A stretch of DNA of 64,000 bases from Acidobacteriota bacterium. Lineage in GTDB: Bacteria > Acidobacteriota > Thermoanaerobaculia > UBA5066. The stretch lies in NCBI GenBank assembly GCA_029781975.1, contig JAKOVQ010000017.1, forward strand, positions 442,074-506,073. The letters are read 5' to 3'. The translations under genes were made by a program, and so were the position numbers. Every line of letters begins with the position of its first letter. Position 1 is the first letter of the stretch. This document shows, in pieces, positions 1 to 64,000 of this stretch. The notes under the pieces are model-generated. The model ran no database searches. It was given only the letters and a program-made list of their open reading frames with translations, and was not told where the DNA came from.

Positions 1-104
1 CGGGACGCTCGCCGCGCTCCTCCACGCCGAGCGCTCCCTCCCCCGCCCGGCCGCCCCGGCCGGCTGAGACGGGGGGCTCGCGCGCCGGGCTCCCTCGCCC
101 GGCC

Positions 105-962
105 TCAGCGGCCGGCCATCCGCTCGAGCCGGCGCGTGAAGAGCCGGGCGAGGAGCGATACCGCGAGGATCAGGACGACGAGGACGAGGGCTCCGGCCCA
201 GGCCTGGCGGTGGAGGTCGTCGTACGGCGAGATCGCGTAGCTGTAGATCTGGACCGTCAGGGACGCCGTCGGCTGGTCGATCCGGGAGGACCAGAACTGG
301 TTGTTGAACGACGTGAAGAGGAGGGGCGCCGTCTCGCCGGCGATCCGCGCGACCGCGACGAGGACGCCCGTCAGGATCCCTGGAAGGGCGGCGGGGAGGA
401 CGAGCGAGAAGGCCACCTGCGTCCTCGTCGCCCCGAGGGCCATTCCCCCTTCGCGGAGCATCTCGGGGACGAGGAGGACCATCTCCTCCGTCGTCCGGGC
501 GACGAGCGGGACCATCATGATCGCGAGGGCCACGGCGCCTGCGATCGCCGAGAAGCGGTGCATCGGGAGGACGACCGTCCCGTACGCGAAGATGCCGACG
601 ACGATCGACGGGATCCCGTTCAGGACGTCCGCGGCGAAGCGGACGGCGGACGCGAGCCGCCTTCCCCGGTACTCCGCGACGTAGAGCCCCGCCAGGACGC
701 CGACCGGGACGGCGACGAGCGAGGCCAGGAGGATCAGCTTCGCGGAGCCGGCGATGGCGTTCGCCATCCCGCCGCCGGCCTCGCCCGTCGGCTTCGGGAG
801 CTTCGTGAAGAAGTCCCAGTCGAGCGAGGAGAGCCCCCTGGCGACGATGAAGACGAGGATGGACGCGAGCGGGACGAGGGCGACGAGGACCGCGAGGGCG
901 CAGGCGCCCGTCATCGCTGCCGAGACGAGCTTCCGCCGCCGCAGGTGCCATCCGGGAGTCAC
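105..962 (-). CDS. pstA: Phosphate ABC transporter permease PstA
   Basis: Inner-membrane permease of the high-affinity phosphate importer, pairing with PstC. The 285-residue product has a hydrophobic helix near residues 11-43 and further transmembrane segments. Its cytoplasmic coupling loop reads MALGATRTQ and is followed by the RIAGET sequence typical of PstA. The start is GTG at 962, chosen because it forms a four-base GTGA overlap with the stop of pstC, so the two are probably translationally coupled. The usual next gene, pstB, is not seen: only 104 bases remain before the window edge. Length and motifs fit the family well. Confidence 0.95.
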   Translation of the reverse strand: MTPGWHLRRRKLVSAAMTGACALAVLVALVPLASILVFIVARGLSSLDWDFFTKLPKPTGEAGGGMANAIAGSAKLILLASLVAVPVGVLAGLYVAEYRGRRLASAVRFAADVLNGIPSIVVGIFAYGTVVLPMHRFSAIAGAVALAIMMVPLVARTTEEMVLLVPEMLREGGMALGATRTQVAFSLVLPAALPGILTGVLVAVARIAGETAPLLFTSFNNQFWSSRIDQPTASLTVQIYSYAISPYDDLHRQAWAGALVLVVLILAVSLLARLFTRRLERMAGR

Positions 963-1933
963 GCCGCCTCCCCCGCCCGCGCGGGCGGGATCGTCTCCGG
1001 CGCCGGGACGCCGTCCGAGACCCGCCCCGGCCCCCTCTGGACCGACCAGATGAGGAGCCGCGAGGCGGCGTTGACGAGGAGGGTGATGACGAAGAGGACG
1101 AGGCCGATCTCCGTGAGGGCGTGGAGGTAGAGGTCGCCCGTCGCCTCGGAGAACTCGTTCGCGATGACGGCCGCCATCGAGTACTGCGGGGCGAAGAGCG
1201 ACGCCGACAGCTGCGGGTTGTTCCCGATCACCATCGTCACCGCCATGGTCTCGCCGAAGGCCCGGCCGAACCCGAGGAAGACGGCGCCGAGGATCCCGGT
1301 CCGCCCGTAGTGGAGCGCCGCGCGGATCGCCTCCCACCGCGTCGCGCCGAGGGCGTAGGCCGCCTCGCGCTGGGCGACCGGGACGGCCTGGAGGACCTCC
1401 CGGGAGACCGACGAGACGTACGGGATCACCATCAGCGCGAGGATCAGGCCGGCGGAGAGCATCCCGAGGCCGTACGGGGGCCCGCTGAAGAGCGGGAGCT
1501 TCCGCAGGGGCGTCCGGGAGACGACGGTCTCGAGGCCCCGCACCACCGGGACGAGGACGAAGATCCCCCAGAGACCGTAGACGATCGACGGCACCGCCGC
1601 CAGGAGCTCGGCGAGGAACGCGAGCGGGCGCCTGAAGCGCGGGGGGACGACGTCGGTCGTGAAGACCGCGATCCCCACGCCGACGGGGGCCGCCACGAGG
1701 AGGGCGAGGAGCGAGGAGTAGAAGGTGCCCCAGATGAACGGGAGGGCCCCGAACTCGCCCGACACCGGGTCCCAGTCCCGGCCGGTCCAGAACGACCATC
1801 CGAACTTCGCGATCGACAGCCTCGAGCCGTGGAGGAGCTCGAGGCCGATCGCGGCGACGAGCGCCACGACGAGGACGGCGACGGCGGAGGTCCCGAGCTC
1901 CAGCCCTCCGTCGTCGCCGCCGCGACGGCGCAC
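959..1933 (-). CDS. pstC: Phosphate ABC transporter permease PstC
   Basis: Inner-membrane permease of the phosphate importer, 324 residues. It has an N-terminal membrane helix (LGTSAVAVLVVALVAAIGL), then the coupling helix YALGATRWEAI and the conserved RAFGET sequence that follows it in PstC proteins. The start is GTG at 1933, three bases after the pstS stop. The stop overlaps the pstA start by four bases. The order pstS-pstC-pstA on one strand is the standard pst operon order. I see nothing unusual in the protein. Confidence 0.95.
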   Translation of the reverse strand: MRRRGGDDGGLELGTSAVAVLVVALVAAIGLELLHGSRLSIAKFGWSFWTGRDWDPVSGEFGALPFIWGTFYSSLLALLVAAPVGVGIAVFTTDVVPPRFRRPLAFLAELLAAVPSIVYGLWGIFVLVPVVRGLETVVSRTPLRKLPLFSGPPYGLGMLSAGLILALMVIPYVSSVSREVLQAVPVAQREAAYALGATRWEAIRAALHYGRTGILGAVFLGFGRAFGETMAVTMVIGNNPQLSASLFAPQYSMAAVIANEFSEATGDLYLHALTEIGLVLFVITLLVNAASRLLIWSVQRGPGRVSDGVPAPETIPPARAGEAA

Positions 1934-1936
1934 GGC

Positions 1937-2953
1937 CTACTTCACCTTCGCCAGGGCCGCCTCCTCCAGAGCGACCACCTGGGCGGGGAGCGGCGCGTAG
2001 GCGAGGTCCGCGCAGTACTTCTGGCCGTCCTTCAGCATCCACCGGACGAAGTCGGTCAGGACCTTCCCCTTGGCCGGGTCCTGCTGCTTCTCGTAGACGA
2101 GGAGCCACGTGAAGGAGGAGATCGGGTACGACTCCTTGCCGGGGGCGTTCGTGATCGAGACGCGGAAGTCCTTCGGCATCGCCCGGGCGGCGCCCGCCGC
2201 GGCTGCCGTGACGCCCGCGAGCGAGGCCTTCAGGTAGACGCCGGCCTCGTTCCTCACCGACCCGAAGTCGATCTTGTTCTGGAGGGCGTAGATCAGCTCC
2301 ACGTAGCCGATGGCGCCCGGCTGCTGCCGGACCTGGCCCGCGACCCCGTCGTTCCCCTTGCCGCCGACGCCGACCGGCCACCTCAGCGACGTGGCCACGC
2401 CGACCTTGCTCTTCCACTCGGGCGAGACCTTCGAGAGGTAGTCGGCCCAGATGTAGGTGGTCCCGGAGCCGTCCGCCCGGTGGACGACGGCGATCGGGGT
2501 GTCGGGGAGCCTGACCCCGGGGTTCAGGGCCTGGATCGCCGCGTCGTTCCAGGTGGCGATCTTCCCGAGGTAGATGTCGGCGAGGACCGGCCCCGTGAAC
2601 TTCAGCTCGGCCGTGACGCCCGGGATGTTGTAGACGGGGACCACGGCGCCGAGGACCGTCGGGAAGTGGAGGATGCCGGGGGCCTTCGCGATCTCCTCGG
2701 CGGTCATCGGACCGTCCGAGGCCCCGAAGTCGACCGTCCGCTCGGTGATCTGGCGGATCCCGCCCCCCGACCCGATCGCCTGGTAGTTGATCTGGATCCC
2801 GGGGTGGAGCTTGTGGTACTCGGAGAACCACTTCGTGTAGATCGGCGCCGGGAAGGTGGCCCCCGCGCCGTTCAGCTGCGTCTGCGCGCTCGCGGCGAAG
2901 GTCCCCAGGAGGAGCGCCAGGGCCGCCGGGCCGAGGATCGAGGGTTGCTTCAT
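1937..2953 (-). CDS. pstS: Periplasmic phosphate-binding protein PstS
   Basis: Periplasmic phosphate-binding component of the Pst importer, 338 residues. A signal peptide of about 23 residues ends in an ASAQ-type cleavage region. The mature protein opens with [14 protein letters not shown], and further motifs are [10 protein letters not shown] and DFGASDGPM, all typical phosphate-ligand loops. The ATG at 2953 is preceded by GGGAGA at a good distance, so the upstream in-frame extension was rejected. It is the first gene of the pst operon. A direct-repeat element that could be a Pho box lies about 60 bases upstream of the start. Confidence 0.95.
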
Positions 2954-3014
2954 CGTCAGGTCTCCCTTCCGGCGCGCACTCTTGCAGTCCCACGTTCGTT
3001 CCGTTTGGGCTCCA

Positions 3015-3032
3015 TGTGAAATCGGCGTGAAG
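3015..3032 (-). promoter_or_regulatory. Candidate Pho box upstream of pstS
   Basis: Read on the minus strand the site is CTTCACG-CCGA-TTTCACA: two seven-base direct repeats separated by four bases, an 11-base period. That is the geometry of PhoB boxes, and it sits 62-79 bases upstream of the pstS start. The match to the enteric consensus is only partial, and no PhoB gene is in the window. Confidence 0.35.
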
Positions 3033-3098
3033 GGGGGGGCTCCCCGGCGCCGGTTCGGCGATACTCGCCCGGCGGATCCGTCCGCCGGAGGTGAGGCC

Positions 3099-3899
3099 CT
3101 GGAGACGCGCACGCCGGACCCCGCGATCCCGCTCCGGCGGTCGGGTGCAGCCCGCGTCGAGCTCCGGCTGGCGGCGCTCCTCGGCGCGCTCCTCCTGTCG
3201 GGCCCGCTCCTCGCGGGCCCCCCCTACGCCACCGACGACCCCGAGCCGGTCCCCCTCCGGAGCTGGGAGCTCTACCTCGCCGGGATCTACTCGGCCGACG
3301 GCGGAGACCGAGCCGGCGACGCGCCCCACGTCGAGGCGAACTACGGCGCCGCCCCCGGCCTCCAGCTCCACCTCCTCGTCCCCCTCGCCTTCTCCCGGTC
3401 CGCCGGCACGAGCACGACGTTCGGCCTCGGGGACGTCGAAGTCGGCGCGAAGGTCCGGTTCGTCGAGGAGACCGACCGCCGCCCGCAGGTGGGAGTCTTC
3501 CCGCTCGTCGAGATCCCGACGGGGGACGCCTCGCGCGGCCTCGGCGCCGGGCACGTCCGGGCGTACCTTCCGGTCTGGCTCCAGAAGAGCTTCGGGAAGT
3601 GGACGACCTACGGCGGCGGCGGCTACTGGCTCAACCCGGGCGAAGGGAACCGCGACTGGTGGTTCGCCGGGTGGCTCCTCCAGCTCCAGGCCACCGCCGC
3701 CTTCAGCCCCGGGGTCGAGCTCTTCTACCAGTCGCCCTCCGTGGAGGGGGGCTCACCCGAGGTCCACGTGAACGCGGGCTTCGTCCTCGACATCGGCGAG
3801 CACCACCACGTCCTCTTCTCGGCGGGCCGCGGGATCCACGGCTGCGGGTGCGACCAGGCCTACGCCGGGTACCTCTTCACCTTCGGCCCGGGGTCGTGA
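3099..3899 (+). CDS. Outer-membrane beta-barrel-like protein (phenol-degradation meta-pathway/transporter type)
   Basis: Secreted protein of about 266 residues. After a signal peptide ([19 protein letters not shown]) it begins [12 protein letters not shown] and alternates short beta segments rich in aromatic and glycine residues, for example [11 protein letters not shown]. It ends with a segment containing [13 protein letters not shown]. This pattern matches a family of predicted outer-membrane barrels often labelled transporter or MetA-pathway of phenol degradation. No ATG or GTG fits. I place the start at CTG 3099 because a perfect GGAGG lies seven bases upstream. The gene diverges from pstS. 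The substrate is unknown. Confidence 0.7.
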
Positions 3900-4018
3900 G
3901 GCGGCCGCCGGCCGCCGGACCGGAGCGGCACCGCCCCGGCGCCGCGACGGACGCCGGTCGGAGCCCGTAGAAACTCCGGAATGAGCCCCGTACGGCCATC
4001 CCCGCGTAAGGAGACCGC

Positions 4019-4567
4019 ATGAAGAGAGGCCCTGCACCCTTCTCCACCCTCCTCGCCCTCCTCACCTTCCTCGCCTTCCCGGCGCTCGCGGCCTTCCTCG
4101 CCGTTCCCTTCCCCGCGCGTGCCGACGAGCCCGTCGTCCGGCCGGAGAGAGCCCGGTCGACCTTCCGGCTCGACTACGCGGTCTTCGAGCTGGACGGCGG
4201 GAAGAGGACCAACGACCGCCGCTACTCCATGACCGTCAACGAGGGGAGCCAGGGCCAGCTCCGGAGCGGCACGAGGGTGCCGGTCAACGCCGGAGACAAG
4301 GGGATCCAGTACGTCGACGTCGGCCTGAAGATCAGCGGCCGCGTCCTCGAGCGCGACGGGGACCTCACCCTCGACACCGACATCGAGATGTCGAGCCTGG
4401 CGGGTCCCGAAGGGGCGAAGGAGTCGGGCGGGAACCCCGTCCTCAGGACCGTCAGCCAGTCCCTCTCCACCCGCCCCGTCCTGGGGAAGCCCGCGGTGAT
4501 CTCGAGCGACGACCTCCGCTCCGGCAGAAGGCTCGAGGTCGAGGTGACGGTCACGCGCCTGAAGTGA
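4019..4567 (+). CDS. Secreted protein of unknown function
   Basis: 182 residues with a clear signal peptide, hydrophobic from about residue 10 to 30 and ending near PARADEP. The mature part looks beta-rich and polar. It contains paired phrases such as NEGSQGQLRSGTRVPV and GKPAVISSDDLRSG, which recall the beta folds of secretin-like or surface-exposed domains, but I cannot place it in a named family. A TAAGGAG ribosome site precedes the ATG. It lies 119 bases after the beta-barrel gene and just before a cysteine-rich protein gene. Function unknown. Confidence 0.6.
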   Translation: MKRGPAPFSTLLALLTFLAFPALAAFLAVPFPARADEPVVRPERARSTFRLDYAVFELDGGKRTNDRRYSMTVNEGSQGQLRSGTRVPVNAGDKGIQYVDVGLKISGRVLERDGDLTLDTDIEMSSLAGPEGAKESGGNPVLRTVSQSLSTRPVLGKPAVISSDDLRSGRRLEVEVTVTRLK

Positions 4568-4662
4568 CCGGCCCCCCGGCGAGGGGGGGACAGAAATCTC
4601 CCGACCCGGGCGCTCGGCCCCCCGGCTCGCCCTGGCACGGCCTTTTCGTGGAGAATCCGCCG

Positions 4663-5067
4663 GTGACGTTTCGGCACGCCGCGACCGCCCGCCTGACGAC
4701 AGCCCTGGCGCTGGTCGTCGCCGTCTGCTCGATGCTGGGGATCGCTCCCCTCGGTCCGGCGGCATGCCCGGACGCTCCCTCCTCCTGCTGCCCGCAGCCG
4801 GCAGGGGGGAGCTGTCCCTCCTGCCCCGGTCCCTCCGGGCCGAATCGGGCCCCGGACGCGGCGGCCTGCCGGCTCTGCCAGGCGGCTCTCCCCGAGAACG
4901 GGGAGCCGCGCGTCGGCGCGCGGCAGGCCGGTATGGCCGAAGCGCGGTCCGCGGGCGGGGCGGCTCCCTCCGCCGGCCCGGCCGAGAGCTGCACGCGGCT
5001 GAGGCGGCTCGCCGTCCGGGGGGCGGCACCGCCGGTCCACGTCCTGGCGGCGGTCTTCCGGAACTGA
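4663..5067 (+). CDS. Small cysteine-rich secreted or membrane protein
   Basis: About 134 residues from GTG 4663. An N-terminal hydrophobic segment (TTALALVVAVCSMLG) is followed by a dense cysteine stretch: ACPDAPSSCCPQP, then CPSCPGP, then CRLCQ. The tail is APPVHVLAAVFRN. Similar short proteins with an aromatic or proline-rich tail are found near copper-handling genes in other bacteria, but no copper gene is beside it here. The in-frame extension back to 4564 lacks coding character, so the GTG is preferred. Metal binding is only an inference from the cysteines. Confidence 0.5.
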   Translation: MTFRHAATARLTTALALVVAVCSMLGIAPLGPAACPDAPSSCCPQPAGGSCPSCPGPSGPNRAPDAAACRLCQAALPENGEPRVGARQAGMAEARSAGGAAPSAGPAESCTRLRRLAVRGAAPPVHVLAAVFRN

Positions 5068-5177
5068 GACGGGGGCGGCCGGCGAGCAGCCGGACGACCG
5101 GGGGCCCGCGGCAGGCCCGGGCTCCGACGTTTCACCTCCGCCCGTCCGAAAGCTGAAACCCCGATGAAGGAGACTCC

Positions 5178-5417
5178 ATGAAGAAGCTGACGATTCTCGC
5201 GCTCGCCCTCGCCCTCCTCGCCGCTCCCGCGGCCCTGGCTGGCGACGCCCCGGCCTGCTGCAAGGGGAAGCCGGCGTGCGCCAAGGCCGCCGGTAAGGAC
5301 TGCAAGCCGGAAGACTGCAAGAACAAGGCGAAGTGCTCGCCCGAGGAGAGGGCGAAGTGCGCCGCCGCCGCTGCCGAGAAGGAGAAGGCCACCGCCTCCA
5401 AGGCGCCCAAGCCCTGA
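5178..5417 (+). CDS. Small secreted lysine- and cysteine-rich protein
   Basis: 79 residues with a classic signal peptide (MKKLTILALALALLAAPAALA) and mature start GDAPACCKGKPACAK. Seven cysteines are spaced through a lysine- and alanine-rich body (CKPEDCKNKAKC, then ERAKC), and the tail is alanine/lysine-rich. AAGGAGACTCC lies before the ATG. A strong hairpin follows the stop. The two neighbouring cysteine-rich secreted genes may act together, for example in binding metal in the periplasm, but that is inference. No family recognised. Confidence 0.65.
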   Translation: MKKLTILALALALLAAPAALAGDAPACCKGKPACAKAAGKDCKPEDCKNKAKCSPEERAKCAAAAAEKEKATASKAPKP

Positions 5418-5442
5418 CGGCACGCCACCCCGGATGACGAGA

Positions 5443-5470
5443 GGGCCCCGGAGGAATCCGGGGCCCTTTC
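5443..5470 (+). terminator. Intrinsic terminator after the small Cys/Lys-rich gene
   Basis: Perfect nine-base stem GGGCCCCGG / CCGGGGCCC with a six-base loop, followed by TTTCCTT. It lies 26 bases after the stop of the upstream gene. Confidence 0.75.
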
Positions 5471-5473
5471 CTT

Positions 5474-5503
5474 CGACCTCGACCTCGACCTCGACCTCGA
5501 CCT
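5474..5503. repeat. Five-copy CGACCT hexamer array
   Basis: Five perfect tandem copies of CGACCT in the intergenic space between the terminator and the pirin gene. It is outside both neighbouring genes. Such arrays can vary in copy number by slippage. Confidence 0.85.
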
Positions 5504-5527
5504 CGATGAGGACGCGACGTCCCGCGG

Positions 5528-6442
5528 CTAGGCGTCGGGCCCCTTCCTGAGGAACGTCCCGTTCTCGAGCTCCCGGAACGCCTCCTCGAGCTCCTCCTGC
5601 GTGTTCATGACGACCGGGCCGTACCAGGCCACGGGCTCGCGGAGCGGGAGACCCGACACGAGGAGGAACCGGATCCCCGCCTCGCCGGCAGAAACCGCCA
5701 CCTCGTCCCCGCCGTCGAAGAGGACGAGCGAGCGGTTCTCCGCCGCGGGCGGCCCCCCGGAGGCGCCCGCGCCGACGCGCTCGGTCGGGACGTCGAGGGG
5801 CGGCGAGGCGTTGCCGAAGGTCCCGCTCCCCTCGAAGACGTACGCGAACGCGTGTCGGCGCGTGTCGACGGGCAGAGTCTTTCGAGCCCCGGCAGGGACG
5901 GTGACGTCGAGGTACATCGGCTCGGCGGCGACCCCCTCCACCGGTCCCGGCGTGTCGCGGTACCGCCCGCAGACGACCCTCACGATCGTCCCGTCGTCGT
6001 CGCCGACCAGAGGGATCTCCGCGGCCTTCACCTCCTGGTAGCGGGGCGGGGTCATCTTGAGCGCCGCGGGGAGGTTCGCCCAGAGCTGGAAGCCGTGCAT
6101 CCGGCCCCGTTCGTCCCCCTTCGGCATCTCCTGGTGGATGATCCCGCTCCCCGCCGTCATCCACTGGACGTCCCCCGGGCCGATGGCCCCGCGGTTCCCG
6201 AGGCTGTCGCCGTGCTCGACGGTCCCTGCCAGGACGTAGGTGATCGTCTCGATGCCGCGGTGCGGGTGCCACGGGAAGCCGGCGAGGTAGTCCTCGGGGC
6301 GGTCGTTGCGGAAGTCGTCGAGGAGGAGGAACGGGTCGGTCTCGGACGTGTCGCCGAAGCCGAAGGCGCGGCGGAGGCGGACCCCGGCCCCCTCGAGGGT
6401 CGGGCGGGACGAGGTGAGGCGCTTGACCGGTCGGAGCGACAT
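5528..6442 (-). CDS. Pirin family protein (bicupin)
   Basis: 304 residues with the pirin layout. The N-terminal cupin holds the metal-site sequence PWHPHRGIETITYVL (residues about 56-70), and further on HGDSLG, WMTAGSGIIHQEMP and HGFQLWANLP. A second, metal-free cupin is in the C-terminal half, ending in WYGPVVMNT. Pirins of this type are iron-binding proteins, and some act as quercetinases. The ATG at 6442 follows GAGGAGGT. It is transcribed divergently from the Rieske/FAD reductase gene. Family assignment is firm; the substrate is not known. Confidence 0.93.
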   Translation of the reverse strand: MSLRPVKRLTSSRPTLEGAGVRLRRAFGFGDTSETDPFLLLDDFRNDRPEDYLAGFPWHPHRGIETITYVLAGTVEHGDSLGNRGAIGPGDVQWMTAGSGIIHQEMPKGDERGRMHGFQLWANLPAALKMTPPRYQEVKAAEIPLVGDDDGTIVRVVCGRYRDTPGPVEGVAAEPMYLDVTVPAGARKTLPVDTRRHAFAYVFEGSGTFGNASPPLDVPTERVGAGASGGPPAAENRSLVLFDGGDEVAVSAGEAGIRFLLVSGLPLREPVAWYGPVVMNTQEELEEAFRELENGTFLRKGPDA

Positions 6443-6607
6443 GGGACCTCCTCGGGGCGATCCTGCCTCAGCGCGCCCGGGAACCGTCAATCGCGGAGCC
6501 GGCGGACGCCCGGGCTGCGAACGGCACGGCCCCGGGCGGAGCCGCGTGCACGCCGAGTCGGGGGACGGCGCGGCCGCGTGGTAGAACGGAAGGGCTCGGA
6601 GGTCGCC

Positions 6608-8149
6608 ATGGAAGGAAGCCTCCCGCTCACGGGCCCGGACCTCGCCGCCGGCGTCCCCCTCGCAGAGCTCCCCGAGGGCCGGCCCTTCGCCGGCCACGCG
6701 CACGGCGAGCCGGTCGTCCTCGTCAGGCTCGGAGCCGACGTGGTCGCGCTCGGCGCCGCCTGCACCCACTACGGCGCCTCGCTCGCCGACGGCCTCGTCG
6801 CCGGCGGGACCCTTCACTGCCCGTGGCACCACGCCTGCTTCGACCTCAGGTCGGGGGCCGCGACCGGCGCGCCCGCGCTCGACCCGGTGCCCCGCTGGGC
6901 CGTCGTGGTGAAGGAGGGGCGCGTCACGGTCGGGGAGCGGCTCCCGGCCCAGGCGCCCGGCGCTCCCCCGCACGCGCCGTCGTCGGTCGTCCTCCTCGGC
7001 GCCGGGGCGGCCGGGGCAGCGGCCGCCGAGGCCCTCCGGCGGCTCGGCTACGCGGGCCCCGTGACCCTCGTGGGAGACGAGCCGCCCTCCCCCATCGACC
7101 GGACCAACCTGTCGAAGGACTACCTCGCGGGGACCGCGCCCGAGGAGTGGGTCCCGATCCGCCCGGAATCGTGGTGGCGCGCGCGCGACGTCTCGCTGGC
7201 CGTCGACGACCCGGCCGTCTCCATCGACACGGCCCGGCAGACGGTGACGACCAGGAGCGGCCGGCTCCTCGGGTACGGGGCCCTCCTCGTGGCCACCGGC
7301 GCCGAGCCGGTCCGGCTCTCGGTCGAGGGCGCCTCCCTCCCGCACGTCTTCGCCATTCGTTCCCTCGCCGACTCGCGCGCCGTCATCGCTGCTGCCGCGA
7401 AGGGCCGCCGGGCGGTCGTCGTCGGGTCGAGCTTCATCGGGCTCGAGGCCGCGGCCTCGCTCCGCGCCCGCGGCGTGGAGGTGGACGTCGTAGGGCGCGA
7501 CCGGACCCCTCTCGCCAGGGTCCTCGGCGAGGAGGTCGGCCGGCTCGTCCAGTCCCTCCACGAGGAGCACGGCGTGAGGTTCCACGCCGGGACCTCCCCG
7601 ACGGCGATCCGCCCAGACGCGGTCGAGCTCTCCGACGGGACGCGCCTCCCGGCCGACCTCGTCGTCGTCGGGATCGGCGTCCGGCCGCGAACGGCCCTCG
7701 CGGAAGGGGCCGGCCTCCGGGTGGAGGACGGCATCGTCGTCGACGGCCTCCTCCGGACCAGCGCGCCTCACGTCTGGGCCGCGGGCGACGTCGCCCGCTA
7801 TCCCGAGCCGCGTCTGGGCCGCCTCGTCCGGATCGAGCACTGGGTCGTCGCCCAGCGGCAGGGGCAGGCGGCGGCCCGCGCCATGCTGGGCCTCGGGACC
7901 CCCTTCCGCGACGTCCCCTACTTCTGGAGCCAGCACTACGACCTGGCGATCTCCTACGTCGGGCACGCCCCGGGCTGGGACTCCGCCGAGGTCCGCGGGT
8001 CGATCGCGGCGCGGGACGCCGCCGTGGTCTACCGGAGCGCGGGACGGATCCTGGCCGTCGCCACCCTCGGGCGCGACCTCCAGAGCCTCGCCCTGGAGGC
8101 CGCGTTCGAGAGCGGCGACGACCGCGCCGTCGAGGCGGCGCTCGCCTGA
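6608..8149 (+). CDS. Rieske [2Fe-2S]-FAD pyridine-nucleotide oxidoreductase (AIFM3-like)
   Basis: 513 residues. An N-terminal Rieske domain carries the two cluster motifs CTHYG (Cys52, His54) and CPWHHACFD (Cys71, His74). It is joined to a class-I pyridine-nucleotide disulphide-type reductase: the FAD site VVLLGAGAAGAAAAEALRR starts near residue 127, an NAD(H) site VVVGSSFIGLEAA follows, and WAAGDVARY is the second FAD motif. This is the AIFM3 or ferredoxin-reductase-like architecture. It probably moves electrons from NADH to the Rieske cluster or a partner. GGAGGTCGCC before the ATG fixes the start. The next gene converges four bases away. Confidence 0.93.
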   Translation: MEGSLPLTGPDLAAGVPLAELPEGRPFAGHAHGEPVVLVRLGADVVALGAACTHYGASLADGLVAGGTLHCPWHHACFDLRSGAATGAPALDPVPRWAVVVKEGRVTVGERLPAQAPGAPPHAPSSVVLLGAGAAGAAAAEALRRLGYAGPVTLVGDEPPSPIDRTNLSKDYLAGTAPEEWVPIRPESWWRARDVSLAVDDPAVSIDTARQTVTTRSGRLLGYGALLVATGAEPVRLSVEGASLPHVFAIRSLADSRAVIAAAAKGRRAVVVGSSFIGLEAAASLRARGVEVDVVGRDRTPLARVLGEEVGRLVQSLHEEHGVRFHAGTSPTAIRPDAVELSDGTRLPADLVVVGIGVRPRTALAEGAGLRVEDGIVVDGLLRTSAPHVWAAGDVARYPEPRLGRLVRIEHWVVAQRQGQAAARAMLGLGTPFRDVPYFWSQHYDLAISYVGHAPGWDSAEVRGSIAARDAAVVYRSAGRILAVATLGRDLQSLALEAAFESGDDRAVEAALA

Positions 8150-8153
8150 CCGG

Positions 8154-8540
8154 TCACTTCGCCGGCGGCACCCAGGGGACCGTCTTGAGCTCGACCAGGA
8201 CGTAGTGAAGCGTCGTCTTCCCGACGTTCGTCGAGACGTGCGGGCCCTCGGGGTCGGACCAGATGACGTCCCCCTTCTTCGCGGTCGCCGTCTCCGTCGG
8301 CCCGCCCGCGTAGGCCACCTTCAGCGAGCCGTTCGTCAGGACGTAGGCGAGGTTCGCGGGGTGCGTGTGGAGGGGCTGCGACTCCCCCGGCTTCAGGGTG
8401 ACCTCGACGACGCGGACCTTGTCGTTGTCGAGCTTCACCTTGCACGCTGCCGGGTTCGCGGAGACGACGTCCTGGGCGAGGAGCGGCGAGCCGGCAAGGG
8501 TCAGGACGGACGCGAGCAGGGGAAGGCGGTTCTTCTTCAC
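8154..8540 (-). CDS. Periplasmic cupin-domain protein
   Basis: 128 residues from GTG 8540, which follows AAAGGAGAG. A signal peptide (LPLLASVLTLAGSPLLAQ) leads into a single cupin with PGESQPLHTHPANLAYVL, which supplies the HxH pair, and GDVIWSDPEGPHVSTN. The fold and export signal are clear. The ligand is unknown. Short exported cupins of this kind are common and mostly uncharacterised. It ends back to back with the Rieske reductase gene. Confidence 0.85.
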   Translation of the reverse strand: MKKNRLPLLASVLTLAGSPLLAQDVVSANPAACKVKLDNDKVRVVEVTLKPGESQPLHTHPANLAYVLTNGSLKVAYAGGPTETATAKKGDVIWSDPEGPHVSTNVGKTTLHYVLVELKTVPWVPPAK

Positions 8541-8680
8541 GGGGACTCTCCTTTCTCGAGGACCGCTGCGGGTCCCGGTCAAGATGGGGCCGCGCGGACC
8601 TTCCGCCTTCGCCCGTGCGTGCCACGTCCCCGTTCGTGCGAGATGGCCCGATCGGGCCAGGCGCCGGACGCCCGTCGCGC

Positions 8681-10411
8681 CTAGAGCAGCCCCGCCTTCA
8701 GCGCCCAGGCGACGGCGGCGGTCCGGGTCGGAGCCCCCACCTTCCGGAGGACGTTCGCCACGTGGCGGTGGACCGTGTGCTCCGAGAGGCCCAGGCTCCC
8801 GGCGATCTCACGCTCCGACAGGCCCTCGGCCGCGAGGCGGAGGACCTGCCGCTCGCGGGCGGTGACGACGCTCGGCGGCGCCGTGCCGCGCCCCGGCTCC
8901 CGCGTGGGACCTCGCTCCCCGCCGGCGCGGTTCCCGCGCTCGATCGACGCCAGGAGCTCGCGGGCCCTCCGCGCCTCGGCCCGGGCCCCCAGCCTCTCGA
9001 ACGACGCGACGGCCCGCTCCGCCTCCCTCCGGGCGGAATCCGCCCTCCCGAGGTCGAGGAGGACCCGTGCGAGGTCGACCCGCGCGCGCCCCTCCTCCCA
9101 AGGCGCGGAGCACCCGGCGAAGGCGTCGACCGCGTCCTCCAGCGCGCGGCGCGCCTCCTCGGCCCGCCCCGCGCCCGCGCGGACCCGCCCCTCGGCCTGC
9201 GAGAGGAGCGCGCGGACGAACGGGAGGGAGACCCGCTCCGCGAGGGCCGAGAGCGCGGCCAGCGCCGACCTCGCGGCCTCCGCCGCCCCGGCCTCGCCGC
9301 AGCCACCGCCCGCGAGCCGGACGTCGACGAGGAGCGCGAGCGCCGTCGCACGCCCGACCCAGTTCTCGGCGGCGGTGGCCCGGAGGAACCGCTCCGCCAG
9401 GTCGGCCGCCTCCCGGACCTCGCCCCGCTCGAGGGCGACGCCGGCGCGGCCGAGCATCGCGGCCGAGCGCCCCGGGGCGCGGTCGAAGAGGGCGAGGGCC
9501 TCGTCGAGAGTTCCCTGCCGCCGCCTCAGCTCCCCGAGGACCTCGCAGACCTCCGGAAGCGCGAACGGGCGCGCGCCCGAGAGCTCTCCTTCGGCGCGGC
9601 GAAGCATCTCCTCCGCCTCCCGCCACGCCCCTTCGCCGACCAGGAGCGCCGCGAACGTCGGCTCGCACGCGGAGAGGAGGGGGCGGATCCCGAATCGCTC
9701 CGCGAACGTCTTGATCCGGGCCGTCCACTGCGAGCCGCGCTCGTAGTCCCTCACCGACTGGCAGGCGTGGATGAGGAAGCAGCAGGTCGTCCCGGCCGCG
9801 TCGAGGTCCGACATCTCGGCGAGGGCCGCCGCGGTCGCCTCGTCGAGGAGCCGCATCCCCTCCGCGACGTCCCCCTGGTCGACGCGAGCGAGCCCGTCGA
9901 GCGCCCGGGCGAGCATCGCGAGCTCGACGGAGCCGTGGCGGTCCGCGATCCGGGAGGCGCGGTCCGCGAACGCACGCGCCGCCCCGGGGTCCCGCGCCGC
10001 GATCCTCGCGACGTGACCGTCCCACAGGGCGACCCAGCCGTGGACGGGCCCGTCGGGGAGCCTCTCCGCGATCGTCCGGGCCCTCTCGAGCCAGCCGAGC
10101 GTCACCGCCAGGCCGCGCACGTCGGCGCTGTCGACCCCGAGGGCCAGGGCGGCCCGGACCGCGGCCTCCTGGTCCCCCCGACGCCGGTAGAGCGCGAAGG
10201 CTCGCTCCCGGGCCTGCAGCCCGGCCTCCGCCTCTCCGAGCCAGAAGAGCGCCCAGCCGAGCCCTTCCAGCGCCTCCGGCGTCTCGCCCTCCGCGAGAGC
10301 GGCGCGGAAGCCGTCGCGCGCGCTCTCCCACCGCCCCTCCTCCAGGTCGGCCTGGGCCCGGGCGAGGGCGGCGCCGTCCCCGCGGTGCTCGGTGTCACGC
10401 GCCTTCGAGAT
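8681..10411 (-). CDS. LuxR-type regulator with TPR-like helical repeats (start codon unclear)
   Basis: The C-terminus holds a LuxR helix-turn-helix: VVTARERQVLRLAAEGL then LSEHTVHRHVANVLRKVGA. The rest is a long array of TPR-like helical pairs typical of signal-sensing regulators. The first in-frame conventional start is GTG 10120. Coding clearly continues about 100 codons upstream (EGETPEALEGLGWALFWLGE and ARERAFALYRRRGD are standard N-terminal sequence for this family), as far as an in-frame TAG at 10421-10423. No ATG, GTG or TTG lies in that stretch. I use ATC 10411 as a provisional 5' limit; CTG 10345 is another choice. It could also be a mutated gene. Confidence 0.8.
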   Translation of the reverse strand: MSKARDTEHRGDGAALARAQADLEEGRWESARDGFRAALAEGETPEALEGLGWALFWLGEAEAGLQARERAFALYRRRGDQEAAVRAALALGVDSADVRGLAVTLGWLERARTIAERLPDGPVHGWVALWDGHVARIAARDPGAARAFADRASRIADRHGSVELAMLARALDGLARVDQGDVAEGMRLLDEATAAALAEMSDLDAAGTTCCFLIHACQSVRDYERGSQWTARIKTFAERFGIRPLLSACEPTFAALLVGEGAWREAEEMLRRAEGELSGARPFALPEVCEVLGELRRRQGTLDEALALFDRAPGRSAAMLGRAGVALERGEVREAADLAERFLRATAAENWVGRATALALLVDVRLAGGGCGEAGAAEAARSALAALSALAERVSLPFVRALLSQAEGRVRAGAGRAEEARRALEDAVDAFAGCSAPWEEGRARVDLARVLLDLGRADSARREAERAVASFERLGARAEARRARELLASIERGNRAGGERGPTREPGRGTAPPSVVTARERQVLRLAAEGLSEREIAGSLGLSEHTVHRHVANVLRKVGAPTRTAAVAWALKAGLL

Positions 10412-10479
10412 CGGCGGATTCTAGAAACGCTCCCTCGCGCCGCCAAGTCGACGGGACGGGGATTCCCGCAGGAAAGAGG

Positions 10480-11052
10480 TCAGCCCTTCTTCCGCTTCAG
10501 GTGGAACTTCGCGACGTGGTCCCCCGGCTTCCCGCCGGCCCAGCTCGTCCACTCCGCGCGCAGCTCGTCGGGCGAGACGAGCTCGATCCGAAGCGAGTGC
10601 ATGTGGAGGTCCTTCGCGGGATCGAGGTTCGTGCCGCCGTCGAAGTCGAAGGAGATGACGTCGCCCGCCACCTTCTTCGCCCGCATCCGGGGCTGGTTCC
10701 CCGCCGCGCAGTAGTGGGTCAGGACGAGGTCGTCGCCGTCCCGGTGGTAGACGGTGACCATCTCGTGAGCGGTCCCCGGGAAGTCCGTCTCGACGACCGC
10801 CGAGCCGGCTCCCGTCACCCGGTAGGTCACCGCGACCTGGTCCTTCATCCCCATCGTCCCGTCCACGTCGACCCACTCCCCGGCCAGCGCCTTCAGCCGG
10901 TCGAGGGCGGAGGCGGCGGGCGCCGGAGCGGCCACCGCGGCCGCCGCTGGGCTCGCCGGCTCCCCCGCGCTCAGCGGGGAGGCGGCCGCCAGGGCCAGAG
11001 GAAGTGCGGCGACGAGAAGCCGGGAACCGATCCGCGGGTCGACCTGGGCCAT
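10480..11052 (-). CDS. Secreted lipocalin-like protein (DUF1579-type)
   Basis: 190 residues. A signal peptide (LLVAALPLALAAASPLSAG) and an alanine-rich linker precede a domain starting LDRLKALAGEWV and containing VTYRVTGAGSAVVET. That opening is typical of small beta-barrel proteins of the DUF1579/lipocalin-like sort. The ATG 11052 follows AAGGAGG at seven bases. The C-terminal part (HMHSLRIELVSPDELRAEW) is the last pair of strands. The ligand and role are unknown. It stands alone between two unrelated genes. Confidence 0.7.
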   Translation of the reverse strand: MAQVDPRIGSRLLVAALPLALAAASPLSAGEPASPAAAAVAAPAPAASALDRLKALAGEWVDVDGTMGMKDQVAVTYRVTGAGSAVVETDFPGTAHEMVTVYHRDGDDLVLTHYCAAGNQPRMRAKKVAGDVISFDFDGGTNLDPAKDLHMHSLRIELVSPDELRAEWTSWAGGKPGDHVAKFHLKRKKG

Positions 11053-11238
11053 GGCACCCTCCTTCGCGGCCGACCGCTCGGCCGCGCTCACCGCGCCCTC
11101 GGGGCGCGAGCATCGTCTCTTCGGGACCGGCGGGATGATAGCCGCGGACGTTGGAGACTATGATGGGCCGACGCTCGAGATCGCGGCCGGCCGCGCGGCC
11201 CCCAGGCGCCGGCCGGCCCGACGGCAGGAGGTGCGGAC

Positions 11239-12096
11239 GTGGCAAGCGACCCACCCCGAGACGAGACCGGTCCCCGGGGAATCGGCAAGTCGGGCCTCCC
11301 GGCGCCCCGGCCCGACGACGTCCGGCGGACGATCCGGACGCTCCTGGCCAGCGACCGCCCCGAGGACCTCCGCCGGGGCCTCGCCCTCGTCGAGATGGAG
11401 ATCGCCCGCGTCGGCTCCTCCGAGGCGAGGTCGCTCTTCGAGATGGTCTCGGCCATCTTCTACCTCGACCCGCTGGACCGGCCCGACCTCGTGCCGGTCC
11501 TCGACGAGGCCGTCAGCCTCGTCGTCGGCTTCGGCGCGTGGGTCATCCCCGTCCTCCTCGACCACCTCGAGGCGGGCGACCTCAAGGCCCAGCTCGCCGC
11601 CGGGAACGCGCTCGGCCGGATCGGCGCTGACGCCGTCGAGCCGCTCCTGGCCCGGTACGCCTCGACGGCCGACCCGGCGACGCGGGTCTTCATCCTCTAC
11701 GCCCTGGGGAAGATCGCCTCGCCGCGCGTCGTCCGCACCGTCCCGGTCGCCCTCGAGGCGTCGCGGTCGGAGAGCCTCGAGCTGAGGGACACCGCCACCC
11801 GGGCCATCGGCAAGCTCGCCGAGTCGATCCCTCCCCCCGACCTCCCGACCCACCTGAAGCTCCAGCTCCTGGATCGCCTCCACGCGAGCCTCGCCGACAC
11901 GAATCCGGGGATCCGCGCGAAGGCGGTGAGGAGCCTCGGCAAGCTCGCCAAGGCAGGCCATCTCGATGCGGCGCAGAAGCAGACGCTCGCCACCGCCTGC
12001 CGCCGCCTCCTCGGCGAGGACGAGAGCTTCGAGTGGGACCGGGCCTTCGTCGTCCGGAAGGAGGCCCAGGAGGCGCTCCGGTTCTGCGGCGCGTAG
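11239..12096 (+). CDS. HEAT-repeat protein
   Basis: 285 residues without a signal peptide. Successive helical repeats of the HEAT/armadillo kind are visible, for example DLKAQLAAGNALGRIGADAVEP, RVFILYALGKIASPRVV and NPGIRAKAVRSLGKLAKAGH. Such scaffolds bind other proteins. GTG 11239 is preceded by GCAGGAGGTGCG. Nothing nearby hints at the partner. It ends 17 bases from the converging YCII gene. Confidence 0.85.
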   Translation: MASDPPRDETGPRGIGKSGLPAPRPDDVRRTIRTLLASDRPEDLRRGLALVEMEIARVGSSEARSLFEMVSAIFYLDPLDRPDLVPVLDEAVSLVVGFGAWVIPVLLDHLEAGDLKAQLAAGNALGRIGADAVEPLLARYASTADPATRVFILYALGKIASPRVVRTVPVALEASRSESLELRDTATRAIGKLAESIPPPDLPTHLKLQLLDRLHASLADTNPGIRAKAVRSLGKLAKAGHLDAAQKQTLATACRRLLGEDESFEWDRAFVVRKEAQEALRFCGA

Positions 12097-12113
12097 AGCC
12101 GCGGGCGGCCGGC

Positions 12114-12545
12114 TCAGCTCTTCGCCCGCTCCTCGACGAGGGATCGCAGGCGCTCCTCCTGCTCCCTCAGCTCGGGGGTGAGCTCGGCCCCGAACTCCTC
12201 CATCTCGTAGAGCTGCCGGACCTCGATCTCGGAGTCGACCGGCATCGGGTTGGGGCACCGCTTCACCCACTCGATCGCCTCCTCGAGCGACTTCACCTTC
12301 CAGAGCCAGAAGCCGGCGACCAGCTCCTTCGCCTCCGCGAAGGGCCCGTCGACCACGGTCCGCTTCGTGCCGGAGAACCTCACCCGGGCCCCCTTCGAGC
12401 TCGGGTGAAGCCCCTCCCCGGCGAGCATCAACCCTGCCTTCACCAGCTCCTCGTTGAACTTCCCCATCTCCGCCAGGATCTTCATGTCGGGGGGCGCGCC
12501 GGCCTCGGACTCCTTCGTCGCCTTGACGATCACCATGACTCGCAT
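12114..12545 (-). CDS. YCII-related (DGPF) domain protein
   Basis: 143 residues. The N-terminus MRVMVIVKATKESEAG, then KFNEELVKAGLMLAGEGLH and VVDGPFAEAKELVAGFWLW, match the YCII/DGPF family, which shares the dimeric ferredoxin-like fold. The C-terminal third (ELREQEERLRSLVEERAKS) looks like a charged helix. Relatives are often encoded beside sigma factors, but none is present here. The biochemical role is not known for most members. Confidence 0.9.
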   Translation of the reverse strand: MRVMVIVKATKESEAGAPPDMKILAEMGKFNEELVKAGLMLAGEGLHPSSKGARVRFSGTKRTVVDGPFAEAKELVAGFWLWKVKSLEEAIEWVKRCPNPMPVDSEIEVRQLYEMEEFGAELTPELREQEERLRSLVEERAKS

Positions 12546-12691
12546 CGTTTCGCCTCCTCAAATCGTTCGAGGGCAAAGGATTGCGGCGGTCCGGACGCCG
12601 GGGTTCGTGCCCGCCCGCTCCGGGCCCTCACCGTCACGACGAACGACGGGGGGCCGGATCGACGGGCCCGGCCGGGAATTCTCCGTGCCCC

Positions 12692-13105
12692 TCAGCGTCC
12701 CCGCCGGGCGTCCAGGCTCCAGGGCCCCGCTCCCGCAGCCGAGAAGTAGAGCCAGACGAAGCAGTAGAGGATCGCCGGGACGCCGCCGTTCACGATCGGC
12801 CAGAAGCCCTGCGGGGCGTGGAACTGGAAGTACGCCACGGCCATCTCGCCCGAGAGGAGGAAGGCGACCGGGCGGGTGAAGAGGCCGACGAGGAGGAGCC
12901 CGCCGCCGACCACCTCCAGGACGGCCCCGATCCAGAGCTGCGAGAGGATCGGAACGGTGCCGCCGGCCGGGGGGACGCCGACCGGGAAGGCGAAGAGCTT
13001 CATCACCCCGGCCGAGGCGAAGAGCGCGGCGGCCACGATCCGGAGGACGCTCCGCAGCTCCCCCTCGCGCGCCGACCAGGTCGAGAGGATCCGGTTCTCT
13101 GCCAT
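12692..13105 (-). CDS. DoxX family membrane protein
   Basis: 137 residues with four predicted membrane helices (RIVAAALFASAGVMKL; IGAVLEVVGGGLLLVGLF; AFLLSGEMAVAYFQF; AILYCFVWLYFSAAG). This is the DoxX/MauE-type fold, including FASAGVMKLF and the EMAVAYFQFHAPQGFWPIVNG region. Members are linked to redox or quinone-linked processes in the membrane, but function here is open. ATG 13105 is downstream of a recognisable sigma-70-type promoter and a palindromic site. Confidence 0.88.
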   Translation of the reverse strand: MAENRILSTWSAREGELRSVLRIVAAALFASAGVMKLFAFPVGVPPAGGTVPILSQLWIGAVLEVVGGGLLLVGLFTRPVAFLLSGEMAVAYFQFHAPQGFWPIVNGGVPAILYCFVWLYFSAAGAGPWSLDARRGR

Positions 13106-13111
13106 GGGGCT

Positions 13112-13141
13112 CTCATACGCCCGTGGCGTTTGCCGGGTCAA
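13112..13141 (-). promoter_or_regulatory. Sigma-70-type promoter of the DoxX gene
   Basis: On the minus strand, TTGACC (13141-13136) and TATGAG (13117-13112) are separated by 18 bases, a good -35/-10 pair just ahead of the DoxX start. A palindrome lies directly upstream of the -35. Confidence 0.5.
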
Positions 13142-13145
13142 CGTC

Positions 13146-13159
13146 GCGTGTAAACGCGC
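13146..13159. promoter_or_regulatory. Palindromic site (GCGTGTAAACGCGC) shared with the FAS-like operon promoter
   Basis: GCGTGT-AA-ACGCGC is an inverted repeat with one mismatch in the arms. It lies just upstream of the DoxX -35 and in the gap between the divergent DoxX and phosphoesterase genes. A near-identical copy with perfect arms occurs at 23266-23279 in the fatty-acid-like operon promoter, so it is probably a regulator binding site. Confidence 0.45.
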
Positions 13160-13212
13160 CCGGGGCGACGGGGAGCGCCCCCGAACGACCGCGTCCCGGT
13201 ACTCTCGGGCCG

Positions 13213-14253
13213 ATGCCGGCGCGCCTCCTCTTCGTCTCCGACACCCACCTCGGCATCGACCTTCCCGCGAGGCCACGGGTCGAGAGGCCGCGCCGCGGCG
13301 ACGACTTCTTCGAGGCCTTCGAGAAGGCGCTCGAGCCGGCCGCGACGGGGGAGGCCGACCTCGTCGTCCACGGCGGCGACCTCTTCTACCGGAGCCGGAT
13401 CCCCGCCTGGCTCGCGGAGAGGGTCTTCACGCGCCTCGCTGACCTCGCCGACCGGGGGGTCGACCTCTTCTGGGTCCCCGGGAACCACGAGCGCGGCGGG
13501 GTGCCGCGGAGCCTCTTCCTCACCCACCCGAGGATCCACGTCTTCGACCGCCCCCGGACGTTCGTCGTCCACCGCGACGGGCTCGACGTGGCACTGGCCG
13601 GGTTCCCCTGCGCGCCGCGGGTCCGGGACGACCTCGCGACGCTCGTGGAGGCGACCGGCCACGCCGCGGTGCGGGCGGACGTCCGCCTCCTCTGCATCCA
13701 CCACGCGGTCGAGGGGGCGACGGTCGGTCCCGCGGACTTCGTCTTCCGGAGCGGCGACGACGTCGTCCGGGGCCGCGACCTGCCGGGCGGCTTCGCCGCC
13801 GTCCTGTCCGGCCACATCCACCGGCACCAGGTCCTCGTCCGAGACCTCGCGGGGCGCCCGCTCGCCGCTCCGGTCCTCTTCCCCGGCTCGACGGAACGGA
13901 CCTCCTTCGCGGAGAAGGACGAGCCGAAGGGGACGCTGATGCTCACGCTCGAGGGATCCGAAGGGGGCCGCGGGACCGCGGCCTGGGAATTTCGCGAGCT
14001 CCCCGCCCGGCCGATGGTGGACCTCGACGTCGACCCCCGCCCGGGAGACGGCGACCTCCGCGCCCGCCTGGCCGGGGCGCTCGCCCGTCTCGACCCGCGC
14101 AGCGTCGTCCGGATCCGCCTCGCCGCCGATCCGCCCGCCGAGGCGCTCCCGGACCTGAGCGCGGCGGCCCTCCGCGCCGTCGCCCCACCGGGGATGCACG
14201 TCTCCGTCGCGTGGCGAAGGGACCCCGCGCGGCCGGCTCGGGCGCTCAGGTGA
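13213..14253 (+). CDS. Metallophosphoesterase, Mre11/SbcD-like DNA repair exonuclease type
   Basis: 346 residues. All calcineurin-type metal motifs are present in order: SDTHLG (Asp10, His12), GGDLFYRSR (Asp56), GNHERGG (Asn91, His92), CIHH and GHIHRHQ. The phrase DLFYRSRIP and the spacing resemble Mre11/SbcD-type nucleases more than the small MPE phosphatases. No SbcC-like ATPase gene is adjacent, so this is probably a stand-alone member. The ATG at 13213 lacks an obvious ribosome site. The stop overlaps the convergent transacylase gene by eight bases. Confidence 0.85.
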   Translation: MPARLLFVSDTHLGIDLPARPRVERPRRGDDFFEAFEKALEPAATGEADLVVHGGDLFYRSRIPAWLAERVFTRLADLADRGVDLFWVPGNHERGGVPRSLFLTHPRIHVFDRPRTFVVHRDGLDVALAGFPCAPRVRDDLATLVEATGHAAVRADVRLLCIHHAVEGATVGPADFVFRSGDDVVRGRDLPGGFAAVLSGHIHRHQVLVRDLAGRPLAAPVLFPGSTERTSFAEKDEPKGTLMLTLEGSEGGRGTAAWEFRELPARPMVDLDVDPRPGDGDLRARLAGALARLDPRSVVRIRLAADPPAEALPDLSAAALRAVAPPGMHVSVAWRRDPARPARALR

Positions 14254-15187
14254 GGAGATCCGCCGTCCGGACGGCGGTCGTCGTCACGCCTGGCATGGGC
14301 TCCCCGTCCTCGTCCTGGAGCTGGTCCCGGATCCAGGTGACCGGCTGCGGCCGGAAGGCGACCTCGAGGAAGCTCCTGCAGCCGTGGTCGTACGCCGCCC
14401 AGACCGCGTCGAAGTGGCGCTCGAGCGCGCGGGGCTGCGCCGCGAGGAGGCGCTTGATCTCCTCGGGCTCCGTCTCCCGCCGCCCCGACGTCCCCATGAA
14501 GACGGGGACCTCCGGCGGCCTGATCTCGACGTCGCGCAGCGCCGCAGCGAGGACGGCCTCGCACCCGGCGAACGCCTCGGTGTGATACGGGCCCTCCACC
14601 TCGAGGAGCCTGAGCTTGACGGGCCATCCCTCCGCGGCGGCGGCCGCGGCGAAGGCCGTCAGGTCCGCCATCCGCCCGCCCAACGTCCCCCGCCCTATCG
14701 TGTTGTGGAGGGCGAGCGAGACGCCGGGAAACGCGTCGACCCGGTCGGCCAGGTCCGGGAGGAAGTCGGTCGAGACGGCCGCCAGGCCCATCGGCGCGTC
14801 GAACCCCTTGCAGGCGTCGGCGAAGGCCTGCGCCCGCGCGCGGACGAAGGCTGCCGAGCCCTCCACCGTCATCGCCCCCGCCGCCACGAGCGCCGCGACG
14901 ACGCCGACCGAGTGCCCGATCGCCCCGTCGAGCTCGAGGTCCGGGTGGAGCGCGCGGTAGGCGAAGAGGTGTCCCAGGTGGTGCGCGTGGATGGCGCGCT
15001 GGGCGTTGAAGGTGAGGGAGAGCTCGGGGCCGGGCATCGTGGTGGTGACCGCCTCGAGGTCGTCCCCGAGAGACGGCACGAGGCGTTCCAGGACCTCCCG
15101 CGCGGCGGGGATCCCCCAGAGGTCGCGACACATCCCGCTCTCCTGGACCGACTGCCCCGCGAAGAGGATGCAGCTGGGGGACGTCAT
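14246..15187 (-). CDS. Malonyl-CoA:ACP transacylase-like acyltransferase
   Basis: 313 residues with an acyltransferase fold. It opens CILFAGQSVQESG (oxyanion-hole glutamine), has the nucleophile elbow GHSVG (Ser93) and the catalytic histidine in GPYHTEAF (His202). It would load malonyl or another acyl unit onto an acyl carrier protein. It is the last gene of the nine-gene FAS-like operon, starting 14 bases after the PlsC-PPTase stop with GAGGCGG before the ATG. The wording around the active site resembles transacylase domains of polyketide or PUFA synthases. Extender choice cannot be told from sequence. Confidence 0.85.
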   Translation of the reverse strand: MTSPSCILFAGQSVQESGMCRDLWGIPAAREVLERLVPSLGDDLEAVTTTMPGPELSLTFNAQRAIHAHHLGHLFAYRALHPDLELDGAIGHSVGVVAALVAAGAMTVEGSAAFVRARAQAFADACKGFDAPMGLAAVSTDFLPDLADRVDAFPGVSLALHNTIGRGTLGGRMADLTAFAAAAAAEGWPVKLRLLEVEGPYHTEAFAGCEAVLAAALRDVEIRPPEVPVFMGTSGRRETEPEEIKRLLAAQPRALERHFDAVWAAYDHGCRSFLEVAFRPQPVTWIRDQLQDEDGEPMPGVTTTAVRTADLLT

Positions 15188-15201
15188 CCGCCTCGCGCGC
15201 C

Positions 15202-16605
15202 TCACGAGATCATGAAGCTGCAGGCCGCGAAGCGGCCCGAGTGGGAGAGGGAGACCCCCCAGTCGCGGACCCGGCCGCCGCGCAGGACGCGCGGGATCCC
15301 GTCCACCTCCGTCAGGGCCAGGACGGCGGGCGACGGGATGTCGTCGGCCGACTCGGCGATCAGGTCGAGGAGCATGCCGCGCGCGAACTCCCCGGGCGCC
15401 TCTCCGTCCGGCACCTTCTCGACCCGCCAGATCACGTCGCCCGGCGTCCCCTCGTCCCCGACCGACCCCCCGCGGAGGACGGCGACGCAGTGGACCTTTT
15501 CCCCGTCGTCGTCCGTGAAGGCGACCTGCACCTCCGTGCAGGTGGGGCGGTGGACCACCTTGCGGCGGAAGAGGTCCACCTCGAGCATCGGGAAGGCGCC
15601 GATCGGCGTCGAGACGCCCCCCTGCGCCAGCGCCTTGTGGGCCGCCTCCTTGGCGGCGAAGAGCTTCCAGAAGACGGCGTAACGGAGAGCGGGCGGCTGC
15701 CCCTCGAGGTACGCGCGCTCCTTCTCGGTCAGGTGACGCTCGAGCCACTCGGGGTCGGCCTCCCCCGTCTCGGGGTCGATCCGCTCCCGGTGGAGCGGGC
15801 TCGCGAGGTCCACGACGTCGTTCCCCCCGCAGTTCTTCGGGAGCGCGCTCCCGGCGAACCAGCGCTCCTGGAGGCGCCCCAGGACCTGGAACAGCCTCTC
15901 CGAGACGCTCCGGGGCGTCGTCTCGCCCGGCTCGACCGCCTCGACGACGTCCGCGTAGAGGCGGAAGACCTCCCGCCGCCGGGGCGCCACGGTGGCGAAC
16001 GCCTGGTGCTCGCCGCGGAAGTAGAGGCAGAGGAACTTCGCCCCGGGCGCGGCGAGCGCGAGCCGTCCGAGGAAGTCCTTGGGCCGGTTGGGGTCGAGCC
16101 ACCCGCTCCGCGAGCGGCCCGCCTCCGGGTAGACGAAGACCGAGCCCCCCTCGCGCAGGATCCTCACGCACTTCTGGAACGCGGCGTCGCGCCAGCGGGT
16201 CGCGACGGCGTCGTCCCCTTCCCGGAGAAACGGGATGGCGCGGCACAGGTACATCAGCGTGCGCAGGGCCGGGCCCTTCAGCCATCCCCCCGTCCTGTGG
16301 TAGTTGCGGAACTCGGGCGTGGACCACGGGAGCCACCGCGACCCCGCGACCCGCCGCCACGGCACGACGGCCCAGAAGAGGAGGAAGGAGTCGATCATCG
16401 TCAGGTGGTTGGCCGCCCAGAGGACCGGTCCGTCGTGGGTCTCGAGCTTCGACCAGACCTCCTCCCGGGAGCGCCTCAGGTCCTGGAACCTGTACCGGAA
16501 CTTGAGGCGCGCCAGGAGGACGATGAAGGCGTACGTCGGATAGGCCAGGAGGTGGCTCCAGAATTCCTGCCGGCGCAGGCGCCTGAGCTCCGTCTCGGTC
16601 AGCAA
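15202..16605 (-). CDS. PlsC-type acyltransferase fused to a phosphopantetheinyl transferase
   Basis: About 467 residues in two parts. The N-terminal half is a lysophosphatidic-acid-acyltransferase-like domain: HX4D motif NHLTMID (His67, Asp72) and PEAGRSRSG near 160-168. The C-terminal half is an AcpS/Sfp-type phosphopantetheinyl transferase: GGNDVVDL (Asp266), LTEKERAYL, then FAAKEAAHKAL (Lys319, Glu320, Lys324). One protein could thus activate the carrier protein and move the finished acyl chain to an acceptor. The start is probably TTG 16605, overlapping the previous stop by seven bases; the ribosome site is weak. I know of no common protein with this order. Confidence 0.8.
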   Translation of the reverse strand: MLTETELRRLRRQEFWSHLLAYPTYAFIVLLARLKFRYRFQDLRRSREEVWSKLETHDGPVLWAANHLTMIDSFLLFWAVVPWRRVAGSRWLPWSTPEFRNYHRTGGWLKGPALRTLMYLCRAIPFLREGDDAVATRWRDAAFQKCVRILREGGSVFVYPEAGRSRSGWLDPNRPKDFLGRLALAAPGAKFLCLYFRGEHQAFATVAPRRREVFRLYADVVEAVEPGETTPRSVSERLFQVLGRLQERWFAGSALPKNCGGNDVVDLASPLHRERIDPETGEADPEWLERHLTEKERAYLEGQPPALRYAVFWKLFAAKEAAHKALAQGGVSTPIGAFPMLEVDLFRRKVVHRPTCTEVQVAFTDDDGEKVHCVAVLRGGSVGDEGTPGDVIWRVEKVPDGEAPGEFARGMLLDLIAESADDIPSPAVLALTEVDGIPRVLRGGRVRDWGVSLSHSGRFAACSFMIS

Positions 16606-17498
16606 GACTCGGCGAGGCGGACGGTCTCCTGGAGGAGCCCGCGGATCTCCGCGACCTTGGCGGCCTCGGCCGCCGACCTGTTCCCCGCCTGGGAGGCGAT
16701 CTCCGCGGAGACCCGGAGCTTGGCCGCGCTCATCTTCAGGCGCGTCCGGATCTCGGCCTCCTCCGACCGGAGGCTGGCGATGCGGGCGGAGTCGTTGCCG
16801 CCGGCCGCCCCGGCGAGCTTCGCGGTGGCCATGGAGAGCTCGCTCTCGAGCGCCTCGTGGGCCGCCTTCTCCTCCTCGTAGCTCTTCCGCCTCTGGCCGG
16901 CCAGGGCGGCGGCGTCCGCGATGAGGGCCTCGTAGGACTTCGCCTGCGCGGTGAGCGCCCGGAGGTTGGCCAGGGCCTCCTCCCGCTCGGGCCCCGAGAG
17001 CTTCTCGAGGCGTCCCATGGCCTTCCGGAGGGCCTCGTTCAGCTTCCACCCTTCGCCGATCACGCTGATGTACGCGAACGAGACCACCTTCCCGAGGTAC
17101 GCGGGGTCGGGGGCCATGTGGCCGAGGTCCATCAGCATTTTGACGGCGAGGCCCGGCGTGGCCGCGAGGGCGTCCTGGCCGTCGAGGATCCGGAGCTTGC
17201 CCAGCTCGCCCTCGTCGAGCCGGACCTCGGAGCCGTCGGGGGAGACGGGGACGCGCCGCGTCCTCCTCGTCAGGAACTGCCTCTCGATCGACATCGTGAT
17301 GTCGGCGAGGTTGCTCGACTCGATCCCCATCCCGATGATGTGCCCCAGGAAGGGCGTGTTGGCGTCGGCCCGCGACCAGTTCGCCTCCTGGGTCGCGTAC
17401 TTCCTCACGCCTGCGATGATCCGCTTCTCCGCCTCTTCCGCCGTGATCGTGGCGAGGTCCGTCGCCTCGATCACCGTCTCCTTGCGCTTGAATGCCAT
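16599..17498 (-). CDS. Unknown coiled-coil protein in the FAS-like operon
   Basis: 299 residues, no signal peptide, no recognised family. Residues 1-170 look globular (phrases such as NTPFLGHIIGMGIESSNLAD and LMDLGHMAPDPAYLGKVVSF). From about 175 on the sequence is helical and charged with heptad-like patterns (REEALANLRALTAQAKSYE; then AEIRTRLKMSAAKLRVSAE), suggesting a coiled coil. There is no DSL-type serine, so it is not a carrier protein. A strong AGGAGG lies before the ATG, unlike the coupled genes on either side. Its place between KAS II and PlsC-PPTase implies a part in the same pathway, perhaps scaffolding. Confidence 0.7.
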   Translation of the reverse strand: MAFKRKETVIEATDLATITAEEAEKRIIAGVRKYATQEANWSRADANTPFLGHIIGMGIESSNLADITMSIERQFLTRRTRRVPVSPDGSEVRLDEGELGKLRILDGQDALAATPGLAVKMLMDLGHMAPDPAYLGKVVSFAYISVIGEGWKLNEALRKAMGRLEKLSGPEREEALANLRALTAQAKSYEALIADAAALAGQRRKSYEEEKAAHEALESELSMATAKLAGAAGGNDSARIASLRSEEAEIRTRLKMSAAKLRVSAEIASQAGNRSAAEAAKVAEIRGLLQETVRLAESC

Positions 17499-17531
17499 GT
17501 CAGCCTCCTGTCGGTTCCGGAGCCGTCCGGC

Positions 17532-18845
17532 TCACCGCCCTCCCCACCGCCTGAACAGGAGGCAGCCGTTCACGTCGCCGAAGCCGAAGGAGGCCTTGAC
17601 GACGTGCTCGAGCGGCCTCTCGACGAGGGCGTGCGGGACGCTGGCGGCGATCGACCGGATCTCCGGGTGGATCTGCTCGCAGTTGATGGAGGGGTGGACG
17701 TAGCCCCGGGAGAGCTGGTCGACGGCCGCGACCGCCTCCAGGGCTCCGGCCGCCCCCAGGGTGTGCCCGATCATCGACTTCGTCGACTGGATGAGGGGGA
17801 GCCGCTCCGCGGGGAGCTCCAGCGCCCTGAGCCAGCTCTCGACCTCGCGCGGGTCCGCCCCGGTCGAGGTGAGGTGCCCGTTGATGAGCGAGATCTCCGA
17901 CGGCGCCACCCCCGCGTCGTCGAGGACCCGGCGGATGCAGCGGACGACCCCGTCCGGGTTGGGGAACGTCATCGTCCCGCCGTCGCGCTGGCCGCCCGAG
18001 TTGACGTAGGCCGAGAGGAGCTCGCAGAGGATCGGCGCGCCCCGCGCGAGGGCCGCCTCGAGGCTCTCCAGCCTCAGGACGGCCGCCCCGCCCGCGGGGA
18101 CGAACCCGCAGGCGCCGGCGCCCATCGGCTGGGAGCCCCGCTCCGGCGCCTCGTTGTAGCGCGTGCAGAGGACGTCGCGCATCGCGTCGAACCCGGACCA
18201 GACGCCGTAGTGCGAGCCCTCCGCCCCCCCCACGTACATCGCCTCCGCGTATCCGAGGACGACCTGCTTGTAGCCCTCGAAGATCGCCTCCGTCCCCGTG
18301 TTGCACGCCGAGCTGTTGGTGGAGGTCTGCCCGCCGAGGCCGAGGAGCTTCCCGAGCGTGACGCTGACGGAGCTCCCCATCACCTTCGGGACGATGGAGG
18401 TCCCCATCGCCGCCGTCCCGCGGCCCGGTTCCTGGTCGGGGGCCTCTGCCATGACCGGCATGAGCTCGTCGAAGATCGTGTCCATCCCGCCCACGCCGCA
18501 CCCCATGAACGTCCCCGTGTCCCAGGCCACCGGCGTCTCCTGGTAGCCCCGGAGGAGGTCGACGTCGATCCCGGCGCTCCGCGCGCACTCCACCGCGGCC
18601 AGCGCGGCATAGACCATCGCCTCGTTCATCTTGTGGTAGTCGGCCTCGGGGAGGACCTCGAGGATCTCGTCCTCCGTGAGGGGCGGAGCGCCCCCGATCT
18701 GGCAGGCGAAGTTGAGCCTCGCGAGCTCCTCGTGCCAGGTGATCCCCGAGCGCCCCGCGCGCAGCGCATCGCGGTACGCCGCGAGCCCGACCCCGTTCGG
18801 GGCGACGACGCCCATCCCCGTCACGACCACACGCCTCCGCGTCAT
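17532..18845 (-). CDS. 3-oxoacyl-ACP synthase, KAS II/FabF type
   Basis: 437 residues with the condensing-enzyme fold and an intact Cys-His-His triad: NSSACNTG (Cys181), NGHLTSTGAD (His324) and TKSMIGHTLGAAG (His361). It would elongate acyl-ACP with malonyl-ACP. The ATG overlaps the FabZ-like stop as ATGA, so the two are coupled. Several surface features (FMGCGVGGMDTIFDELMP, LCTRYNEAPERG) differ from housekeeping FabF, which fits a special-purpose lipid or polyketide line. Confidence 0.9.
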   Translation of the reverse strand: MTRRRVVVTGMGVVAPNGVGLAAYRDALRAGRSGITWHEELARLNFACQIGGAPPLTEDEILEVLPEADYHKMNEAMVYAALAAVECARSAGIDVDLLRGYQETPVAWDTGTFMGCGVGGMDTIFDELMPVMAEAPDQEPGRGTAAMGTSIVPKVMGSSVSVTLGKLLGLGGQTSTNSSACNTGTEAIFEGYKQVVLGYAEAMYVGGAEGSHYGVWSGFDAMRDVLCTRYNEAPERGSQPMGAGACGFVPAGGAAVLRLESLEAALARGAPILCELLSAYVNSGGQRDGGTMTFPNPDGVVRCIRRVLDDAGVAPSEISLINGHLTSTGADPREVESWLRALELPAERLPLIQSTKSMIGHTLGAAGALEAVAAVDQLSRGYVHPSINCEQIHPEIRSIAASVPHALVERPLEHVVKASFGFGDVNGCLLFRRWGGR

Positions 18846-19339
18846 CGGAGCCCCCTCGCGTCCCTCGGGATGAAGAGCCCCGACAGGACCCCCTCGAAGA
18901 CCTCTTCGCCGTCGCGGGCCCCTCCCACGAGCTGGATCTCCACGCTGCTGACGAGCTTGTTCCCCCTGAAGAAGCCGGACTCGCCGAACGTCGCCAGGGC
19001 GGCGACCGTCTCGCCGGGCCGGACCACCTTCTTGAAGACCCCGCGCTCGATCCCCGTGAAGAGGCCGACCATCTGGCGGATCTCCTCGACCGAGTGCGAC
19101 GCCGCGAGGTGGTAGATGCACCAGGCGACGCTCCCGACCTGCGCGGCCATCTCGATCAGCTTGACTCCCGGGACGACGGGGTCGCCGGGGAAGTGCCCCT
19201 CGCAGTCCTCGTCCTTCCAGGTGTAGGTGGCGAGGATGTGCTCGTCGTCCAGCTCGAGGATCTCCTCCACGAAGCGCATCGGCCTCGCCTGCGGCAGGAG
19301 GGCGAGGACCTCGCCGGGGGACAGCCTTCCCGCCGTCAC
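18842..19339 (-). CDS. FabZ-like 3-hydroxyacyl-ACP dehydratase
   Basis: 165 residues, single hot-dog fold. The catalytic motif is CEGHFPGDPVVPGVKLIEMA, giving His49 and Glu63, the FabZ pair. It would remove water from 3-hydroxyacyl-ACP. GTG 19339 overlaps the FabG stop by four bases, and its own stop overlaps the KAS II start, so it sits tightly in the operon. A second, double hot-dog dehydratase is encoded two genes upstream, so the pathway has two dehydration modules. Confidence 0.9.
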   Translation of the reverse strand: MTAGRLSPGEVLALLPQARPMRFVEEILELDDEHILATYTWKDEDCEGHFPGDPVVPGVKLIEMAAQVGSVAWCIYHLAASHSVEEIRQMVGLFTGIERGVFKKVVRPGETVAALATFGESGFFRGNKLVSSVEIQLVGGARDGEEVFEGVLSGLFIPRDARGLR

Positions 19340-20064
19340 AGGGCCATCCCCCCGTCGACGTGGAGGATCGAGCCGTTCGCGAAGTCGTTCTCGATGAGGT
19401 GTCCGACGGCCAGGGCGACCGCCTCCGGCGCGCCGAAGTCGCCGACGGCGACCTGGGCGAGGATCTTCCGCCGCAGCTCCGGCGCGATCTCCGCCGTCAT
19501 CGACGTCTCGATGAAGCCCGGCGCCACCGCGTTGACGCGCACGCCCCGGGGCCCGAGCTCGAAGGCGAACTGGCGTGTCATCTCCTCCAGGGCGGCCTTC
19601 GTGGCCCGGTAGACGGCGCTCCCGACCAGGGCCACCCGCGCCAGGACGGAGCTGACGTTGACGATGACCCCCGACCCGGACGCCGCCATCTCCCGCCCGA
19701 AGTCGCGCATCAGGAGGACGGGGGCCTTCAGGTTGAGCGCCACGAGCGCGTCGAAGGAGGTCTCCTCGATCTGGAGCGCGGGCTCGTGCGGCCGGTCGAT
19801 CCCCGCGTTGTTCACCAGCACGTACGGCGTCCCCCTCTCCAGGACCTTGGCAAGGAGCGCGGCGCGGCCGCCGGCCGTCGCGAGGTCCGCCCGCACGAGG
19901 AAGGAGCCGGGGATCGCCGCGCACAGCGCCTCGGCCGCCGCGCGGCCCCCGTTGTAGTGGAGCGCCAGCCGGAGCTCGCCCCCGCTCCTCTCGTGGATGT
20001 GCCGGGCCACGGCCTGCCCGATGCCGCCGGATGCCCCCGTGACGACCGCGATGTCCTTCCCCAC
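19336..20064 (-). CDS. 3-oxoacyl-ACP reductase, FabG-like SDR
   Basis: 242 residues, classical short-chain dehydrogenase: cofactor loop TGASGGIGQ (residues 9-17), NNAG at 85-88, and the catalytic set Ser139, Tyr152 and Lys156 (YRATK). The C-terminus HVDGGMAL is the usual FabG ending. It would reduce the 3-keto group with NADPH. The GTG start is seven bases after the dehydratase stop and is preceded by GGGGGTGAG. Length and motifs are standard. Confidence 0.93.
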   Translation of the reverse strand: MGKDIAVVTGASGGIGQAVARHIHERSGGELRLALHYNGGRAAAEALCAAIPGSFLVRADLATAGGRAALLAKVLERGTPYVLVNNAGIDRPHEPALQIEETSFDALVALNLKAPVLLMRDFGREMAASGSGVIVNVSSVLARVALVGSAVYRATKAALEEMTRQFAFELGPRGVRVNAVAPGFIETSMTAEIAPELRRKILAQVAVGDFGAPEAVALAVGHLIENDFANGSILHVDGGMAL

Positions 20065-20071
20065 GCCCGCC

Positions 20072-21241
20072 TCACCCCCTCCGCGCCAGCCGGCCGCCGC
20101 GGGACATCGGTCCCTCCCGCGGGTAGTCGGCGTACCGGATCCCCACGTGGCAGCCGACGTTGGCGTTCGCGACCGCGAGGACCCTCCGGCCGTCAGCGAA
20201 GACCTCCCCGTCGGCCCGGACGAACGCGTCGCCGCTCGCGGGGGACGTCAGCGTCCGGAGGATCCGGACCCTGTAGTCGATCCGCGCGTCGCGCGGCGTC
20301 ACGGCGTCGAAGACGTCGGCGCGCTCGAAGCCGAGGGCCCGGCCCGTCCCCGGGCTCCCGCTCCAGGCGAGGAAGAGCCCCAGGAGCTGCCAGACGGCGT
20401 CGACCAGGAGGGCCGGCGGCTTCCGCCCGCCGTTCATCGGGAAGGACCAGTCGGCCGGGTCGTTCCCGCGCGAGGCGACGACCTCCCCCTCTCCCGTCCC
20501 GCGGTCGAACGCGATCCGGTGGACCCGGTGGACCTCGAGCATGAGGGAGTGCGGCAGCAGCCCCATCTCGCCCGGAGGGTCGTTCACGAGCGTGCCGCGC
20601 GAGAGGGCGATCAGCTCGGCGTGCGAGAAGGAGCTCCGCGCCCCGAACTCCGCGGAGGAGAGCGGCGCGAGGAAGGGAGGGTCGAGGTCGTCGGGAATCC
20701 CGGTCCCCGCGCCGGCGCCGTCGCCCCCCTCGCCTCCTTCCCCCTCCCAGTAGGCCGTGCCGACCTGCGCCGAGGCGATCGAGTAGACCGCGACGCCGTC
20801 CGTCCGGACCGTCGCCTTCCCCGTGACCATCGCCTCCGCGCCGTCGCGCTCGACGGAGACGACGTCGACCTCGTAGGTGACCTCCCGGTCGTAGGGGCGG
20901 ACCTGGCCGAAGAAGGAGACCCCCTCCATCCCCATCGGCTTCTCGCAGCGCTCGATCCCGCGCCAGGCCGCGAAGAGCCGCAGCGCCTGCCAGACGGCGT
21001 CGACGCCCCAGCAGCCGGGCATCACCGGGTCGCTCAGGAAGTGGCAGCCGTAGTACCAGTCGTCCAGCCGGTTCCGCCGCACCGCCTCGATCCGCCCCGT
21101 GCCGGACTCCTCGTCCCAGGTGAGGAGCCGCACCTCGTGGAACGGAAGGAGGAGACCTTTCGGCAGCACCCCGGCCTCGGACAGCGCCACGACGTCTCCG
21201 TGCGCGAGGGCTGTCCGGTCCCGCAGCGCCGTTCCCGTCAC
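20072..21241 (-). CDS. Tandem FabA-like double hot-dog dehydratase, second domain degenerate
   Basis: 389 residues with two FabA-type hot-dog domains. The first has the full FabA active site, CHFLSDPVMPGCWGVDAVWQ (His67, Asp81). The second (about residues 190-389) repeats the layout, with VDAVWQLLG giving Asp281, but the position expected for histidine holds Phe267, so this half is probably inactive. A Gly/Glu-rich linker (EGEGGEGGDGAGAGTG) joins them. Tandem FabA domains are known from PUFA synthases (PfaC); here they form a free-standing protein. GTG 21241 overlaps the KAS III stop by four bases. Confidence 0.85.
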   Translation of the reverse strand: MTGTALRDRTALAHGDVVALSEAGVLPKGLLLPFHEVRLLTWDEESGTGRIEAVRRNRLDDWYYGCHFLSDPVMPGCWGVDAVWQALRLFAAWRGIERCEKPMGMEGVSFFGQVRPYDREVTYEVDVVSVERDGAEAMVTGKATVRTDGVAVYSIASAQVGTAYWEGEGGEGGDGAGAGTGIPDDLDPPFLAPLSSAEFGARSSFSHAELIALSRGTLVNDPPGEMGLLPHSLMLEVHRVHRIAFDRGTGEGEVVASRGNDPADWSFPMNGGRKPPALLVDAVWQLLGLFLAWSGSPGTGRALGFERADVFDAVTPRDARIDYRVRILRTLTSPASGDAFVRADGEVFADGRRVLAVANANVGCHVGIRYADYPREGPMSRGGRLARRG

Positions 21242-22242
21242 GCCAGCACCTCGACGAAGCCCGCGCCCCACGACAGGCCCGAGCCGAGGACGGCGTAGAC
21301 GAGCTGGTCCCCCGGCACCAGGCAGTCCCAGTTCTGGGCGATGACCGAGGGGCACCCGGCCGCCGCGATGTTCCCCTGCTCCCGAACGTTCCGCAGGTGG
21401 CGCTCGGCGGGCAGGCCGAGGTGCCCCAGGATGGAGTCCTGCATCACGTAGTTGGCCTGGTGGGCCACCGTGTAGACGCTCTCGGCGTAGAGGCCCTTCT
21501 CCTGCGCGATCGCCTCGAACATCTCGCAGGTCTTGCGGATCGAGAACTCGCGGACGGCGGCCCCGTTCTGCGCGAAGTGCCCCGCGCTGTCGATGACGAT
21601 CTCCTCGGCCCCCTCCGGCCGGGTCTCGAAGATCATCGGCTCCACCCGCAGCTTCCCCGGCCTGCGCGCCGAGACGACCTCGGCGGCCGCGCCGTCCCCC
21701 CAGATGTAGCCGTCGACGCTCCCGGCCGCGTAGTCGGTCCGGACCGTGTAGGCGCTCGTCTGGACGCAGAGGACGACCTCCGGGAGGGCCTCGGGCCTCG
21801 TGTCGGCGAGGAGCTTCATCTGCCGCGCGAAGCTCGAGCAGGCGCTGTTCACGTCGCAGTGGGGTCCGGAGCCGATGCCGAGCGCCTTGGCGATCAGCGA
21901 GGCGGTGCTCGGGATGGTCTCGAACGGCGTGTCGTTGTTCGCGACGACCCAGCTCACCTCGGCGGGCGTCACCCCGGCCTTCTCGAGCGCTCGCCGCGCG
22001 GCGGCAGCCCCCAGCGTGACCGGCGTCTCGCCGCGCATCCGCGCGTGGAGGATCGCCTGCCCCGGGTCCCGGTTCTTCGTCTCGAGGATGTACTCCTTGC
22101 TCAGGACCGAGTAGCGCTTCTCGATCCCGAGGCGCGACGAGACCCAGTCCGGCCCGCGCTCCAGGCCGACCTCCCGGTAGAGGAACTCGTTGTCGAGCTC
22201 GGTGGAAGGGAGGGCCCAGCCCATCCCGAGGACGCGCAGCAT
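21238..22242 (-). CDS. 3-oxoacyl-ACP synthase III (KAS III/FabH-like)
   Basis: 334 residues, thiolase fold with the Cys-His-Asn triad of initiating condensing enzymes: NSACSSF (Cys135), AHQANYVM (His261) and EQGNIAAAG (Asn291). It would start chains from an acyl-CoA or acyl-ACP primer. The ATG shares one base with the enoyl-reductase stop (TGATG). A 20-residue insertion-like stretch after residue 45 (KEYILETKNRDPGQAI) differs from housekeeping FabH, so the primer may be unusual. Confidence 0.9.
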   Translation of the reverse strand: MLRVLGMGWALPSTELDNEFLYREVGLERGPDWVSSRLGIEKRYSVLSKEYILETKNRDPGQAILHARMRGETPVTLGAAAARRALEKAGVTPAEVSWVVANNDTPFETIPSTASLIAKALGIGSGPHCDVNSACSSFARQMKLLADTRPEALPEVVLCVQTSAYTVRTDYAAGSVDGYIWGDGAAAEVVSARRPGKLRVEPMIFETRPEGAEEIVIDSAGHFAQNGAAVREFSIRKTCEMFEAIAQEKGLYAESVYTVAHQANYVMQDSILGHLGLPAERHLRNVREQGNIAAAGCPSVIAQNWDCLVPGDQLVYAVLGSGLSWGAGFVEVLA

Positions 22243-23231
22243 CAGGCCCCGGAGACCGCCTCGCCACCGTCGACCCGGATGACCTCACCGTTGGCCCAGG
22301 CGAATCCCGGCAGGCAGAGCGCGTGGATGGCCTCGGCGACGTCCTCGGGCGTCGTCAGGCGGTGGAAGGGGTTCCGGATGCGGGCCTGGGCCTTCATCAG
22401 GTCGAAACCGGGAATGGCGTTTCCGGCGGGGGTGTCCGTGATCCCCGCCTGGACGACATACGAGCGGACCCCGTAGGGCGCCAGCTCGACCGCCATCGCG
22501 CGCGACGAGGCCTCCAGCGCGCACTTGGCGGCCGAGACCGCCGCGTACCCCTTCCACGCGATCTCGTTCCCCTCGGAGGTCATGGCGACCAGGCGCGCGC
22601 CGGGCGCCAGGAGCCCGGCCGTGAGGAGCTCGCGGCCCCAGAGGAGGTGGTCGTATCCCATCATCCAGACCGTTCGCTTCAGGTCGTCCTCCCCGAGCAG
22701 CTCCTCCCGGTACGGGATCCGGCTGTCGGCCAGCGTGTGGAGCGCGTCGCACCCCTTCAGGTGGAACGCCGTGTTGACCGCCTTCCTGAGGACCGCCACC
22801 TCGACGGGAGACCCCTCGGCCGCCAGGGCCTCGGCGAGTCCCCGGAGCGCGATCCCCCGGAAGTCCGGCGTCCGGTCCTCCGCGAGCAGCTTGCACGCCC
22901 CGGCGGCGATGGAGTGCATGAAGAGGTGGACCCCTCCCGGCCCCGCGTGCTCCGCGATGCCGTCGAGAACCGTCCCGCGCTCCTCGTCGTCGAAGAGGTT
23001 GGCGTTGTGCGTGACGAGCGAGACCCCTTCCCTCCGGATCGCGTCGAAGTGAGGCGCGATCACCGACTCGACCGTCCCCTCGGGGTCCTTGTGGGCGAGG
23101 AGGATGTTGAGCCCGGCCCTGGCCAGGCGCTTGGCCGTGGCGAGCCCGAACCCCGAGGAGCCTCCCAGGATCACGGCCCAGAGTCCCCTGCCGCGGAAGG
23201 CCCCGATCTCCTCTTTCACGACGGCGTCCAT
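22242..23231 (-). CDS. FabI-like enoyl-ACP reductase (SDR, Tyr-x6-Lys)
   Basis: 329 residues, SDR fold. The cofactor loop is LGGSSGFGLATAKR (from about residue 22), and the catalytic pair is Tyr229 and Lys236 with six residues between (GYAAVSAAKCALE). That is the FabI spacing, not the Tyr-x3-Lys of FabG. It is longer than FabI (about 260) because of an insertion around residues 110-180. It is the first gene of the operon. The ATG lies only a few bases after the predicted transcription start and lacks a clear ribosome site, so translation may be near-leaderless. Confidence 0.8.
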   Translation of the reverse strand: MDAVVKEEIGAFRGRGLWAVILGGSSGFGLATAKRLARAGLNILLAHKDPEGTVESVIAPHFDAIRREGVSLVTHNANLFDDEERGTVLDGIAEHAGPGGVHLFMHSIAAGACKLLAEDRTPDFRGIALRGLAEALAAEGSPVEVAVLRKAVNTAFHLKGCDALHTLADSRIPYREELLGEDDLKRTVWMMGYDHLLWGRELLTAGLLAPGARLVAMTSEGNEIAWKGYAAVSAAKCALEASSRAMAVELAPYGVRSYVVQAGITDTPAGNAIPGFDLMKAQARIRNPFHRLTTPEDVAEAIHALCLPGFAWANGEVIRVDGGEAVSGA

Positions 23232-23242
23232 GACGGGCGGGG

Positions 23243-23279
23243 ATTATAGGGGTCTCCAAACCAGCGCGCGTAAACGCGC
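23243..23279 (-). promoter_or_regulatory. Promoter of the FAS-like operon with palindromic operator
   Basis: The minus strand has a perfect TATAAT (23248-23243). The region where a -35 would lie is occupied by the palindrome GCGCGT-TT-ACGCGC (23279-23266), a copy of the site at 13146-13159. No good -35 hexamer is visible, so the promoter probably depends on or is blocked by the factor that binds the palindrome. The predicted start is about five bases before the enoyl-reductase ATG. Confidence 0.5.
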
Positions 23280-23354
23280 CGACGGGAGCGAATCGAATTT
23301 GGATCGCCTCGACCCTCGTCCGGGCGAGCCGGGGAGGCGGTCTCCCGCGATGCG

Positions 23355-24302
23355 TTAGCCCATCCGCGCGGGATTCGGCTGCGAGCCCGACCGGCCGCCT
23401 CCGGCGAGCCTGTCCCAGGACCGCTGGAGAGCCGGCGCCAGGGACAGCGCGAGGCCGGCGGTCGCGATTCCGAGGACCGCGTCCGTCACGTAGTGGTACC
23501 GGCCGTAGACCGTGGAGACGTAGAGGGAGAGGATGACCGGCGAGAGGACCCAGAACGTCGGCCGGTGGTACCTCCAGGCCATGACCCACATGACCGTCGC
23601 GGCGGCCGCGTGAGGGCTCGGGAGAGAGCCGCCCGCGAAGTGCGCCCGGGTCCGGATCAGCTCCCCCGCCCAGGTGAAGACCCACCCGTGGAGCGGTACG
23701 CGGAACCGCTCCGGCATCCAGTACAGCGGGCCGGCGACGGGGAAGAGGACGAATCCGACGTCGCACAGGACGTTCGCGAGGCCCAGCGTGAAGAAGGCGT
23801 CCTCCGCCGCCGCCCGGCCCCGCCTGGCCCAGAGGATCGCGCAGACGATCGGGTAGAGCGGCACGTAGACGACGTAGCAGAACATCATCCACTCGGTGAG
23901 AGCGGGCGTGACGAACCGTTCCAGCCACAGCGTGGGCTGGACGGCGAAGAGCCGCGCCTCGAGCGCGAGGACCAGGTCGTCCCGGAAACGTCCCTGGACG
24001 ATCAGCTGAAGGGAGGCGACGGCGCTGAACAGGTAGGCGTACGAGAGGGTGACGGTTGCCGTCCGGAGGAGGAAGGCGAGCGCGGGGGGCCGGACGCGCG
24101 GCACCACGGCCGCGGAGACGAGGACACCTGCGAAGACGGCGAGGTTCCTCCCGACGAGAAGGGACCAGCCGGGGACCTGGGCGCGGCCGCCCACGGCCAG
24201 CAGGCTGAACGCCACGAGCGATGCGAGGATGACGCCGTCGGCCGCTCGAAGCTCGGCGCCCGCGACGACCAGATGGCCCGTGTCGCTCCCGTTTCGCCGC
24301 AC
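23355..24302 (-). CDS. PAP2-family membrane phosphatase (inositolphosphotransferase-like)
   Basis: 315 residues, six or more membrane helices. The PAP2 signature is GSLPSPHAAAATVMW followed by YGRYHYVTDAVLG, which resembles the PAP2_3 or inositol-phosphorylceramide-synthase-like branch more than the simple phosphatases. It may act on lipid phosphates or transfer a head group. GTG 24302 is 18 bases after the CPBP stop. It is the last gene of an epimerase-CPBP-PAP2 operon, which hints at envelope lipid or glycan work. Confidence 0.75.
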   Translation of the reverse strand: MRRNGSDTGHLVVAGAELRAADGVILASLVAFSLLAVGGRAQVPGWSLLVGRNLAVFAGVLVSAAVVPRVRPPALAFLLRTATVTLSYAYLFSAVASLQLIVQGRFRDDLVLALEARLFAVQPTLWLERFVTPALTEWMMFCYVVYVPLYPIVCAILWARRGRAAAEDAFFTLGLANVLCDVGFVLFPVAGPLYWMPERFRVPLHGWVFTWAGELIRTRAHFAGGSLPSPHAAAATVMWVMAWRYHRPTFWVLSPVILSLYVSTVYGRYHYVTDAVLGIATAGLALSLAPALQRSWDRLAGGGRSGSQPNPARMG

Positions 24303-24319
24303 GCCTTCGCCCGTCGCCC

Positions 24320-25042
24320 CTACCGGCAGACGATGAAGAGGTCGAGGGACACGCCCAGCACCCAGTGGGTCAGGAGCGGGACCAGCAGCGAACGCGACCG
24401 GAAGGCGATCACTCCCCACACGACCCCTCCCAGGACCGCGCCGAGCGTCTCCCCGAGGGGCTTGCCGACGTGAAGGGCCGCCGAGACGGCCGTCTGGACG
24501 AGGATGGCGTTCCAGTCCCCCATCTCGTCGCGCAGCCCGCACTGGACGAACCCACGGAAACCGAACTCCCAGCCCGCGTAGAAGACGAGGTAGGCGAGCG
24601 CGTGGCCCGCGAAGGCGAGCGGACCGTCGCCCGCGGCCCGGTTCAGGGGGTAGACCGCGAGGAACTCGGGCATCCTCGACGCCGAGAGGCTGAGCAGCAC
24701 CATCACCGGGGCCACGACGGCGAGCGCCTTCCAGCCGTAGGAGAGGTCGCCGGCCCGCACGCCGTAGGCCGAGAGCGGCTCATGGAAGACGACCCTCACG
24801 ATCAGCGCCGGGATCAGGCCGAGGAGGACGAAGGCCGACGCGAAGGCGTAGAGCCCCGCGGTCAGCTCCACGTTCCCCCCGAGGGCGACCGAGGACGCCA
24901 GGTGACGGAGGTAGAACGGCTTGCTGCCGACGTACACGAAGAGGATCCCGAGGACCGGCGCGGCCAGCAGGACGATCGTCGCCTTCCGGTCGGCGGAATG
25001 GAGAAGGCCCCCGGTGGAGTCCACCGCCTCTCGCGGAGTCAT
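24320..25042 (-). CDS. CPBP-family intramembrane protein (CAAX protease/bacteriocin-processing)
   Basis: 240 residues, about seven membrane helices. The CPBP motifs are GWEFGFRGFVQ (motif 1, where the first glutamate of the usual EExxxR is Trp), SAALHVGKPLGE (motif 2) and PLLTHWVLGVSLD (motif 3). The altered motif 1 occurs in some relatives, so activity is not certain. The ATG overlaps the epimerase stop as ATGA. Substrate unknown. Confidence 0.8.
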   Translation of the reverse strand: MTPREAVDSTGGLLHSADRKATIVLLAAPVLGILFVYVGSKPFYLRHLASSVALGGNVELTAGLYAFASAFVLLGLIPALIVRVVFHEPLSAYGVRAGDLSYGWKALAVVAPVMVLLSLSASRMPEFLAVYPLNRAAGDGPLAFAGHALAYLVFYAGWEFGFRGFVQCGLRDEMGDWNAILVQTAVSAALHVGKPLGETLGAVLGGVVWGVIAFRSRSLLVPLLTHWVLGVSLDLFIVCR

Positions 25043-26043
25043 CGTGCGCCTCTTTGCCGATGCAGCCAGTCGAGCGTCCGGCGCATCCCCTCCCGGAGGG
25101 GCGTGATCCGGTAACCGAGCTCGCGTTCGGCCTTCGCGCTCGTGTAGGCCCAGTCCACGAGGAACGTCTCCACCCACCCGGGCGTGATCTTCGGGTAGAT
25201 GCCGAGCCGCCGCGCCTTCTCCCTCTCGAGGCCGGCGTACAGCATCGCGACGGGGCGGGGCAGACCGATCTGGACGTGCCGCCGTCCGGTCAGCTCGTCC
25301 ACCAGGCGCAGGAGGTCCCTGAGCGAGACGTTCTCGCCTCCCAGGATGTATCGCTCCCCCACCCTCCCCTTCTCCAGGGCGAGGAGGTGCCCCTCGACGA
25401 GGTCGTCCACGAGGACGTAGTTCCCCACGTTCGCGCCCCGGCCGGGGAGGAACGGGAACCGCCCGCGGTCGTACTGGTCGAGCATGAGGGAGACCGAGTT
25501 CCCCTCCGTCCGCTTCCCCGGCCCGTAGACGCGGGTCGGGTGGACGGCGACGATCGGGAGGCCCTTCGAGGCCAGCGCCAGGGCTTCCTTCTCGGCGACG
25601 GCCTTGCTCTCCTCGTACTCCGTCAGGTAACGCGACGTCGCCCTCGGCCTCGCCTCGTCCCCGACGACGCCCCGGGGCGTCGGCCCGAAGACCACCACGG
25701 TCGACGTGTAGACGATGCGACGGACGCCGGCCTCCGCGGCCGTCTCGAAGACGTTTCGCGCGCCCTCGACGTTCAGCCGGAAGAAGGTCGCCGGGTCCTT
25801 CGCCCAGTTCCTCGCGTAGGCAGCCAGGTGGAACACCTCCGTGCACCCGTCCATCCCGCGCCGGAGGGAATCGCGGTCGAGGATGTCGCCGGTCGCCCAT
25901 TCGAGCCGCTCGGCAGCGGCCGGCCTCTCGCTCGCGGGACGTGCCAGGGCCCGTACGGACCGCCCCCGAGCCAGGAGGGCGCCCACGAGCCGGTCCCCGA
26001 CGAAGCCCGTTCCGCCCGTGACGAAGACCCGTTCGGGGCTCAC
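25039..26043 (-). CDS. NAD-dependent epimerase/dehydratase (extended SDR)
   Basis: 334 residues. The N-terminus has the Rossmann motif GGTGFVG (10-16), a YTSTVVVFG strand, and YEESK as the Tyr-x3-Lys catalytic pair. The C-terminal part (GNYVLVDDLVEGHLLALEKG, then GERYILGGENVSLRDLL) matches the hopanoid-associated or dihydroflavonol-reductase-like branch. It would modify a sugar nucleotide or another NAD-linked alcohol. The GTG start is first in a three-gene overlapping operon. Confidence 0.85.
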   Translation of the reverse strand: MSPERVFVTGGTGFVGDRLVGALLARGRSVRALARPASERPAAAERLEWATGDILDRDSLRRGMDGCTEVFHLAAYARNWAKDPATFFRLNVEGARNVFETAAEAGVRRIVYTSTVVVFGPTPRGVVGDEARPRATSRYLTEYEESKAVAEKEALALASKGLPIVAVHPTRVYGPGKRTEGNSVSLMLDQYDRGRFPFLPGRGANVGNYVLVDDLVEGHLLALEKGRVGERYILGGENVSLRDLLRLVDELTGRRHVQIGLPRPVAMLYAGLEREKARRLGIYPKITPGWVETFLVDWAYTSAKAERELGYRITPLREGMRRTLDWLHRQRGAR

Positions 26044-26161
26044 GGCGCCTCCCGTCTGCCGGAGGCCGGACGGCTCCGTCCGTCCTCGCTCCCGCGCGCG
26101 AGACCCATGCTAGCACCGGGCGAAGCCCCGACGCTCCGCCTCCGCGTCATACTGGGACGTG

Positions 26162-28927
26162 ATGGATGCCTCGCGGCTCGGCGCCGACGACGTCCTGCGG
26201 CACCTCGCGAGCGACGGGGCCGCGGGCCTCGGGTCGTCGGAAGCGGCCGCGCGCCTCGAGAAGCACGGCCCCAACGAGCTGACCGAACGGGTCGGCCGGA
26301 GCCGGCTCGCCATCGTCCGCGAGCAGCTGCTCAACGTCATGACCTTCATCCTCCTCGCCGCCGCGGGCCTGTCGGTCGCGCTCGGCGACCGGATCGAGGC
26401 CGCCGTCATCCTCGCCATCGTGGCCCTCAACGCGATCCTGGGCTACACGCAGGAAGCTCGTGCCGAGCGGTCGATGGCCGCGCTGAAGCGGATGTCGGTC
26501 CCCACGGTGCGGGTCCGGCGGGAGGGACGGGTCCAGGAGATCTCCTCCCGAAACCTCGTCCCCGGCGACCTCGTGCTCCTGGAGACGGGGAACGTCGTCC
26601 CGGCCGACGGACGGGTCCTCGAAAGCGTCAACCTGCGCGCCCAGGAGGCGGCGCTCACCGGCGAATCGGAGGCCGTGGACAAGGACGAGACGCTCGTCTT
26701 CGAGGCCGAGAGGCCGCTGGCCGAGCGCCGCAACATGGTCTACGCAGGGACGGTCGTCCCCTACGGGCGCGGCACGATGGTCGTGACCGCCACGGGCATG
26801 TCCACCGAGCTGGGGAAGATCGCGGGCCTGATCCAGTCCGTGGACGAGGAGAAGACCCCGCTCCAGAAGCGGCTCGACCGGCTGGGCAGAGGGCTGGCCG
26901 TCGCGGCGGGGGTCCTCGTCGCGGTCGTCTTCCTCCTGGGGATCCGGACGGCCGGCACGCGCGAGAAGGTCTTCGAGGTGCTCCTGACCGCCGTCAGCCT
27001 CGCCGTCGCGGCCATTCCGGAGGCGATGACGGCCGTCGTCACCATCGCCCTCTCGCTGGGAGCGCAGCGCATGCTCAGGCGCAGGGCGCTGATCCGGAAG
27101 CTGCCGGCGGTCGAGACCCTCGGCTCCGTCAGCGTCATCTGCTCGGACAAGACGGGGACCCTGACCCAGAACCGGATGACGGTGACGGCGATCGACATCG
27201 CCAACCACCGGATCGACCTCGTCCAGCGGGGGGACGGACGGCGCCTCAGCCTCGAGCGCGCGGCCTCGGCCGAAGGGGGGGCCGCGCTGGCCTCGACCCT
27301 CGACCTGCTCCTCGTCGGGGGAGCCCTGTGCAACGACGCGATCCTCGCCCGCGAGGAGAAGGAAGGGGGCGGCCACCACGCCGTGGGGGACCCGACCGAA
27401 GGAGCGCTGGTCCTGGCCGCGGCGGAGTACGGCGTCCGGAAGGACGTGCTCGACAAGGCGCTGCCGCGGGTCGCCGAGCTTCCCTTCGACTCCCTCCGGA
27501 AGCGGATGACGACGGTCCATCGCATGCCGGCGGCCGACGCGGACGTCCCGGCCGCCCTCCGGCCGCTCTGGGAGAGGCGGAGCCGGGCGGTCGAGACGCC
27601 CGATTTCCTCGCCGTGACGAAGGGGGCCATCGACGGGCTCCTGGCCGGATCCGGGTCCCTCTGGGTCGAAGGGGCGCTCGTGCCGCTCGACGACGACCGG
27701 CGCCGCCGCGTCATGGCGGCGCACGACGACCTGGCGAAGAACGGGATGCGCGTCCTGGGCGTGGCGGTCCGTGCGCTCGACCGCCCGCCCACCGGTGCGG
27801 AGCTCCCCGGGCTGGAGACCGACCTGACCCTCGTCGGGCTCTTCGGCATGCTCGACCCGGCCCGCCCCGAGGTGGCCGACGCGGTGGCCCGCTGCCGCGC
27901 GGCGGGCATCCGCCCCGTCATGATCACGGGCGACCACCCGCTGACGGCGCGTCACGTCGCCCGGCAGGTCGGCATCACCGAGAGCGAGGAGTTCCTGACC
28001 GGGCAGGACCTCGACCGGCTGACGGACGCCGAGCTGCGCGAGCGGGTGAGCGACGTCTCGGTCTTCGCCCGCGTCTCGCCGGAGCACAAGATCCGGCTCG
28101 TCACGAGCCTCCAGGGCCGGGGCCTCGTCGTGGCGATGACCGGGGACGGCGTCAACGACGCTCCCGCGCTCCGCAAGGCGGACATCGGCGTGGCGATGGG
28201 GATCACGGGGACCGACGTCGCGAGGGACGCGGCCAACATGGTCCTCCTCGACGACAACTTCGCCACGATCATGGCGGCCGTCGAGGAGGGGCGCCGGATC
28301 TACGACAACATCCGGAAGTTCATCACCTACCTCCTCAGCTGCAACGCCAGCGAGATCGCCGTGATGCTGCTGGGGCCGCTCCTCGGCATGCCCCTTCCCC
28401 TCCTTCCGCTCCAGATCCTCTGGATGAACCTCGTGACCGACGGCCTCCCCGCCCTGGCCCTGGGCGTGGAGCCGGCCGAAGGGAACGTGATGAAGCGCCC
28501 CCCCTTCTCCTCGGAGGAGAGCATCTTCGGGCGTGGCCTGGTCGGGTTCGTCGCCGTGATGGGCATCGTGATGAGCCTGGTCTCCCTCGGCGTCGGCGTC
28601 TTTTCGTTCCGCGCCGGGGACCCCGCATGGCAGACGCTCCTCTTCACGACGCTCATCTTCACGCAGGTGGTCCTGGCGCTCGAGGTCCGGTCGGAGCGGA
28701 GCTCGCTCTTCCGCGTCGGCCTCCTCACGAACCCGCTGATGGTCGTCGCGTTCTTCTCGACGGTCGGGCTGCAGCTGGCGGTCGTCTACGTGCCGTTCCT
28801 CCAGAAGGTCTTCTCGACCGCTCCCCTCGGACGCCGCGACCTCCTGGTCGTCGTCGGGTCCGGGCTGGCCGTGCTGGCGGTCGTCGAAGCGTGGAAGCTG
28901 GTGCTCCGCCGGAAAGAGAGGGCCTGA
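26162..28927 (+). CDS. Cation-transporting P-type ATPase, SERCA-like (P2)
   Basis: About 921 residues. Domains in order: cation-ATPase N-terminal domain, helices 1-2, actuator domain with LTGES, core helices with IPEAMTAVV in place of the classic PEGLP, the phosphorylation site [12 protein letters not shown] (Asp329), the nucleotide domain with KGAIDGLL, the hinge motif [12 protein letters not shown], and a C-terminal six-helix block. This is the calcium-type P2 layout. The ion is probably Ca2+ or Mn2+, but selectivity cannot be fixed. ATG 26162 directly follows an in-frame GTG at 26159. Confidence 0.95.
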
Positions 28928-28937
28928 CCGCGGCTGC

Positions 28938-29270
28938 CCTCGCGCCGCGTGGAGCTCGACTCGCGCCGCCGGGGTCGTCTCGAGGACGATCCTCGCCCGA
29001 TCGATCTCGCTCGCCGGGCCGTGGGCGACGAAGGGCGCCGCCCCGAAGAGGAGGCCGAACAGAACGCCCCGGGAGGCGCCCCGCTTCCCCCGCACGGTCA
29101 TCCGGTCGGAGGCGTCGTGGAAGCCGATCACGTGCTCCTTCGTCCGGTCATCCGTGCCGACGAGAGAGAGGTGCCTCCTGTCGAGGCCCGAGCGCCGGAG
29201 CTCCTTCAGGGCCGCCTCGGCTCCGCCGTGGGTGTCGAAGGTCCCGACGGCTGCCGTGGTGTCCGGCCAT
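28938..29270 (-). pseudogene. Decayed copy of a DUF1269-like membrane stress protein, internal part deleted
   Basis: The minus strand encodes TFDTHGGAEAALKELRRSG, then HLSLVGTDDRTKEHVIGFHD, DRMTVRGKRGASRGVLFGLLFG, and then directly AHGPASEIDRARIVLETT and VELHA. The first parts match the N-terminus, the last part the C-terminus, of a family of about 170-residue membrane proteins with a glycine-rich middle. That middle is missing. The likely ATG (29270) is in a different frame from the body, and no stop codon follows; the frame runs on into antisense of the ATPase gene. So this is probably a remnant. Confidence 0.6.
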
Positions 29271-29354
29271 GGTCCGGCCTCCGGATCCGACGCTGCATCC
29301 ACCGCGCCGAAGACGTCTCCCGAGGCTCGCCCGCGCCCTCGCCGCGGGGGGTGG

Positions 29355-29369
29355 CGGCACGGCGCTTGC
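29355..29369 (+). promoter_or_regulatory. Sigma-54 (-24/-12) promoter for the 29399 gene
   Basis: CGGCAC-GGCGC-TTGC, followed by T. It has the invariant GG and GC with ten bases between and nine of ten consensus positions. The predicted start is at about 29381, with GGAGG at 29390 and ATG at 29399. Confidence 0.65.
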
Positions 29370-29398
29370 TCCTTCACGGCCTGCTTCTGGAGGAACGA

Positions 29399-30157
29399 AT
29401 GAAGAAACTGATGATCCTCGCGTCCGCCCTGATCCTGAGCGCTCCGCTCCTCGCCGAGGAGGCGCGCGTTCGCTCGCCCGGCCCGCTGGTCGTGGGGGCG
29501 GTGTCGCACCTCCTCCTGCCCACCTCTGCCTACGGCACCGGTCAGTTCGGGGCCGTCTTCAAGACGAAGATCAGCATCGCCAACGTCACGGGCTCCACGT
29601 ACGCGATCCGTGCCGGCTTCAGCACGCGGGACGGGGAGGTGGCTTCCCGGACCTTCACGATCTACGGCTACGAGACGCTCACCTTCGAGAACTTCCTCAG
29701 CGACGTCTTCGGGCTCAGCGGGGCGGGCGCCATCGACTTCGACAGCGGCGACCCCGCCTATCGGTTCATCGTCGCCGCCCAGGTCTACGTCGACGGCCCC
29801 AACGGACGGTTCAGCACCGCCGTGCAGTCGGCCGACGAGGCGGGGACGCTCACCTCCGGCATCCCCGGGTACGTGGTCGGGGTCAGCGTGAACGGATACG
29901 ACCGCACGAACCTCGGCTGCGCGAGCGACTCGGCCTTTTCCCAGACCATCACCGCCGACGTCTACGGTCCCGCCAACGAGTCGCTCGGCTCCTTCTCGTT
30001 CACGTTGAGCCCCTTCGGGTGGGAGCAGGTGGGGGTCGACATCGGCGTGACGAACGGCACGATGGTCGTCAGGAGCTCCGAGCGCGCCGTCTGCTTCGGC
30101 GTGGTCGTCGACAACGTCAGCAACGACGGCACCTTCCAGCTCGCCGTTCCGGACTAG
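29399..30157 (+). CDS. Secreted protein, paralogue of the C-terminal module of the 59618 gene
   Basis: 252 residues with a signal peptide (LMILASALILSAPLLAEE). The mature protein is beta-rich (GAVFKTKISIANVTGSTYAI; FTIYGYETLTFENFLSD) and ends FGVVVDNVSNDGTFQLAVPD. Its start and end resemble the C-terminal domain of the protein encoded at 59618-61261, which has AFYRTAVQLTNTSGS and ATVADNITNDPAIQI. GGAGGAACGA precedes the ATG. It is preceded by a sigma-54-type promoter and followed by a strong hairpin, so it is a single-gene unit. Function unknown; probably surface or periplasmic. Confidence 0.75.
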   Translation: MKKLMILASALILSAPLLAEEARVRSPGPLVVGAVSHLLLPTSAYGTGQFGAVFKTKISIANVTGSTYAIRAGFSTRDGEVASRTFTIYGYETLTFENFLSDVFGLSGAGAIDFDSGDPAYRFIVAAQVYVDGPNGRFSTAVQSADEAGTLTSGIPGYVVGVSVNGYDRTNLGCASDSAFSQTITADVYGPANESLGSFSFTLSPFGWEQVGVDIGVTNGTMVVRSSERAVCFGVVVDNVSNDGTFQLAVPD

Positions 30158-30171
30158 CCAGCCCCGACGAG

Positions 30172-30198
30172 CGCCCCCTCCCCGCCGGGGAGGGGGCG
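30172..30198 (+). terminator. Strong hairpin after the 29399 gene
   Basis: Perfect 12-base stem CGCCCCCTCCCC / GGGGAGGGGGCG with a three-base loop, 14 bases after the stop. No T run follows, so it may act as a stable 3' end or a factor-assisted terminator. Confidence 0.6.
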
Positions 30199-30272
30199 TG
30201 CGTCCTCCCCCTCGGCGGCGGGCGCCTGTTCCCCATTCTCTGGCCGATTGCCGGGGCACCCTGACCCGAGGG

Positions 30273-30491
30273 CTACTTCCTCCGTCCCACGAGGAGGAGA
30301 GCCCCTCCCACGACGATGGCGCCCACGCCCGCCCACAGGGGAACGTTCACGGTCTCCTTCTCCTTCACCGAGAGCTCCAGGGGACCGATCTTGGTCGAGT
30401 GGGTGTCCTTCGTGTAGGTGAACCCCCCGTAGATCAGCCCGAGGATGCCGGCCACGATCAGGACGATGGCGAGCACCTTCATTCCGCTCAT
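30273..30491 (-). CDS. Small two-helix membrane protein
   Basis: 72 residues: helix one LAIVLIVAGILGLIYGGFTY, a short polar loop (SVKEKETVNV), helix two GVGAIVVGGALLLVGRRK. It resembles the many short DUF3185-like membrane proteins found beside stress genes. ATG 30491 follows GGAGGGAAGAA. It lies downstream of the DUF6600 gene on the same strand, separated by a hairpin. Exact role unknown. Confidence 0.75.
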   Translation of the reverse strand: MSGMKVLAIVLIVAGILGLIYGGFTYTKDTHSTKIGPLELSVKEKETVNVPLWAGVGAIVVGGALLLVGRRK

Positions 30492-30525
30492 TTCTTCCCT
30501 CCTATCGGACCCGTCGGCGTTTGAG

Positions 30526-30542
30526 CCCCTCCGTTCGGAGGG
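30526..30542 (-). terminator. Hairpin between the DUF6600 gene and the small membrane protein gene
   Basis: Seven-base stem CCCTCCG / CGGAGGG around TT, about 85 bases after the DUF6600 gene stop on the minus strand. There is no T run. It is moderate evidence for a terminator. Confidence 0.45.
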
Positions 30543-30628
30543 AGTCGCCGAGCCTGCCGTCAGATGCGCGGGCCGTCCGCGACCAGGCCTCCGTTCGGCC
30601 CGGGTACCGCCAGGGCGTCGATCCGAGG

Positions 30629-32650
30629 TCAGTCCTTCCTCTCGTCCGGCGGCGGCGTCCTGTCCTTGCCCTTCTCCTTCTCCAGCTTCTTCTTCTTCTC
30701 GGCGGCCTGCTTCTCCCTGGCGCTCGGCTCCTGGGCCTTGCGGGCGTCCTGGACCCTCTGCTGCTGCTGCTCCTGAGCCTTGCGAGCGTCCTGCCCCCTC
30801 TGCTGCTGCTCTTCCTGAGCCTTCCGGGCGTCCTGCACCCTCTGCTGCTGCTCTTCCTGGGCCTTCCGGGCGTCCTGCACCCTCTGCTGCTGCTGCTCCT
30901 GAGCCTTGCGGGCGTCCTGTCCCCTCTGCTGCTGCTCTTCCTGGGCCTTCCGGGCGTCCTGACCCCTCTGCTGCTGCTCTTCCTGGGCCTTCCGGGCGTC
31001 CTGACCCCTCTGCTGCTGCTCAACCTCCTGCTGGCGGCTCGGTTGCTCCGGTCGGGCCTCGCGCGTCACGGGAACGGGAGCCGGGACCCCGCCTCGAGCG
31101 TCCTTGGGTGCAAGCTTGACTTGGCCCCCCTCGACGAAGACCGGGCGGGTGGGAAGCGTGGCCCGCGTCCTCCCCGGAAGGCGCACGTCCTCGGCGGGCG
31201 CCACGGGCGCGCCGCGGTTCTCGCGGATGACCTTCTCCTTCTCGCGGAACGGAGCCGGTGCCGGCGGCGGCGCGCGGCGCGTGACGACGGCACGGTTCAG
31301 GGCCGCGGCCGGCGGGCGCTGCGCCGGACCGGTCCTCTCCGTCGACACGCGAATCGAGGAGGCGAGCGGAACGACCGAGATCGGCCCGCGGACGACGGGG
31401 GCCGCGGAGATCTCACGCACGGCCCTGGCGTCGCGGATCAGGTTCCGACCGACCGGCGCGCCCGACACGAACGTGTTCTGGTTGACGATCGTCACGGACG
31501 TGCGGTTCACGTAGGTCACGTTCGTGGCGTGCGTGACGTTGGTGGCGCGCGCGTGGGATCCCCACCACGGGACGAACGGATCGCGCGGCGCGAGGGGGAA
31601 CCAGCCCACGTACCCGCCTCCGCCTCCTCCCCCGCCCACCGAGAACGAAAGGGAGAAGCCCGGACCGCCCACGAAGGCCACGAGCGCCGGCGCGTAGCGA
31701 ACCGTCCGGACGTTCGGCCCCACCGGCACCCAGTACCAGCGCGACCGCGCCGTGACCCATCGCCCGTAGTGATAGGGAGCCCAGCCCCAGGGCTCGTTCG
31801 AGACCCAGCTCCAGCCCCAGGGGTCCTGCCAGACCCATCGCCCGGCGCGGTACGGCTGCCAGTCGGCCGAGACGTTCCGCGGCGTCCAGCAGGTCCCGTA
31901 GCCCGACACCTCCGACCAGCTTCCGTACTGGTCCAGGTCGTCGACGCCGGCGATGTCCACGCTGACGTATCGGTCCGTGTCGCGGAAGCGGCGAGAGCGC
32001 GACCTGACCCATCGGTCCCAGGCGTCCGGGCGCGGCAACGACGCCACGTCGTAGACCGGGGAGTCGATGCCGTCGATGACCATCAGGCGGCCCTCCTGGA
32101 GCGGGACCTCGCCGCCGGCCGCCGCCACGTAGGCGAACCCGCGGCTGACGTAAACGCGCGTGTCGCCTCCGCGGCTGACGTCGACCCGGTAGTCGCCCGG
32201 GCGGTCGAACGTCACCGCGGCGTTCGGGGTATCGACCTCGTAGGACTCGCCGGAGCCGATCCGGCGGATCTGGAACGACGCGGACCCGATTCCCAGCGAG
32301 AACTGCTTGACGTCGTAGGTGACGTTCAACGCGGCGAGATCGGACCCAGGCGCCATGTAGATCGCGCCCCCCTCGGTCTGGAGCTCCAGGCGCGCGCCCG
32401 ACGTCGTGTAGAGGCGATCGCCCAGCGTCATCGGGAAGTTGAGCGACGCAGGCTGCCAGTTGTCGGGATCGTCCCCGCGGCTGTACGAGACCTCCCCGGA
32501 GACGTAGGCGACCCTGACGACCGTCTGACGGATGTCGTCTGCCTGCGGACCGTCGTAGCGGTCGTCCGGTTGAGCCTGTGCGGTGAAGGTGAACGCGAGG
32601 GCGCCGAGAAGCGCCAGCGGCGTCCGGCACCTTGTGAGGGCTCTCTTCAT
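30629..32650 (-). CDS. FecR-like and DUF6600 secreted protein with glutamine-rich repeat tail
   Basis: 673 residues. A signal peptide ends at FTAQAQ. A FecR-like beta domain follows (RVAYVSGEVSYSRGDDPDN, GARLELQTEGGAIYMAPGS). Next is a DUF6600 stretch with tryptophan-tyrosine repeats (WQPYRAGRWVWQDPWGWSW; APYHYGRW), then a glycine run and an Asn/Thr-rich part. The tail holds seven copies of a 14-residue unit like QQQRGQDARKAQEE and ends in a Lys/Glu-rich segment, so it is probably a long charged helix. It is likely exported to the envelope. A sigma-54-type site lies 25 bases upstream. A related gene is at 37693. Confidence 0.85.
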   Translation of the reverse strand: MKRALTRCRTPLALLGALAFTFTAQAQPDDRYDGPQADDIRQTVVRVAYVSGEVSYSRGDDPDNWQPASLNFPMTLGDRLYTTSGARLELQTEGGAIYMAPGSDLAALNVTYDVKQFSLGIGSASFQIRRIGSGESYEVDTPNAAVTFDRPGDYRVDVSRGGDTRVYVSRGFAYVAAAGGEVPLQEGRLMVIDGIDSPVYDVASLPRPDAWDRWVRSRSRRFRDTDRYVSVDIAGVDDLDQYGSWSEVSGYGTCWTPRNVSADWQPYRAGRWVWQDPWGWSWVSNEPWGWAPYHYGRWVTARSRWYWVPVGPNVRTVRYAPALVAFVGGPGFSLSFSVGGGGGGGGYVGWFPLAPRDPFVPWWGSHARATNVTHATNVTYVNRTSVTIVNQNTFVSGAPVGRNLIRDARAVREISAAPVVRGPISVVPLASSIRVSTERTGPAQRPPAAALNRAVVTRRAPPPAPAPFREKEKVIRENRGAPVAPAEDVRLPGRTRATLPTRPVFVEGGQVKLAPKDARGGVPAPVPVTREARPEQPSRQQEVEQQQRGQDARKAQEEQQQRGQDARKAQEEQQQRGQDARKAQEQQQQRVQDARKAQEEQQQRVQDARKAQEEQQQRGQDARKAQEQQQQRVQDARKAQEPSAREKQAAEKKKKLEKEKGKDRTPPPDERKD
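30725..31021. repeat. Seven tandem 42-base repeats in the DUF6600 gene
   Basis: Seven in-frame copies encode a 14-residue unit with small differences (QQQRG or QQQRV; QEE or QEQ). The period is exactly 42 bases, so copy number could vary without breaking the frame. It is protein-coding, not a CRISPR array. Confidence 0.9.
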
Positions 32651-32674
32651 GATCTTTGCCTCCTCCCATCGACA

Positions 32675-32689
32675 GCAAGTTCCGTTCCA
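32675..32689 (-). promoter_or_regulatory. Sigma-54 (-24/-12) promoter for the FecR/DUF6600 gene
   Basis: Minus-strand TGGAAC-GGAAC-TTGC, one base off the ideal. The start is predicted at about 32663, and the leader of about 13 bases carries GGGAGGAGG before ATG 32650. Confidence 0.65.
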
Positions 32690-32783
32690 GATGTGACGCC
32701 TCGTCGTGTAACTTCGACAGGGCGACCGTGCAATTTGGACAAGGGATGAACCCCTCACCCGTCCTCCACGTCCGGCCTCCAAC

Positions 32784-32817
32784 GCTCGAGCGGACCCCTC
32801 GCGGGGCCCGCTCGAGC
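32784..32817 (-). terminator. Strong hairpin after the sorted surface-protein gene
   Basis: Ten-base stem GCTCGAGCGG / CCGCTCGAGC continued by an inner CCCC/GGGG pair. It lies 39 bases after the stop of the 32856 gene. Confidence 0.6.
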
Positions 32818-32855
32818 CCGTGGGCCGGCCTCCGCCAGAGGCATCCGGGCTCGCC

Positions 32856-33533
32856 TCAGACGATGCGGTGGACCAATCGCCCCAGGGCGGCGGCGCCGAC
32901 CAGGGCGAGGAGCCCCATGCCTGCCGCGAGCGGGACCTGGCTGGCGGTGCGGGGCATCCGCCTCTCCTGCTTCTCCGCGACCTGCACCGGAGGCGCCGGA
33001 GCGGGAGCCACCGCGGCCCCCGTCCTCTCCTCGTAGACGGGCTGGACGGCGACGGTCTTGAGCAGCTCCTCGGTCACCGGGCCGGCCGCCTCGTATGCAG
33101 GGACCGGCTCCTGGACCCGACGCGCGAGCTCGAGGGCCCTGTCGCGCGGATAGACGATGTCGTGGCCGCCGCTTCCCACGTTGGCGGGGTACCACGTCCG
33201 CAGCGCCATCGGCAGCTCGGCGGTCGCCGGGTAATAGACGAAATGGCTCTTCACGCGCTTCTCCATCCGCGGATGGTTGGTGGAGAGAACGGTCGCGAAG
33301 ACCTCGCTCTTGTCCACGCTCCTCACCTGGAGCATGTCTCGGTTCTCCTGGAGGGGTACGACCTTGATCCGGTAGGTCCCTGGCTGGAGGATGGTCCCTC
33401 CGACGTCGACCGGCTCCGTCACCGTCATGATCGAGGCTTCCACGCTCTGACCGGTCGCCACGTGCGCAATCAGCCCGGCGCCAGCCAGGGTGGTCACGAG
33501 AGCCCCTGCGAACCACACGCTCGGCTTCTTCAT
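32856..33533 (-). CDS. Exported protein with LPxTA-like C-terminal sorting tail
   Basis: 225 residues. An N-terminal signal (WFAGALVTTLAGAGLIAHVA) is followed by a beta-rich domain (GGTILQPGTYRIKVVPLQ; FATVLSTNHPRME) and a Pro/Ala-rich stretch. The C-terminus is RMPRTASQVPLAAGMGLL, a hydrophobic helix, and a final basic LVHRIV. Motif, helix and basic end are the tripartite form of sortase/exosortase signals; the motif resembles LPxTA tails of some Gram-negative surface proteins. No sorting enzyme is in the window. A sigma-54-type promoter is 65 bases upstream. The main domain is not recognised. Confidence 0.75.
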   Translation of the reverse strand: MKKPSVWFAGALVTTLAGAGLIAHVATGQSVEASIMTVTEPVDVGGTILQPGTYRIKVVPLQENRDMLQVRSVDKSEVFATVLSTNHPRMEKRVKSHFVYYPATAELPMALRTWYPANVGSGGHDIVYPRDRALELARRVQEPVPAYEAAGPVTEELLKTVAVQPVYEERTGAAVAPAPAPPVQVAEKQERRMPRTASQVPLAAGMGLLALVGAAALGRLVHRIV

Positions 33534-33597
33534 CTCTTGCTCCTTTTCTGGCGCAACGCCGCCGGGATGGTGGTCAGCGCGCCTCGCCCGATGGACC

Positions 33598-33612
33598 GCA
33601 ATCGCCGTGCCA
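33598..33612 (-). promoter_or_regulatory. Sigma-54 (-24/-12) promoter for the sorted surface-protein gene
   Basis: Minus-strand TGGCAC-GGCGA-TTGC matches all ten core consensus positions. The predicted start is about 33586, giving a leader of about 53 bases to ATG 33533. Confidence 0.75.
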
Positions 33613-33638
33613 CCGGCGCTCGCCGCTCGATCCGGTCG

Positions 33639-35645
33639 CTAGAGGCTCACGCTCGCGAAGAGGCGCCATTCGGACTGCGTCCTGGGCGCCTCGTCGAAGC
33701 CGTCGTACGTCGTCCTTCTGCTGTACCACGAGTAGCCGGCACCCACGCCGATGGACCGCGTGAGCGGCAGCCGCGCCGAGACGCGGAAGAACTGCAGCGT
33801 ATTGCTGGAGGAGCTCCCGTTCGCCGTGTGAGCGAACGCGAGGCCGTACCCGAGCCTGCCGATCTCCCATTCCTTCCGGTAGAGGCGGGCGGCCACGCGG
33901 AGTCCGCCTCCGGGCGCGAAGTCGTAGCTCCGGCCCGACTCCGGGTTCAGGAAGTCGGTGGTCTCGATGGCCGCGAGCGGGAAGACGATCGCGGTGACGT
34001 CGGTCCGGAGATAGAGGTCCCGCCCGAGGTCGTATCGCGACAGGAGCCCGGCGCTGAAGATCTGGGCGGCGAAGACCTGGGACTCGTTGTTGAAGTACTC
34101 GTACTCCTGGAAGACGCCCAGGACGTTTCGCAGCCGCCCGGTCCCGTCGCCCAGCTCCCACCCCTTCAGGACTCCCCGTCCCTCCACCCGCGTCACGCCC
34201 GTCGAGGCGACGTCGGCCTCGAGGAAGAAGGCGTCGAAGGGCTTTCGGAACTCGCCCGCGAAGGCGTCGCCGTAGATCACGGCGAGGGACACCATCCCCT
34301 GGTCCGGATCCTCGGCCTCCGCGGTGATGTGCCGGTAGCCGACGTCGGTCACCACGCTGAACCGGCTCGGGAAGCGCTCGTCCGGGTTCGGGAACGGACG
34401 CGTCAGCTCGCCGTGCACGAGCCGGGTGAAGGCGCCCATCGGATCCACGACCGCCCCGGCCAGCTCCCGCCAGAAGCGCGAGAAGCCCCTCGCCCGGTTG
34501 TCGCGGAGCATCACCCCGAGGCGGTGGGCCATCTCGCCGCGGGACATGCCGCCGAGGGTGGTGTTCACCAGGTCGTTGATCGCGGGCTGGGTGTTCTCCA
34601 TGCAGCACTCCCACACGAAGCTGCCCACCAGCGTGAACGCCCCCGACTCCCAGTAGCTGTAGCCGTTCGACCTCGCGGCGTTGAAGAAGACGCTGCCGTG
34701 GAAGGGGTGGCTGGCCTGGTTCATGTTGAAGGCATCCCTGTCGTAGCCGAAGCCGGCCTTGAAGTTCTCCTTCACCGTCGCCATCGAGATGAACGCGAAG
34801 TCCTCCTCCGTCGCGTAGCGGTCGAACGCCCACGGAAGGAGCTCGGCGAGCGCGATCTCCCCTGCGGCGGTGAGGAAGCGCTCTGGCGCCGCCGGGCGCC
34901 TCGACGGCGACGCCAGGACCGCGGACGAGGTCGTCGAGGCCGGCGGGGCCGGGAGGTCCCGGATGCGCTCCCCTCCGAACCGGTACGACAGCCCCCCCGT
35001 GACCTCGGCGCTCGAGTAGAGGTCCGTGGTGAACCCGTAGCAGCCCCGGCTGGTGCAGACGACCGCGTTCGTCCCGGGACTGGCGCTCCTCCAGCGATAG
35101 CGGCCGTCGACGCGGAGAGCGAGACGGTCGCTCAGGTAGAGCTTCCCGCCAAGGGCGACGTTCACGACGAGCCGGGTATCCGGCTCGCTCGAGACCCCCG
35201 GGACGAACGGGTGAAGCGTCATGGCGCCCAGGCCGAGCCCCAAGGTGCCGCGCAAGCGGCCCCTTCCGAACCCGTAGAGGCCGTCGACCTCGTAGGTGAT
35301 GACGTCGATCGGGGCCGACGGCGCGAGCGAGGCGCCCGTCGACGGGTCGGTCGCGTCGAGCCGGCCGCTGGCGCGGGACAGGGTGAGCTCGAGGCTGAAG
35401 CTGCGGTCGACGCTGAAGGCCCCTCGCAGGCCGAATGCCGCCGAGCTGGCGATCGCGATGTCGGTCCTTCCGTCCAGGAAGATCCGCGTCCCGAAGGAGC
35501 TTCCCGCGAACGCCCCGACCTCCCACCGGCCGGTGTCCTGCGCCGCGGCCGCCCGCGCGAGGAGGGTGGCCCCCGCGAGGAGGGTCCCGGCGAGGCAGAG
35601 CGTTTGCGCAATCCGATGAGGTCGCCGTCGCGGCCGGGTCGACAT
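33639..35645 (-). CDS. DUF3943 outer-membrane protein
   Basis: 668 residues. A signal peptide ends near LARAAAAQD. An N-terminal beta-barrel-like part (GAFAGSSFGTRIFLDGRTDI; GLSYRFGGERIR) is followed by the DUF3943 region: MNQASHPFHGSVFFNAARSN, GYSYWESGAFTLVGSFVWE, INDLVNTTLGGMSRGE, then many amphipathic strands to the final aromatic-rich SEWRLFASVSL. Size and strands suggest an outer-membrane barrel. ATG 35645 follows GGGGAGA. It lies 28 bases after the PAP2 gene stop, so they are probably one operon. Confidence 0.8.
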   Translation of the reverse strand: MSTRPRRRPHRIAQTLCLAGTLLAGATLLARAAAAQDTGRWEVGAFAGSSFGTRIFLDGRTDIAIASSAAFGLRGAFSVDRSFSLELTLSRASGRLDATDPSTGASLAPSAPIDVITYEVDGLYGFGRGRLRGTLGLGLGAMTLHPFVPGVSSEPDTRLVVNVALGGKLYLSDRLALRVDGRYRWRSASPGTNAVVCTSRGCYGFTTDLYSSAEVTGGLSYRFGGERIRDLPAPPASTTSSAVLASPSRRPAAPERFLTAAGEIALAELLPWAFDRYATEEDFAFISMATVKENFKAGFGYDRDAFNMNQASHPFHGSVFFNAARSNGYSYWESGAFTLVGSFVWECCMENTQPAINDLVNTTLGGMSRGEMAHRLGVMLRDNRARGFSRFWRELAGAVVDPMGAFTRLVHGELTRPFPNPDERFPSRFSVVTDVGYRHITAEAEDPDQGMVSLAVIYGDAFAGEFRKPFDAFFLEADVASTGVTRVEGRGVLKGWELGDGTGRLRNVLGVFQEYEYFNNESQVFAAQIFSAGLLSRYDLGRDLYLRTDVTAIVFPLAAIETTDFLNPESGRSYDFAPGGGLRVAARLYRKEWEIGRLGYGLAFAHTANGSSSSNTLQFFRVSARLPLTRSIGVGAGYSWYSRRTTYDGFDEAPRTQSEWRLFASVSL

Positions 35646-35673
35646 TCTCTCCCCTTCACCCATGCGTCCGCCG

Positions 35674-36672
35674 TCAGAAGTCGAGAGTCGCGGTGAGACC
35701 CAGCGATCCACTGCTCACGACGGGGAGGAGCGTCAGGCGTGCCCCGGTGCTCTCCGGCTCCCTCTCTCCGCTCCGGAGCCGCCGGTTGAAGTGAACGACG
35801 GAGCGGCCGACAAGCGTGCCGACGAGAGCTCCCGCCACGACGTCGGTCGGGAAGTGCTTACCCCGCTGCACGCGCACGTAGGCCGCGACCGCGGCCGTCC
35901 CGTAGGCCGTCACCTTCACCCAGAGCTGGTCGTACGACGTCGCGATCACCGAGGCCACGGCGAAAGCCTGGGTGGCGTGACCCGAGGGGAAGGAGCGCCC
36001 TTCGAACGGGCGGAACGAGTACGCCCCCTGCTCCTCCGTCGGCCGCTCGCGCCCGACCAGCGTCGAGGAGACGGGGGTGATGATCCCGCTCGCGATCAGG
36101 CTGGCGACGAGGCCGTCCAGGCAGACGTTCTTCGCCTTCGAGTCGTGCCCGATGGCCCCGGCCAGATAGAACCCGCCGAGGAGGACGAACGAGCGTCCGT
36201 CGCCGAGCCCGTGCGCCGTCTCCCCGACGAAGCCCAGCGTCGTGCCGCGCTCCCGGGCCGCGTCGCTCAGCGACTCGTCCGCGAGGGAGAGCACGGCGAG
36301 AGAGGCCACGGACGCCGAGAACAGGCGCCACTCGCGCCCCTGCCAGCGGTAGGGCGCCGCCAGGACGTGCCCCGTGTCGAGGAGCACCATCTTCGGGAAC
36401 GACGGCGGGCGGTACGGTGGGGGCTCCTCGACGGGAGGCGCCTCCATCTTTGGCTCGACTTTCGCCTCGCCGTTCGCCTCGCCGTTCGCCTCGCCGTTCG
36501 CCTCGCTCCTGGCCTGCTCGCCTTCGCCCTTGCCGCCGGCCCGGACCGCCGCGCCCGCCGGCGAGCGAAGGACGGCCGCTCCCTGCGCGGCCGCGAGCGC
36601 CGCCATCGCGCAGGCCGTGACGACCAGGAGTCTCGCCAGGACCCGAACCCGGGTCGGCCGGGCGCTTGTCAT
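35674..36672 (-). CDS. PAP2-family phosphatase with repetitive N-terminal linker
   Basis: 332 residues. A signal or anchor helix is followed by a linker with three GEAN-type repeats and a Pro/Glu stretch, then the PAP2 domain: LVGRERPTEE, RSFPSGHATQAF (catalytic His) and QRGKHFPTDVVAG. It is probably a periplasmic lipid-phosphate phosphatase. Motif order and residues are complete. It is upstream of the DUF3943 gene and likely shares its transcript. A sigma-54-like site places the transcription start one base before this ATG, so leader and start deserve checking. Confidence 0.88.
   Translation of the reverse strand: MTSARPTRVRVLARLLVVTACAMAALAAAQGAAVLRSPAGAAVRAGGKGEGEQARSEANGEANGEANGEAKVEPKMEAPPVEEPPPYRPPSFPKMVLLDTGHVLAAPYRWQGREWRLFSASVASLAVLSLADESLSDAARERGTTLGFVGETAHGLGDGRSFVLLGGFYLAGAIGHDSKAKNVCLDGLVASLIASGIITPVSSTLVGRERPTEEQGAYSFRPFEGRSFPSGHATQAFAVASVIATSYDQLWVKVTAYGTAAVAAYVRVQRGKHFPTDVVAGALVGTLVGRSVVHFNRRLRSGEREPESTGARLTLLPVVSSGSLGLTATLDF
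36461..36506. repeat. Nearly four copies of a 12-base repeat in the PAP2 gene
   Basis: TTCGCCTCGCCG repeats with a perfect 12-base period, coding on the minus strand for repeated GEAN. It lies in a linker, so copy-number change would be tolerated. Confidence 0.85.
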
Positions 36673-36684
36673 GCCGTGCGGAGA

Positions 36685-36699
36685 GCACGTTCCGTGCCG
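36685..36699 (-). promoter_or_regulatory. Possible sigma-54 (-24/-12) promoter for the PAP2-DUF3943 operon
   Basis: Minus-strand CGGCAC-GGAAC-GTGC. The GG and GC and their spacing are right, but two less conserved bases differ. The predicted start (36673) is one base before the ATG. Weaker than the other nine. Confidence 0.45.
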
Positions 36700-36717
36700 C
36701 CGACGGCCCGCGCGACG

Positions 36718-37629
36718 TCAGGCGGGCTCCTCCCTGCCGAGCACCACGGCGGCGGGGGGACGCGCCTCCCCGCTGGCAGGACGCCGACCGCGTCGGCCCG
36801 AGTAGACGGCCGTCGCCTCGGCGCCGAAGAGGAGGATGTACGACTCGTAGTAGACCCACAGGAGGATGACGACCAGGGAGCCCGCGACCCCGAACTGGGA
36901 CGCGACGCCCGTGTGCGCGAGCAGGGTGCCGATCAGCCACTTCCCGAACGAGAAGAGGACCGACGTCACGACCGCGCCGATCCAGACGTCCCGCCATTCG
37001 AGACGCGTGTCGGGGAGGACTCGATAGACCAGCGCGATGGGACCGGCGAGGACCAGGAGCGAGAGGACCTCGTTCCCGAGAGTGATGAACGCCAGGGGGA
37101 GCGCAGTCCGCGCGTCGACGAGGTCCGTGAGCGCCGTCAGGCCGGCGCTGATCGTCAACGAGGCGATCAGCAGGAGGCCGACCGCCAGGACGAGCAGGAA
37201 CGACACGAGCCGCCTCTTCAGGAGCGAGCGGAGCATCGGTCCAGACGGCGCGGAGACCTCCCACACCCGATTCAGGGCTTCCTGGAGCTGAAGGAAGACC
37301 GCGGTCGCTCCCAGGACGAAAGCGACGATCCCTGCGACCCCTACGGCCCCCGTTCCGTTTCCCGGGTCGACCGCCTTCTCGAGGAAGACGGCGGCGGCAA
37401 GGCCTGCCTCCGGGCCCATGATGCCCTGGAGCTGACGCGCGATCTCGACGTGGACGGGCCCGTCGCCGAAGAGCCGTCTCGCGATCGAGACGACCGCCAG
37501 GAGCACGGGAGCCAGCGAGAAGAGAGAGTAGAAGGCGAGCGCCGCGCTCTGGGTGTCGACCGAGTGCAGGACGCAGCGATTCAGGGTCTCGCCCAGGAAC
37601 TTCAGGACCTCGCGAACAGCCCGTCGCAT
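36718..37629 (-). CDS. YihY/BrkB-family membrane protein
   Basis: 303 residues with about six membrane helices. The N-terminus has the family phrase SAALAFYSLFSLAPVLLAV. LRSLLKRRLVSFLLVLAVG and the late WYYESYILLFGAEATAVY-like stretch (LLWVYYESYILLFGAE) also match YihY/BrkB proteins. Function is not settled; they were once called RNase BN by mistake. It is close to two envelope genes on the same strand but separated by small gaps and a hairpin. Confidence 0.92.
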   Translation of the reverse strand: MRRAVREVLKFLGETLNRCVLHSVDTQSAALAFYSLFSLAPVLLAVVSIARRLFGDGPVHVEIARQLQGIMGPEAGLAAAVFLEKAVDPGNGTGAVGVAGIVAFVLGATAVFLQLQEALNRVWEVSAPSGPMLRSLLKRRLVSFLLVLAVGLLLIASLTISAGLTALTDLVDARTALPLAFITLGNEVLSLLVLAGPIALVYRVLPDTRLEWRDVWIGAVVTSVLFSFGKWLIGTLLAHTGVASQFGVAGSLVVILLWVYYESYILLFGAEATAVYSGRRGRRPASGEARPPAAVVLGREEPA

Positions 37630-37647
37630 CCCTCGTCTCTCCGTTCC

Positions 37648-37666
37648 CGGGCCCGGCGCGGGCCCG
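37648..37666 (-). terminator. Hairpin after the second DUF6600 gene
   Basis: CGGGCCC-GGCGC-GGGCCCG between the stop at 37693 and the YihY gene start at 37629. A compact GC stem without a clear T run. Confidence 0.4.
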
Positions 37667-37692
37667 CACCGAGACGCCCGGCCGTCGGTCGA

Positions 37693-38811
37693 CTACCTGG
37701 GCCCCTTTCCCCCGCGCGGCTCGCCCTTCTTTCCTAGGTCCTGGTCCTTCCCACGCTGCTGGCCGCCCGGCGCCGCCTTCTCGCGGCCTTGCGGCGGCGG
37801 CGCGGAGCGAGCCGTCGGGGCACGATCCGCTCGACCGCCCTGGCTGGCCACGGGCCGCTGCGGCGGCTGCTGCTGGCGCTGTGGTTGCTGCTGCGGTCTT
37901 GGCTGCGGCTGCTGGCGCTGCGGCTGCTGCTGCGGCCTTGCCTGCTCCTGGCGCTGCGGCTGCTGCTGTGGCCTTGCCCGCTGCTGCTGGCGCTGCGGCT
38001 GCTGGGCGGGTTGCGCCGCATGGGGGGCCTTCTGCTGACGGGAGGCTCGCGCGGCCCTCACCTCCTGCGCCGGAGCCACGATGGCCAGATGGCCGCTCCT
38101 CCGAACGCCGCCCGCCGAAGCGGCCCGAGGCGTGGTCCGTGCCGCGCCGATCTCGCGCGTCTCGACCCTCCGGCCCGTCGCCCGCTGGACGGTGGCCAGG
38201 GGCAGCGCCACGTTCGTCACGACGCCGCCGGTGACCCCGAAGCGGGTCGCGGGCCTCGCCTCGCGAAAGATCTCCTCGTTGCGGCGGCGCTCGACGCGCA
38301 CCGACATGACGTTCGTCCCGACGAATCGGTCCGTCGGCACGAAGACGTACTGCGTCTGGCTCACCACCACGGGCCTTCCGGAGTAGCCCGAGCGGCCGAA
38401 GGTCACCGTCGGGGGCATCGGCGCCCAGCCCACGTAGCGGTCGCTGTAGGACCACGTCACCCACGCCGGCGCCCAGACCGTTCCGGGCACCCAGACCCAG
38501 CCGTGCCGTGAGACGAAGGCCCAGGTCCCGTAATGGTAGGGGTCGCCCCCCCACGGGTCGTTCGACATCCAGGTCCACCCGTATCTCGTGTAGATCCACT
38601 CCCCGTTCGAATAGGGCTGCCAGCCCGCGTCGACCCCGCGGGGCGCCCAGCATTCGCCGTAGCTGCAGTCGACCCAATCCCCGTACGGGGACAGCTCGTC
38701 GTAGAAGCCCCCGATGGTCACGCTGACGCTCACCTGCGCCTGCGCCCGCTGCGCGGGGACCAGGATCCCGAGCGCACCCGCGAGAATGGCTGCCACCGCA
38801 AGTCCCTTCAT
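37693..38811 (-). CDS. DUF6600 secreted protein with glutamine/proline-rich tail
   Basis: 372 residues. A signal peptide (LAVAAILAGALGILVPAQRA) leads into a DUF6600 domain with repeated aromatic phrases (WQPYSNGEWIYTRYGWTW; DPYHYGTWAF; GWVWVPGTVWAP). From about residue 280 the chain is Gln/Pro/Arg-rich with repeats such as RPQQQPQRQ, and it ends in a Gly/Lys tail. GGGAGGACGACC before ATG 38811 sets the start. A strong sigma-54-type site is upstream. It is a paralogue of the 30629 gene without the FecR part. Role unknown, probably in the periplasm or on the surface. Confidence 0.85.
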   Translation of the reverse strand: MKGLAVAAILAGALGILVPAQRAQAQVSVSVTIGGFYDELSPYGDWVDCSYGECWAPRGVDAGWQPYSNGEWIYTRYGWTWMSNDPWGGDPYHYGTWAFVSRHGWVWVPGTVWAPAWVTWSYSDRYVGWAPMPPTVTFGRSGYSGRPVVVSQTQYVFVPTDRFVGTNVMSVRVERRRNEEIFREARPATRFGVTGGVVTNVALPLATVQRATGRRVETREIGAARTTPRAASAGGVRRSGHLAIVAPAQEVRAARASRQQKAPHAAQPAQQPQRQQQRARPQQQPQRQEQARPQQQPQRQQPQPRPQQQPQRQQQPPQRPVASQGGRADRAPTARSAPPPQGREKAAPGGQQRGKDQDLGKKGEPRGGKGPR

Positions 38812-38929
38812 GGTCGTCCTCCCTCTGCGCGAGCCGGCAGGCATCGTCCTGGCGCGGAGCGCCGCCGCGCGACTCATGGCGGAGGTCCCCTCTTTCGGGG
38901 GCCTTCCTCGGCCTGCAGAGGCCCGAGGC

Positions 38930-38944
38930 GCAATTCCCCTGCCA
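38930..38944 (-). promoter_or_regulatory. Sigma-54 (-24/-12) promoter for the second DUF6600 gene
   Basis: Minus-strand TGGCAG-GGGAA-TTGC: invariant GG/GC, correct spacing and a full TTGC. The predicted start is about 38918, giving a leader of about 107 bases. Confidence 0.7.
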
Positions 38945-39183
38945 CGCGGCCCGGCGACGCGACCGGACTCCCGAGCGCGGCACGCCCCTCGAAGGGCGCC
39001 CGGCTCTCCGCCGTCCTTGCAGCCTCTTCAGCCCCGCCCTGCAAGAACTACATTCCCGCCCGCCGGGCCCTTCGGCGAGGCATCGGGCCCGGGAGCTCCC
39101 CTCGACGTGAACTCCCCGACAGCCCGTGACGGCGGCGTCGGGAGGCGGATCCGTCCCGCAGGGGCAACCGGCATCGTCCTCGC

Positions 39184-39198
39184 TGGCACACGGCTTGC
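39184..39198 (+). promoter_or_regulatory. Sigma-54 (-24/-12) promoter for the YqjE-DUF3618-BON-Lmo0937 operon
   Basis: TGGCAC-ACGGC-TTGC matches every core position. The predicted start is 39210, one base before ATG 39211, so either the mRNA is nearly leaderless or translation starts later. Confidence 0.75.
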
Positions 39199-39210
39199 GC
39201 TTCGCTGTGC

Positions 39211-39615
39211 ATGTCCGTCAGGCCATGGGAGTCCGCCCCGTCGCGAGAGGTTTCGCTGCGGGAGCTTCTCCGGAGGCTCGCCGAGCACGGAGCCTCGCTC
39301 CGCGAGGCGCAGGTCGACATGGCGCGCGCGGAGCTCACGAGGGACGTCAAGGTCCAGGTTCGGCGCCTGGGCGCGGTCGTCGCGGCAGCGCTCCTCGGCC
39401 TGTGCGGGCTGCAGCTCCTGGTCGTCGCGCTCGTCCTCGGCCTCGCGACGAGGCTCGACGCGTGGCTCGCCGCCGTGATCGTCTCCGTGCCGCTCCTCCT
39501 CGCCGGAGCGGCCCTCCTGGCGCGGGCGAGGCTGGCGGGGCGGGCGCCGTTCCTCGAGAACACCCGCGAGACGCTGAAGGAAGACCTGCGATGGCTCGGA
39601 ACGCAGTTGCGCTGA
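39211..39615 (+). CDS. YqjE/holin-superfamily-like membrane protein
   Basis: 134 residues. An amphipathic N-terminal helix (LRELLRRLAEHGASLREAQ, then DMARAELTRD) precedes two membrane helices (AVVAAALLGLCGLQLLVVALV; LAAVIVSVPLLLAGAALL). This matches the phage-holin-superfamily III/YqjE proteins, stress-linked inner-membrane proteins. The family start agrees with ATG 39211 or a nearby codon. It overlaps the next gene by 25 bases, as yqjE and yqjK-like pairs often do. Confidence 0.78.
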   Translation: MSVRPWESAPSREVSLRELLRRLAEHGASLREAQVDMARAELTRDVKVQVRRLGAVVAAALLGLCGLQLLVVALVLGLATRLDAWLAAVIVSVPLLLAGAALLARARLAGRAPFLENTRETLKEDLRWLGTQLR

Positions 39616-39932
39616 CGAGGGGGACGGCCACCCGGACCGACGACGTCGGGCGACTGCGGCAGCGGGTCGACGACCTCCGGACCGAGCTCGGTCGGGACGC
39701 GGACGAGCTCGCGACCCGGATCCGGGAAGCCTTCGACGTCCGGCGCCAGGTGGCGCGGCACCCCGTCGTCGCGACGGCCCTCCTCCTCGGCGGGGCGTTC
39801 GTCGTCGCGAGGATCGTCACGTCGCTCCTGCAGGGCCCGCGGCGGACCGCCCCGACGTCCGCGCGATCGAGACCTGTCCCGCTCCGCCCTCCGCCCGGTC
39901 GAAGCCGAAGCCGCACCTCCATCCGCGCCTGA
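39591..39932 (+). CDS. DUF3618/YqjK-like short membrane protein
   Basis: 113 residues. The N-terminal polar helix has LRQRVDDLRTELGRDADELA, recalling the short helix of DUF3618 proteins. RQVARHPVVATALLLGGAF gives one membrane helix, and the tail is Arg/Pro-rich. ATG 39591 lies inside the previous gene, following GGAAGACCTGCG. In enterobacteria such genes occur together as the yqjCDEK stress group. The family match is moderate. Confidence 0.65.
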   Translation: MARNAVALTRGTATRTDDVGRLRQRVDDLRTELGRDADELATRIREAFDVRRQVARHPVVATALLLGGAFVVARIVTSLLQGPRRTAPTSARSRPVPLRPPPGRSRSRTSIRA

Positions 39933-39989
39933 GATCCCTCGAGGCGCCCGAACGGCGGTCCCTCAGACCGCAGAAAAGGAACGACGACG

Positions 39990-40556
39990 ATGAACGCGAA
40001 CACTCTCACGAACCGCCTGGCCGGCGTGGCGACGGCCGCTCTCCTCGGTGCCGGGCTGCTGGGGCTCGCCGGGTGCGCCTCCACGATGGTCCCCAAGGAG
40101 ACGCGGCAGTCGGACTCGAGCGTCACCTCCGTGGTCCAGGCGTCTCTGGAGGCGAACGACAAGGTCAAGGCGCGACAGGTGGACGTGGAGACCCGGGAGG
40201 GCGTCGTGTACCTCACCGGAGTCGTCGACACCGAGGAGGCCCGGCGCGAGGCCGGCCGGGTCGCCTGGCGCACGGAGAACGTGCGCGGCGTCATGAACGA
40301 CCTCACGGTCGGAGAGCGGACGGTCGGCAACTGGCTCGACGACATGCTGATCAGCTCGAAGATCAAGGCGAAGCTGATCGCCAACTCCGAGATCCGGGCC
40401 GGGGACATCGACGTGAGCTCCTCACAGGGCGTCGTGACGCTCATCGGCCGCGTCAGCACCTCCTCGATCAGGAGCGACGCGGAGCGCATCTCGCGCGGGA
40501 CCAGGGGAGTCACGGACGTGCGCAACGACCTCCTGGTCGGCATGGCGCGGTACTAG
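39990..40556 (+). CDS. OsmY-like lipoprotein with two BON domains
   Basis: 188 residues. The signal peptide ends in the lipobox LAGC (GLLGLAGCAST), so it is probably a lipoprotein. Two BON domains follow: VTSVVQASLEANDKVKA with VYLTGVVDTEEAR, and SKIKAKLIANSEI with VVTLIGRVSTSS. BON domains bind membranes and are typical of osmotic or envelope-stress proteins. AAAAGGAACG precedes the ATG. It probably lies in the operon driven from 39184. Confidence 0.92.
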   Translation: MNANTLTNRLAGVATAALLGAGLLGLAGCASTMVPKETRQSDSSVTSVVQASLEANDKVKARQVDVETREGVVYLTGVVDTEEARREAGRVAWRTENVRGVMNDLTVGERTVGNWLDDMLISSKIKAKLIANSEIRAGDIDVSSSQGVVTLIGRVSTSSIRSDAERISRGTRGVTDVRNDLLVGMARY

Positions 40557-40580
40557 GAACGGCCGGACAGGAGGACCGCC

Positions 40581-40730
40581 ATGCTCTGGACCATCTTCGT
40601 CATCCTCGTCATCCTCTGGCTCCTCGGCATGGTCACCTCGTACACGATGGGAGGCCTGATCCACGTCCTCCTCGTCGTGGCGGTGATCATCCTCGTCGTG
40701 AGGCTCCTCTCCGGGCGACGCGTCCTCTAG
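40581..40730 (+). CDS. Lmo0937-family small membrane protein
   Basis: 49 residues, short enough to be missed easily: MLWTIFVILVILWLLGMV, a short turn with SYTMGGLIHVLLVVAV, and a basic end RLLSGRRVL. Length, the LWLLG phrase and the GGLIHVLLVVA helix match the Lmo0937 family. GGAGGACCGCC precedes the ATG. It is 24 bases after the BON gene and forms the end of the operon. Function unknown, stress-linked in relatives. Confidence 0.85.
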   Translation: MLWTIFVILVILWLLGMVTSYTMGGLIHVLLVVAVIILVVRLLSGRRVL

Positions 40731-41085
40731 GGCGCTTCCGCTCCGCGCGCGCTGCCCGAGCAGTCGACACGAACGCGAAGGACCCGAAGGGCGCGCCGAA
40801 GGTCGTCGCGCCCTTCCTCCTCGCGGCGGGCCTTCTCGGCCTCGTCACCGGTGGCGTCACCTGCCCGAGGTCGAGCCCCGACGCCACGCCCGGCCCCGTC
40901 GAGCCGTCGCTCGCGGTCATGGAGACGGTCGGCATGCCGCGGTGCGCCGGCATCGGAGCGATCGTCCTCGGCGGGGCCCGCCTCTTCGTCGCCTCGAGAG
41001 AGGTGTCGCTCCCCCTCCGCGCCTGAGCACCGTCCCAGGCGCCTCGACCCGCGGTCTCGTGGACCGCCAGAAAGGACGTACCTCC
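40731..41085. other. Intergenic stretch with a possible decayed small membrane ORF
   Basis: 355 bases without a secure gene. One plus frame ending at 41026 encodes a hydrophobic segment (VVAPFLLAAGLLGLVTGG) and later AGIGAIVLGGARLFVAS. Its only standard in-frame start is ATG 40919, giving 35 residues without the first segment. It may be a remnant of a DUF3185-like gene. Confidence 0.3.
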
Positions 41086-41616
41086 GTGAAGATCCACGAT
41101 CTGACGGCTCTCGCTCCCGGTCTCCTCGCCGCCACGGCCCTCGCCCTGTCGCTGAGCGCCGGCGCCCAGACGCCTCCGCCCTCCGGCACTCCCCCGGCCG
41201 CCAAGAGCACGCAGGCGGCCCCGATGGCTCGCCATCACGAGGCCAGCGCCGCGAAGGCCCGCCCCGCGGCCGACATGAAGGCGGCGTGCGAGGCCATGAT
41301 GGCGAAGAAGCAGGCGATGCAGGAGAAGCTCCAGGCGATGGACGCAGATCTCGACAAGCTCGTGGCCGAGATGGACGCCGCCAGGGCGTCCAGGGAGCCC
41401 GACGCCCTGGAGAAGCCGATGGCGGCCGTCATCGACGCGCTCGTCGCCCAGCGCAAGGCCCAGCGCTCGATGATGATGGAGATGCAGCCCGCGATGATGG
41501 AGCACATGGCGCACCACATGGAGATGCACGGCGCGAAGGGCGCGAAGGGGTGCCCGATGATGAAGATGGGCGCATCTCCCGCGCCAAGGACGGACGGCCC
41601 GACGCCCGAACCGTAG
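41086..41616 (+). CDS. Secreted Met/His-rich protein, possible metal binder
   Basis: 176 residues from GTG 41086, preceded by GAAAGGA. A signal peptide (LLAATALALSLSAGAQ) is followed by a Pro/Ala stretch and a helical region with alternating charges (KAACEAMMAKKQAMQEKLQ; DADLDKLVAEMDAAR). The tail is very rich in methionine and histidine (SMMMEMQPAMMEHMAHHMEM, ending near GCPMMKMG). Such tails bind Cu(I) or other soft metals in some periplasmic proteins. Family not identified. A large hairpin separates it from the converging DUF3494 gene. Confidence 0.7.
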   Translation: MKIHDLTALAPGLLAATALALSLSAGAQTPPPSGTPPAAKSTQAAPMARHHEASAAKARPAADMKAACEAMMAKKQAMQEKLQAMDADLDKLVAEMDAARASREPDALEKPMAAVIDALVAQRKAQRSMMMEMQPAMMEHMAHHMEMHGAKGAKGCPMMKMGASPAPRTDGPTPEP

Positions 41617-41744
41617 CTGCTGCGAGAATTCGAGCGGGACCACGTCGCGGGGACGCGCCGGGCCGGCCGTCGATCGCGCCTTTGCAGCACGCCTTCTCGA
41701 CCGCTCCGGACCCGGCTTCCGGACGACCCGGCAGAGGTGGACCG

Positions 41745-41804
41745 GCCCGCGCGAGAGGAATGCCCGCCTCGACGGTTCGTCGAGCGGCATTCCCTCGCGC
41801 GGGC
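41745..41804. terminator. Long bidirectional hairpin between convergent genes
   Basis: The arms GCCCGCGCGAG(A)GGAATGCC and GGCATTCCCTCGCGCGGGC pair over 19 bases with one bulged A. An inner CTCGACG/CGTCGAG stem extends it. It lies between genes ending at 41616 and 41830, so it can serve both. Confidence 0.75.
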
Positions 41805-41829
41805 TGCGCCTATCCGGAAGGGAGGCGAA

Positions 41830-43179
41830 TCAGGCTCGGCCCCTCAGGAAGTGGACCGAGACGACCCCCGTGAGGACCGCGAGGAGAACGAGGCCCCAGG
41901 CGGAGAGCGTCGGGATGCCCTCGGAGACGATGCCGGAGATCGTCATCGTATAGGCCTGCGAGCCCGGGCACTGGTTCGCGTCGGTGGCCGTGATGACGAA
42001 GCTGAAGGAGCCGTTCGCCGTCGGGGACCCGGTGATGGCTCCGGTCGCCGGATTCAGCGAGAGACCGGTGGGGAGCGCGCCGGAGAGCGAATAGGTGTAC
42101 GGCGCCACGCCGCCGGAGGCGGTGACCGTCTGGTTGTACGGGATCCCCACGACGCCGCTCGGCAGCACGAGCGGGCTCAAGGTGATGGGAGGGCATCCGG
42201 CCGCCGCGATCACGATGGAATAGAGCTGGGTGGCCAGGCAGCCGTTCGCGTCCGTGGCCGTGATCGCGAAGCTGTAGGTTCCGACGGTGGTCGGAGTCCC
42301 CGTGATGGCTCCCGTCGCGGAATCGAGCGCCAGGGGAGGCGGCAGCGACCCGAGGGAGACGGCGTACGTGTACGGGGCGGTGCCGCCGGAGGCGGTGACC
42401 GTCGCGCTGTACGGGGTCCCGATGGCACCGTTCGGGAGCGTGGTCGGGGTGAGCGTGATGACGGGGCAGAGGATGGGGCCCGGGGGAACGCACACGCTCA
42501 CGGCGTTGCCCGCCAGCGTCACGGCACCGTTTCGCGCCAGCGCCCGGCCGGAGAGGCTCGCGCCCGTGTTCAGGGTGATGCTCGTCAGCGCGAGGATGTT
42601 CCCGGCGAACGTCGTGGTCGTCCCGAGGGTCGCGGAGCTGCCGACCTGCCAGAAGACGTTGCAGCTCGAGCCGCCGTTGATCACGACGACGGACGAGCCG
42701 GTGGCGGTCGTGAGCGTGCTCCCGATCTTGAAGATGAAGACCGCGTCCGGGTTGCCCTGAGCGTCGAGGGTGAGCGTGCCCGTCAGCTGGGCCGACGTCG
42801 AGAAGCCGTAGACGCCGGGCCCGAGGGTGAGCCCGCCCAGGTCGGTGCCGGTCAGGTCCACGAGGGTCGGCGTAGCGGCGAGGGCGTCGTACGCGGTGGT
42901 GAGATCGACCTGCGCCTGGGCGGCGACCGCGTCGGCCGAATGGATCGTGCTCGGCGGCGTCACGACCCCCGGAGGGAAGCCGGTGACCGCGGTCCCCGGG
43001 CTGACGCCGAGGTTCCCGCCGATCACGCTCGCCCCGGAGTTGGTCACCGCCGAGCCGGCCAGGATGCCGAATCCGGCCGCGGTCCCGAGCGACGTCTGGG
43101 CCCAGGCTGGAGCCGCCACGACGAGAAGCGCGGCAACGGCGAGGTTCATGAGGGGTTCCGACTTTCGCGCAGAAGGCAT
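41830..43179 (-). CDS. DUF3494 (ice-binding-like) surface protein with two Ig-like domains and IPTL-CTERM
   Basis: 449 residues. A signal peptide (LAVAALLVVAAPAWAQ) precedes a DUF3494 domain (LGTAAGFGILAGSAVTNSG; SPGTAVTGFPPGVV; DAVAAQAQVDLTTAY). Two putative-Ig domains follow, each with the GTPYSATVTASGGTAPYTY type of opening. The C-terminus IPTLSAWGLVLLAVL, then basic FLRGRA, is an IPTL-CTERM sorting tail. DUF3494 proteins include antifreeze proteins, but most are adhesin-like; ice binding should not be assumed. ATG 43179 follows GAAGGGA. No matching sorting enzyme is present here. Confidence 0.9.
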   Translation of the reverse strand: MPSARKSEPLMNLAVAALLVVAAPAWAQTSLGTAAGFGILAGSAVTNSGASVIGGNLGVSPGTAVTGFPPGVVTPPSTIHSADAVAAQAQVDLTTAYDALAATPTLVDLTGTDLGGLTLGPGVYGFSTSAQLTGTLTLDAQGNPDAVFIFKIGSTLTTATGSSVVVINGGSSCNVFWQVGSSATLGTTTTFAGNILALTSITLNTGASLSGRALARNGAVTLAGNAVSVCVPPGPILCPVITLTPTTLPNGAIGTPYSATVTASGGTAPYTYAVSLGSLPPPLALDSATGAITGTPTTVGTYSFAITATDANGCLATQLYSIVIAAAGCPPITLSPLVLPSGVVGIPYNQTVTASGGVAPYTYSLSGALPTGLSLNPATGAITGSPTANGSFSFVITATDANQCPGSQAYTMTISGIVSEGIPTLSAWGLVLLAVLTGVVSVHFLRGRA

Positions 43180-43277
43180 TCTCGAGTCATCCCTTCTTCT
43201 TTCGGGACGGACGGGTTCGCCGTACCGAGCCGGGTCGATGGTGACGTTGCAAGAGACGCTTCGACCGTGGGGACATG

Positions 43278-44495
43278 TCACTCGTACCTCAGGGCCTCGA
43301 TCGGGTTCAGCGCCGCCGCCTTCCGCGCCGGGTAGAAGCCGAAGAAGACCCCCACCGCTCCCGAGAACGCGACGGCGCCGATCATGACGAGCGGCGAGAT
43401 GACCGTCTCCCATCCCGTGAAGTGCCCCAGCACCTTCGAGCCGCCGAAGCCGAGCAGGAGGCCCACCACGCCGCCGAGACCGCCCATCACGACGCTCTCG
43501 ACGAGGAACTGGGTCAGGACGTCCGAGCCGCGGGCCCCGATGGCGAGCCGGATGCCGATCTCCCGCGTCCGCTCCGTGACCGACACCAGCATGATGTTCA
43601 TGATGCCGATGCCCCCCACGAGGAGGGAGATCGAGGCGATCGCCGCCATGAGCAGGGTCATCACGCGGGTGCTGCTCTCCGCCGCGGCGGCGAGGTCGGT
43701 CTGGTTGCGGACCGTGAAGTCGTCGTCGTCGCCCGCGCCGATCTGGTGGGACTCGCGAAGCAGGACCCTGATCTCCTCCTGCGCGGCCGGGATGTCGCCC
43801 TCCGAGGACGTGCTGGCCAGGATCTGCGGAATGCGCGGCCTGCCGGTGAGCCGGGTCGCCGCGGTCGTGTAGGGGACCAGGATCACGTCGTCGGAGTCGC
43901 TGCCGCTCGCGGTCTGTCCCTTCTGCGCCAGGACGCCCGTCACCATGAAGCGGAGCGCCGCGATCTGGATCTCCTGGCCGACCGGGTCGCTCCCGGGGAA
44001 GACCCGTTGCGCGACGGTCCGGCCCAGGACGGCCACGCTGCGGGCCGTGCGGACGTCCTCGGGCCCGAAGAAGGACCCGGAGTCCGTCTGCCAGTCCCGG
44101 ATCTCCTGGTAGTCGGTGTCGACGCCGTTGATCGACGTGCGCCAGTTGCTTCCGGCCGCGAGGACCTGGCTTCGGCCGACGATGACGGGCGAGACGGCCA
44201 CCACGACCTGCGACTGGCCCCGGATCCTCTCGGCGTCGGCGACGGTCAGCGTGGCGAAGGCCTGGGCGCCCTGGCTCACCCCCCCGCTGCTGCTGGCCCC
44301 CGGCGTGATGACGATCATGTTCGTGCCGAGGTTGTCGATCTGCTCGCGGATCCGGGACCGGGCCCCGTAGCCGACCGCGACCATGACGATCACGGCGGCG
44401 ACGCCGATGACGATCCCGAGCATCGTCAGCATCGCCCGCGTCCTGTTCTTGAGGATGCTCTGCAGGGCCAGCCGGAAGAGGATCGAGAGGTTCAT
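43278..44495 (-). CDS. MacB-like ABC transporter permease
   Basis: 405 residues. Helix one follows NRTRAMLTMLGIVIGVAAVI. A MacB-type periplasmic core spans residues about 45-270, and three C-terminal FtsX-type helices include SISLLVGGIGIMNIMLVSVT, RTREIGIRLAIGARG and the closing FYPARKAAALNPIEALRYE. This is the permease half of a MacAB-type system that works with a tip protein and an outer-membrane channel. The ATG overlaps the ATPase stop as ATGA. Here ATPase and permease are separate proteins rather than fused. Confidence 0.93.
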   Translation of the reverse strand: MNLSILFRLALQSILKNRTRAMLTMLGIVIGVAAVIVMVAVGYGARSRIREQIDNLGTNMIVITPGASSSGGVSQGAQAFATLTVADAERIRGQSQVVVAVSPVIVGRSQVLAAGSNWRTSINGVDTDYQEIRDWQTDSGSFFGPEDVRTARSVAVLGRTVAQRVFPGSDPVGQEIQIAALRFMVTGVLAQKGQTASGSDSDDVILVPYTTAATRLTGRPRIPQILASTSSEGDIPAAQEEIRVLLRESHQIGAGDDDDFTVRNQTDLAAAAESSTRVMTLLMAAIASISLLVGGIGIMNIMLVSVTERTREIGIRLAIGARGSDVLTQFLVESVVMGGLGGVVGLLLGFGGSKVLGHFTGWETVISPLVMIGAVAFSGAVGVFFGFYPARKAAALNPIEALRYE

Positions 44496-45235
44496 GCCGC
44501 GGCCCTGTCCAGCTCTTCCAGGTCGCGGGCCGCGTCGCGCCGATCGGCCACCGGCTCGTCGCTGAAGATCCGTCCGTCCCGCATCCGGACGACGCGGGTG
44601 GCGTAGACGGCGACGTCGGGCTCGTGCGTGACGACGACGATCGTCCTCCCTTGCGCGTTCAGCTGCTGGAAGAGCGCCATCACCTCCACCGAGGTCCGGG
44701 AGTCGAGGTTGCCGGTCGGCTCGTCGGCCAGGACGAGCGCCGGCTCCGTCACGAGGGCCCGGGCGATGGCGACCCGCTGCTGCTGGCCGCCCGACAGCTC
44801 GCTCGGCTGGTGGTCGAGGCGGTCGCCGAGCCCGACGCGCTCGAGCGCCGCGACGGCGAGGGCGCGGATGTCGCGCTTGCGGCCGCTGCGGTCGTACAGC
44901 ATCGGCAGCTCGACGTTGGCGACGGCGCTCGTCCGCGCCAGCAGGTTGAAGCCCTGGAAGACGAAGCCGAGCTTCTGGCTGCGGATCGCCGCGAGCTCGT
45001 TCCTGCCGAGCCCGTCCACCCGCACGCCGTCGAGCGTGTACGTCCCCGACGTCGGCGTGTCGAGGCACCCCAGCATGTTCATGAGCGTCGACTTGCCGGA
45101 GCCCGACGCGCCCATGATCGCCACGAGCTCCCCTCGCGCCACCTGCAGGTCCACCTCCCGCAGGGCGTGGACCACGTTCGTGCCCGTCCCGTACGTCTTG
45201 GTGATCCTGTCCGTCCGGATGACGATCCCGTGCAT
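44492..45235 (-). CDS. MacB/LolD-type ABC transporter ATPase
   Basis: 247 residues. Walker A is [15 protein letters not shown], the Q-loop is FVFQGFNLL, the signature [15 protein letters not shown], and Walker [13 protein letters not shown], with the switch histidine in VVVTHEPDV. The N-terminal [15 protein letters not shown] fits MacB/LolD-type ATPases. It powers the permease encoded next. It lies between macA- and macB-like genes, giving the order adaptor, ATPase, permease. Confidence 0.95.
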
Positions 45236-45248
45236 CGAGCCGCGTTCC

Positions 45249-46535
45249 TCAGAAGCCGCCGGGGCGCCCGTGCCCGGTCTGCTGGCCGCCGCTCATCGGG
45301 TTGGCGGCCGCCGCCGCGGGCGTCCGGGAGGCCGGGACGACGCCGTCGATGACCTTCATCCCTTCGGTCACGTTCCGTCCCTCGACCTGGGTGAACTGGC
45401 CGTCGCTGATGCCCGTCCGGACGCGCGTGACCTGGAGCTTCCCCTTCGCGTCGAGGGTGTACAGCGTGCCTTCGCCGCCTCCGGGCGAACCGCCCTCGCT
45501 CCTGCGGGCGCGCGCTCCTCCGGTTCCGGCCCGAGGGCTCGCCGAAGGCGACGCGCCGGTCGCCGACGCGGACTCCCCGGAAGAGCGCGGCGTCCCGAAG
45601 CGGGCGAGCACCTCGTCGCTCGGCTTGTAGCGCAAGGCCGCGTTCGGCACCTCGAGGACGTTCTCGGCCGACTTGACGAGGAAGTCGACGCGAGCCGTCA
45701 TCCCGGGGAGCAGCCTGCCCCCGGGATTCTCGAGCGTCACGACGACGGTGTAGTTCACGACGTTGTCGGCCGTGGTGGACTGCAGGCGCACCTGCTGGAC
45801 GATTCCCGGGAACTTCTGTCCCGGCAGCGCCTGGACGGTGAACGTGACGGGCTGTCCCTGGCCGATCCGCACGATGTCGCTCTCCCCCACCAGCGCCAGG
45901 ATCTGCATCCGCGAGAGGTCGTTGGCGATGAGGAAGAGCTGCGGGGCGGAGAGGCTCGCGGCGACGGTCTGCCCGAGGTTGACGTTCCGCTCGACGACGA
46001 CGCCGTCGATGGGGGCGTAGATCGACGTGAAAGAGAGGTTCTGCTTCGCGCGGTCCAGCGCCACGGCTGCCGACCTCACCGTCGCGTCGGCCGCCTGCTG
46101 CGTCGACCCGCCCTGCTCGAGAGCGCTTCCCGCGATGAGGCCGGCGGTCGACAGGGCGCGGTTTCGGTTCTGGTCGCTCCTGGCCTGGTTGGCCTGCGCC
46201 TGCACCCTCTCGAGACTCGCCCGGGCGTCGGCCACCCCGTGCTGGGCGATGGTCGGGTCGATCCGGGCGAGGAGCTGCCCCTTCTTCACGTGGTCGTTGA
46301 AGTCGACGAGGAGCGCGGAGATCTGCCCCGAGACCTGGGTGCCGACGCTCACGGTGGTGACGGCCTGGAGGGTCCCCGTCGCGGAGACCAGGGCCCGGAT
46401 GGTCCCCCGCCCCACGGTCGTGAAGCGGAACGCGGGCGCCTTCTGCCGGGAGGCGAGGCTGAAGGCCCCGAAGGCCACGCCCGAGGCGGCCGCCACGAGA
46501 CCGAGCGCTAGGACGATTCTCTTGTAGGGGAGCAT
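45249..46535 (-). CDS. MacA-like periplasmic adaptor (HlyD family)
   Basis: 428 residues. An N-terminal anchor helix ([19 protein letters not shown]) is followed by the lipoyl-type half motifs ([38 protein letters not shown]), a helical hairpin rich in Ala/Gln ([19 protein letters not shown]), and beta-barrel and proximal domains. A Ser/Gly-rich insert near residue 300 is unusual. It links the MacB pump to an outer-membrane channel, which is not encoded in the window. It is first in the operon; a sigma-54-type site is about 130 bases upstream. Confidence 0.93.
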
Positions 46536-46665
46536 GATTTCCCTCTCCGGAATGTAGATTCTTCAAGCTCGTCGGGGCTCGCCCGGCCGGACCTCCACCT
46601 TGCGGCCTGTCGCGAGGGTCTCGCCGGGCATCCCATCCTCTGCACCTCGACCGCGGCCGGGTGTT

Positions 46666-46680
46666 GCAAATCGAGCGCCA
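46666..46680 (-). promoter_or_regulatory. Sigma-54 (-24/-12) promoter for the macAB-like operon
   Basis: Minus-strand TGGCGC-TCGAT-TTGC, one base off the core consensus. The predicted start is about 46654, leaving a leader of about 119 bases. It is back to back with the 46785 promoter. Confidence 0.6.
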
Positions 46681-46784
46681 CCCGGCGTTCCTCGCCCGAT
46701 TCGGGTCCGCTGCGGCTCGGGACGCATGCCGCGGCGACCGCCCGGCGCGCGCGCTGGCCGGCCGCCCGAGAGGTCACGGGGTCG

Positions 46785-46799
46785 TGGCAGCCGACTTGC
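46785..46799 (+). promoter_or_regulatory. Sigma-54 (-24/-12) promoter for the YXWGXW-type gene
   Basis: TGGCAG-CCGAC-TTGC. The predicted start is about 46811, just at the GGAGG of ATG 46822, giving a leader of about 11 bases. Confidence 0.68.
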
Positions 46800-46821
46800 G
46801 GGGCGTCGGTGGAGGCAAACC

Positions 46822-47283
46822 ATGCTCGAGAAGATGCTGAAGTTGGGTCTCGCGACGACGTTCGCCGTCCTGACGGCGCTGCCGGCGCCGGCGCAGGTCC
46901 AGGTGCGGGTCGGCGTACAGCTCCCCGGCCTGGAGATTCGGGTCGGCCACCGGGCGCCGCCGAGGCTGCTGCGGGAGCACCGGCCGATGAGCCCCGGTCG
47001 CGGGTACATGTGGATCCCGGGCGCCTGGGACTGGCAGAACGACGACTGGGCCTGGATCGCCGGTCGTTGGGACCGCCCGAACGCGCGGCGTGCCCGCTGG
47101 ATCAGGCCTCGGTACATGCGGGAGGGCGCAGCCTGGCGCTACGAGCCCGGGCACTGGTCGAACCAGCGGGTGGTCGAGGGAGAGGACTACAGGCGCTGGA
47201 GGGACGAGAGCCGCAGGAACCGCGACCAGGGCCGCCATCGCGGTCGAGACCGCCGCGATCGCGGTGACCGCCGGCCGCAGTGA
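46822..47283 (+). CDS. YXWGXW-repeat-like secreted protein
   Basis: 153 residues. A signal peptide (LKLGLATTFAVLTALPAPAQ) is followed by aromatic repeats of the W-x2-G-x-W kind: YMWIPGAWDWQNDDWAWIAG, then RWDRP, and AAWRYEPGHW. The C-terminus is strongly basic (RNRDQGRHRGRDRRDRGDRR). These YXWGXW-type proteins are small periplasmic or outer-membrane proteins of unknown role, common in Acidobacteria and Proteobacteria. GGAGG is seven bases from the ATG, and a hairpin follows the gene. Confidence 0.8.
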   Translation: MLEKMLKLGLATTFAVLTALPAPAQVQVRVGVQLPGLEIRVGHRAPPRLLREHRPMSPGRGYMWIPGAWDWQNDDWAWIAGRWDRPNARRARWIRPRYMREGAAWRYEPGHWSNQRVVEGEDYRRWRDESRRNRDQGRHRGRDRRDRGDRRPQ

Positions 47284-47355
47284 CGCTCGGCCCGCCGTAG
47301 GGCCTCCGCGCAGGCTCCGACGGCCGGCGGGGCCGCTCCCGGAGCCCGGCCACCC

Positions 47356-47388
47356 CGGCTCGGCGTCCCGTCCGCGGGCGCCGAGCCG
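47356..47388 (+). terminator. Hairpin after the YXWGXW-type gene
   Basis: Ten-base stem CGGCTCGGCG / CGCCGAGCCG with a 13-base loop, 73 bases after the stop and shortly before the GGDEF gene. No strong T run. Confidence 0.5.
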
Positions 47389-47424
47389 ATCCGTCCCGGC
47401 TTAGACTCCGCCCCGGAAGGCTCC

Positions 47425-48405
47425 GTGAAGATCCTCATCGCGGATGACGAGGCCGTCTCCCGGCGGCTCCTGGAACGGACGCTCGCCGGGCTGGGCCACG
47501 AGGTCACGGCCGTCGGGGACGGCCTCGCGGCGCTGGCCGCCCTCATGAGCCCGGAGGGGCCCAGGATCGCGATCCTCGACTGGATGATGCCGGGCGCGAC
47601 CGGGCTCGAGGTCTGCCGGCTCGTCCGCAATCGGCCGGCACCCTACGTCTACATCCTGCTCCTGACGGCCCGGGACCGGCGCGAGGACGTCCTCACCGGC
47701 CTCGATGCCGGTGCGGACGACTTCCTGACCAAGCCCTTCGACGCGCTCGAGCTCCGCGCCCGGCTCCGGTCCGGCGAACGGATCGTGGACCTCCAGGAAG
47801 GGCTGGTCCGCGCCCGGGAGGCCCTTCGCGAGCAGGCCATCCACGACTCCCTGACCGGGCTGTGGAACCGCGGGATGATCCTCGAGCAGCTGGGTCACGA
47901 GCTGCACCGCGCGGAACGCGAGGAGAGGCCGCTCGCCGTGGCCATGGCCGATCTCGACCACTTCAAGAGGGTGAACGACGAGCACGGCCACGCGGCCGGA
48001 GACGCCGTGCTCCGCGAGGCCGCCGAACGGATCCGCTCGACCGTCCGAGACTGCGACTTCGCCGGCCGGTACGGGGGAGAGGAGTTCCTCCTCGTCCTGC
48101 CCGGCTGCGACGGCGCCACGGCCGCCCTGGTGGCCGAGCGCGTCCGCCGCCGGGTGGCGGACGCGCCCGTGCAGACCGGGGAGCGGCTGATCCCCGTCAC
48201 GGTGAGCGTCGGACTGGCCTCCTCGCGGCCTCGAGCCGCCCGGCTCCGCCCGGAGGCCCTGATCCAGGCGGCGGACGAGGCGCTCTACCGCGCGAAGACG
48301 GACGGACGCAACCGCGTCGCGGCGGCGCCCGAGGCGATCGACCCGGAGCCCGCCCCGCCGGAGCCGGCCTCGCCGGATGGACCTCCCCTCCCGGAGGAGA
48401 GGTGA
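47425..48405 (+). CDS. REC-GGDEF response regulator (diguanylate cyclase)
   Basis: 326 residues. The REC domain has ILIADDE at the N-terminus, the phospho-acceptor in ILDWMMPG (Asp52) and TKPFD (Lys). The GGDEF domain starts near [10 protein letters not shown] and has an intact active site GGEEF (217-221), preceded by an RxxD inhibitory site (208-211). Phosphorylation should switch cyclic-di-GMP synthesis. GTG 47425 is coupled in operon with the next two genes. The tail is Pro/Glu-rich and probably flexible. Confidence 0.95.
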
Positions 48406-49622
48406 GCGCCGCCCGGACGTTGGCCGTCGGGGCGCTTCTCGTCTCGACGGTGGCGTTCCCGGCCGGCTCCGGACCCGCTCCCGGGCCGGCTCGCGCACCC
48501 GGGACGGCGGCCCGCCCCGGCCCGATCGTGATCGGGGTCTCGAACGTCCAGTCGGGGCCGTCGCGCCTCCTCGGGATCAAGCTCCTGCGCGGGGCCCGGG
48601 CGTACTTCGACAGGGTCAACGCGGCCGGCGGCGTTCACGGCCGGCCGATCTCCCTCGTCGTCAAGGACGACGGGTACGAGCCAGGCCCGGCGGTCCGCAA
48701 CACCCGGGAGCTGATCGAGCGCGACGACGTCCTCTTCCTGTTCGGGTACGTCGGGACGCCGACCCTCGTTCGCGTCCTCCCGCTCCTGCGGTACTTCGAG
48801 GGGAAAGGGATCGTCAACGTGGCGCCGTTCACCGGTGCCGAGCCTCAGCGGAGGCCGCCGTACGACCGCTACGTGTTCAACGTCCGGGCGTCGTATCGCG
48901 AGGAGACGCGCGCGCTGGTCCGGCATCTCCACGCCGGCGGGAGCCGCCGGTTCGGCTTCCTCGGGCAGGCCGACGCCTACGGCAAGAGCGGCGAGGTCGC
49001 CGTCCGGGAGGCGCTCGCCGAGCTGGGCCTGGACCTCGTCGAGAGCGTCACGTACCGGCGAAACGACTCGTTCGCGACCGACATGTCCGAGCAGGTCCGC
49101 CTCCTTCGCCAGGCCCGGGCCGACGCGGTGGTCGCCGTCGGCGTCTACGGCCCGTGCGCGGCCTTCGTCCGCGACGCCCGCGTGGCCGGCTGGGACGTCC
49201 CGATCGCGAACGTCAGCTTCGTCGGGGCGGGGACCATGCTCGACGCGTTGCGCCGGGAGTCGGCGGCGCGGGGGCGCGACCTGACCCGCGGACTCGTCAA
49301 CAGCCAGGTCGTGCCGTCGCCGGACGACCTCCGCTATCCGCTGGTCGCCGACTACCGCGCGAGCACGCCGCCGGAGGACCGGGGCTTCGTCGGGCTCGAG
49401 GGGTGGCTCGACGCCGTCGTCGCGACCGAGGCGCTGCGGCGCGCGGGACCCGACCCGACGCGCGAGAGCTTCGTCCGCGGCCTGGAGTCCCTCACGGGCT
49501 GGGACCCCGGCCTCGGGACGCCCCTCCAGCTCTCGCCTGCCTCCCACCAGGCGCTCCACCGCGTCTGGCTCACGCGGACCGAGGACGGACGCTGGGTCCC
49601 GGACGAGGACCAGCCGCCATGA
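48402..49622 (+). CDS. Periplasmic amino-acid/leucine-type binding protein
   Basis: 406 residues from GTG 48402, overlapping the previous stop by four bases after GGAGGAGAG. A signal helix ([18 protein letters not shown]) leads to a Leu/Ile/Val-type (type I) binding fold: [59 protein letters not shown]. No ABC transporter is adjacent. It lies between a GGDEF regulator and a hybrid kinase, so it probably senses a small ligand and feeds the kinase's periplasmic region. Confidence 0.88.
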
Positions 49623-52600
49623 GGAGCATCTCCGCCAAGCTCCTGGCCCTTCAGCTCGCGGGCGGCGTCCTCGTCGTGGCGACCCTCTACGCGCTCCTGC
49701 ACCGCCAGGCCCTGACCGGGCTCACGAGCGAGTTCACCCAGCACGCGGAGGTCGTCGCCTCCAGCCTGGCCAGGTCCGTGGAGCCGGCGCTCGTCGAGCG
49801 GGACCCGACGACCGTGCAGTCGGAGCTCGACGCGGTCCTCTCCGTCCCGGACGTCGCGTGGGCGTTCGTGACGGGCCCGGACGGCCAGGTCCTGGCCCAC
49901 ACGTTCGTCCCGAAGGTCCCGGCCGAGCTGAAGGGATGGACCCGTCCCGACGGGCCGCCCGAGACGACGATCCCGGGCGGGACCGCGGGGATCTTCGTGG
50001 TCCGCAGGCCGGTCCTGACCGGGACCGTGGGGACGGTCTTCGTCGGGTTCGACCGCGCATCGCTCGCCTCCTCGATCCGCCAGATGGAGGTCGGGAGCCT
50101 CTCGACCATCGCGGCGGTGATCCTGTCGGTGGCCCTCGCGCTCTGGCTCGTGGGCCGCCATCTCCTGAAGCCGGTCCGCGAGCTGACGCGCGCCGCCGAG
50201 TTCCTCTCCGGGGGCTCCCGATCGGCGTACCGGGACGTGCGGGTGCGCTCGGGCGACGACCTCGGCGTCCTGACCAGCACCTTCAACCGGATGGCCCGTG
50301 CGGTCCGCGAGCACGAGGAGACCCTGGAGGCGCAGGTCGCCGAGCGAACGCGCTCGCTCTCGCGCGCGAACGCGGCCCTCGCCGTCGAGGTCGCCGAGCG
50401 CGCGAGGGCGGCGCAGCTCAAGAGCACCGAACACGCGGTCACCCGGCTCCTGGCGGAGGCCGCGACCCTCGACGAGGCCGTCCCCGAGCTCCTCCGCCTT
50501 ATCGCGGAGGGGATCGGGTGGGACGCCGGCGCCCTCTTCGACGTCGACGAGGCCGCCGGCGTGGTGAGGTGCCGCGGGCTCTGGCACCGGCCGGGCTCGG
50601 GCCTCGAGGCCTTCGCGCGGTCGACGCGCGGGATGGCCCTCCCGCTGGGGGTCGGGCTCGCCGGGAGGGTCGCGAGCGGCCGGGAGCCGGTCTGGATCGA
50701 GGACGTCTCGAGGAGCCCCCTCTTCCGGGAGAGGTCCGAGGCCGACGGCCTCGAGGGACCGGAGGACCTCGGGGGCCTCCGCGCCGCGTTCGGATGCCCC
50801 GTGGTCGTCGGCGAGCAGCTGGCCGGGTGCCTCGAGCTCTTCGACCGCGAGTTCCGGACGCCGGATCCGGACCTCCTCCTCATGGGCACCTCCCTCGGCC
50901 GGCAGCTCGGCCAGTTCATCGTCCGCAAGCGCGCCGAGGAGGGTCTCCGCCACGCGAAGGACGCCGCCGAGAGCGCGAACCGCGCGAAATCGGAGTTCCT
51001 GGCCAACATGAGCCACGAGATCCGGACGCCGATGAACGGCGTCATCGGGATGACGGAGCTGGCCCTCGGGACGGACCTGACGCCCGAGCAGCGGGAGTAC
51101 CTGGAGATCGTCCGGTCGTCGGGCGACGCGCTCCTCGGCCTGATCAACGACATCCTGGACCTCTCGAAGATCGAGGCCGGGAAGATCGAGGTCGATCGGG
51201 TCGCCTTCGAGCTCCGCTACGCGCTGGACGAGAGCGTCCGGGTCCTCGCCCCCGCCGCGCACCAGAAGGGGCTCGAGCTGGCGCTCCGCGTCGCCCCCGA
51301 CGTCCCGTCCGGCCTAGTCGGCGACCCTTCCCGGCTGCGACAGGTCATCGTGAACCTCGTCGGGAACGCCGTGAAGTTCACGGAGAAGGGCGAGGTCGTC
51401 GTGTCGGTCGAGTGCGCCGAGAGGACGGCCGACCGGGTGACCCTGCAGGTCACCGTCGCCGACACGGGGATCGGCATCCCCCTCGAGAAGCAGGCCTCGA
51501 TCTTCCAGGCCTTCACCCAGGCCGACCCCTCCACGACGCGCCGCTACGGGGGGACGGGGCTCGGCCTCTCGATCGCGTCGCAGCTCGTGGCGCTGCTCGG
51601 AGGGCGCATCTGGGTCGAGAGCGAGCCCGGCGCGGGGAGCCGCTTCCACTTCACGCTGCCGTTCGAGGTCAGGGCCGGGCTGGAGCCCCGGCGCCCGTCG
51701 GCGGAGCTCCGGGACCTTCGCGGCGTCCGCGTCCTCGTGGTGGACGACAACGCCACCAACCGCCGGATCGTCGAGGAGATCGTCCTCGGCTGGGGGATGG
51801 GACCCACGCTGGTCGACGGCGGGGAGCCCGCCCTCGCCGCGATCGCGGCGGCGCGGGAGGCCGGGAGCCCGTTCGACCTCGTCCTCCTCGACTTCCAGAT
51901 GCCGGGGATGGACGGCTTCGAGGTCGCGGAGCGGATCCGGGAGCGCTCCGACCCGGGCGTCACGACGATCATGATGCTGTCGTCCGTCGGAGAGCGCGGC
52001 GACGCCCGCCGGTGCCGCGAGGTCGGCATCTCGGCCTACCTCGTCAAGCCCGTGAGGAAGTCGGTCCTCCTGGACGCGGTCCTGGCGGCCCTCGGCGGGC
52101 CGAGGCGGGCAAGGCCCGGCACGCCCGCTCTCGTCACCCGCCACTCCCTGGGAGAGCGCAGCCGTCCGCTCAGGGTCCTGGTCGCCGACGACAGCGCCGT
52201 GAACCAGCGCCTCCTCTCGACGATCCTCGAGAAGGAGGGACATGCCGTGGTGCTCGCCGCGAACGGCCGCGAAGCGCTCGCGGCGCTCCGCGGAGGGGAG
52301 TTCGACGTCGTCCTGATGGACGTCCAGATGCCGGAGATGGGCGGGTTCGAGGCGACCGCGGCGATCCGCGCCGCGGAGAAGGAGACGGGGCGGCACGTCC
52401 CGATCGTGGCCCTCACCGCCCACGCGCTGAAGGGCGACCGGGAGGCCTGCCTGGCCGCCGGAATGGACGACTACCTGGCCAAGCCCGTCCGCGCCCCGGC
52501 GCTCCTCGACGCCCTCTCGCGGGTGAGCGCCCAGAGCCGTGAGGCGCCGCTCCTGACGGAGCCCCCCGCCGTCGCGCCGGTCGCTCCCTCCCGCCCGAGC

Positions 52601-52930
52601 TTCGACCCCGAGGAGGTCCTGTCCCGCGTGGAGGGGGACCGCGACCTCCTCCGCGAGATCGTGGACCTCTTCGTCGAGGAGACTCCGGGGATGCTCGCCG
52701 AGATCCGCCGCTGCGCCGGCGAGGGCGACGCCGGGGGCCTCGAGAGGGTGGCGCACCGGCTGCGCGGCACGCTCCTGAACTTCGGCGCGCGCCCGGCGGC
52801 GGAGGCCGCGCTCGCGCTCGAGCAGATGGGGCGCTCGGGGGACCTGGCCGGGGCGCCGTCCCGGCTGTCGGAGCTCGACCTCGAGCTCCGGGGCCTCTCG
52901 GTCGGCCTGAAGGCGATGGTCGGCACGTGA
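49619..52930 (+). CDS. Hybrid sensor kinase: HAMP-GAF-HisKA-HATPase-REC-REC-HPt
   Basis: 1103 residues. An N-terminal helix, a periplasmic segment of about 120 residues and a second helix are followed by a HAMP region, a GAF-like domain (about 270-430), HisKA with [12 protein letters not shown] (His466), and an HATPase with DTGIGIP and GGTGLGLSI. Then come two receivers, [11 protein letters not shown] (Asp758) and [12 protein letters not shown] (Asp901), and an HPt domain with [13 protein letters not shown] (His1046). This is an unorthodox multistep phosphorelay kinase. The ATG overlaps the previous stop as ATGA. It probably signals to the GGDEF regulator in the same operon. Confidence 0.95.
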
Positions 52931-52965
52931 GGGGCGGCCGAAGGGCGGCTGGCGCGCTCCCTGCG

Positions 52966-52980
52966 CCCGCGATCCGCGGG
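52966..52980. terminator. Small hairpin between convergent operons
   Basis: CCCGCG-ATC-CGCGGG lies between the kinase stop (52930) and the ligase stop (53006). Weak as a terminator, with no T run. Confidence 0.3.
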
Positions 52981-53005
52981 AGGTCCGGCCGACGGGCCCC
53001 CGGAG

Positions 53006-54790
53006 TCAGGCGGACGTCGGCCGGCCGGCGCCACCGCCGAGCCTGACCCGGGTGAACGCGAGAGCGGAGCGGACCACCTCGATCAGGACGCGCAGGCGCC
53101 CGACTCGGACCGGCGGATCGAGCGCCCCGGCGAGGAACCGGCGCAGCGCCTCGTTGCGGCGGAGCTTGCCGCTCGACGTGCGCGGGAGCGTCCCCGGCTC
53201 GAGCAGCCGAACGGTGTGGGGGCGGATCCCCGTGTGCGAGAGGACGGCGCGGCGGATCCGCTCGACCGTCCCTTCGTCGTCCGCGGGCGGCCCCGTGCCC
53301 CTGGCGCGTTCCGCGAGGACGAGCAGCTGCTCGCCGTCCTCCCCTTCCGGGACGAACCCGACGGCGACGGCGCACCCGGCCCGCACGCCCTCGACGCCCG
53401 CGAGCGCCTCCTCGAACTCCTGGGGAAGGTGGTTCGCTCCCCGGATGACGATGACGTTCTTCTCGCGGCCGCAGACGTGGAGCTCGCCCCCGGCGACGAA
53501 CCCGAGGTCTCCGGTGTCGAGCCACCCGCCCGAAAGCGCGCTCGCCGTGGCCTCGGGCTGGCCGAAGTAGCCCGCCATCACGGACGGACCGCGGACGAAG
53601 ATCCGCCCGACCCGAAGCTCCCCGAGGACGCTCCCGTCCGGGCCCCGGACCTCGACGTCGGTGCCCGGCACGGGCGTCCCGACCGAGACGACGGCGCGCG
53701 GGCCGTCCACGGCCTCGCCCGTCGCGGCGAGCCGCACCGGGTCGACGCGGGTCGCCTTCACCTCCCGGTCGCCGGGCGTGAAGGTGACGGCGAGGGCGGC
53801 CTCCGCGAGGCCGTAGACGGGCCGCAGGGCCCTCCGGTCGAACCCGAACGGCCCGAAGCGCCGGGCGAATCGATCGAGGGAGTCGAGCGACACCGGCTCG
53901 GCCCCGCAGAGGGCGACCTGCCAGCACGAGAGATCGGCGCCCCCCAGATCCTCGTCCCGCACCCGCTTGGCGCACAGCGCGTAGGCGAAGCTCGGCGCCA
54001 CGGAGATCGTGGCGCGATGCCGCGCGATCGCCCGGAGCCACAGCGCCGGCCTGGCCAGGAAGAGCTCGGGCGGGATCAGGACGAGCGGCCCCGGGTAGTA
54101 GACGGCCTGGAGGAGGCAGCCGATCAGCCCCATGTCGTGGTAGAGCGGCAGCCAGGAGACGCCCTTCTGCGGCAGGGCCTCCTCCCGGGGGAGGAGCGCC
54201 CGGAGGGCCGCGAGCTGGGCCATCAGGCCGTCGTGCGAGAGGGCGACCGGCCTCGGGTCCGCCGTCGATCCGGAGGAGAACTGGATCAGGCCGAGCGCCC
54301 CGGGACCGATCTCGGCCTCGAGCTCGCCAGCGGGGCCGAGGTCCCCGAGCGTCACGCACCCGAGCGGCGGGCGAGACGACTCGATCGCCTTCCCGAGGAG
54401 CGAGCGGGTCGTGGCGTCGGCGAGGACGAGCCGCGCCCCGACGGCGGCGATCATCCTCGACGTGGAGACGAGGTACTCCGCGAGCCGCCCGAGGCGGACG
54501 GGCGGGTAGAGCGGGACCGGCACGGCCCCGGCGAGGAGCACCCCGAAGAAGGCCTCCAGGAACGCCGGCGACGTCGGGAAGACGAGGGCGACGCGGTCGC
54601 CGGTCTCGACCCCCCGGGCCCGGAGCGCGCCCGCCGTCCGGCGGGCACGGGCTCGGACGTCGCCGTAGGTGACGAAGGTCTCGCCCTCCGTCCGGTCGAC
54701 GAAGGTGAGGCCCGAGGCGCTCGCCGCGGCCGCGGCGAGCGCCTCGTTCACGCTCCGGAACCTCGGATGAGGGAGGCGGGGACCCTTCAC
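53006..54790 (-). CDS. Fatty-acyl-AMP ligase (FAAL-type AMP-dependent synthetase)
   Basis: 594 residues. Adenylation fold: ATP loop FSSGSTADPRP (171-181, with Arg where Lys is usual), the FAAL phrase SWLPLYHDMGLIG, VALCGAEPV, PVYGLAEAALAVTF, LDTGDLGFV, and a C-terminal RTSSGKLRRNEALR with the catalytic lysine. This is the branch that activates fatty acids and loads them onto an ACP rather than CoA. GTG 54790 overlaps the ACP stop by four bases. Together with the ACP it probably supplies the starter to the type III PKS. Chain length is unknown. Confidence 0.9.
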   Translation of the reverse strand: MKGPRLPHPRFRSVNEALAAAAASASGLTFVDRTEGETFVTYGDVRARARRTAGALRARGVETGDRVALVFPTSPAFLEAFFGVLLAGAVPVPLYPPVRLGRLAEYLVSTSRMIAAVGARLVLADATTRSLLGKAIESSRPPLGCVTLGDLGPAGELEAEIGPGALGLIQFSSGSTADPRPVALSHDGLMAQLAALRALLPREEALPQKGVSWLPLYHDMGLIGCLLQAVYYPGPLVLIPPELFLARPALWLRAIARHRATISVAPSFAYALCAKRVRDEDLGGADLSCWQVALCGAEPVSLDSLDRFARRFGPFGFDRRALRPVYGLAEAALAVTFTPGDREVKATRVDPVRLAATGEAVDGPRAVVSVGTPVPGTDVEVRGPDGSVLGELRVGRIFVRGPSVMAGYFGQPEATASALSGGWLDTGDLGFVAGGELHVCGREKNVIVIRGANHLPQEFEEALAGVEGVRAGCAVAVGFVPEGEDGEQLLVLAERARGTGPPADDEGTVERIRRAVLSHTGIRPHTVRLLEPGTLPRTSSGKLRRNEALRRFLAGALDPPVRVGRLRVLIEVVRSALAFTRVRLGGGAGRPTSA

Positions 54791-55047
54791 CGCGCCCGGC
54801 CCTCGCGGACGGCGCGCTCCACGACGACGACGAGGTCCTCCACGGTCACGACGGACGGGGCATCGGTCCCGGCCAGGCTCACCCGGAACCGGTCCTCGAG
54901 GGCGACGGCCAGGACGAGGGCGCCGACCGAGTCGACCTGGAGGTCCGCGGCCAGCTGGTGGTGAAGCTCGACGGGACCGGCGACCTCCAGGTCGGCAGCG
55001 AGGGTCCTCCGGATCTCGGCGAGGACCTCGGCACGGACGTCATCCAT
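54787..55047 (-). CDS. Acyl carrier protein
   Basis: 86 residues, four-helix carrier-protein pattern with the phosphopantetheine serine in LQVDSVGALVLAVALE (Ser40). Acidic second helix, no signal peptide. It starts inside the methyltransferase gene end (eight-base overlap), and its stop overlaps the FAAL start by four bases. As it is encoded between a methyltransferase and a FAAL, it is probably the dedicated carrier for this type III PKS operon, although it could also serve the FAS-like operon 30 kb away, which has none. Confidence 0.92.
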   Translation of the reverse strand: MDDVRAEVLAEIRRTLAADLEVAGPVELHHQLAADLQVDSVGALVLAVALEDRFRVSLAGTDAPSVVTVEDLVVVVERAVREGRAR

Positions 55048-55618
55048 GCGGACCTCGAGGCAGCAGCCGGGATCGCCCTTCGAACGCGGCGGCGTAGGGC
55101 CGGCCCAGTGCCTGCTCCTCGGCGGGGATGCGGACGGCGAGCAGCGCCCCGTTCAGGGCGGAGAACGTCAGCGCGGTGAGCCACGCGCCGTGGATCAGGG
55201 GAACGCAGGCCATCTCGAGGACCACCGCCAGGTAATTCGGATGCCGCAGGAAGCGGTAGGGGCCGCCGGTGACCGGCGTGGCCCCGGGGATGGCGATGAT
55301 CCGCGTGTTCCAGCGCCACCCGAGCGTCCGGACGGCCCACCAGCGCAGCACCTGGGCTCCGAGGGCCGCGCCCAGGGCCCCGAACCCGAGGGCGCCCGGA
55401 AAGGGGCGCTTCAGGACGAGCACCTCGCCCGCGCACGCGAGGGGGAAGAGGGTGTGGAGCACGACCATGACCGCGTAGGCGCCGCGCCCCGTCTCGACGC
55501 CGCCCGCCGCGAGGGCGGCTCGAGAGTTGCGGCGCGAGACGAGGAGCTCCGCCCCCCTCTCCAGGCCGAGGAGGCAGAGGAACCCGAGGTAGAGGAGGAC
55601 GGAGGCGGGGGCTACCAC
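55040..55618 (-). CDS. ICMT-family (isoprenylcysteine-type) methyltransferase
   Basis: 192 residues, about four membrane helices. Family motifs are YRFLRHPNYLAVVLEMACVP and the late RIPAEEQALGRPYA, the SAM-binding part. GTG 55618 overlaps the type III PKS stop. In Bacillus the ICMT-like BpsB methylates the alkylpyrones made by the type III PKS BpsA, so here too an O-methylation of an alkylpyrone or resorcinol is likely. That role is by analogy. Confidence 0.85.
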   Translation of the reverse strand: MVAPASVLLYLGFLCLLGLERGAELLVSRRNSRAALAAGGVETGRGAYAVMVVLHTLFPLACAGEVLVLKRPFPGALGFGALGAALGAQVLRWWAVRTLGWRWNTRIIAIPGATPVTGGPYRFLRHPNYLAVVLEMACVPLIHGAWLTALTFSALNGALLAVRIPAEEQALGRPYAAAFEGRSRLLPRGPHG

Positions 55619-56703
55619 TGCAGGAGGACCAGCTCCGAGCAGAAGCCGGGCCCCATCGCCATCAGGAGCCCGCGGTCTCCCCTGGCAGGCTCGCCCGACG
55701 CGAGGAGCTCTCCGAGGACGAAGAGCACCGCCGCCGAGGAGAGGTTCCCGGTCTCCTTCAACGATCGCCACGAGCGCGCGAGGGCCCCCTCGGGTAGCTC
55801 CAGCGCGCTCTCGAACGCCCGGAGCACCTTCGGCCCGCCGGTGTGGGCGATCCAGTGGCGGACGGCCGAACGCTCGAGGCCGCTCTTCGCCAGGAAACCC
55901 TCCACGTCGCCGCGGACGTTCCGGCGCACCACCTCCGGCACCTTCGCCGAGAGGACCACCTTGAAGCCCGATTCCACGATGTCCCACCCCATCACGCGCT
56001 CCGTCCCCGGGTAGAACACGGAGCCCGTCGCCACGACGGCGGGACCGCCCGTCGAGCTCCCCCCGTCACGGTCGGCGCCCGCGAGGACGACCGCGGCCGC
56101 GCCGTCGCCGAAGAGGCCGGACGAGATGACGTTGGGGATCGAGAGGTCCTCCAGCTGGAGCGTGAGCGAGCAAAGCTCGACGGACAGGAGGACGGCCACC
56201 TGGTCCGGAAAGGCGGCGAGCAGGTCCGAGGCACGCGAGATGCCGGCCGCACCGCCCGCGCAGCCCAGGCCGAAGAGGGGCGAGCGCCGGACGTCGCGCC
56301 TCAGGCCCAGCCTGTTGACGAGCCGTGCGTCGATGCTCGGAGTCGCGATCCCCGTCGTCGTGACGAAGAAGAGGTGGTCCACGTCCGCGGGCGAGAGCCC
56401 GGCCCGCCCGAGCGCGTCCCGGATCGCCGCCTCGCCGAGGTCCACCGCGGCTCGGGTCCACGCCTCGTTCCGGGCCGCGAACGACGTCATCTCCCGGTAC
56501 GCCTCGAGCGGCAGGGCCAGGTAGCGCCCGGACACCTGGACGGCGCGGTGGAGCTCGTCCAGCCGGTCCGGGTTGAAGTGGGCCCCGGCCCAGGCGTCGC
56601 GAAACGCGGCGATGAGGGTCTCCTGGCTGGCGTAGTGCTCGGGGAGCGCCCGGCCCACGGCGCGGATGCGGACAGGTAGCCGCGGGGGCCGCTCGGTCGT
56701 CAC
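55612..56703 (-). CDS. Type III polyketide synthase (chalcone/stilbene synthase family)
   Basis: 363 residues. It has the full Cys-His-Asn triad: FGLGCAGGAAG (Cys148), IAHTGGPKVL (His287) and ETGNLSSAAV (Asn320), plus the C-terminal loop AMGPGFCSELVLLQW. Enzymes of this sort extend a fatty acyl or other starter with malonyl units and cyclise it to a pyrone or resorcinol. GTG 56703 is the first gene of a four-gene operon with methyltransferase, ACP and FAAL, all overlapping. The starter and product cannot be read from sequence. Confidence 0.93.
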   Translation of the reverse strand: MTTERPPRLPVRIRAVGRALPEHYASQETLIAAFRDAWAGAHFNPDRLDELHRAVQVSGRYLALPLEAYREMTSFAARNEAWTRAAVDLGEAAIRDALGRAGLSPADVDHLFFVTTTGIATPSIDARLVNRLGLRRDVRRSPLFGLGCAGGAAGISRASDLLAAFPDQVAVLLSVELCSLTLQLEDLSIPNVISSGLFGDGAAAVVLAGADRDGGSSTGGPAVVATGSVFYPGTERVMGWDIVESGFKVVLSAKVPEVVRRNVRGDVEGFLAKSGLERSAVRHWIAHTGGPKVLRAFESALELPEGALARSWRSLKETGNLSSAAVLFVLGELLASGEPARGDRGLLMAMGPGFCSELVLLQW

Positions 56704-56856
56704 CGGGGAAACTTAGCATGCCGTCCCGGGGCCCGAGCCGGGCTCCGTGCCGCCCGAGGCGCCGCCGCTGTCCGTGCGGTCGGCACCGCGGCACCGTCGG
56801 TCCCTTCCGATCGCGTCGTCCCCCGCGCGATCCGGCTCTCGTGAGCGCGGCCACCA

Positions 56857-56871
56857 TGGCAGGGGACTTGC
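56857..56871 (+). promoter_or_regulatory. Sigma-54 (-24/-12) promoter for the hydrolase-WrbA operon
   Basis: TGGCAG-GGGAC-TTGC followed by T. The predicted start is about 56883, which leaves a leader of about 205 bases to ATG 57088. A weaker second -24/-12-like match lies some 27 bases further on. Confidence 0.6.
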
Positions 56872-57087
56872 TGCTCGGTGCGGCCAGGAGCTTGCGCCCG
56901 TGCCGGACGATTCAGTCGCGATCCTCGGGCCGGCCCTCTCGAGGAGAGGGTGCGGCCGCAGCCCGGCGCCGGAGCCGGCGGGCGGCGCATCCGCCTCCTC
57001 ACCGCTTCCCCCTTCCTGGTCGCCGACCGTGGTCGCCCTGCGGACACGCGAAGGCGACGGACCCGTCGCCGCGAAAGGAGCCGCGAG
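56872..57087 (+). other. Long leader upstream of the hydrolase gene
   Basis: If the 56857 promoter is used, about 205 bases precede the ATG. No gene is convincing here, and no riboswitch-like structure was recognised by eye. GC-rich inverted repeats are present but short. GAAAGGAG before ATG 57088 is a normal ribosome site. Confidence 0.4.
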
Positions 57088-57912
57088 ATGAGCACGATCA
57101 CCACGAGGGACGGCACGCAGATCTCCTACAAGGACTGGGGCACGGGACAGCCCGTGGTCTTCAGCCACGGGTGGCCCCTCAACGCGGACAGCTGGGAGGC
57201 CCAGATGGTGTTCCTCGCCTCCCACGGCTACCGGTGCATCGCCCACGACCGCCGCGGCCACGGCCGCTCGAGCCAGCCCTATGGCGGCAACGACATGGAC
57301 ACCTACTCCGACGACCTCTCGGAGCTCATCGAGCGGCTCGACCTCGAGCGCGCCGTCCTCGTCGGGTTCTCCGCGGGCGGCGGGGAGGTCGCCCGCTACG
57401 TGGGCCGCCACGGCACGAAGCGGCTGGCCAAGGTCGCGCTCGTCTCCGCCGTCCCGCCGCTGATGCTGAAGACCGCGGACAACCCCGGCGGGCTGCCGAT
57501 GGAGGCGTTCGACGCGCTCCGCCTCGGCTCGATCGCCGACCGCTCGCAGCTCTACAAGGACCTCGCCAGCGGCCCGTTCTTCGGGGCCAACAGGCCCGGC
57601 GCCCGGGTCTCGCAGGGTGCGATCGACTCGTTCTGGCTCCAGGGCATGCAGGCCGGCCACACGAACGCCCTCGACTGCATCAAGGCGTTCTCCGAGACGG
57701 ACTTCACCGAAGACCTCGCGAAGCTCGACGTGCCGACGCTCATCGTGCACGGCGACGACGACCAGGTCGTGCCGATCGGCGCGTCGGCTCTGCGTTCGGC
57801 GAAGCTGGTCAGGAACGCGACCCTGAAGGTCTTCGCGGGCGCTCCCCACGGGCTGACCTACACGCACAAGGGTCAGCTCGACGCGGCCCTGCTGGCATTC
57901 CTCGGAACCTGA
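57088..57912 (+). CDS. Alpha/beta hydrolase (non-haem chloroperoxidase/esterase type)
   Basis: 274 residues. Oxyanion region [13 protein letters not shown], nucleophile elbow GFSAGGGEV (Ser95), acid in HGDDDQVVP (Asp225) and catalytic His254 ([10 protein letters not shown]). This is the cofactor-free haloperoxidase/esterase branch, whose natural substrates are usually small esters or lactones. It is followed by wrbA at 51 bases. In many bacteria both are general-stress genes, which fits the promoter type. Confidence 0.93.
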
Positions 57913-57963
57913 GGCGGGCCGGCGGGCGCCGGCACCCGGACACGCACCCTGAGGAGGGACGAC

Positions 57964-58566
57964 ATGACGAAGGTCCTCGTTCTCTACTACAGCATGTACG
58001 GCCACGTCGAGACCCTGGCGTACGCGGTGGCCGAAGGCGTGCGCGACGTCGAAGGCGCCGCGGCCAGCATCGCGCGCGTGCCCGACCTCGTGCCGGAGGA
58101 CGTGGCACGGAAGGCCGGCGCGAAGCTCGATCAGGCGGCGCCGATCGCGACCGTGGACGAATTGCCGGGCTTCGACGCCATCCTCTTCGGGACGCCGACC
58201 CGGTTCGGCAACATGTGCGCGCAGATGCGGAACTTCCTCGACCAGACCGGCCGTCTGTGGCTGAAGGGCGCGCTGATCGGCAAGGTGGGGAGCGTCTTCA
58301 CGTCGACGGCCACGCAGCACGGAGGACAGGAGACGACGATCACGTCGTTTCACAGCACCCTGCTGCATCACGGCATGGTCGTCGTGGGGGTGCCGTATTC
58401 CTGCCAGGAGATCATGACGATGAGCGAGATCACCGGCGGCTCGCCGTACGGGGCGGGCACCCTCGCCGGCGGAGACGGCAGCCGGGTCCCGTCGGAGAAC
58501 GAGAAGAAGATCGCCCGCTTCCAGGGGAGGCACGTGGCGGCCTTGGCCAGGAAGCTCTCCGCCTGA
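57964..58566 (+). CDS. wrbA: NAD(P)H:quinone oxidoreductase WrbA
   Basis: 200 residues, flavodoxin-like fold. [16 protein letters not shown] is the FMN phosphate loop, followed by [32 protein letters not shown] and [13 protein letters not shown]. WrbA is a tetrameric FMN quinone reductase that reduces quinones by two electrons and limits radical formation. GAGGAGGG-type ribosome site before the ATG. It shares a transcript with the upstream hydrolase. Assignment is secure. Confidence 0.95.
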
Positions 58567-58742
58567 CGGCCGCCGCTCCTCGCCGGGGCCGCGAGGAACC
58601 CGGCAATCGGTGCAAGCGGGCCGGCACGAATTACAACCCGGTGCGTCCCTGCGTCCGTTCCGCGGGGACCCGCCGGGGCTGGCCTCGGCCGTGGGGGTCT
58701 CAGGGGCGGACGATCGGCCGCCGGGCGGGCGCCACGTGGCTC

Positions 58743-58757
58743 TGGCACGGCTCCTGC
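58743..58757 (+). promoter_or_regulatory. Sigma-54 (-24/-12) promoter for the Ser/Thr-rich lipoprotein gene
   Basis: TGGCAC-GGCTC-CTGC, with one base off in the -12 block. The predicted start is about 58769, next to AGGAG, which fits translation from ATG 58780. Confidence 0.6.
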
Positions 58758-58779
58758 TCTCACGCCCCAGGAGATGCAC

Positions 58780-59214
58780 ATGATTCACCGCAACCTCGGG
58801 TTCCTCTTCTCCGCCGGACTGCTCGCCGTCGCGGCTTCCTGCGGCCCATCGGCCGACACCGTCAAGAGCACCACCGAGTCGACGACTCAATCGGCCGAGG
58901 GAACCGTCCAGACCTCCACCGAGACCAAGCAGGTCGGGACGACCCTCGAGGCGACGAGCGAGACCAAGGTCGACACGTCCTCCGGGACCGTCCAGTCCAA
59001 GACCACGACGACCGTCGGGACGGTCACGGTCTTCACCCCTGGCCAGAAGCTCGAGGTGATGACGGGAGAGAAGACGATCCACGGCTTCGACCTCGAGGAG
59101 AAGGACGTCGTCTACTCGGTCGACCCCGCCGTGGCCGTCGGCTCGCGCGTCACCGTCACCGAGGAGACGGGTGACAACAAGGTCCGTCGCATCACCGTCA
59201 GGCTCGGCTCGTAG
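58780..59214 (+). CDS. Small Ser/Thr-rich lipoprotein
   Basis: 144 residues from ATG 58780, better spaced to AGGAG than the ATG six bases earlier. The signal ends in AVAASC, a possible lipobox, giving a lipid-anchored protein. A Ser/Thr-rich stretch (STTESTTQSAEGTVQTSTET) and a beta-like domain follow (FTPGQKLEVMTGEKTIHGFD; SRVTVTEETGDNKVRRI). Some DUF5666-like proteins look similar. Preceded by a sigma-54-type site. Function unknown. Confidence 0.7.
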   Translation: MIHRNLGFLFSAGLLAVAASCGPSADTVKSTTESTTQSAEGTVQTSTETKQVGTTLEATSETKVDTSSGTVQSKTTTTVGTVTVFTPGQKLEVMTGEKTIHGFDLEEKDVVYSVDPAVAVGSRVTVTEETGDNKVRRITVRLGS

Positions 59215-59297
59215 GAAGCAGGGCACCCGCTCTCTCACGAGCGCGGCTCCCCGCGGTCGGGGCGCGCTGTTCGCTCCTCGTCCGAGGGAGGTCGACC

Positions 59298-59621
59298 ATG
59301 AACACGCCGCTCGCCGTCGTCGTCTTCGCCCTGGGAGCCATCGTCCTCGGGGCGATCGCCGTCGCACTCTCTGGGACGCGCAGGACGGCGCACCTGAAGG
59401 AGCGCTTCGGGACCGCGCACGCGCGGGCGACGGCCGCGGAGGGAGGCAAGGCGGAGGCGCGGCTCGCAGCGCGGGAGCGGCGGGTCGAGAGGCTCCAGAT
59501 CCGACGAGCTCCCGGCGGTCCCGCCGTTTCCGACGCCCGGGAAGGGCCGAGATCCGCCACCCGACACCGTCCGTACGGACATGACCCCCGCCGCTGGTGC
59601 GGCCCCGAGAGGATCACATGA
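59298..59621 (+). CDS. Short, probably C-terminally truncated membrane protein
   Basis: 107 residues. One N-terminal membrane helix (AVVVFALGAIVLGAIAVAL) then HLKERFGTAHARAT and AARERRVERLQIRR. This resembles the start of a widespread family of about 180 residues that normally continues with a conserved ARFVDDP and RGYPV-type C-terminal half. Here the likeness stops after residue 70 and the rest reads as random Arg/Pro-rich sequence. The stop still overlaps the next ATG as ATGA. Either a real short protein or a truncated one. Confidence 0.45.
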   Translation: MNTPLAVVVFALGAIVLGAIAVALSGTRRTAHLKERFGTAHARATAAEGGKAEARLAARERRVERLQIRRAPGGPAVSDAREGPRSATRHRPYGHDPRRWCGPERIT

Positions 59622-61261
59622 AGATCGCCAGCCTGGTGCGGTTCTCGCGCACCGCTCTCATCGGCTCGTTCGTTCTCGCGACGCTGGCGGATGGATCGCT
59701 TGCGGCCCAGCCGTGCCCGACGGGGTCGACGATCCCCAACTTCCGCCACGTGAGCAGCACGCGCACGGTGCCGCGGCAGGTCACGTACGCCTGGGACGCT
59801 CCGGCGGGAGCCGCCGACGGGACGACGTACGAGATCCTGCGGGCGGTGTCGCCCGACTATTGCTCGAGCTTCCCCGGCCTGTCGGTCATCGCGGAGACGA
59901 CCGTCCAGATCTACACGGTCACGCTCGAGAGGCCCGACAGCGTCTACGAGTTCTGGGTGCGGGTGAAGGGCTGCAACACCGGGGCCCCCGTCGCGTGGAT
60001 CGACGACTCCTACCAGACGTTCCCCTCGGCTCCCGTCCTCGCGGTCGCCGCCACGGCGCCCAGCGAGGTCGCGCTGAGCCTCACCCAGAACGACTCGCGC
60101 ACCGCGGGCGCCGTCATCGAACGGGCCGGCAGCGACGGGCTCTTCCGGCAGATCGAGACCCGCTCGTTCTACGACCTCTGTCCGGCCGGCAGCTCCCGCC
60201 TCGTGGTCGACGCCAGCCTCGCGCCCGGCACGTACAGCTACCGGGCCTGGTCGTTCAACCAGGGGACCTCCCAGCAGGTCTTCTCCAACGTCGTCACGGC
60301 CACCGTCACCGGGTCGGGCGAGCCGCCTCCGGTCATCTCCTTCTACTCCGCGAGCCCCGCCACCACGAGCCCGGGAGAGCAGTCGACGCTCAGCTGGTCG
60401 GCGATCGGGGGGACCTCCGCCGCGATCGACCAGGGTGTCGGCCCGGTCCCGACGTCCGGGTCCGTCGTCGTCCAGCCGGCCACCACCACGACGTACACCC
60501 TCACGGTGACCGGTCCCGGGGGCACGGCCGCGGGCCGGGTCCAGGTGACCGTCACGCCCATCCCGCTCCCCGGAGCGGTGGCCTCGACGATCGTGACCGT
60601 CGTCTCGACGCCGGGCCTCTACGGCGCGTTCTACCGGACGGCGGTCCAGCTCACGAACACCTCCGGCAGCCTGTCGTTCGGCCGCCTCGTCTATCACCCG
60701 AAGGAGCGAAGCGGCTCGGACGGAGACTCCTTCGTCCGCTACACGCTCCAGCCGCGCCAGACCCTCGAGTTCGCGAACGTCCTCGTCCTGATCGGCACGA
60801 GCGGAAACGGCAGCCTGGACGTCGTGCCCGAGGGCGGCAGCATCCCCGTCGTGCGGGCGCGCGTCTACAACGACCAGGGGACCCTCGGCACGACGGGCGT
60901 CACGGAAGACGCGCTCCCCGCCTCCGACGCCCTGACCGCCGGTGACACCGCCGTCCTCCTCGCCCCGTCGGACTTCCGGAAGTTCCGCTTCAGCGTCGGC
61001 CTGCGGACCCTCGCCGCCGGTGCGACCCTCACCTTCACCCTGCGGAGCGCCGAGGGGGACGTCATCACGACTCGGACCGAGAATCTCCCCGGGACCTACT
61101 ACATCCAGCGGTCCGCGCAGGACTTGTTCGGCGTGGCCACGTTCGACGGCAACGAGAGCGTCACCGTTCAGGTGAGCTCCGGGGCCGCCTTCGTCTACGC
61201 GACGGTCGCCGACAACATCACCAACGACCCGGCCATCCAGATCGCACGGCGCCTCCCGTAG
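59618..61261 (+). CDS. Large secreted multi-domain protein with a C-terminal module shared with the 29399 gene
   Basis: 547 residues. A signal peptide (ALIGSFVLATLADGSLAAQ) precedes two fibronectin-like beta regions (TYAWDAPAGAADGTTYEILR; SVYEFWVRVKGC) and an Ig-like part (SASPATTSPGEQSTLSWSA). The C-terminal domain begins STPGLYGAFYRTAVQLTNTS and ends ATVADNITNDPAIQI. That last module resembles the whole 29399 protein, including the V-D-N-x-x-N-D end. It is likely surface-exposed. GAGAGG before ATG 59618. Two hairpins follow. Confidence 0.8.
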   Translation: MKIASLVRFSRTALIGSFVLATLADGSLAAQPCPTGSTIPNFRHVSSTRTVPRQVTYAWDAPAGAADGTTYEILRAVSPDYCSSFPGLSVIAETTVQIYTVTLERPDSVYEFWVRVKGCNTGAPVAWIDDSYQTFPSAPVLAVAATAPSEVALSLTQNDSRTAGAVIERAGSDGLFRQIETRSFYDLCPAGSSRLVVDASLAPGTYSYRAWSFNQGTSQQVFSNVVTATVTGSGEPPPVISFYSASPATTSPGEQSTLSWSAIGGTSAAIDQGVGPVPTSGSVVVQPATTTTYTLTVTGPGGTAAGRVQVTVTPIPLPGAVASTIVTVVSTPGLYGAFYRTAVQLTNTSGSLSFGRLVYHPKERSGSDGDSFVRYTLQPRQTLEFANVLVLIGTSGNGSLDVVPEGGSIPVVRARVYNDQGTLGTTGVTEDALPASDALTAGDTAVLLAPSDFRKFRFSVGLRTLAAGATLTFTLRSAEGDVITTRTENLPGTYYIQRSAQDLFGVATFDGNESVTVQVSSGAAFVYATVADNITNDPAIQIARRLP

Positions 61262-61292
61262 GCGGCGGACACGCTTCTGTCCTGGCAGACGG

Positions 61293-61367
61293 GGCTGCGT
61301 CAACGCAGCCGGACACGGACCGACGAGGAGGCCGTCACGCCCGACGGACGGGACGGACCTCCTCGTC
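61293..61367 (+). terminator. Pair of hairpins after the 59618 gene
   Basis: The first is GGCTGCGT-CA-ACGCAGCC (61293-61310). The second has arms GACGAGGAGG (61322-61331) and CCTCCTCGTC (61358-61367). Both lie between the stop at 61261 and the small gene at 61406. There is no T run. Confidence 0.5.
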
Positions 61368-61405
61368 ACGCCTGGCTCGAAGGGATCGGGTCGAGGGAGC
61401 ACGCC

Positions 61406-61603
61406 ATGAAATGGGCCAATCTCTACTTCTTCGGATTCGTCGTCCTCCTCGCGGGGGTCGTCGCGGCGCTCTGGAAGGTCGGGGTGCTGGAGCGCGTGGG
61501 AGCCGGCTGGACGGCGATCGGGATCGTGATCGCGCTCGGGATCGGGATCATGGTCTCCGTCGCCAGCAGCGGGCGCAAGGAATCGATCCAGATCGAGAAG
61601 TGA
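61406..61603 (+). CDS. Small membrane protein, two helices
   Basis: 65 residues: helix one NLYFFGFVVLLAGVVAALW, helix two AIGIVIALGIGIMVSVAS, then a polar end RKESIQIEK. GAGGGAGC before ATG 61406. It is 34 bases upstream of the PH/SHOCT gene. Family not recognised; short proteins of this shape are common next to stress genes. Confidence 0.75.
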   Translation: MKWANLYFFGFVVLLAGVVAALWKVGVLERVGAGWTAIGIVIALGIGIMVSVASSGRKESIQIEK

Positions 61604-61637
61604 CTCCCCGGGCGGCGCCCGGGCTCCGGAGGTCCCC

Positions 61638-62258
61638 ATGGGATACGTGGACAAGAACCTGGTGGGGGGCGAGGACGTCCTCCTCAGGCCCCGATACCAC
61701 CCGGTCCGCTTCCTTCCCGGCGCGCTCGGCGTCTTCCTGGCCCTGCCGATCGTCGTGGCGGCGCTCGTTCTTCCCCAGGGCACGGCGTCTCCCGGGACCC
61801 TCCTCGCCGTGGGAGGCGCGCTCGCGGCCCTCGGGCTCCTCGCCATCGTCCTTCGCGCCACCGTCGACTCGTTCGACGAGTTCGCGGTCACGTCCCTCCG
61901 GGTCGTCAAGAAGACGGGCATCCTGACGCGGCAGGTCGCCCAGGTCCCGCTCGACAAGGTGCAGGACCTCCACGTGGCGGCCTCCTTCTGGGGCCGCTGG
62001 CTCTCCTACGGGACCGTCGAGGTCGCTTCGGCGGCCGAGGACGGGCCGATCGTCTTCCCCCGGATCCGGAATCCCGAGGCGATCCGGAACGTGGTCCTCA
62101 CCCGGCGAGCGGCGCCGGCCGGGGCCTCGGCTGCGGCGGTCCCGCGCCTTCCCACCGTGGAGCAGCGGCTCGCGGACGTGGAGCGGCTCTTCAAGAGCGG
62201 CTCCCTCTCCGAGGCCGAGTACAGGGTGAAGCGCCAGGAGCTCGTCAAGGCGCTCTGA
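61638..62258 (+). CDS. PH-domain (bPH2/YdbS-like) membrane protein with SHOCT tail
   Basis: 206 residues. Two membrane helices (LPGALGVFLALPIVVAALV; LLAVGGALAALGLLAIVL) and a bacterial PH domain (DEFAVTSLRVVKKTGILTRQ; QVPLDKVQDLHVAASFWGR). The last 40 residues are a SHOCT-type short helical domain: EQRLADVERLFKSGSLSEAE, then YRVKRQELV. SHOCT domains help assembly. The start codon follows GGAGGTCCCC. The end overlaps the convergent M23 gene by 14 bases. Confidence 0.92.
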   Translation: MGYVDKNLVGGEDVLLRPRYHPVRFLPGALGVFLALPIVVAALVLPQGTASPGTLLAVGGALAALGLLAIVLRATVDSFDEFAVTSLRVVKKTGILTRQVAQVPLDKVQDLHVAASFWGRWLSYGTVEVASAAEDGPIVFPRIRNPEAIRNVVLTRRAAPAGASAAAVPRLPTVEQRLADVERLFKSGSLSEAEYRVKRQELVKAL

Positions 62259-62907
62259 CGAGGAGCGGGTACGGGTCGATCGGCGTCCCGGTCCACCACC
62301 TCCGGTCCGGCTGCAGGCGGCTGACCGCGAAGTGAAGGTGGGGGGCGTCCTTCGGGGCGTTGCCGGTCGTCCCCACGTAGCCGATGACGTCTCCCCTTCG
62401 CAGCGCCTGTCCCTCGGCGAGGCCCGCCGCGTATCCGTCGAGATGCGCGTAGTAGTAGCAGTACCGGGACTCGAGGTCGAACTGATAGACCGTGAGCCCG
62501 CCCGGAACGCTCGTGAAGAGCTTCCTCACGGTGCCGTCGTCCACGGCGTGCACCGGAGTCCCCCGCGGCGCGGCGATGTCGATCGCACCGTGGGTACGGG
62601 CGCCCCCTCGCGCGTCGCCGAAGTCGTCGCGGAGCGTCGCCGGGTCGACGCCGGCGACCGGCATGGCGAGCCCGTGCGGAAGCGGGCCGCCGTCGCCCCC
62701 GTCCCCGCGTGCCGGCGCCGGTGTCCTCCCGGCGGCCTGCGGCGTCGGGCGTTCCCACGTGTCCGGCTGATCCCGAACGGGACGCTCTGCCGTCTCGCTC
62801 CTGACGAGATACCCCCCCAGGAACCCGACCAGGAGGGCCCCGAGGAGGGAGAGGGCGAGCCTCGCACGCCGCGGGACGAAGGCGCCGCCGGTCTTCCTTC
62901 TCACCAT
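62245..62907 (-). CDS. M23-family peptidoglycan endopeptidase
   Basis: 220 residues. An N-terminal membrane anchor (LALSLLGALLVGFLGGYLV) and a Pro/Gly linker precede an M23 (LytM) domain: HGAIDIAAPRGTPVHAVDDG with the first metal His/Asp, YYYAHLDGYAAGL, and HLHFAVS for the last histidine. It would cut peptide cross-links or be a LytM regulator. The ATG overlaps the M15-like stop by seven bases. It belongs to the minus-strand wall-enzyme group with the two genes upstream. Confidence 0.93.
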   Translation of the reverse strand: MVRRKTGGAFVPRRARLALSLLGALLVGFLGGYLVRSETAERPVRDQPDTWERPTPQAAGRTPAPARGDGGDGGPLPHGLAMPVAGVDPATLRDDFGDARGGARTHGAIDIAAPRGTPVHAVDDGTVRKLFTSVPGGLTVYQFDLESRYCYYYAHLDGYAAGLAEGQALRRGDVIGYVGTTGNAPKDAPHLHFAVSRLQPDRRWWTGTPIDPYPLLVRAP

Positions 62908-63809
62908 CGTGCCCGCGTCCCCCGCGCGTCGACGTGGACGTTCGGGCCGTGCGCGGCCGTCGCGGGGTAGACGCTGATCCCGCCGGCGAGGTCGGGATAC
63001 CTGCTCTCCACGAGCTCGGCGGCCTCGGCCACGACCCGCGCGTCCGCGAGGTCCGCCCGGCCGTCCCCGTTCAGGTCGTCGATCGTGCCGTCCCCGTCGT
63101 CGTCGGGATAGACGTCCGCCGCGTCGCCGTAGATGTGCCGCGAGATGGCGGACCGGTTGCCCGGGCCCACCTCGAGCGCGTTGTACGAAGGCGTCCGGAA
63201 CCCGCTCATCACGTGGAGCCCGTTCACGGGGTGGCCGGCCTCGCCCAGAGCGGCGATCAGGAGCTCGAGCTTGTCGACCAGCCTCATGTCGAGGACGAGG
63301 TACTTCGGCCAGACGCGCGGCTGGTCCTTCGTGAGGAAGTCGCCGAGCCGGAAGTGCTCCGAGACGCGGGTCGAGGCAGTGGCCCGCGTCACCTCGACGA
63401 ATCCTTCCGGCAACGCGTACCGGGGCCTCGATGCCGCGTACCGGGAGGCGGGCGACGCCTCCATCGCGCCTCCTTCGTTCGGCCAGGTCCCCAGGGCGTA
63501 CGAACCGATCCGGCCGTCCCGCTTCGCCGAGAACGGGGTCAGCAGGATGACGCTCGCCCCGGTCGCTCCGAGCCCTTCCCGCCATCCCGCCGCCCGCTCG
63601 AAGGGATAGACCCCGGGCTCCTCGACGGTCAGGCTGACGCCGCTGCGCTTCAGCTCGGTGAGCCCCTCCCGGGTCCCGATGAACGCCAGGAGCTTCCCCG
63701 AGCGGCCCCCGATGCTCCGGAAACGGGCGGGCACCCGCGGGCCGGCCGCGCGGGCGACGGCGGGTGCGGCGAGTCCCAGGACGACGACGAAAGCGGCGAG
63801 GGCTCGCAA
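62901..63809 (-). CDS. M15/DUF882-type D,D-peptidase-like protein with an EF-hand-like insert
   Basis: 302 residues from TTG 63809 with a signal peptide (ALAAFVVVLGLAAPAVARA). The C-terminal half has the M15-like zinc set: MSGFRTPSYNALE, SRHIYGDAADVY (HxxxxxxD) and, at the end, NVHVDARG. Between these metal motifs lies DDDGDGTIDDLNGDGRADLAD, two Asp-rich loops of EF-hand or dockerin type that may bind Ca2+; the N-terminal half is not recognised. Coupled to the M23 gene. It could trim peptidoglycan peptides. Confidence 0.85.
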   Translation of the reverse strand: MRALAAFVVVLGLAAPAVARAAGPRVPARFRSIGGRSGKLLAFIGTREGLTELKRSGVSLTVEEPGVYPFERAAGWREGLGATGASVILLTPFSAKRDGRIGSYALGTWPNEGGAMEASPASRYAASRPRYALPEGFVEVTRATASTRVSEHFRLGDFLTKDQPRVWPKYLVLDMRLVDKLELLIAALGEAGHPVNGLHVMSGFRTPSYNALEVGPGNRSAISRHIYGDAADVYPDDDGDGTIDDLNGDGRADLADARVVAEAAELVESRYPDLAGGISVYPATAAHGPNVHVDARGTRARW

Positions 63810-63816
63810 GGCGGCC

Positions 63817-64000
63817 TCACCGCTCGAGAACGGCAGGCATTCCCGGGGAGACGAGGTGGCCGAGCTCGAGGGCGTCCCAGTTCGTCAGCCGGATGCAGCC
63901 GTGCGACGTCGCGGCCCCGACGGCCGACGGCTCCGGCGAGCCGTGGATCCCGTAGTGCGGCTTCGACAGGTCGATCCACACCACGCCGACGGGGTTGTTC
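63817..64000 (-). CDS. L,D-transpeptidase, C-terminal part (partial)
   Basis: The last 60 or so codons of a YkuD-type L,D-transpeptidase, cut at the window edge. Visible: VGVVWIDLSKPHYGIHGSPE with the first active-site histidine, and SHGCIRLTNWDALELG with the catalytic cysteine. It makes 3-3 cross-links or links proteins to peptidoglycan. The stop is eight bases before the TTG of the M15-like gene, so the three wall enzymes are probably one operon. Confidence 0.9.
   Translation of the reverse strand, partial: NNPVGVVWIDLSKPHYGIHGSPEPSAVGAATSHGCIRLTNWDALELGHLVSPGMPAVLER

Follow-up and report, generated by a model that had tools for sequence, protein, structure and literature searches.

Promoter-Like Sites and Genes in the Window

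The window, which is the whole stretch of 64,000 nucleotides analyzed here, carries ten sigma-54 promoter-like sites. The first of these, CGGCACGGCGCTTGCT (29355..29370, forward strand), precedes an ORF at 29399-30157 (forward strand) for a secreted-looking protein of 252 aa without family match. In the relative G009, the gene for an orthologue of this protein (73%) comes first after a full site, and G001 has a 30% match placed likewise. On the reverse strand, TGGAACGGAACTTGCT (32674..32689) is positioned 24 nt before the gene for a DUF6600 protein of 673 aa (30629..32650; PF20245). The same strand encodes a surface protein (32856..33533), whose C-terminal sorting signal MPRTASQVPL was read directly, and has the full-word site TGGCACGGCGATTGCG (33597..33612), found by both word search and matrix. 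An earlier note on this DNA had described an LPxTA-like sorted protein; the sorted protein is real and its signal is of the MPRTAS type, and it is the same kind of protein as the one encoded beside the sortase beyond the window. Also on the reverse strand, a PAP2 phosphatase family gene (35674..36672; Pfam scan) follows 12 nt behind the weaker, sigma-54-like site CGGCACGGAACGTGCT (36684..36699, 10.5 bits), and a second DUF6600 protein, of 372 aa, is encoded at 37693..38811 (Pfam scan), with the full word TGGCAGGGGAATTGCG (38929..38944; word search and matrix). The 15 letters of TGGCAGGGGAATTGCG also occur in G001, G008, and G010, before no DUF6600 gene in the placements seen.

The forward strand continues with the full word TGGCACACGGCTTGCG (39184..39199; word search and matrix), of which the 15 letters recur in G005 and, before the kinase gene, in G009. 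An operon-like run (39211..40730, forward strand) encodes a YqjE-like/holin-X protein, starting at 39211 or 39319, a 113-aa protein, a BON protein, and a DUF5670 protein. Further on, a MacA-like membrane fusion protein (45249..46535) and then MacB-type ABC genes (43278-45235) are read from the reverse strand, where the matrix places TGGCGCTCGATTTGCA (46665..46680), and the full word TGGCAGCCGACTTGCG (46785..46800, forward strand, 11.0 bits; word search and matrix) is followed by the gene of a WXXGXW repeat protein (46822..47283, forward strand; family scan). The full word TGGCAGGGGACTTGCT (56857..56872, forward strand) lies 216 nt before the called start of a run at 57088..58566 on the same strand, which encodes an alpha/beta hydrolase and then an FMN_red/flavodoxin-like protein, the WrbA of the earlier note. 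The last site, TGGCACGGCTCCTGCT (58743..58758, forward strand; matrix), stands near the gene of a small lipoprotein-like protein (58780..59214, forward strand) with a LytA-like match far below cut-off; the orthologue of the gene behind TGGCACGGCTCCTGCT sits behind TGGCACGACTTCTGCT in G010.

Sigma-54 (RpoN) promoters have a −24/−12 consensus, which our matrix approximates with weights set in this analysis; sites were placed relative to gene calls from a simple caller written for the purpose. The ten sites listed in the earlier note, from 29355 to 58743, are all present, none with a coordinate more than one base off, and the intergenic matrix matches of at least 9 bits in the window are these ten and no others. 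All of them have GG-N10-GC and an intergenic position, and each is oriented toward the gene next to it. Intergenic matches of at least 9 bits are absent from bases 1-29354; the note had reported none of this quality in front of genes in the first 26 kb. The note had also credited most sites with a full TGGCA-TTGC. This is slightly generous, because the complete TGGCA-N6-TTGC is found in five of ten (33598, 38930, 39184, 46785, and 56857); the others read CGGCA/TTGC (29355), TGGAA/TTGC (32675), CGGCA/GTGC (36685), TGGCG/TTGC (46666), and TGGCA/CTGC (58743).

The window sites fit the sigma-54 pattern of GG and GC ten bases apart, at fixed spacing, in TGGCAC-N5-TTGC. The minimal GG-N10-GC pattern is worthless by itself, since one strand of the window has 836 copies and the other 933. 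The full word depends on spacing: the window contains five copies of TGGCA-Nk-TTGC with k = 6 and none with k = 2-5 or 7-11, and the off-by-one N7 control word has four occurrences in the whole genome and none in the window. Among shuffled sequences, 0/100 reached 13 matches.

A Cluster Extending Beyond the Window

The cluster of sigma-54-like sites reaches 28 kb beyond the window, which the earlier note had overlooked. The resulting island covers 471.4-534.4 kb of the contig (C15), that is, from 29.36 kb to about 92.3 kb in window coordinates. These 63 kb hold 22 intergenic matrix matches of at least 9 bits, each facing the adjacent gene, and all 16 matches of at least 13 bits are intergenic. 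The sites lie upstream of genes, facing them, and are depleted in coding DNA. An equal density of sites inside genes, which the earlier note had named as counter-evidence, was not seen: in C15:420001-579737, matches of at least 13 bits are intergenic in 17/17 cases, though intergenic DNA makes up 8.2%. In 440 kb of background from the same genome there are five such matches, three of them intergenic, and one of the five (C15:428637) is also counted among the 17. The full TGGCA-N6-TTGC occurs 23 times in the genome and eight of these fall within 50 kb here (Poisson tail 9e-11, or about 2e-8 once roughly corrected for the choice of window).

The genes behind the approximately 22 sites encode BON (OsmY-type), CsbD, DUF883-like, YqjE-like, Transgly_assoc, DUF5670, ferritin-like, DUF6600, and WXXGXW proteins, an L,D-transpeptidase, MacA, an AI-2E-type transporter, and a GH94 enzyme of the cyclic-glucan-synthase type; the family names DUF883, DUF2383, ferritin-like, and first radical-SAM stand for matches below the curated cut-off. 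The set also includes a sortase gene and two proteins with MPRTAS signals, a protein type that may point to Acidobacteriota as the source; a search of the assembly for 16S rRNA found none, and plasmid searches at E 1e-90 and 1e-3 gave no match. The sortase has a PF04203 Sortase domain and passes the cut-off of the general model TIGR01076, with 132.9 of 140 bits and 123.4 of 165 bits against two class D models.

Candidate Activator, Kinase, and Phosphotransferase

The window holds no activator gene, as had been noted, and a candidate enhancer-binding protein (EBP) is encoded 7.1 kb past its end. This NtrC-type gene (C15:513218-514600) is the only EBP gene within the 63-kb cluster. Its product has receiver, Sigma54_activat, and HTH_8 domains over cut-off, and GAFTGA can be read in the sequence. 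The genome has one RpoN match and 41 Sigma54_activat matches. An assignment of the EBP to PrsR (TIGR02915, 361.8 bits, cut-off 502.6), NtrC (TIGR01818, 382.2 bits, cut-off 558.6), or PspF (TIGR02974, 282.4 bits, cut-off 443.55) is rejected, since it scores below each family cut-off.

The EBP gene overlaps the gene preceding it (C15:512541-513221), which encodes a possible small degenerate-kinase phosphotransferase of 226 aa. Invariant LRHALA-PLSA and DGG-L blocks are present in six sequences, and the profile comparison with the kinase is collinear but weak (hhalign probability 3.7%, E 0.012); a PDB search gave no convincing relative (best E 0.099). The protein may be ChpT/HPt-like, a type in which a helix pair with a conserved His (here the candidate would be His22) and a degenerate ATPase domain are expected. 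Nearby, C15:518658-520319 encodes an apparently soluble hybrid histidine kinase with receiver domains, in which Pfam gives no membrane sensor domain. Among its best 25 of 157 families the top one is TorS (250.6 of 676.5 bits), and TIGR02916 (PrsK) is not among these 25, so that it scores no higher than the lowest of them. The regulator operon has a conserved sigma-70-like promoter, and therefore the regulators would be present beforehand.

The earlier note had proposed finding the enhancer-binding protein together with its sites; the cluster supplied a candidate for the former, whereas the search for a common activator site upstream of the promoters failed. With 17 upstream regions, a motif search did better than with five shuffled sets under each of four settings. 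Compared with seven real control sets, taken upstream of other genes, the best motif had a lower score than every one of them in both settings rerun, and a common activator motif was therefore rejected as unspecific. The TTCAA/TTGAA half-site was found in 22/83 regions vs. 29/325 controls (p 6e-5), with controls unmatched for intergenic content and divergent regions counted twice. As a pair, the dyad occurs in 4/83 test regions vs. 3/325 controls, and tentatively it is the remaining candidate for the activator site.

Conservation in Relatives and Distant Genomes

The activator is kept in 7/13 family relatives. Relatives also retain some of the island promoters or have such words at different loci in front of orthologous genes. 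Upstream of the DUF2383-like gene, TGGCACG-N3-CGTGC is retained in 4/4 genomes, a count that includes the present one; upstream of the first radical-SAM-like gene it is retained in 4/5, where the flanking DNA has diverged. In six relatives, 60/69 examined full words are intergenic and 48/60 face the next gene; these next genes include orthologues of BON, DUF5670, DUF202, coiled-coil, WXXGXW, and Transgly_assoc proteins, of the 252-aa secreted-looking protein, and of the hybrid kinase. In four relatives examined without selection, the first gene has no island match at 30/39 correctly facing sites.

In G010, seven co-directional genes stand behind one site, and their orthologues are scattered at several places in the island genome. 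The nearest full-length orthologue of the EBP (86%) is in G005, where the near side of that locus lacks the island genes. Far outside the family, in the betaproteobacterium Gulbenkiania, CsbD, DUF883-like, YqjE-like/holin-X, Transgly_assoc, and BON genes lie beside a homologous EBP and hybrid kinase, and the related EBP/kinase pair is present in Gulbenkiania mobilis, a deposited strain (DSM 18507). A stress module general to the neighborhoods of all EBP relatives is not supported: 8/80 named EBP neighborhoods hold any stress family and 4/80 hold two or more, in a survey that had the own proteins of three of the loci among its queries. RpoS passed the TIGR02394 cut-off in 0/20 genomes (control genomes, 1/14).

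Comparison With Known Systems

OsmY, YjbJ, and WrbA are members of the RpoS general stress regulon in Escherichia coli. The island families BON/OsmY, CsbD/YjbJ, DUF883-like/ElaB-YqjD, YqjE, and WrbA-like resemble this regulon, but the sigma factor class is different, control is activator-dependent, and the genomes lack an RpoS over cut-off. ElaB and YqjD of E. coli need RpoS, according to the part of the report considered here (PMC6389858).

In the portions of two papers used for comparison, the PEP-CTERM system PrsK-PrsR consists of a sigma-54-interacting response regulator and a histidine kinase described as transmembrane, with −24/−12 sites outside coding sequence before genes of sorted envelope proteins, as in the island (PMC1569441, PMC9850573). 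It differs in that the island EBP is below the PrsR cut-off, the kinase has receiver domains and no Pfam membrane sensor domain, the sorting enzyme is a sortase rather than an exosortase, and the targets are stress/envelope families. The one exosortase match of the genome is on another contig (C4), outside the island. Pfam scans of 59 island-region proteins gave no PEP-CTERM match and one IPTL-CTERM protein, which has no sigma-54 site of its own.

In Desulfovibrio vulgaris, the EBP regulons DVU3305 ("General stress response, transmembrane transport") and DVU3381 ("Envelope stress response") likewise assign a sigma-54 response regulator to stress genes; they comprise two operons each in the part of the source considered, vs. 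about 22 promoters in one island here, and CsbD has no occurrence in the main text (PMC4641369). Sigma-54 has been presented as a controller of the bacterial exterior, a theme that the island shares, whereas the sections of that article considered here describe no clustered stress/sortase island (PMC3162934).

A Probable Sigma-54 Regulon for Envelope and Stress Genes

The earlier note had proposed one RpoN-dependent envelope regulon, and this is the best reading of words that are clustered, intergenic, oriented, and partially conserved in a genome with RpoN and a plausible activator. Given the promoter words and their placement, the domain architecture, and the gene neighborhood, all observed directly, the island genes probably form one regulon, controlled by a sigma-54 phosphorelay and serving envelope and general stress, including the sortase and the two sorted proteins. 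These genes would then be transcribed from the predicted sigma-54 sites. Stress would be the signal upon which the apparently soluble hybrid kinase autophosphorylates; its receiver domain would pass the phosphate to the small degenerate-kinase phosphotransferase, which would hand it to the EBP receiver, and the EBP AAA+ domain would remodel RpoN-polymerase at the island promoters. With the regulator proteins made in advance from the sigma-70-like promoter, the targets may stay silent until the signal. That a single activator serves all island promoters is something we infer, because no shared upstream site was found for it.

The same lack of a shared site fits a rather improbable alternative, in which the sites are true sigma-54 promoters under several activators and the island is an assortment of envelope genes rather than one regulon. 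The 41 Sigma54_activat matches mean that other activators could drive some promoters. Of the 15 full words outside the cluster, 9 have an EBP gene within 10 kb (about 14% expected), so that a site tends to be close to its own activator. Moreover, a second EBP/kinase/phosphotransferase-like trio at C15:326636-330367 is surrounded by sites. However, the 63-kb cluster has only one EBP gene, and several of its gene families turn up again in G010, behind a single sigma-54-like site, and in Gulbenkiania, next to the homologous EBP.

It is very unlikely that the words, above all the near-palindromic GGCACG-N3-CGTGC, are ordinary repressor or activator sites near start codons. Seven of 22 sites have GTGC instead of TTGC, six of these seven being almost inverted repeats, and in 12/22 the site end is no more than 30 nt from the called start; but the asymmetric full words are clustered too, orientation to the gene is fixed in 22/22, and RpoN is present with an EBP carrying GAFTGA. 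Chance or a compositional artefact of a 72% G+C genome is hardly credible and was rejected, for despite the many GG-N10-GC occurrences and a full word no commoner than its reversed-pattern control in 11/18 relatives (so that these counts alone show no excess), the wrong-spacing controls, shuffles, same-genome background, intergenic placement, orientation, and conservation all contradict it.

Under one sigma-54 regulon, a stress response like that of E. coli may operate in this lineage via a different control system, in which sigma-54 would take the place of RpoS. The wider proposal, that RpoS-less lineages run their general and envelope stress response by a sigma-54 phosphorelay, with a module shared across distant groups and sortase-anchored proteins included, is tentative and on balance doubtful. 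The general stress responses described so far are mainly those under RpoS, SigB, and EcfG; if the proposal is true, a further solution would stand beside RpoS, SigB, and EcfG/PhyR. If the island reading holds, an ATP-dependent, tightly off sigma-54 switch would control the same kinds of small stress proteins, and if the phosphorelay reading holds, the module of CsbD, BON, DUF883-like, YqjE-like, and Transgly_assoc would be common to distant groups. On the island reading, several proteins known only by a DUF label (DUF6600, DUF5670, and WXXGXW) would gain a regulatory home, and the sortase, which occurs here in a bacterium that has outer-membrane-type proteins, would become testable as part of a stress programme.

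Sigma-54 Sites in the Window and the Genome

The ten sigma-54 sites that the earlier note had placed at 29355, 32675, 33598, 36685, 38930, 39184, 46666, 46785, 56857 and 58743 are all present in the sequence. A matrix scan at a threshold of at least 9 bits, with weights set by us on the literature consensus, returned exactly these ten as the intergenic matches of the window and none in its first 29 kb, as the note had also observed for the early part. By itself the GG-N10-GC pattern is meaningless, as it matches 836 times on one strand and 933 times on the other, and the case therefore depends on the fuller word and on where it is placed. The window has five copies of the full word, TGGCA-N6-TTGC, and none of the wrong-spacing control (TGGCA-Nk-TTGC, k = 2–5 and 7–11). 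A longer consensus with up to two mismatches has 13 matches vs. 5.3 expected, a number reached in 0 of 100 shuffles.

In the whole assembly (5.37 Mb, 54 contigs, 96% complete), of which the window is C15:442074-506073, the full word is found 23 times and its reversed control 10 times. Eight of the 23 fall within C15:475671-525415 on the contig of the window (Poisson tail 9e-11, or about 2e-8 with a rough window correction). The looser word TGGCA-N7-TGCW has 25 occurrences, seven of them in C15:498930-516750; such words are rare, the reversed pattern having 172, perhaps through selection against them outside promoters or through a codon effect. Equal density inside genes, the outcome that the note had named as fatal to its claim, was not seen: in C15:420001-579737, where the intergenic share is 8.2%, all 17 matches of at least 13 bits are intergenic, 16 of them within C15:474747-534368. 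Across C15:471300-534500, 22 of 22 intergenic matches of at least 9 bits are directed at the adjacent gene, while the genes themselves contain six matches of 9–13 bits and none of at least 13. The background, 440 kb of the same genome, has five matches of at least 13 bits, three being intergenic (one already among the 17). We regard the promoters of this island, some 63 kb long, as very probably real.

Outside the cluster there are 15 full words, and by hand count nine lie less than 10 kb from a gene for an enhancer-binding protein (EBP; about 14% expected, tail 4e-5). Thirteen of the 15 were examined and 12 yielded a result, C5:29692 having no gene called downstream in its stretch; 11 of the 12 are intergenic (10 directed at the next gene) and one is inside a gene. 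One outside word precedes another DUF6600 gene, 66% identical to that of the window.

Genes Behind the Sites

The gene families were named from Pfam and NCBIfam. In the window, the sites precede genes for a 252-aa secreted-looking protein, two DUF6600 proteins, a sorted surface protein with a C-terminal MPRTAS signal (32856-33533), PAP2, YqjE-like/holin-X with BON and DUF5670, MacA followed by MacB-type ABC genes, WXXGXW, an alpha/beta hydrolase with an FMN_red/WrbA-like protein, and a small lipoprotein-like protein. Past the window end, they precede genes for a YkuD L,D-transpeptidase, a BON-DUF5670-MPRTAS protein-sortase set, a 200-aa protein ahead of an AI-2E-type transporter, two B12-radical-SAM-like proteins (the first matching below the curated cut-off), CsbD followed by a 232-aa protein and Transgly_assoc, a 500-aa protein that matches Omp85 below threshold, a GH94 enzyme of 2739 aa and an RRM protein, as well as DUF2383-like, DUF883-like and ferritin-like proteins, each matching below the curated cut-off.

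The site ends at most 30 nt from the called start in 12 of 22 cases; start codons are provisional because the gene calls come from our simple codon-usage caller. At the first radical-SAM-like gene (L006:14700-14730, C15:514700), 12 nt separate the -12 GTGC from the ATG in four genomes, so its mRNA would be almost leaderless if the start is right.

Other genes of the window lie among these. An operon-like set at 53006-56658 (-) encodes an AMP-ligase, an acyl-carrier protein, an ICMT-type methyltransferase and a type III polyketide synthase, and the matrix scan gave no sigma-54 match of at least 9 bits in front of it. The product of the gene at 41833-43149 (-) is ice-binding-like and carries Ig repeats together with an IPTL-CTERM sorting signal; the only exosortase match of the genome is on a different contig. 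The WXXGXW gene is followed at 47425-52930 (+) by genes for a signalling set, which consists of a receiver-GGDEF protein, a periplasmic binding protein and a hybrid kinase of 1103 aa that includes Hpt.

The Probable Activator and Its Proposed Partners

The note was right that the window has no activator gene. Among 41 Sigma54_activat matches genome-wide, one is inside the cluster, in the gene at C15:513218-514600, whose product has receiver, AAA+ and HTH_8 domains and a legible GAFTGA. Upstream, with a 4-base overlap, is a gene whose 226-aa product matches no Pfam family over cut-off. Its alignment (n = 6) has invariant LRHALA-PLSA and DGG-L blocks, collinear but weakly aligned with the H-box and G-box regions of the hybrid kinase, and the PDB match is poor (best E 0.099); from its sequence, it may be a degenerate kinase acting as a phosphotransferase. 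In Pfam, this kinase (a hybrid one, at C15:518658-520319) shows HisKA, HATPase and receiver domains, with no sensor domain. A paralogous trio of EBP, phosphotransferase-like protein and hybrid kinase, the last with a CHASE3 sensor, is found at C15:326636-330367 (L135:6636-10367). Sigma-54-like sites surround this trio, and one precedes the gene for a 77-aa protein, which we take to resemble dodecin.

In four genomes the EBP operon carries TTGACG-N17-GATNCT, and no sigma-54 match of at least 9 bits is directed at it in the matrix scan. No activator site common to the promoters was found. The half-site TTCAA/TTGAA, present in 22 of 83 regions before the sites vs. 29 of 325 before other genes with imperfect controls, is a lead as a candidate activator site. 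That the island forms one regulon under its EBP seems probable to us.

Conservation in Relatives

Seven of the 13 family members encode an EBP orthologue (73–88% identity). At 1e-100 nothing matches in G003, G007 or G012, and the matches of the remaining members are of 62–64% only, nearer the paralogue range. With diverged flanks, TGGCACG-N3-CGTGC stands before the DUF2383-like gene in four of four genomes, two of which are near-identical members of one genus, and before the radical-SAM-like gene in four of five, being absent in G008. The gene order after the EBP is preserved in G005, and the island genes of its other side are absent at that locus. In G010, a co-directional run behind TGGCACGACTTCTGCT comprises lipoprotein-like, DUF202, coiled-coil, CsbD, DUF5670, sorted protein and sortase genes. 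A full word also precedes the kinase gene in G009.

In six relatives, 69 full words (60 loci) were examined, nine inside genes and 60 intergenic, with 48 of the latter directed at the next gene and 12 not. In four genomes taken without choice (G005, G001, G008 and G010), the first gene matches the island set at nine of 39 correctly directed sites by hand count: DUF5670 three times, BON, DUF202, coiled-coil, WXXGXW, Transgly_assoc and a 30% match to the 252-aa protein. The other 30 first genes have no island match, so full words precede other genes too, which the presence of many EBPs would lead one to expect.

Among named sequences outside the family, the EBP is best matched (47%) in the betaproteobacterium Gulbenkiania mobilis, whose 21-kb neighbourhood includes a hybrid kinase (49% identical), BON, Transgly_assoc, CsbD, holin-X and a DUF883 match below cut-off, with weaker sigma-54-like words in which the first base is A, G or C instead of T. 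BON and DUF1328 occur in a Sinobacteraceae bin together with a 46% kinase, and the loci of Gilvimarinus and Paraglaciecola contain BON as well as DUF883-like genes. Any of these stress families occurs at only eight of 80 named EBP loci (two or more at four), and the module therefore marks a subset.

Known Systems and Meaning

In the accessible part of one report, PrsK/PrsR is described with sigma-54 sites before PEP-CTERM genes (PMC1569441), and an excerpt of another gives one PEP-CTERM gene of Aquincola as RpoN-dependent (PMC9850573); the island EBP fails the PrsR model. There is precedent for control of stress genes by sigma-54 in itself, since D. vulgaris EBP regulons are labelled general stress and envelope stress, with two operons each, in the portion available (PMC4641369). 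No such island appeared among the matches listed for sigma-54 or RpoN with stress families or sortase in open-licence papers. The E. coli proteins ElaB and YqjD are RpoS-dependent according to the accessible text of one study (PMC6389858). RpoS was over cut-off in none of the 20 genomes here and in one of 14 control genomes. That the island may serve as a general stress response in place of RpoS is a testable idea, which we put forward tentatively and with more doubt than belief.

Follow-up and report, generated by a model that had tools for sequence, protein, structure and literature searches.

A type III polyketide synthase encoded together with an ACP and a FAAL in an Acidobacteriota bacterium: a probable four-gene ftp-type phenolic-lipid operon lacking the terminal flavin monooxygenase

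Type III polyketide synthases (PKSs) had been assumed to depend solely on CoA thioesters. GCS, ArsB/ArsC and CylI are among those now described as using acyl-ACP (PMC6274091; PMC8086630), and a 2016 review called acyl-ACP recognition by type III PKSs unresolved (PMC6274091). The type III PKS of Myxococcus xanthus uses a fatty acyl-AMP ligase (FAAL) for alkylresorcylic acid, according to the passages of PMC8460268 and PMC5916927 that cite Hayashi 2011, and FAAL-to-ACP transfer in vitro is given for one M. xanthus pair, which the passage concerned does not identify as the ftp pair (PMC8460268). The FAAL-ACP-PKS arrangement is already described for the M. xanthus FtpA/FAAL pathway and for a cluster of the acidobacterium Mor1 (PMC5006271, PMC8460268). 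The Mor1 cluster matches M. xanthus in its stilbene synthase, methyltransferase, AMP-synthetase and monooxygenase, and its product was looked for but not found (PMC5006271).

The stretch of DNA analyzed here, 64,000 nucleotides from an Acidobacteriota bacterium (the window), carries on its minus strand (56703-53006) consecutive genes for a type III PKS, an ICMT-like methyltransferase, an ACP and a FAAL (Table 1). A reading of the sequence alone had placed four genes there with overlaps of 4-8 bases, and this was borne out, as the consecutive overlaps are 7, 8 and 4 bases. No RNA features were found across the window with Rfam.

Table 1. Features of the four-gene operon and its downstream flank (positions in the window).
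Feature	Position	Strand	Basis or remark
Type III PKS, 363 aa	55612..56703	-	GTG start; Pfam, PDB sequence search, AlphaFold model
ICMT-like (SrsB/BpsB-type) membrane methyltransferase, 192 aa	55040..55618	-	PF04140, PF04191; 7-base PKS overlap
Free-standing ACP, 86 aa	54787..55047	-	PF00550; 8-base methyltransferase overlap
FAAL, 594 aa	53006..54790	-	NCBIfam PRK09192; 4-base ACP overlap
Codons of PKS residues 38-48 (WAGAHFNPDRL), motif [FHY]43-N44-x2-R47	56560..56592	-	
75-base gap, FAAL stop to convergent histidine kinase stop	52931..53005		Fifth-gene place in relatives

The first gene product matched the Pfam families Chal_sti_synt_N (1e-23) and Chal_sti_synt_C (1e-20), and the nearest solved structure in a PDB sequence search was Mycobacterium tuberculosis PKS11 (1.4e-90), onto which the AlphaFold model (pLDDT 89.7) superposed with a TM score of 0.93 and an rmsd of 1.5. 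Cys148, His287 and Asn320, together with Trp240, are intact and invariant in 105/105 ingroup homologs. Sequence and model thus assign the protein to the type III PKSs, with a predicted CHS fold and a Cys-His-Asn triad. The ICMT-like methyltransferase was recognized by Pfam (PF04140, 2.9e-26; PF04191, 5.5e-8), and its reading frame, opened by a GTG at 55618 and closed by the stop at 55040, starts where the homology with relatives does. The ACP (PF00550, 6.7e-6) carries its phosphopantetheine serine in a DSV motif at residue 40 (codon 54928-54930), and this motif is kept in 75 of the 76 ACP matches from relatives. The last protein scored 3.2e-132 against the NCBIfam fatty acyl-AMP ligase subfamily PRK09192, its 441.8 bits lying below the curated cut-off of 600. 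Its best PDB matches were all FAALs (2e-89 to 1e-43), with the best CoA ligase behind at 4e-37, and it aligned over its full length with the Escherichia coli FAAL 3pbk, including a stretch that the alignment suggests is the FAAL-specific insertion; a catalytic-lysine motif, PRTSSGK, begins at residue 536. By sequence, the enzyme is therefore classed with the FAALs, to which it is closer than to the CoA ligases. The genome also encodes a methylmalonyl-CoA mutase and a phosphopantetheinyl transferase.

A survey of the gene set in other genomes, which the sequence-only reading had called for, found these four genes, identically arranged, in ten further genomes of the class. Most of about 100 related loci from several phyla also carry them in this arrangement, the usual order being PKS-ICMT-ACP-FAAL-flavin monooxygenase. 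Loci of Myxococcus, Corallococcus, Pyxidicoccus, Archangium and Anaeromyxobacter share the four-gene order, with PKSs 63-69% identical to the window copy. Distances among the PKSs were correlated with those among the FAALs, methyltransferases and ACPs (r = 0.90, 0.80 and 0.79, respectively), and 0/999 permutations reached values as high. The PKS and FAAL are co-inherited, and the kept order together with this co-inheritance rules out chance adjacency of the four genes. Some loci of the PKS clade have no ACP and FAAL genes, which indicates that this type of PKS is not strictly dependent on them. The conservation of the operon and the parallel with M. xanthus lend good support to the earlier view of the four genes as a single functional unit, but this view needs amending in that most relatives add a fifth gene, for a flavin monooxygenase.

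We consider it probable that the four-gene set belongs, as an acidobacterial representative, to the phenolic-lipid operons of the Myxococcus ftp type, lacks the terminal monooxygenase and works as follows. By analogy with characterized relatives, the FAAL would convert a free long-chain fatty acid to acyl-AMP and load it onto the phosphopantetheine arm of the operon ACP, and the acyl-ACP would dock on the PKS, where the chain would be handed to Cys148. The PKS would then extend the chain by about three malonyl units, one of which could be replaced by methylmalonyl, and an aldol condensation would close the ring to give an alkylresorcylic acid or an alkylresorcinol. The ICMT-like enzyme would methylate this product, the carboxylate probably being lost in the process as with SrsB, to yield an alkylresorcinol methyl ether. 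The acyl-ACP starter supplied by the FAAL-ACP pair, which had been predicted from the sequence, is well supported as a putative route by the operon conservation and the M. xanthus precedent. Like the M. xanthus ftp pathway, the window combines an orthologous PKS (64-68% to the Myxococcaceae copies) with a FAAL and a free ACP as one unit and places the ICMT-like gene between the PKS and ACP genes. This order is shared with the ftp-type loci read in Myxococcus and Corallococcus, the Myxococcus loci compared being from species other than M. xanthus. Unlike the ftp operon, the window copy has no flavin monooxygenase as its last gene, and its host belongs to the Acidobacteriota; a terminal monooxygenase is usual but not universal in ftp-type operons and was hence not counted as defining. 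The Mor1 cluster is likewise acidobacterial and resembles the window in its PKS, methyltransferase and AMP-synthetase, but it keeps the monooxygenase.

The nature of the ring was considered together with the methyltransferase. SrsB acts on alkylresorcylic acid and BpsB on alkylpyrones. The sequence-only reading had likened the methyltransferase to BpsB; its ICMT-like character stood and a later methylation is still proposed, but SrsB appears to be the better parallel, because the PKS groups with FtpA-type enzymes and has the resorcinol-associated tryptophan. The Streptomyces griseus srsABC operon (SrsA, PKS; SrsB, methyltransferase; SrsC, hydroxylase) resembles the window in pairing a PKS with an O-methyltransferase, and several relatives of the window PKS lie in exactly such PKS-ICMT-FMO loci; srsABC is not known to have a FAAL-ACP pair. 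The window genome contains no hydroxylase ortholog, so that the locus is not of the srsABC type, and SrsB was likened by description. So was Bacillus subtilis bpsAB, in which a type III PKS also adjoins an ICMT-like methyltransferase and which yields alkylpyrones and is not known to include a FAAL or an ACP; the window locus differs in having ACP and FAAL genes and a resorcinol-type Trp at residue 240. Starting from the same acyl-ACP, the product could instead be a methylated alpha-pyrone formed by lactone closure, as with BpsA or PKS11, with the ICMT-like enzyme acting like BpsB. ICMT-like enzymes do serve alkylpyrones, as the BpsB parallel drawn earlier recalls, and PKS11, the nearest solved relative, was reported with methyl-branched alkylpyrone intermediates. 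Trp240 aligns with PKS11 Trp230, a position tied to resorcinol formation in ArsB/FtpA/SrsA, and because PKS11 shares this tryptophan and was yet solved with alkylpyrone intermediates, Trp240 does not settle the ring type. Its invariance in the clade nevertheless speaks against the pyrone, as do the alkylresorcylic acid ascribed to the M. xanthus ortholog in the passages cited above and the phenol-suited, UbiH-like flavin hydroxylase of the standard operon, and we regard a pyrone as unlikely.

The missing fifth gene also bears on the product. A flavin monooxygenase gene stands at the corresponding place in the genomes G001, G057 and G030 and in Myxococcaceae. No ortholog was found at the locus or elsewhere in the whole genome of the window, where the best match was 32% identical, suggesting that a (methylated) alkylresorcinol, not a quinone, would be the final product. 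The quinone could still be formed if one of these distant flavoprotein paralogs, unlinked to the operon, supplied the missing step. The orthologs of relatives, however, are 62-63% identical and lie inside the operon, the related genome G004 likewise lacks the gene at both locus and genome level, and some distant paralogs are to be expected in any case because flavoproteins of the GG-reductase type are common; this route therefore seems improbable. About ten other loci with ACP and FAAL genes also have no monooxygenase nearby. A flavodoxin/FMN-reductase gene (57964-58566) was rejected as a substitute, being divergent, beside an alpha/beta hydrolase gene and outside the operon. The window copy may represent a minimal four-gene set for methylated alkylresorcinols without oxidation. 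Planctomycetal and cyanobacterial hid-type (hierridin) clusters also join a type III PKS to a methyltransferase and an oxidoreductase and make alkylresorcinols (PMC10896814); no FAAL-ACP pair is reported in their operon.

In more than 100 loci a PKS is accompanied by a dedicated ACP and FAAL, and there are relatives in which these were lost or are lacking; this natural contrast yields testable residues. The motif [FHY]43-N44-x2-R47 occurs in 128 of the 129 PKSs encoded beside ACP and FAAL genes (76/76 in the discovery set, 52/53 in further Myxococcota), as against 5/29 and 3/7, respectively, at loci without them, an association that is correlative and confounded by ancestry. In ancestry-controlled pairs, N44 went in the expected direction in about 1.4 and never in the opposite one, the six well-supported independent pairs being too few for significance in a sign test. 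The motif is neither sufficient nor a strict predictor: the Archangium-type PKS-ICMT-FMO loci L090, L275, L276 and L279 keep it without linked ACP and FAAL genes, and L289, which has them, lacks F, H or Y at residue 43. Nor can it be general, since N44 and R47 are missing from CylI, which receives its chain from the ACP of a type I PKS; in the cylindrocyclophane/merocyclophane clusters, a FAAL (CylA) and a free ACP (CylB) also feed a resorcinol-forming type III PKS, but the chain crosses type I PKS modules ahead of CylI. That acyl-CoA or an acyl-ACP of primary metabolism primes the PKS, with the FAAL-ACP pair serving fatty-acid salvage or a different acceptor, would agree with the loci without ACP and FAAL genes and with the acceptance of acyl-CoA by many type III PKSs in vitro, but it is very improbable given the kept position of the pair within the operon in most relatives, the PKS-FAAL correlation, the way the motif follows the two genes and the M. 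xanthus precedent. We tentatively suggest, as a somewhat doubtful proposal, that the motif forms part of the site recognizing the partner ACP and decayed where the FAAL-ACP genes were lost or never acquired; if so, it could predict which type III PKSs of the clade take acyl-ACP. The motif stands at the start of a helix formed by PKS residues 45-55.

The four genes were confirmed as real and placed as the sequence-only reading had described, as judged by their coordinates, overlaps, and family searches. Successive genes overlap by 7 (PKS/ICMT), 8 (ICMT/ACP), and 4 (ACP/FAAL) bases, and the outline of a coherent operon drawn in that reading was correct. The PKS retains its catalytic Cys148, His287, and Asn320, and its AlphaFold model (mean pLDDT 89.7) best matched M. 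tuberculosis PKS11 (TM 0.93), followed by CylI. The ACP serine (residue 40) and the lysine motif PRTSSGK of the FAAL are also retained. In a search of solved structures, the ligase was closer to FAALs than to CoA ligases, its top relatives being E. coli FAAL 3pbk (2e-89) and other FAALs, versus 4e-37 for the best CoA ligase. The histidine kinase, its stop separated by 75 bases from the end of the operon, and the alpha/beta hydrolase and flavodoxin-type reductase showed no sign of operon membership.

Features of the operon, its neighbours, and a second ketosynthase-type cluster
Feature	Position	Strand	Remark
Type III PKS	56703-55612	-	operon; family searches agree
ICMT-like methyltransferase	GTG 55618 to 55040	-	operon; family searches agree
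Free ACP	55047-54787	-	operon; family searches agree
FAAL	54790-53006	-	operon; family searches agree
Hybrid histidine kinase (CHASE8, HAMP, GAF, HisKA, HATPase, two receiver domains, Hpt)	49637-52930		downstream, convergent with operon
Alpha/beta hydrolase and flavodoxin-type FMN/quinone reductase	57088-58566		upstream, divergent from operon
FabF-like	17532-19496	-	second cluster
FabH-like KAS III	21238-22284	-	second cluster
SDR/enoyl reductase	22242-23243	-	second cluster
HpnA-like epimerase	25039-26109	-	second cluster

The operon is already known in kind. The M. xanthus type III PKS FtpA, as cited in passages of PMC8460268, PMC5916927, and PMC10896814 (Hayashi 2011), works with a fatty acyl-AMP ligase to form alkylresorcylic acid; a passage of PMC5916927 gives malonyl- and methylmalonyl-CoA as its extenders, and one of PMC10896814 describes oxidation of the products to quinones in M. 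xanthus. A cluster of the acidobacterium Mor1 matches the M. xanthus cluster gene by gene, monooxygenase included (PMC5006271), and GCS, ArsB/ArsC, and CylI are type III PKSs known to use acyl-ACP (PMC6274091, PMC8086630). Given these precedents, the window operon is a new instance of the M. xanthus/Mor1-type system, one gene shorter.

The fifth gene in relatives encodes a flavin monooxygenase, a GG-reductase/UbiH-like flavoprotein. It is absent from the window operon, and the best match across the whole 5.4-Mb genome was 32% identical; in G004, a genome of the same family, it is missing from locus and genome alike. Orthologs are present in the genomes G001, G057, and G030, the latter two copies being 62–63% identical to that of G001. 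Because G001, with the monooxygenase, carries a PKS 85% identical to the window's, the simplest interpretation is that the window lineage lost the gene, though branch support at this point is modest.

The window's relatives are Acidobacteriota, and all four genes occur in the same order in ten other genomes of its class; L106, a locus from the window's family, is by identity and coordinates the same as that of genome G009. In a wider scan of one genome per species, the best 80 relatives returned (PKS identity 53–85%) came from Acidobacteriota, Myxococcota (Myxococcus, Corallococcus, Pyxidicoccus, Archangium, Anaeromyxobacter, and Sorangium), Rokuibacteriota, Gemmatimonadota, Binatota, and others. 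Among loci whose downstream sequence extended for 3.5 kb or more, 44 showed exactly the usual order, PKS-ICMT-ACP-FAAL-flavin monooxygenase. PKS distances correlated with those of FAAL (r 0.90), ICMT (0.80), and ACP (0.79), with 0 of 999 permutations as high, indicating that the set is inherited together. PKSs of this broad type were found in 88 of 396 genomes sampled from the window's phylum (E <= 1e-60), and in 117 of 195 from the phylum of a Myxococcus genome at E <= 1e-110. At two loci (L095, L103) the FAAL, and at two others (L101, L165) an ACP-FAAL or ICMT-ACP-FAAL set, lies 2.5–5 kb from the other operon genes, with other sequence between.

A maximum-likelihood tree built from 112 PKSs united family f11 with the window's family in one clade among Myxococcota sequences and placed five other genomes of the window's class (G022, G040, G048, G051, and G058) in a second large group; the deeper join had moderate support (80/88). 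Horizontal transfer between Myxococcota and the window's acidobacterial lineage, in either direction, is likely. The distribution of ACP/FAAL requires about 13 changes on this tree, at least six of them on well-supported branches. The loading pair therefore behaves like an optional module. Within the same PKS clade, Sorangium cellulosum So ce26 (L129) and three further loci (L104, L107, L121) carry PKS-ICMT-monooxygenase without ACP/FAAL, an arrangement resembling srsABC. In G421 (L094, L192), the PKS lies on one contig and ICMT-ACP-FAAL-monooxygenase with a PKS fragment on another, a rearrangement or assembly break.

In the proposed pathway, the FAAL would move a fatty acyl group onto the ACP, which would hand the chain to the PKS for aldol ring closure, and the ring product would then be methylated by the ICMT-like enzyme. 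PKS Trp240 aligns with PKS11 Trp230, a residue that PMC5916927 treats as equivalent to the tryptophan ArsB requires to make resorcinols and describes as conserved in FtpA, SrsA, PKS10, and PKS11; its replacement in ArsB, according to PMC6274091, switched the product to alkylpyrones. Trp240 may thus point to resorcinol formation, but is only suggestive, because PKS11 shares the tryptophan, yet was solved with pyrone intermediates. For the methylation step, SrsB, an ICMT-like enzyme, is taken, by its alkylresorcylic acid substrate, as a better guide than BpsB, the parallel drawn in the earlier reading. A title in the reference list of PMC5916927 assigns SrsB the decarboxylative methylation of alkylresorcylic acid. 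Genes for methylmalonyl-CoA mutase and phosphopantetheinyl transferase are present in the window's genome, which makes methylmalonyl units and holo-ACP plausible.

Residues were compared between 76 ingroup PKSs with ACP/FAAL genes nearby (loaded) and 29 without (unloaded), and the strongest differences clustered at residues 42–47: N44 (76/76 vs 14/29), R47 (76/76 vs 16/29), and [FWY]43 (57/76 vs 3/29). The motif [FHY]43-N44-x2-R47, defined on the same data, occurred in all 76 loaded and 5 of the 29 unloaded PKSs. In further Myxococcota genomes, with discovery copies removed, it was found in 52 of 53 loaded versus 3 of 7 unloaded loci (Fisher p 3e-4), a weak replication given how closely these loci are related to the discovery set. 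Three of the five genomes with unloaded, motif-keeping loci (G421, G394, and G425) have elsewhere a FAAL of 45% identity or more with an adjoining ACP, versus 0 of the 24 that lack the motif (p 0.003; the 45% line was set after the results were seen); the G394 set lies about 11 kb off on the same contig, beyond the locus limit used. The motif residues open helix 45–55 of the model, and R47 appears by eye to line up with alfalfa CHS Lys55, a residue that contacts CoA. The unloaded loci cluster in a few lineages, the pairs available for the ancestry-controlled test were too few, and the motif persists in Archangium-type loci that have no linked loading genes. Its link to ACP/FAAL presence is therefore a correlation, not an established result, and the motif a candidate site for mutation.

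A second ketosynthase-type cluster lies on the minus strand at 16599-26109, with a phosphopantetheinyl-transferase match near 15571-15780, and possibly represents a separate lipid or polyene pathway.
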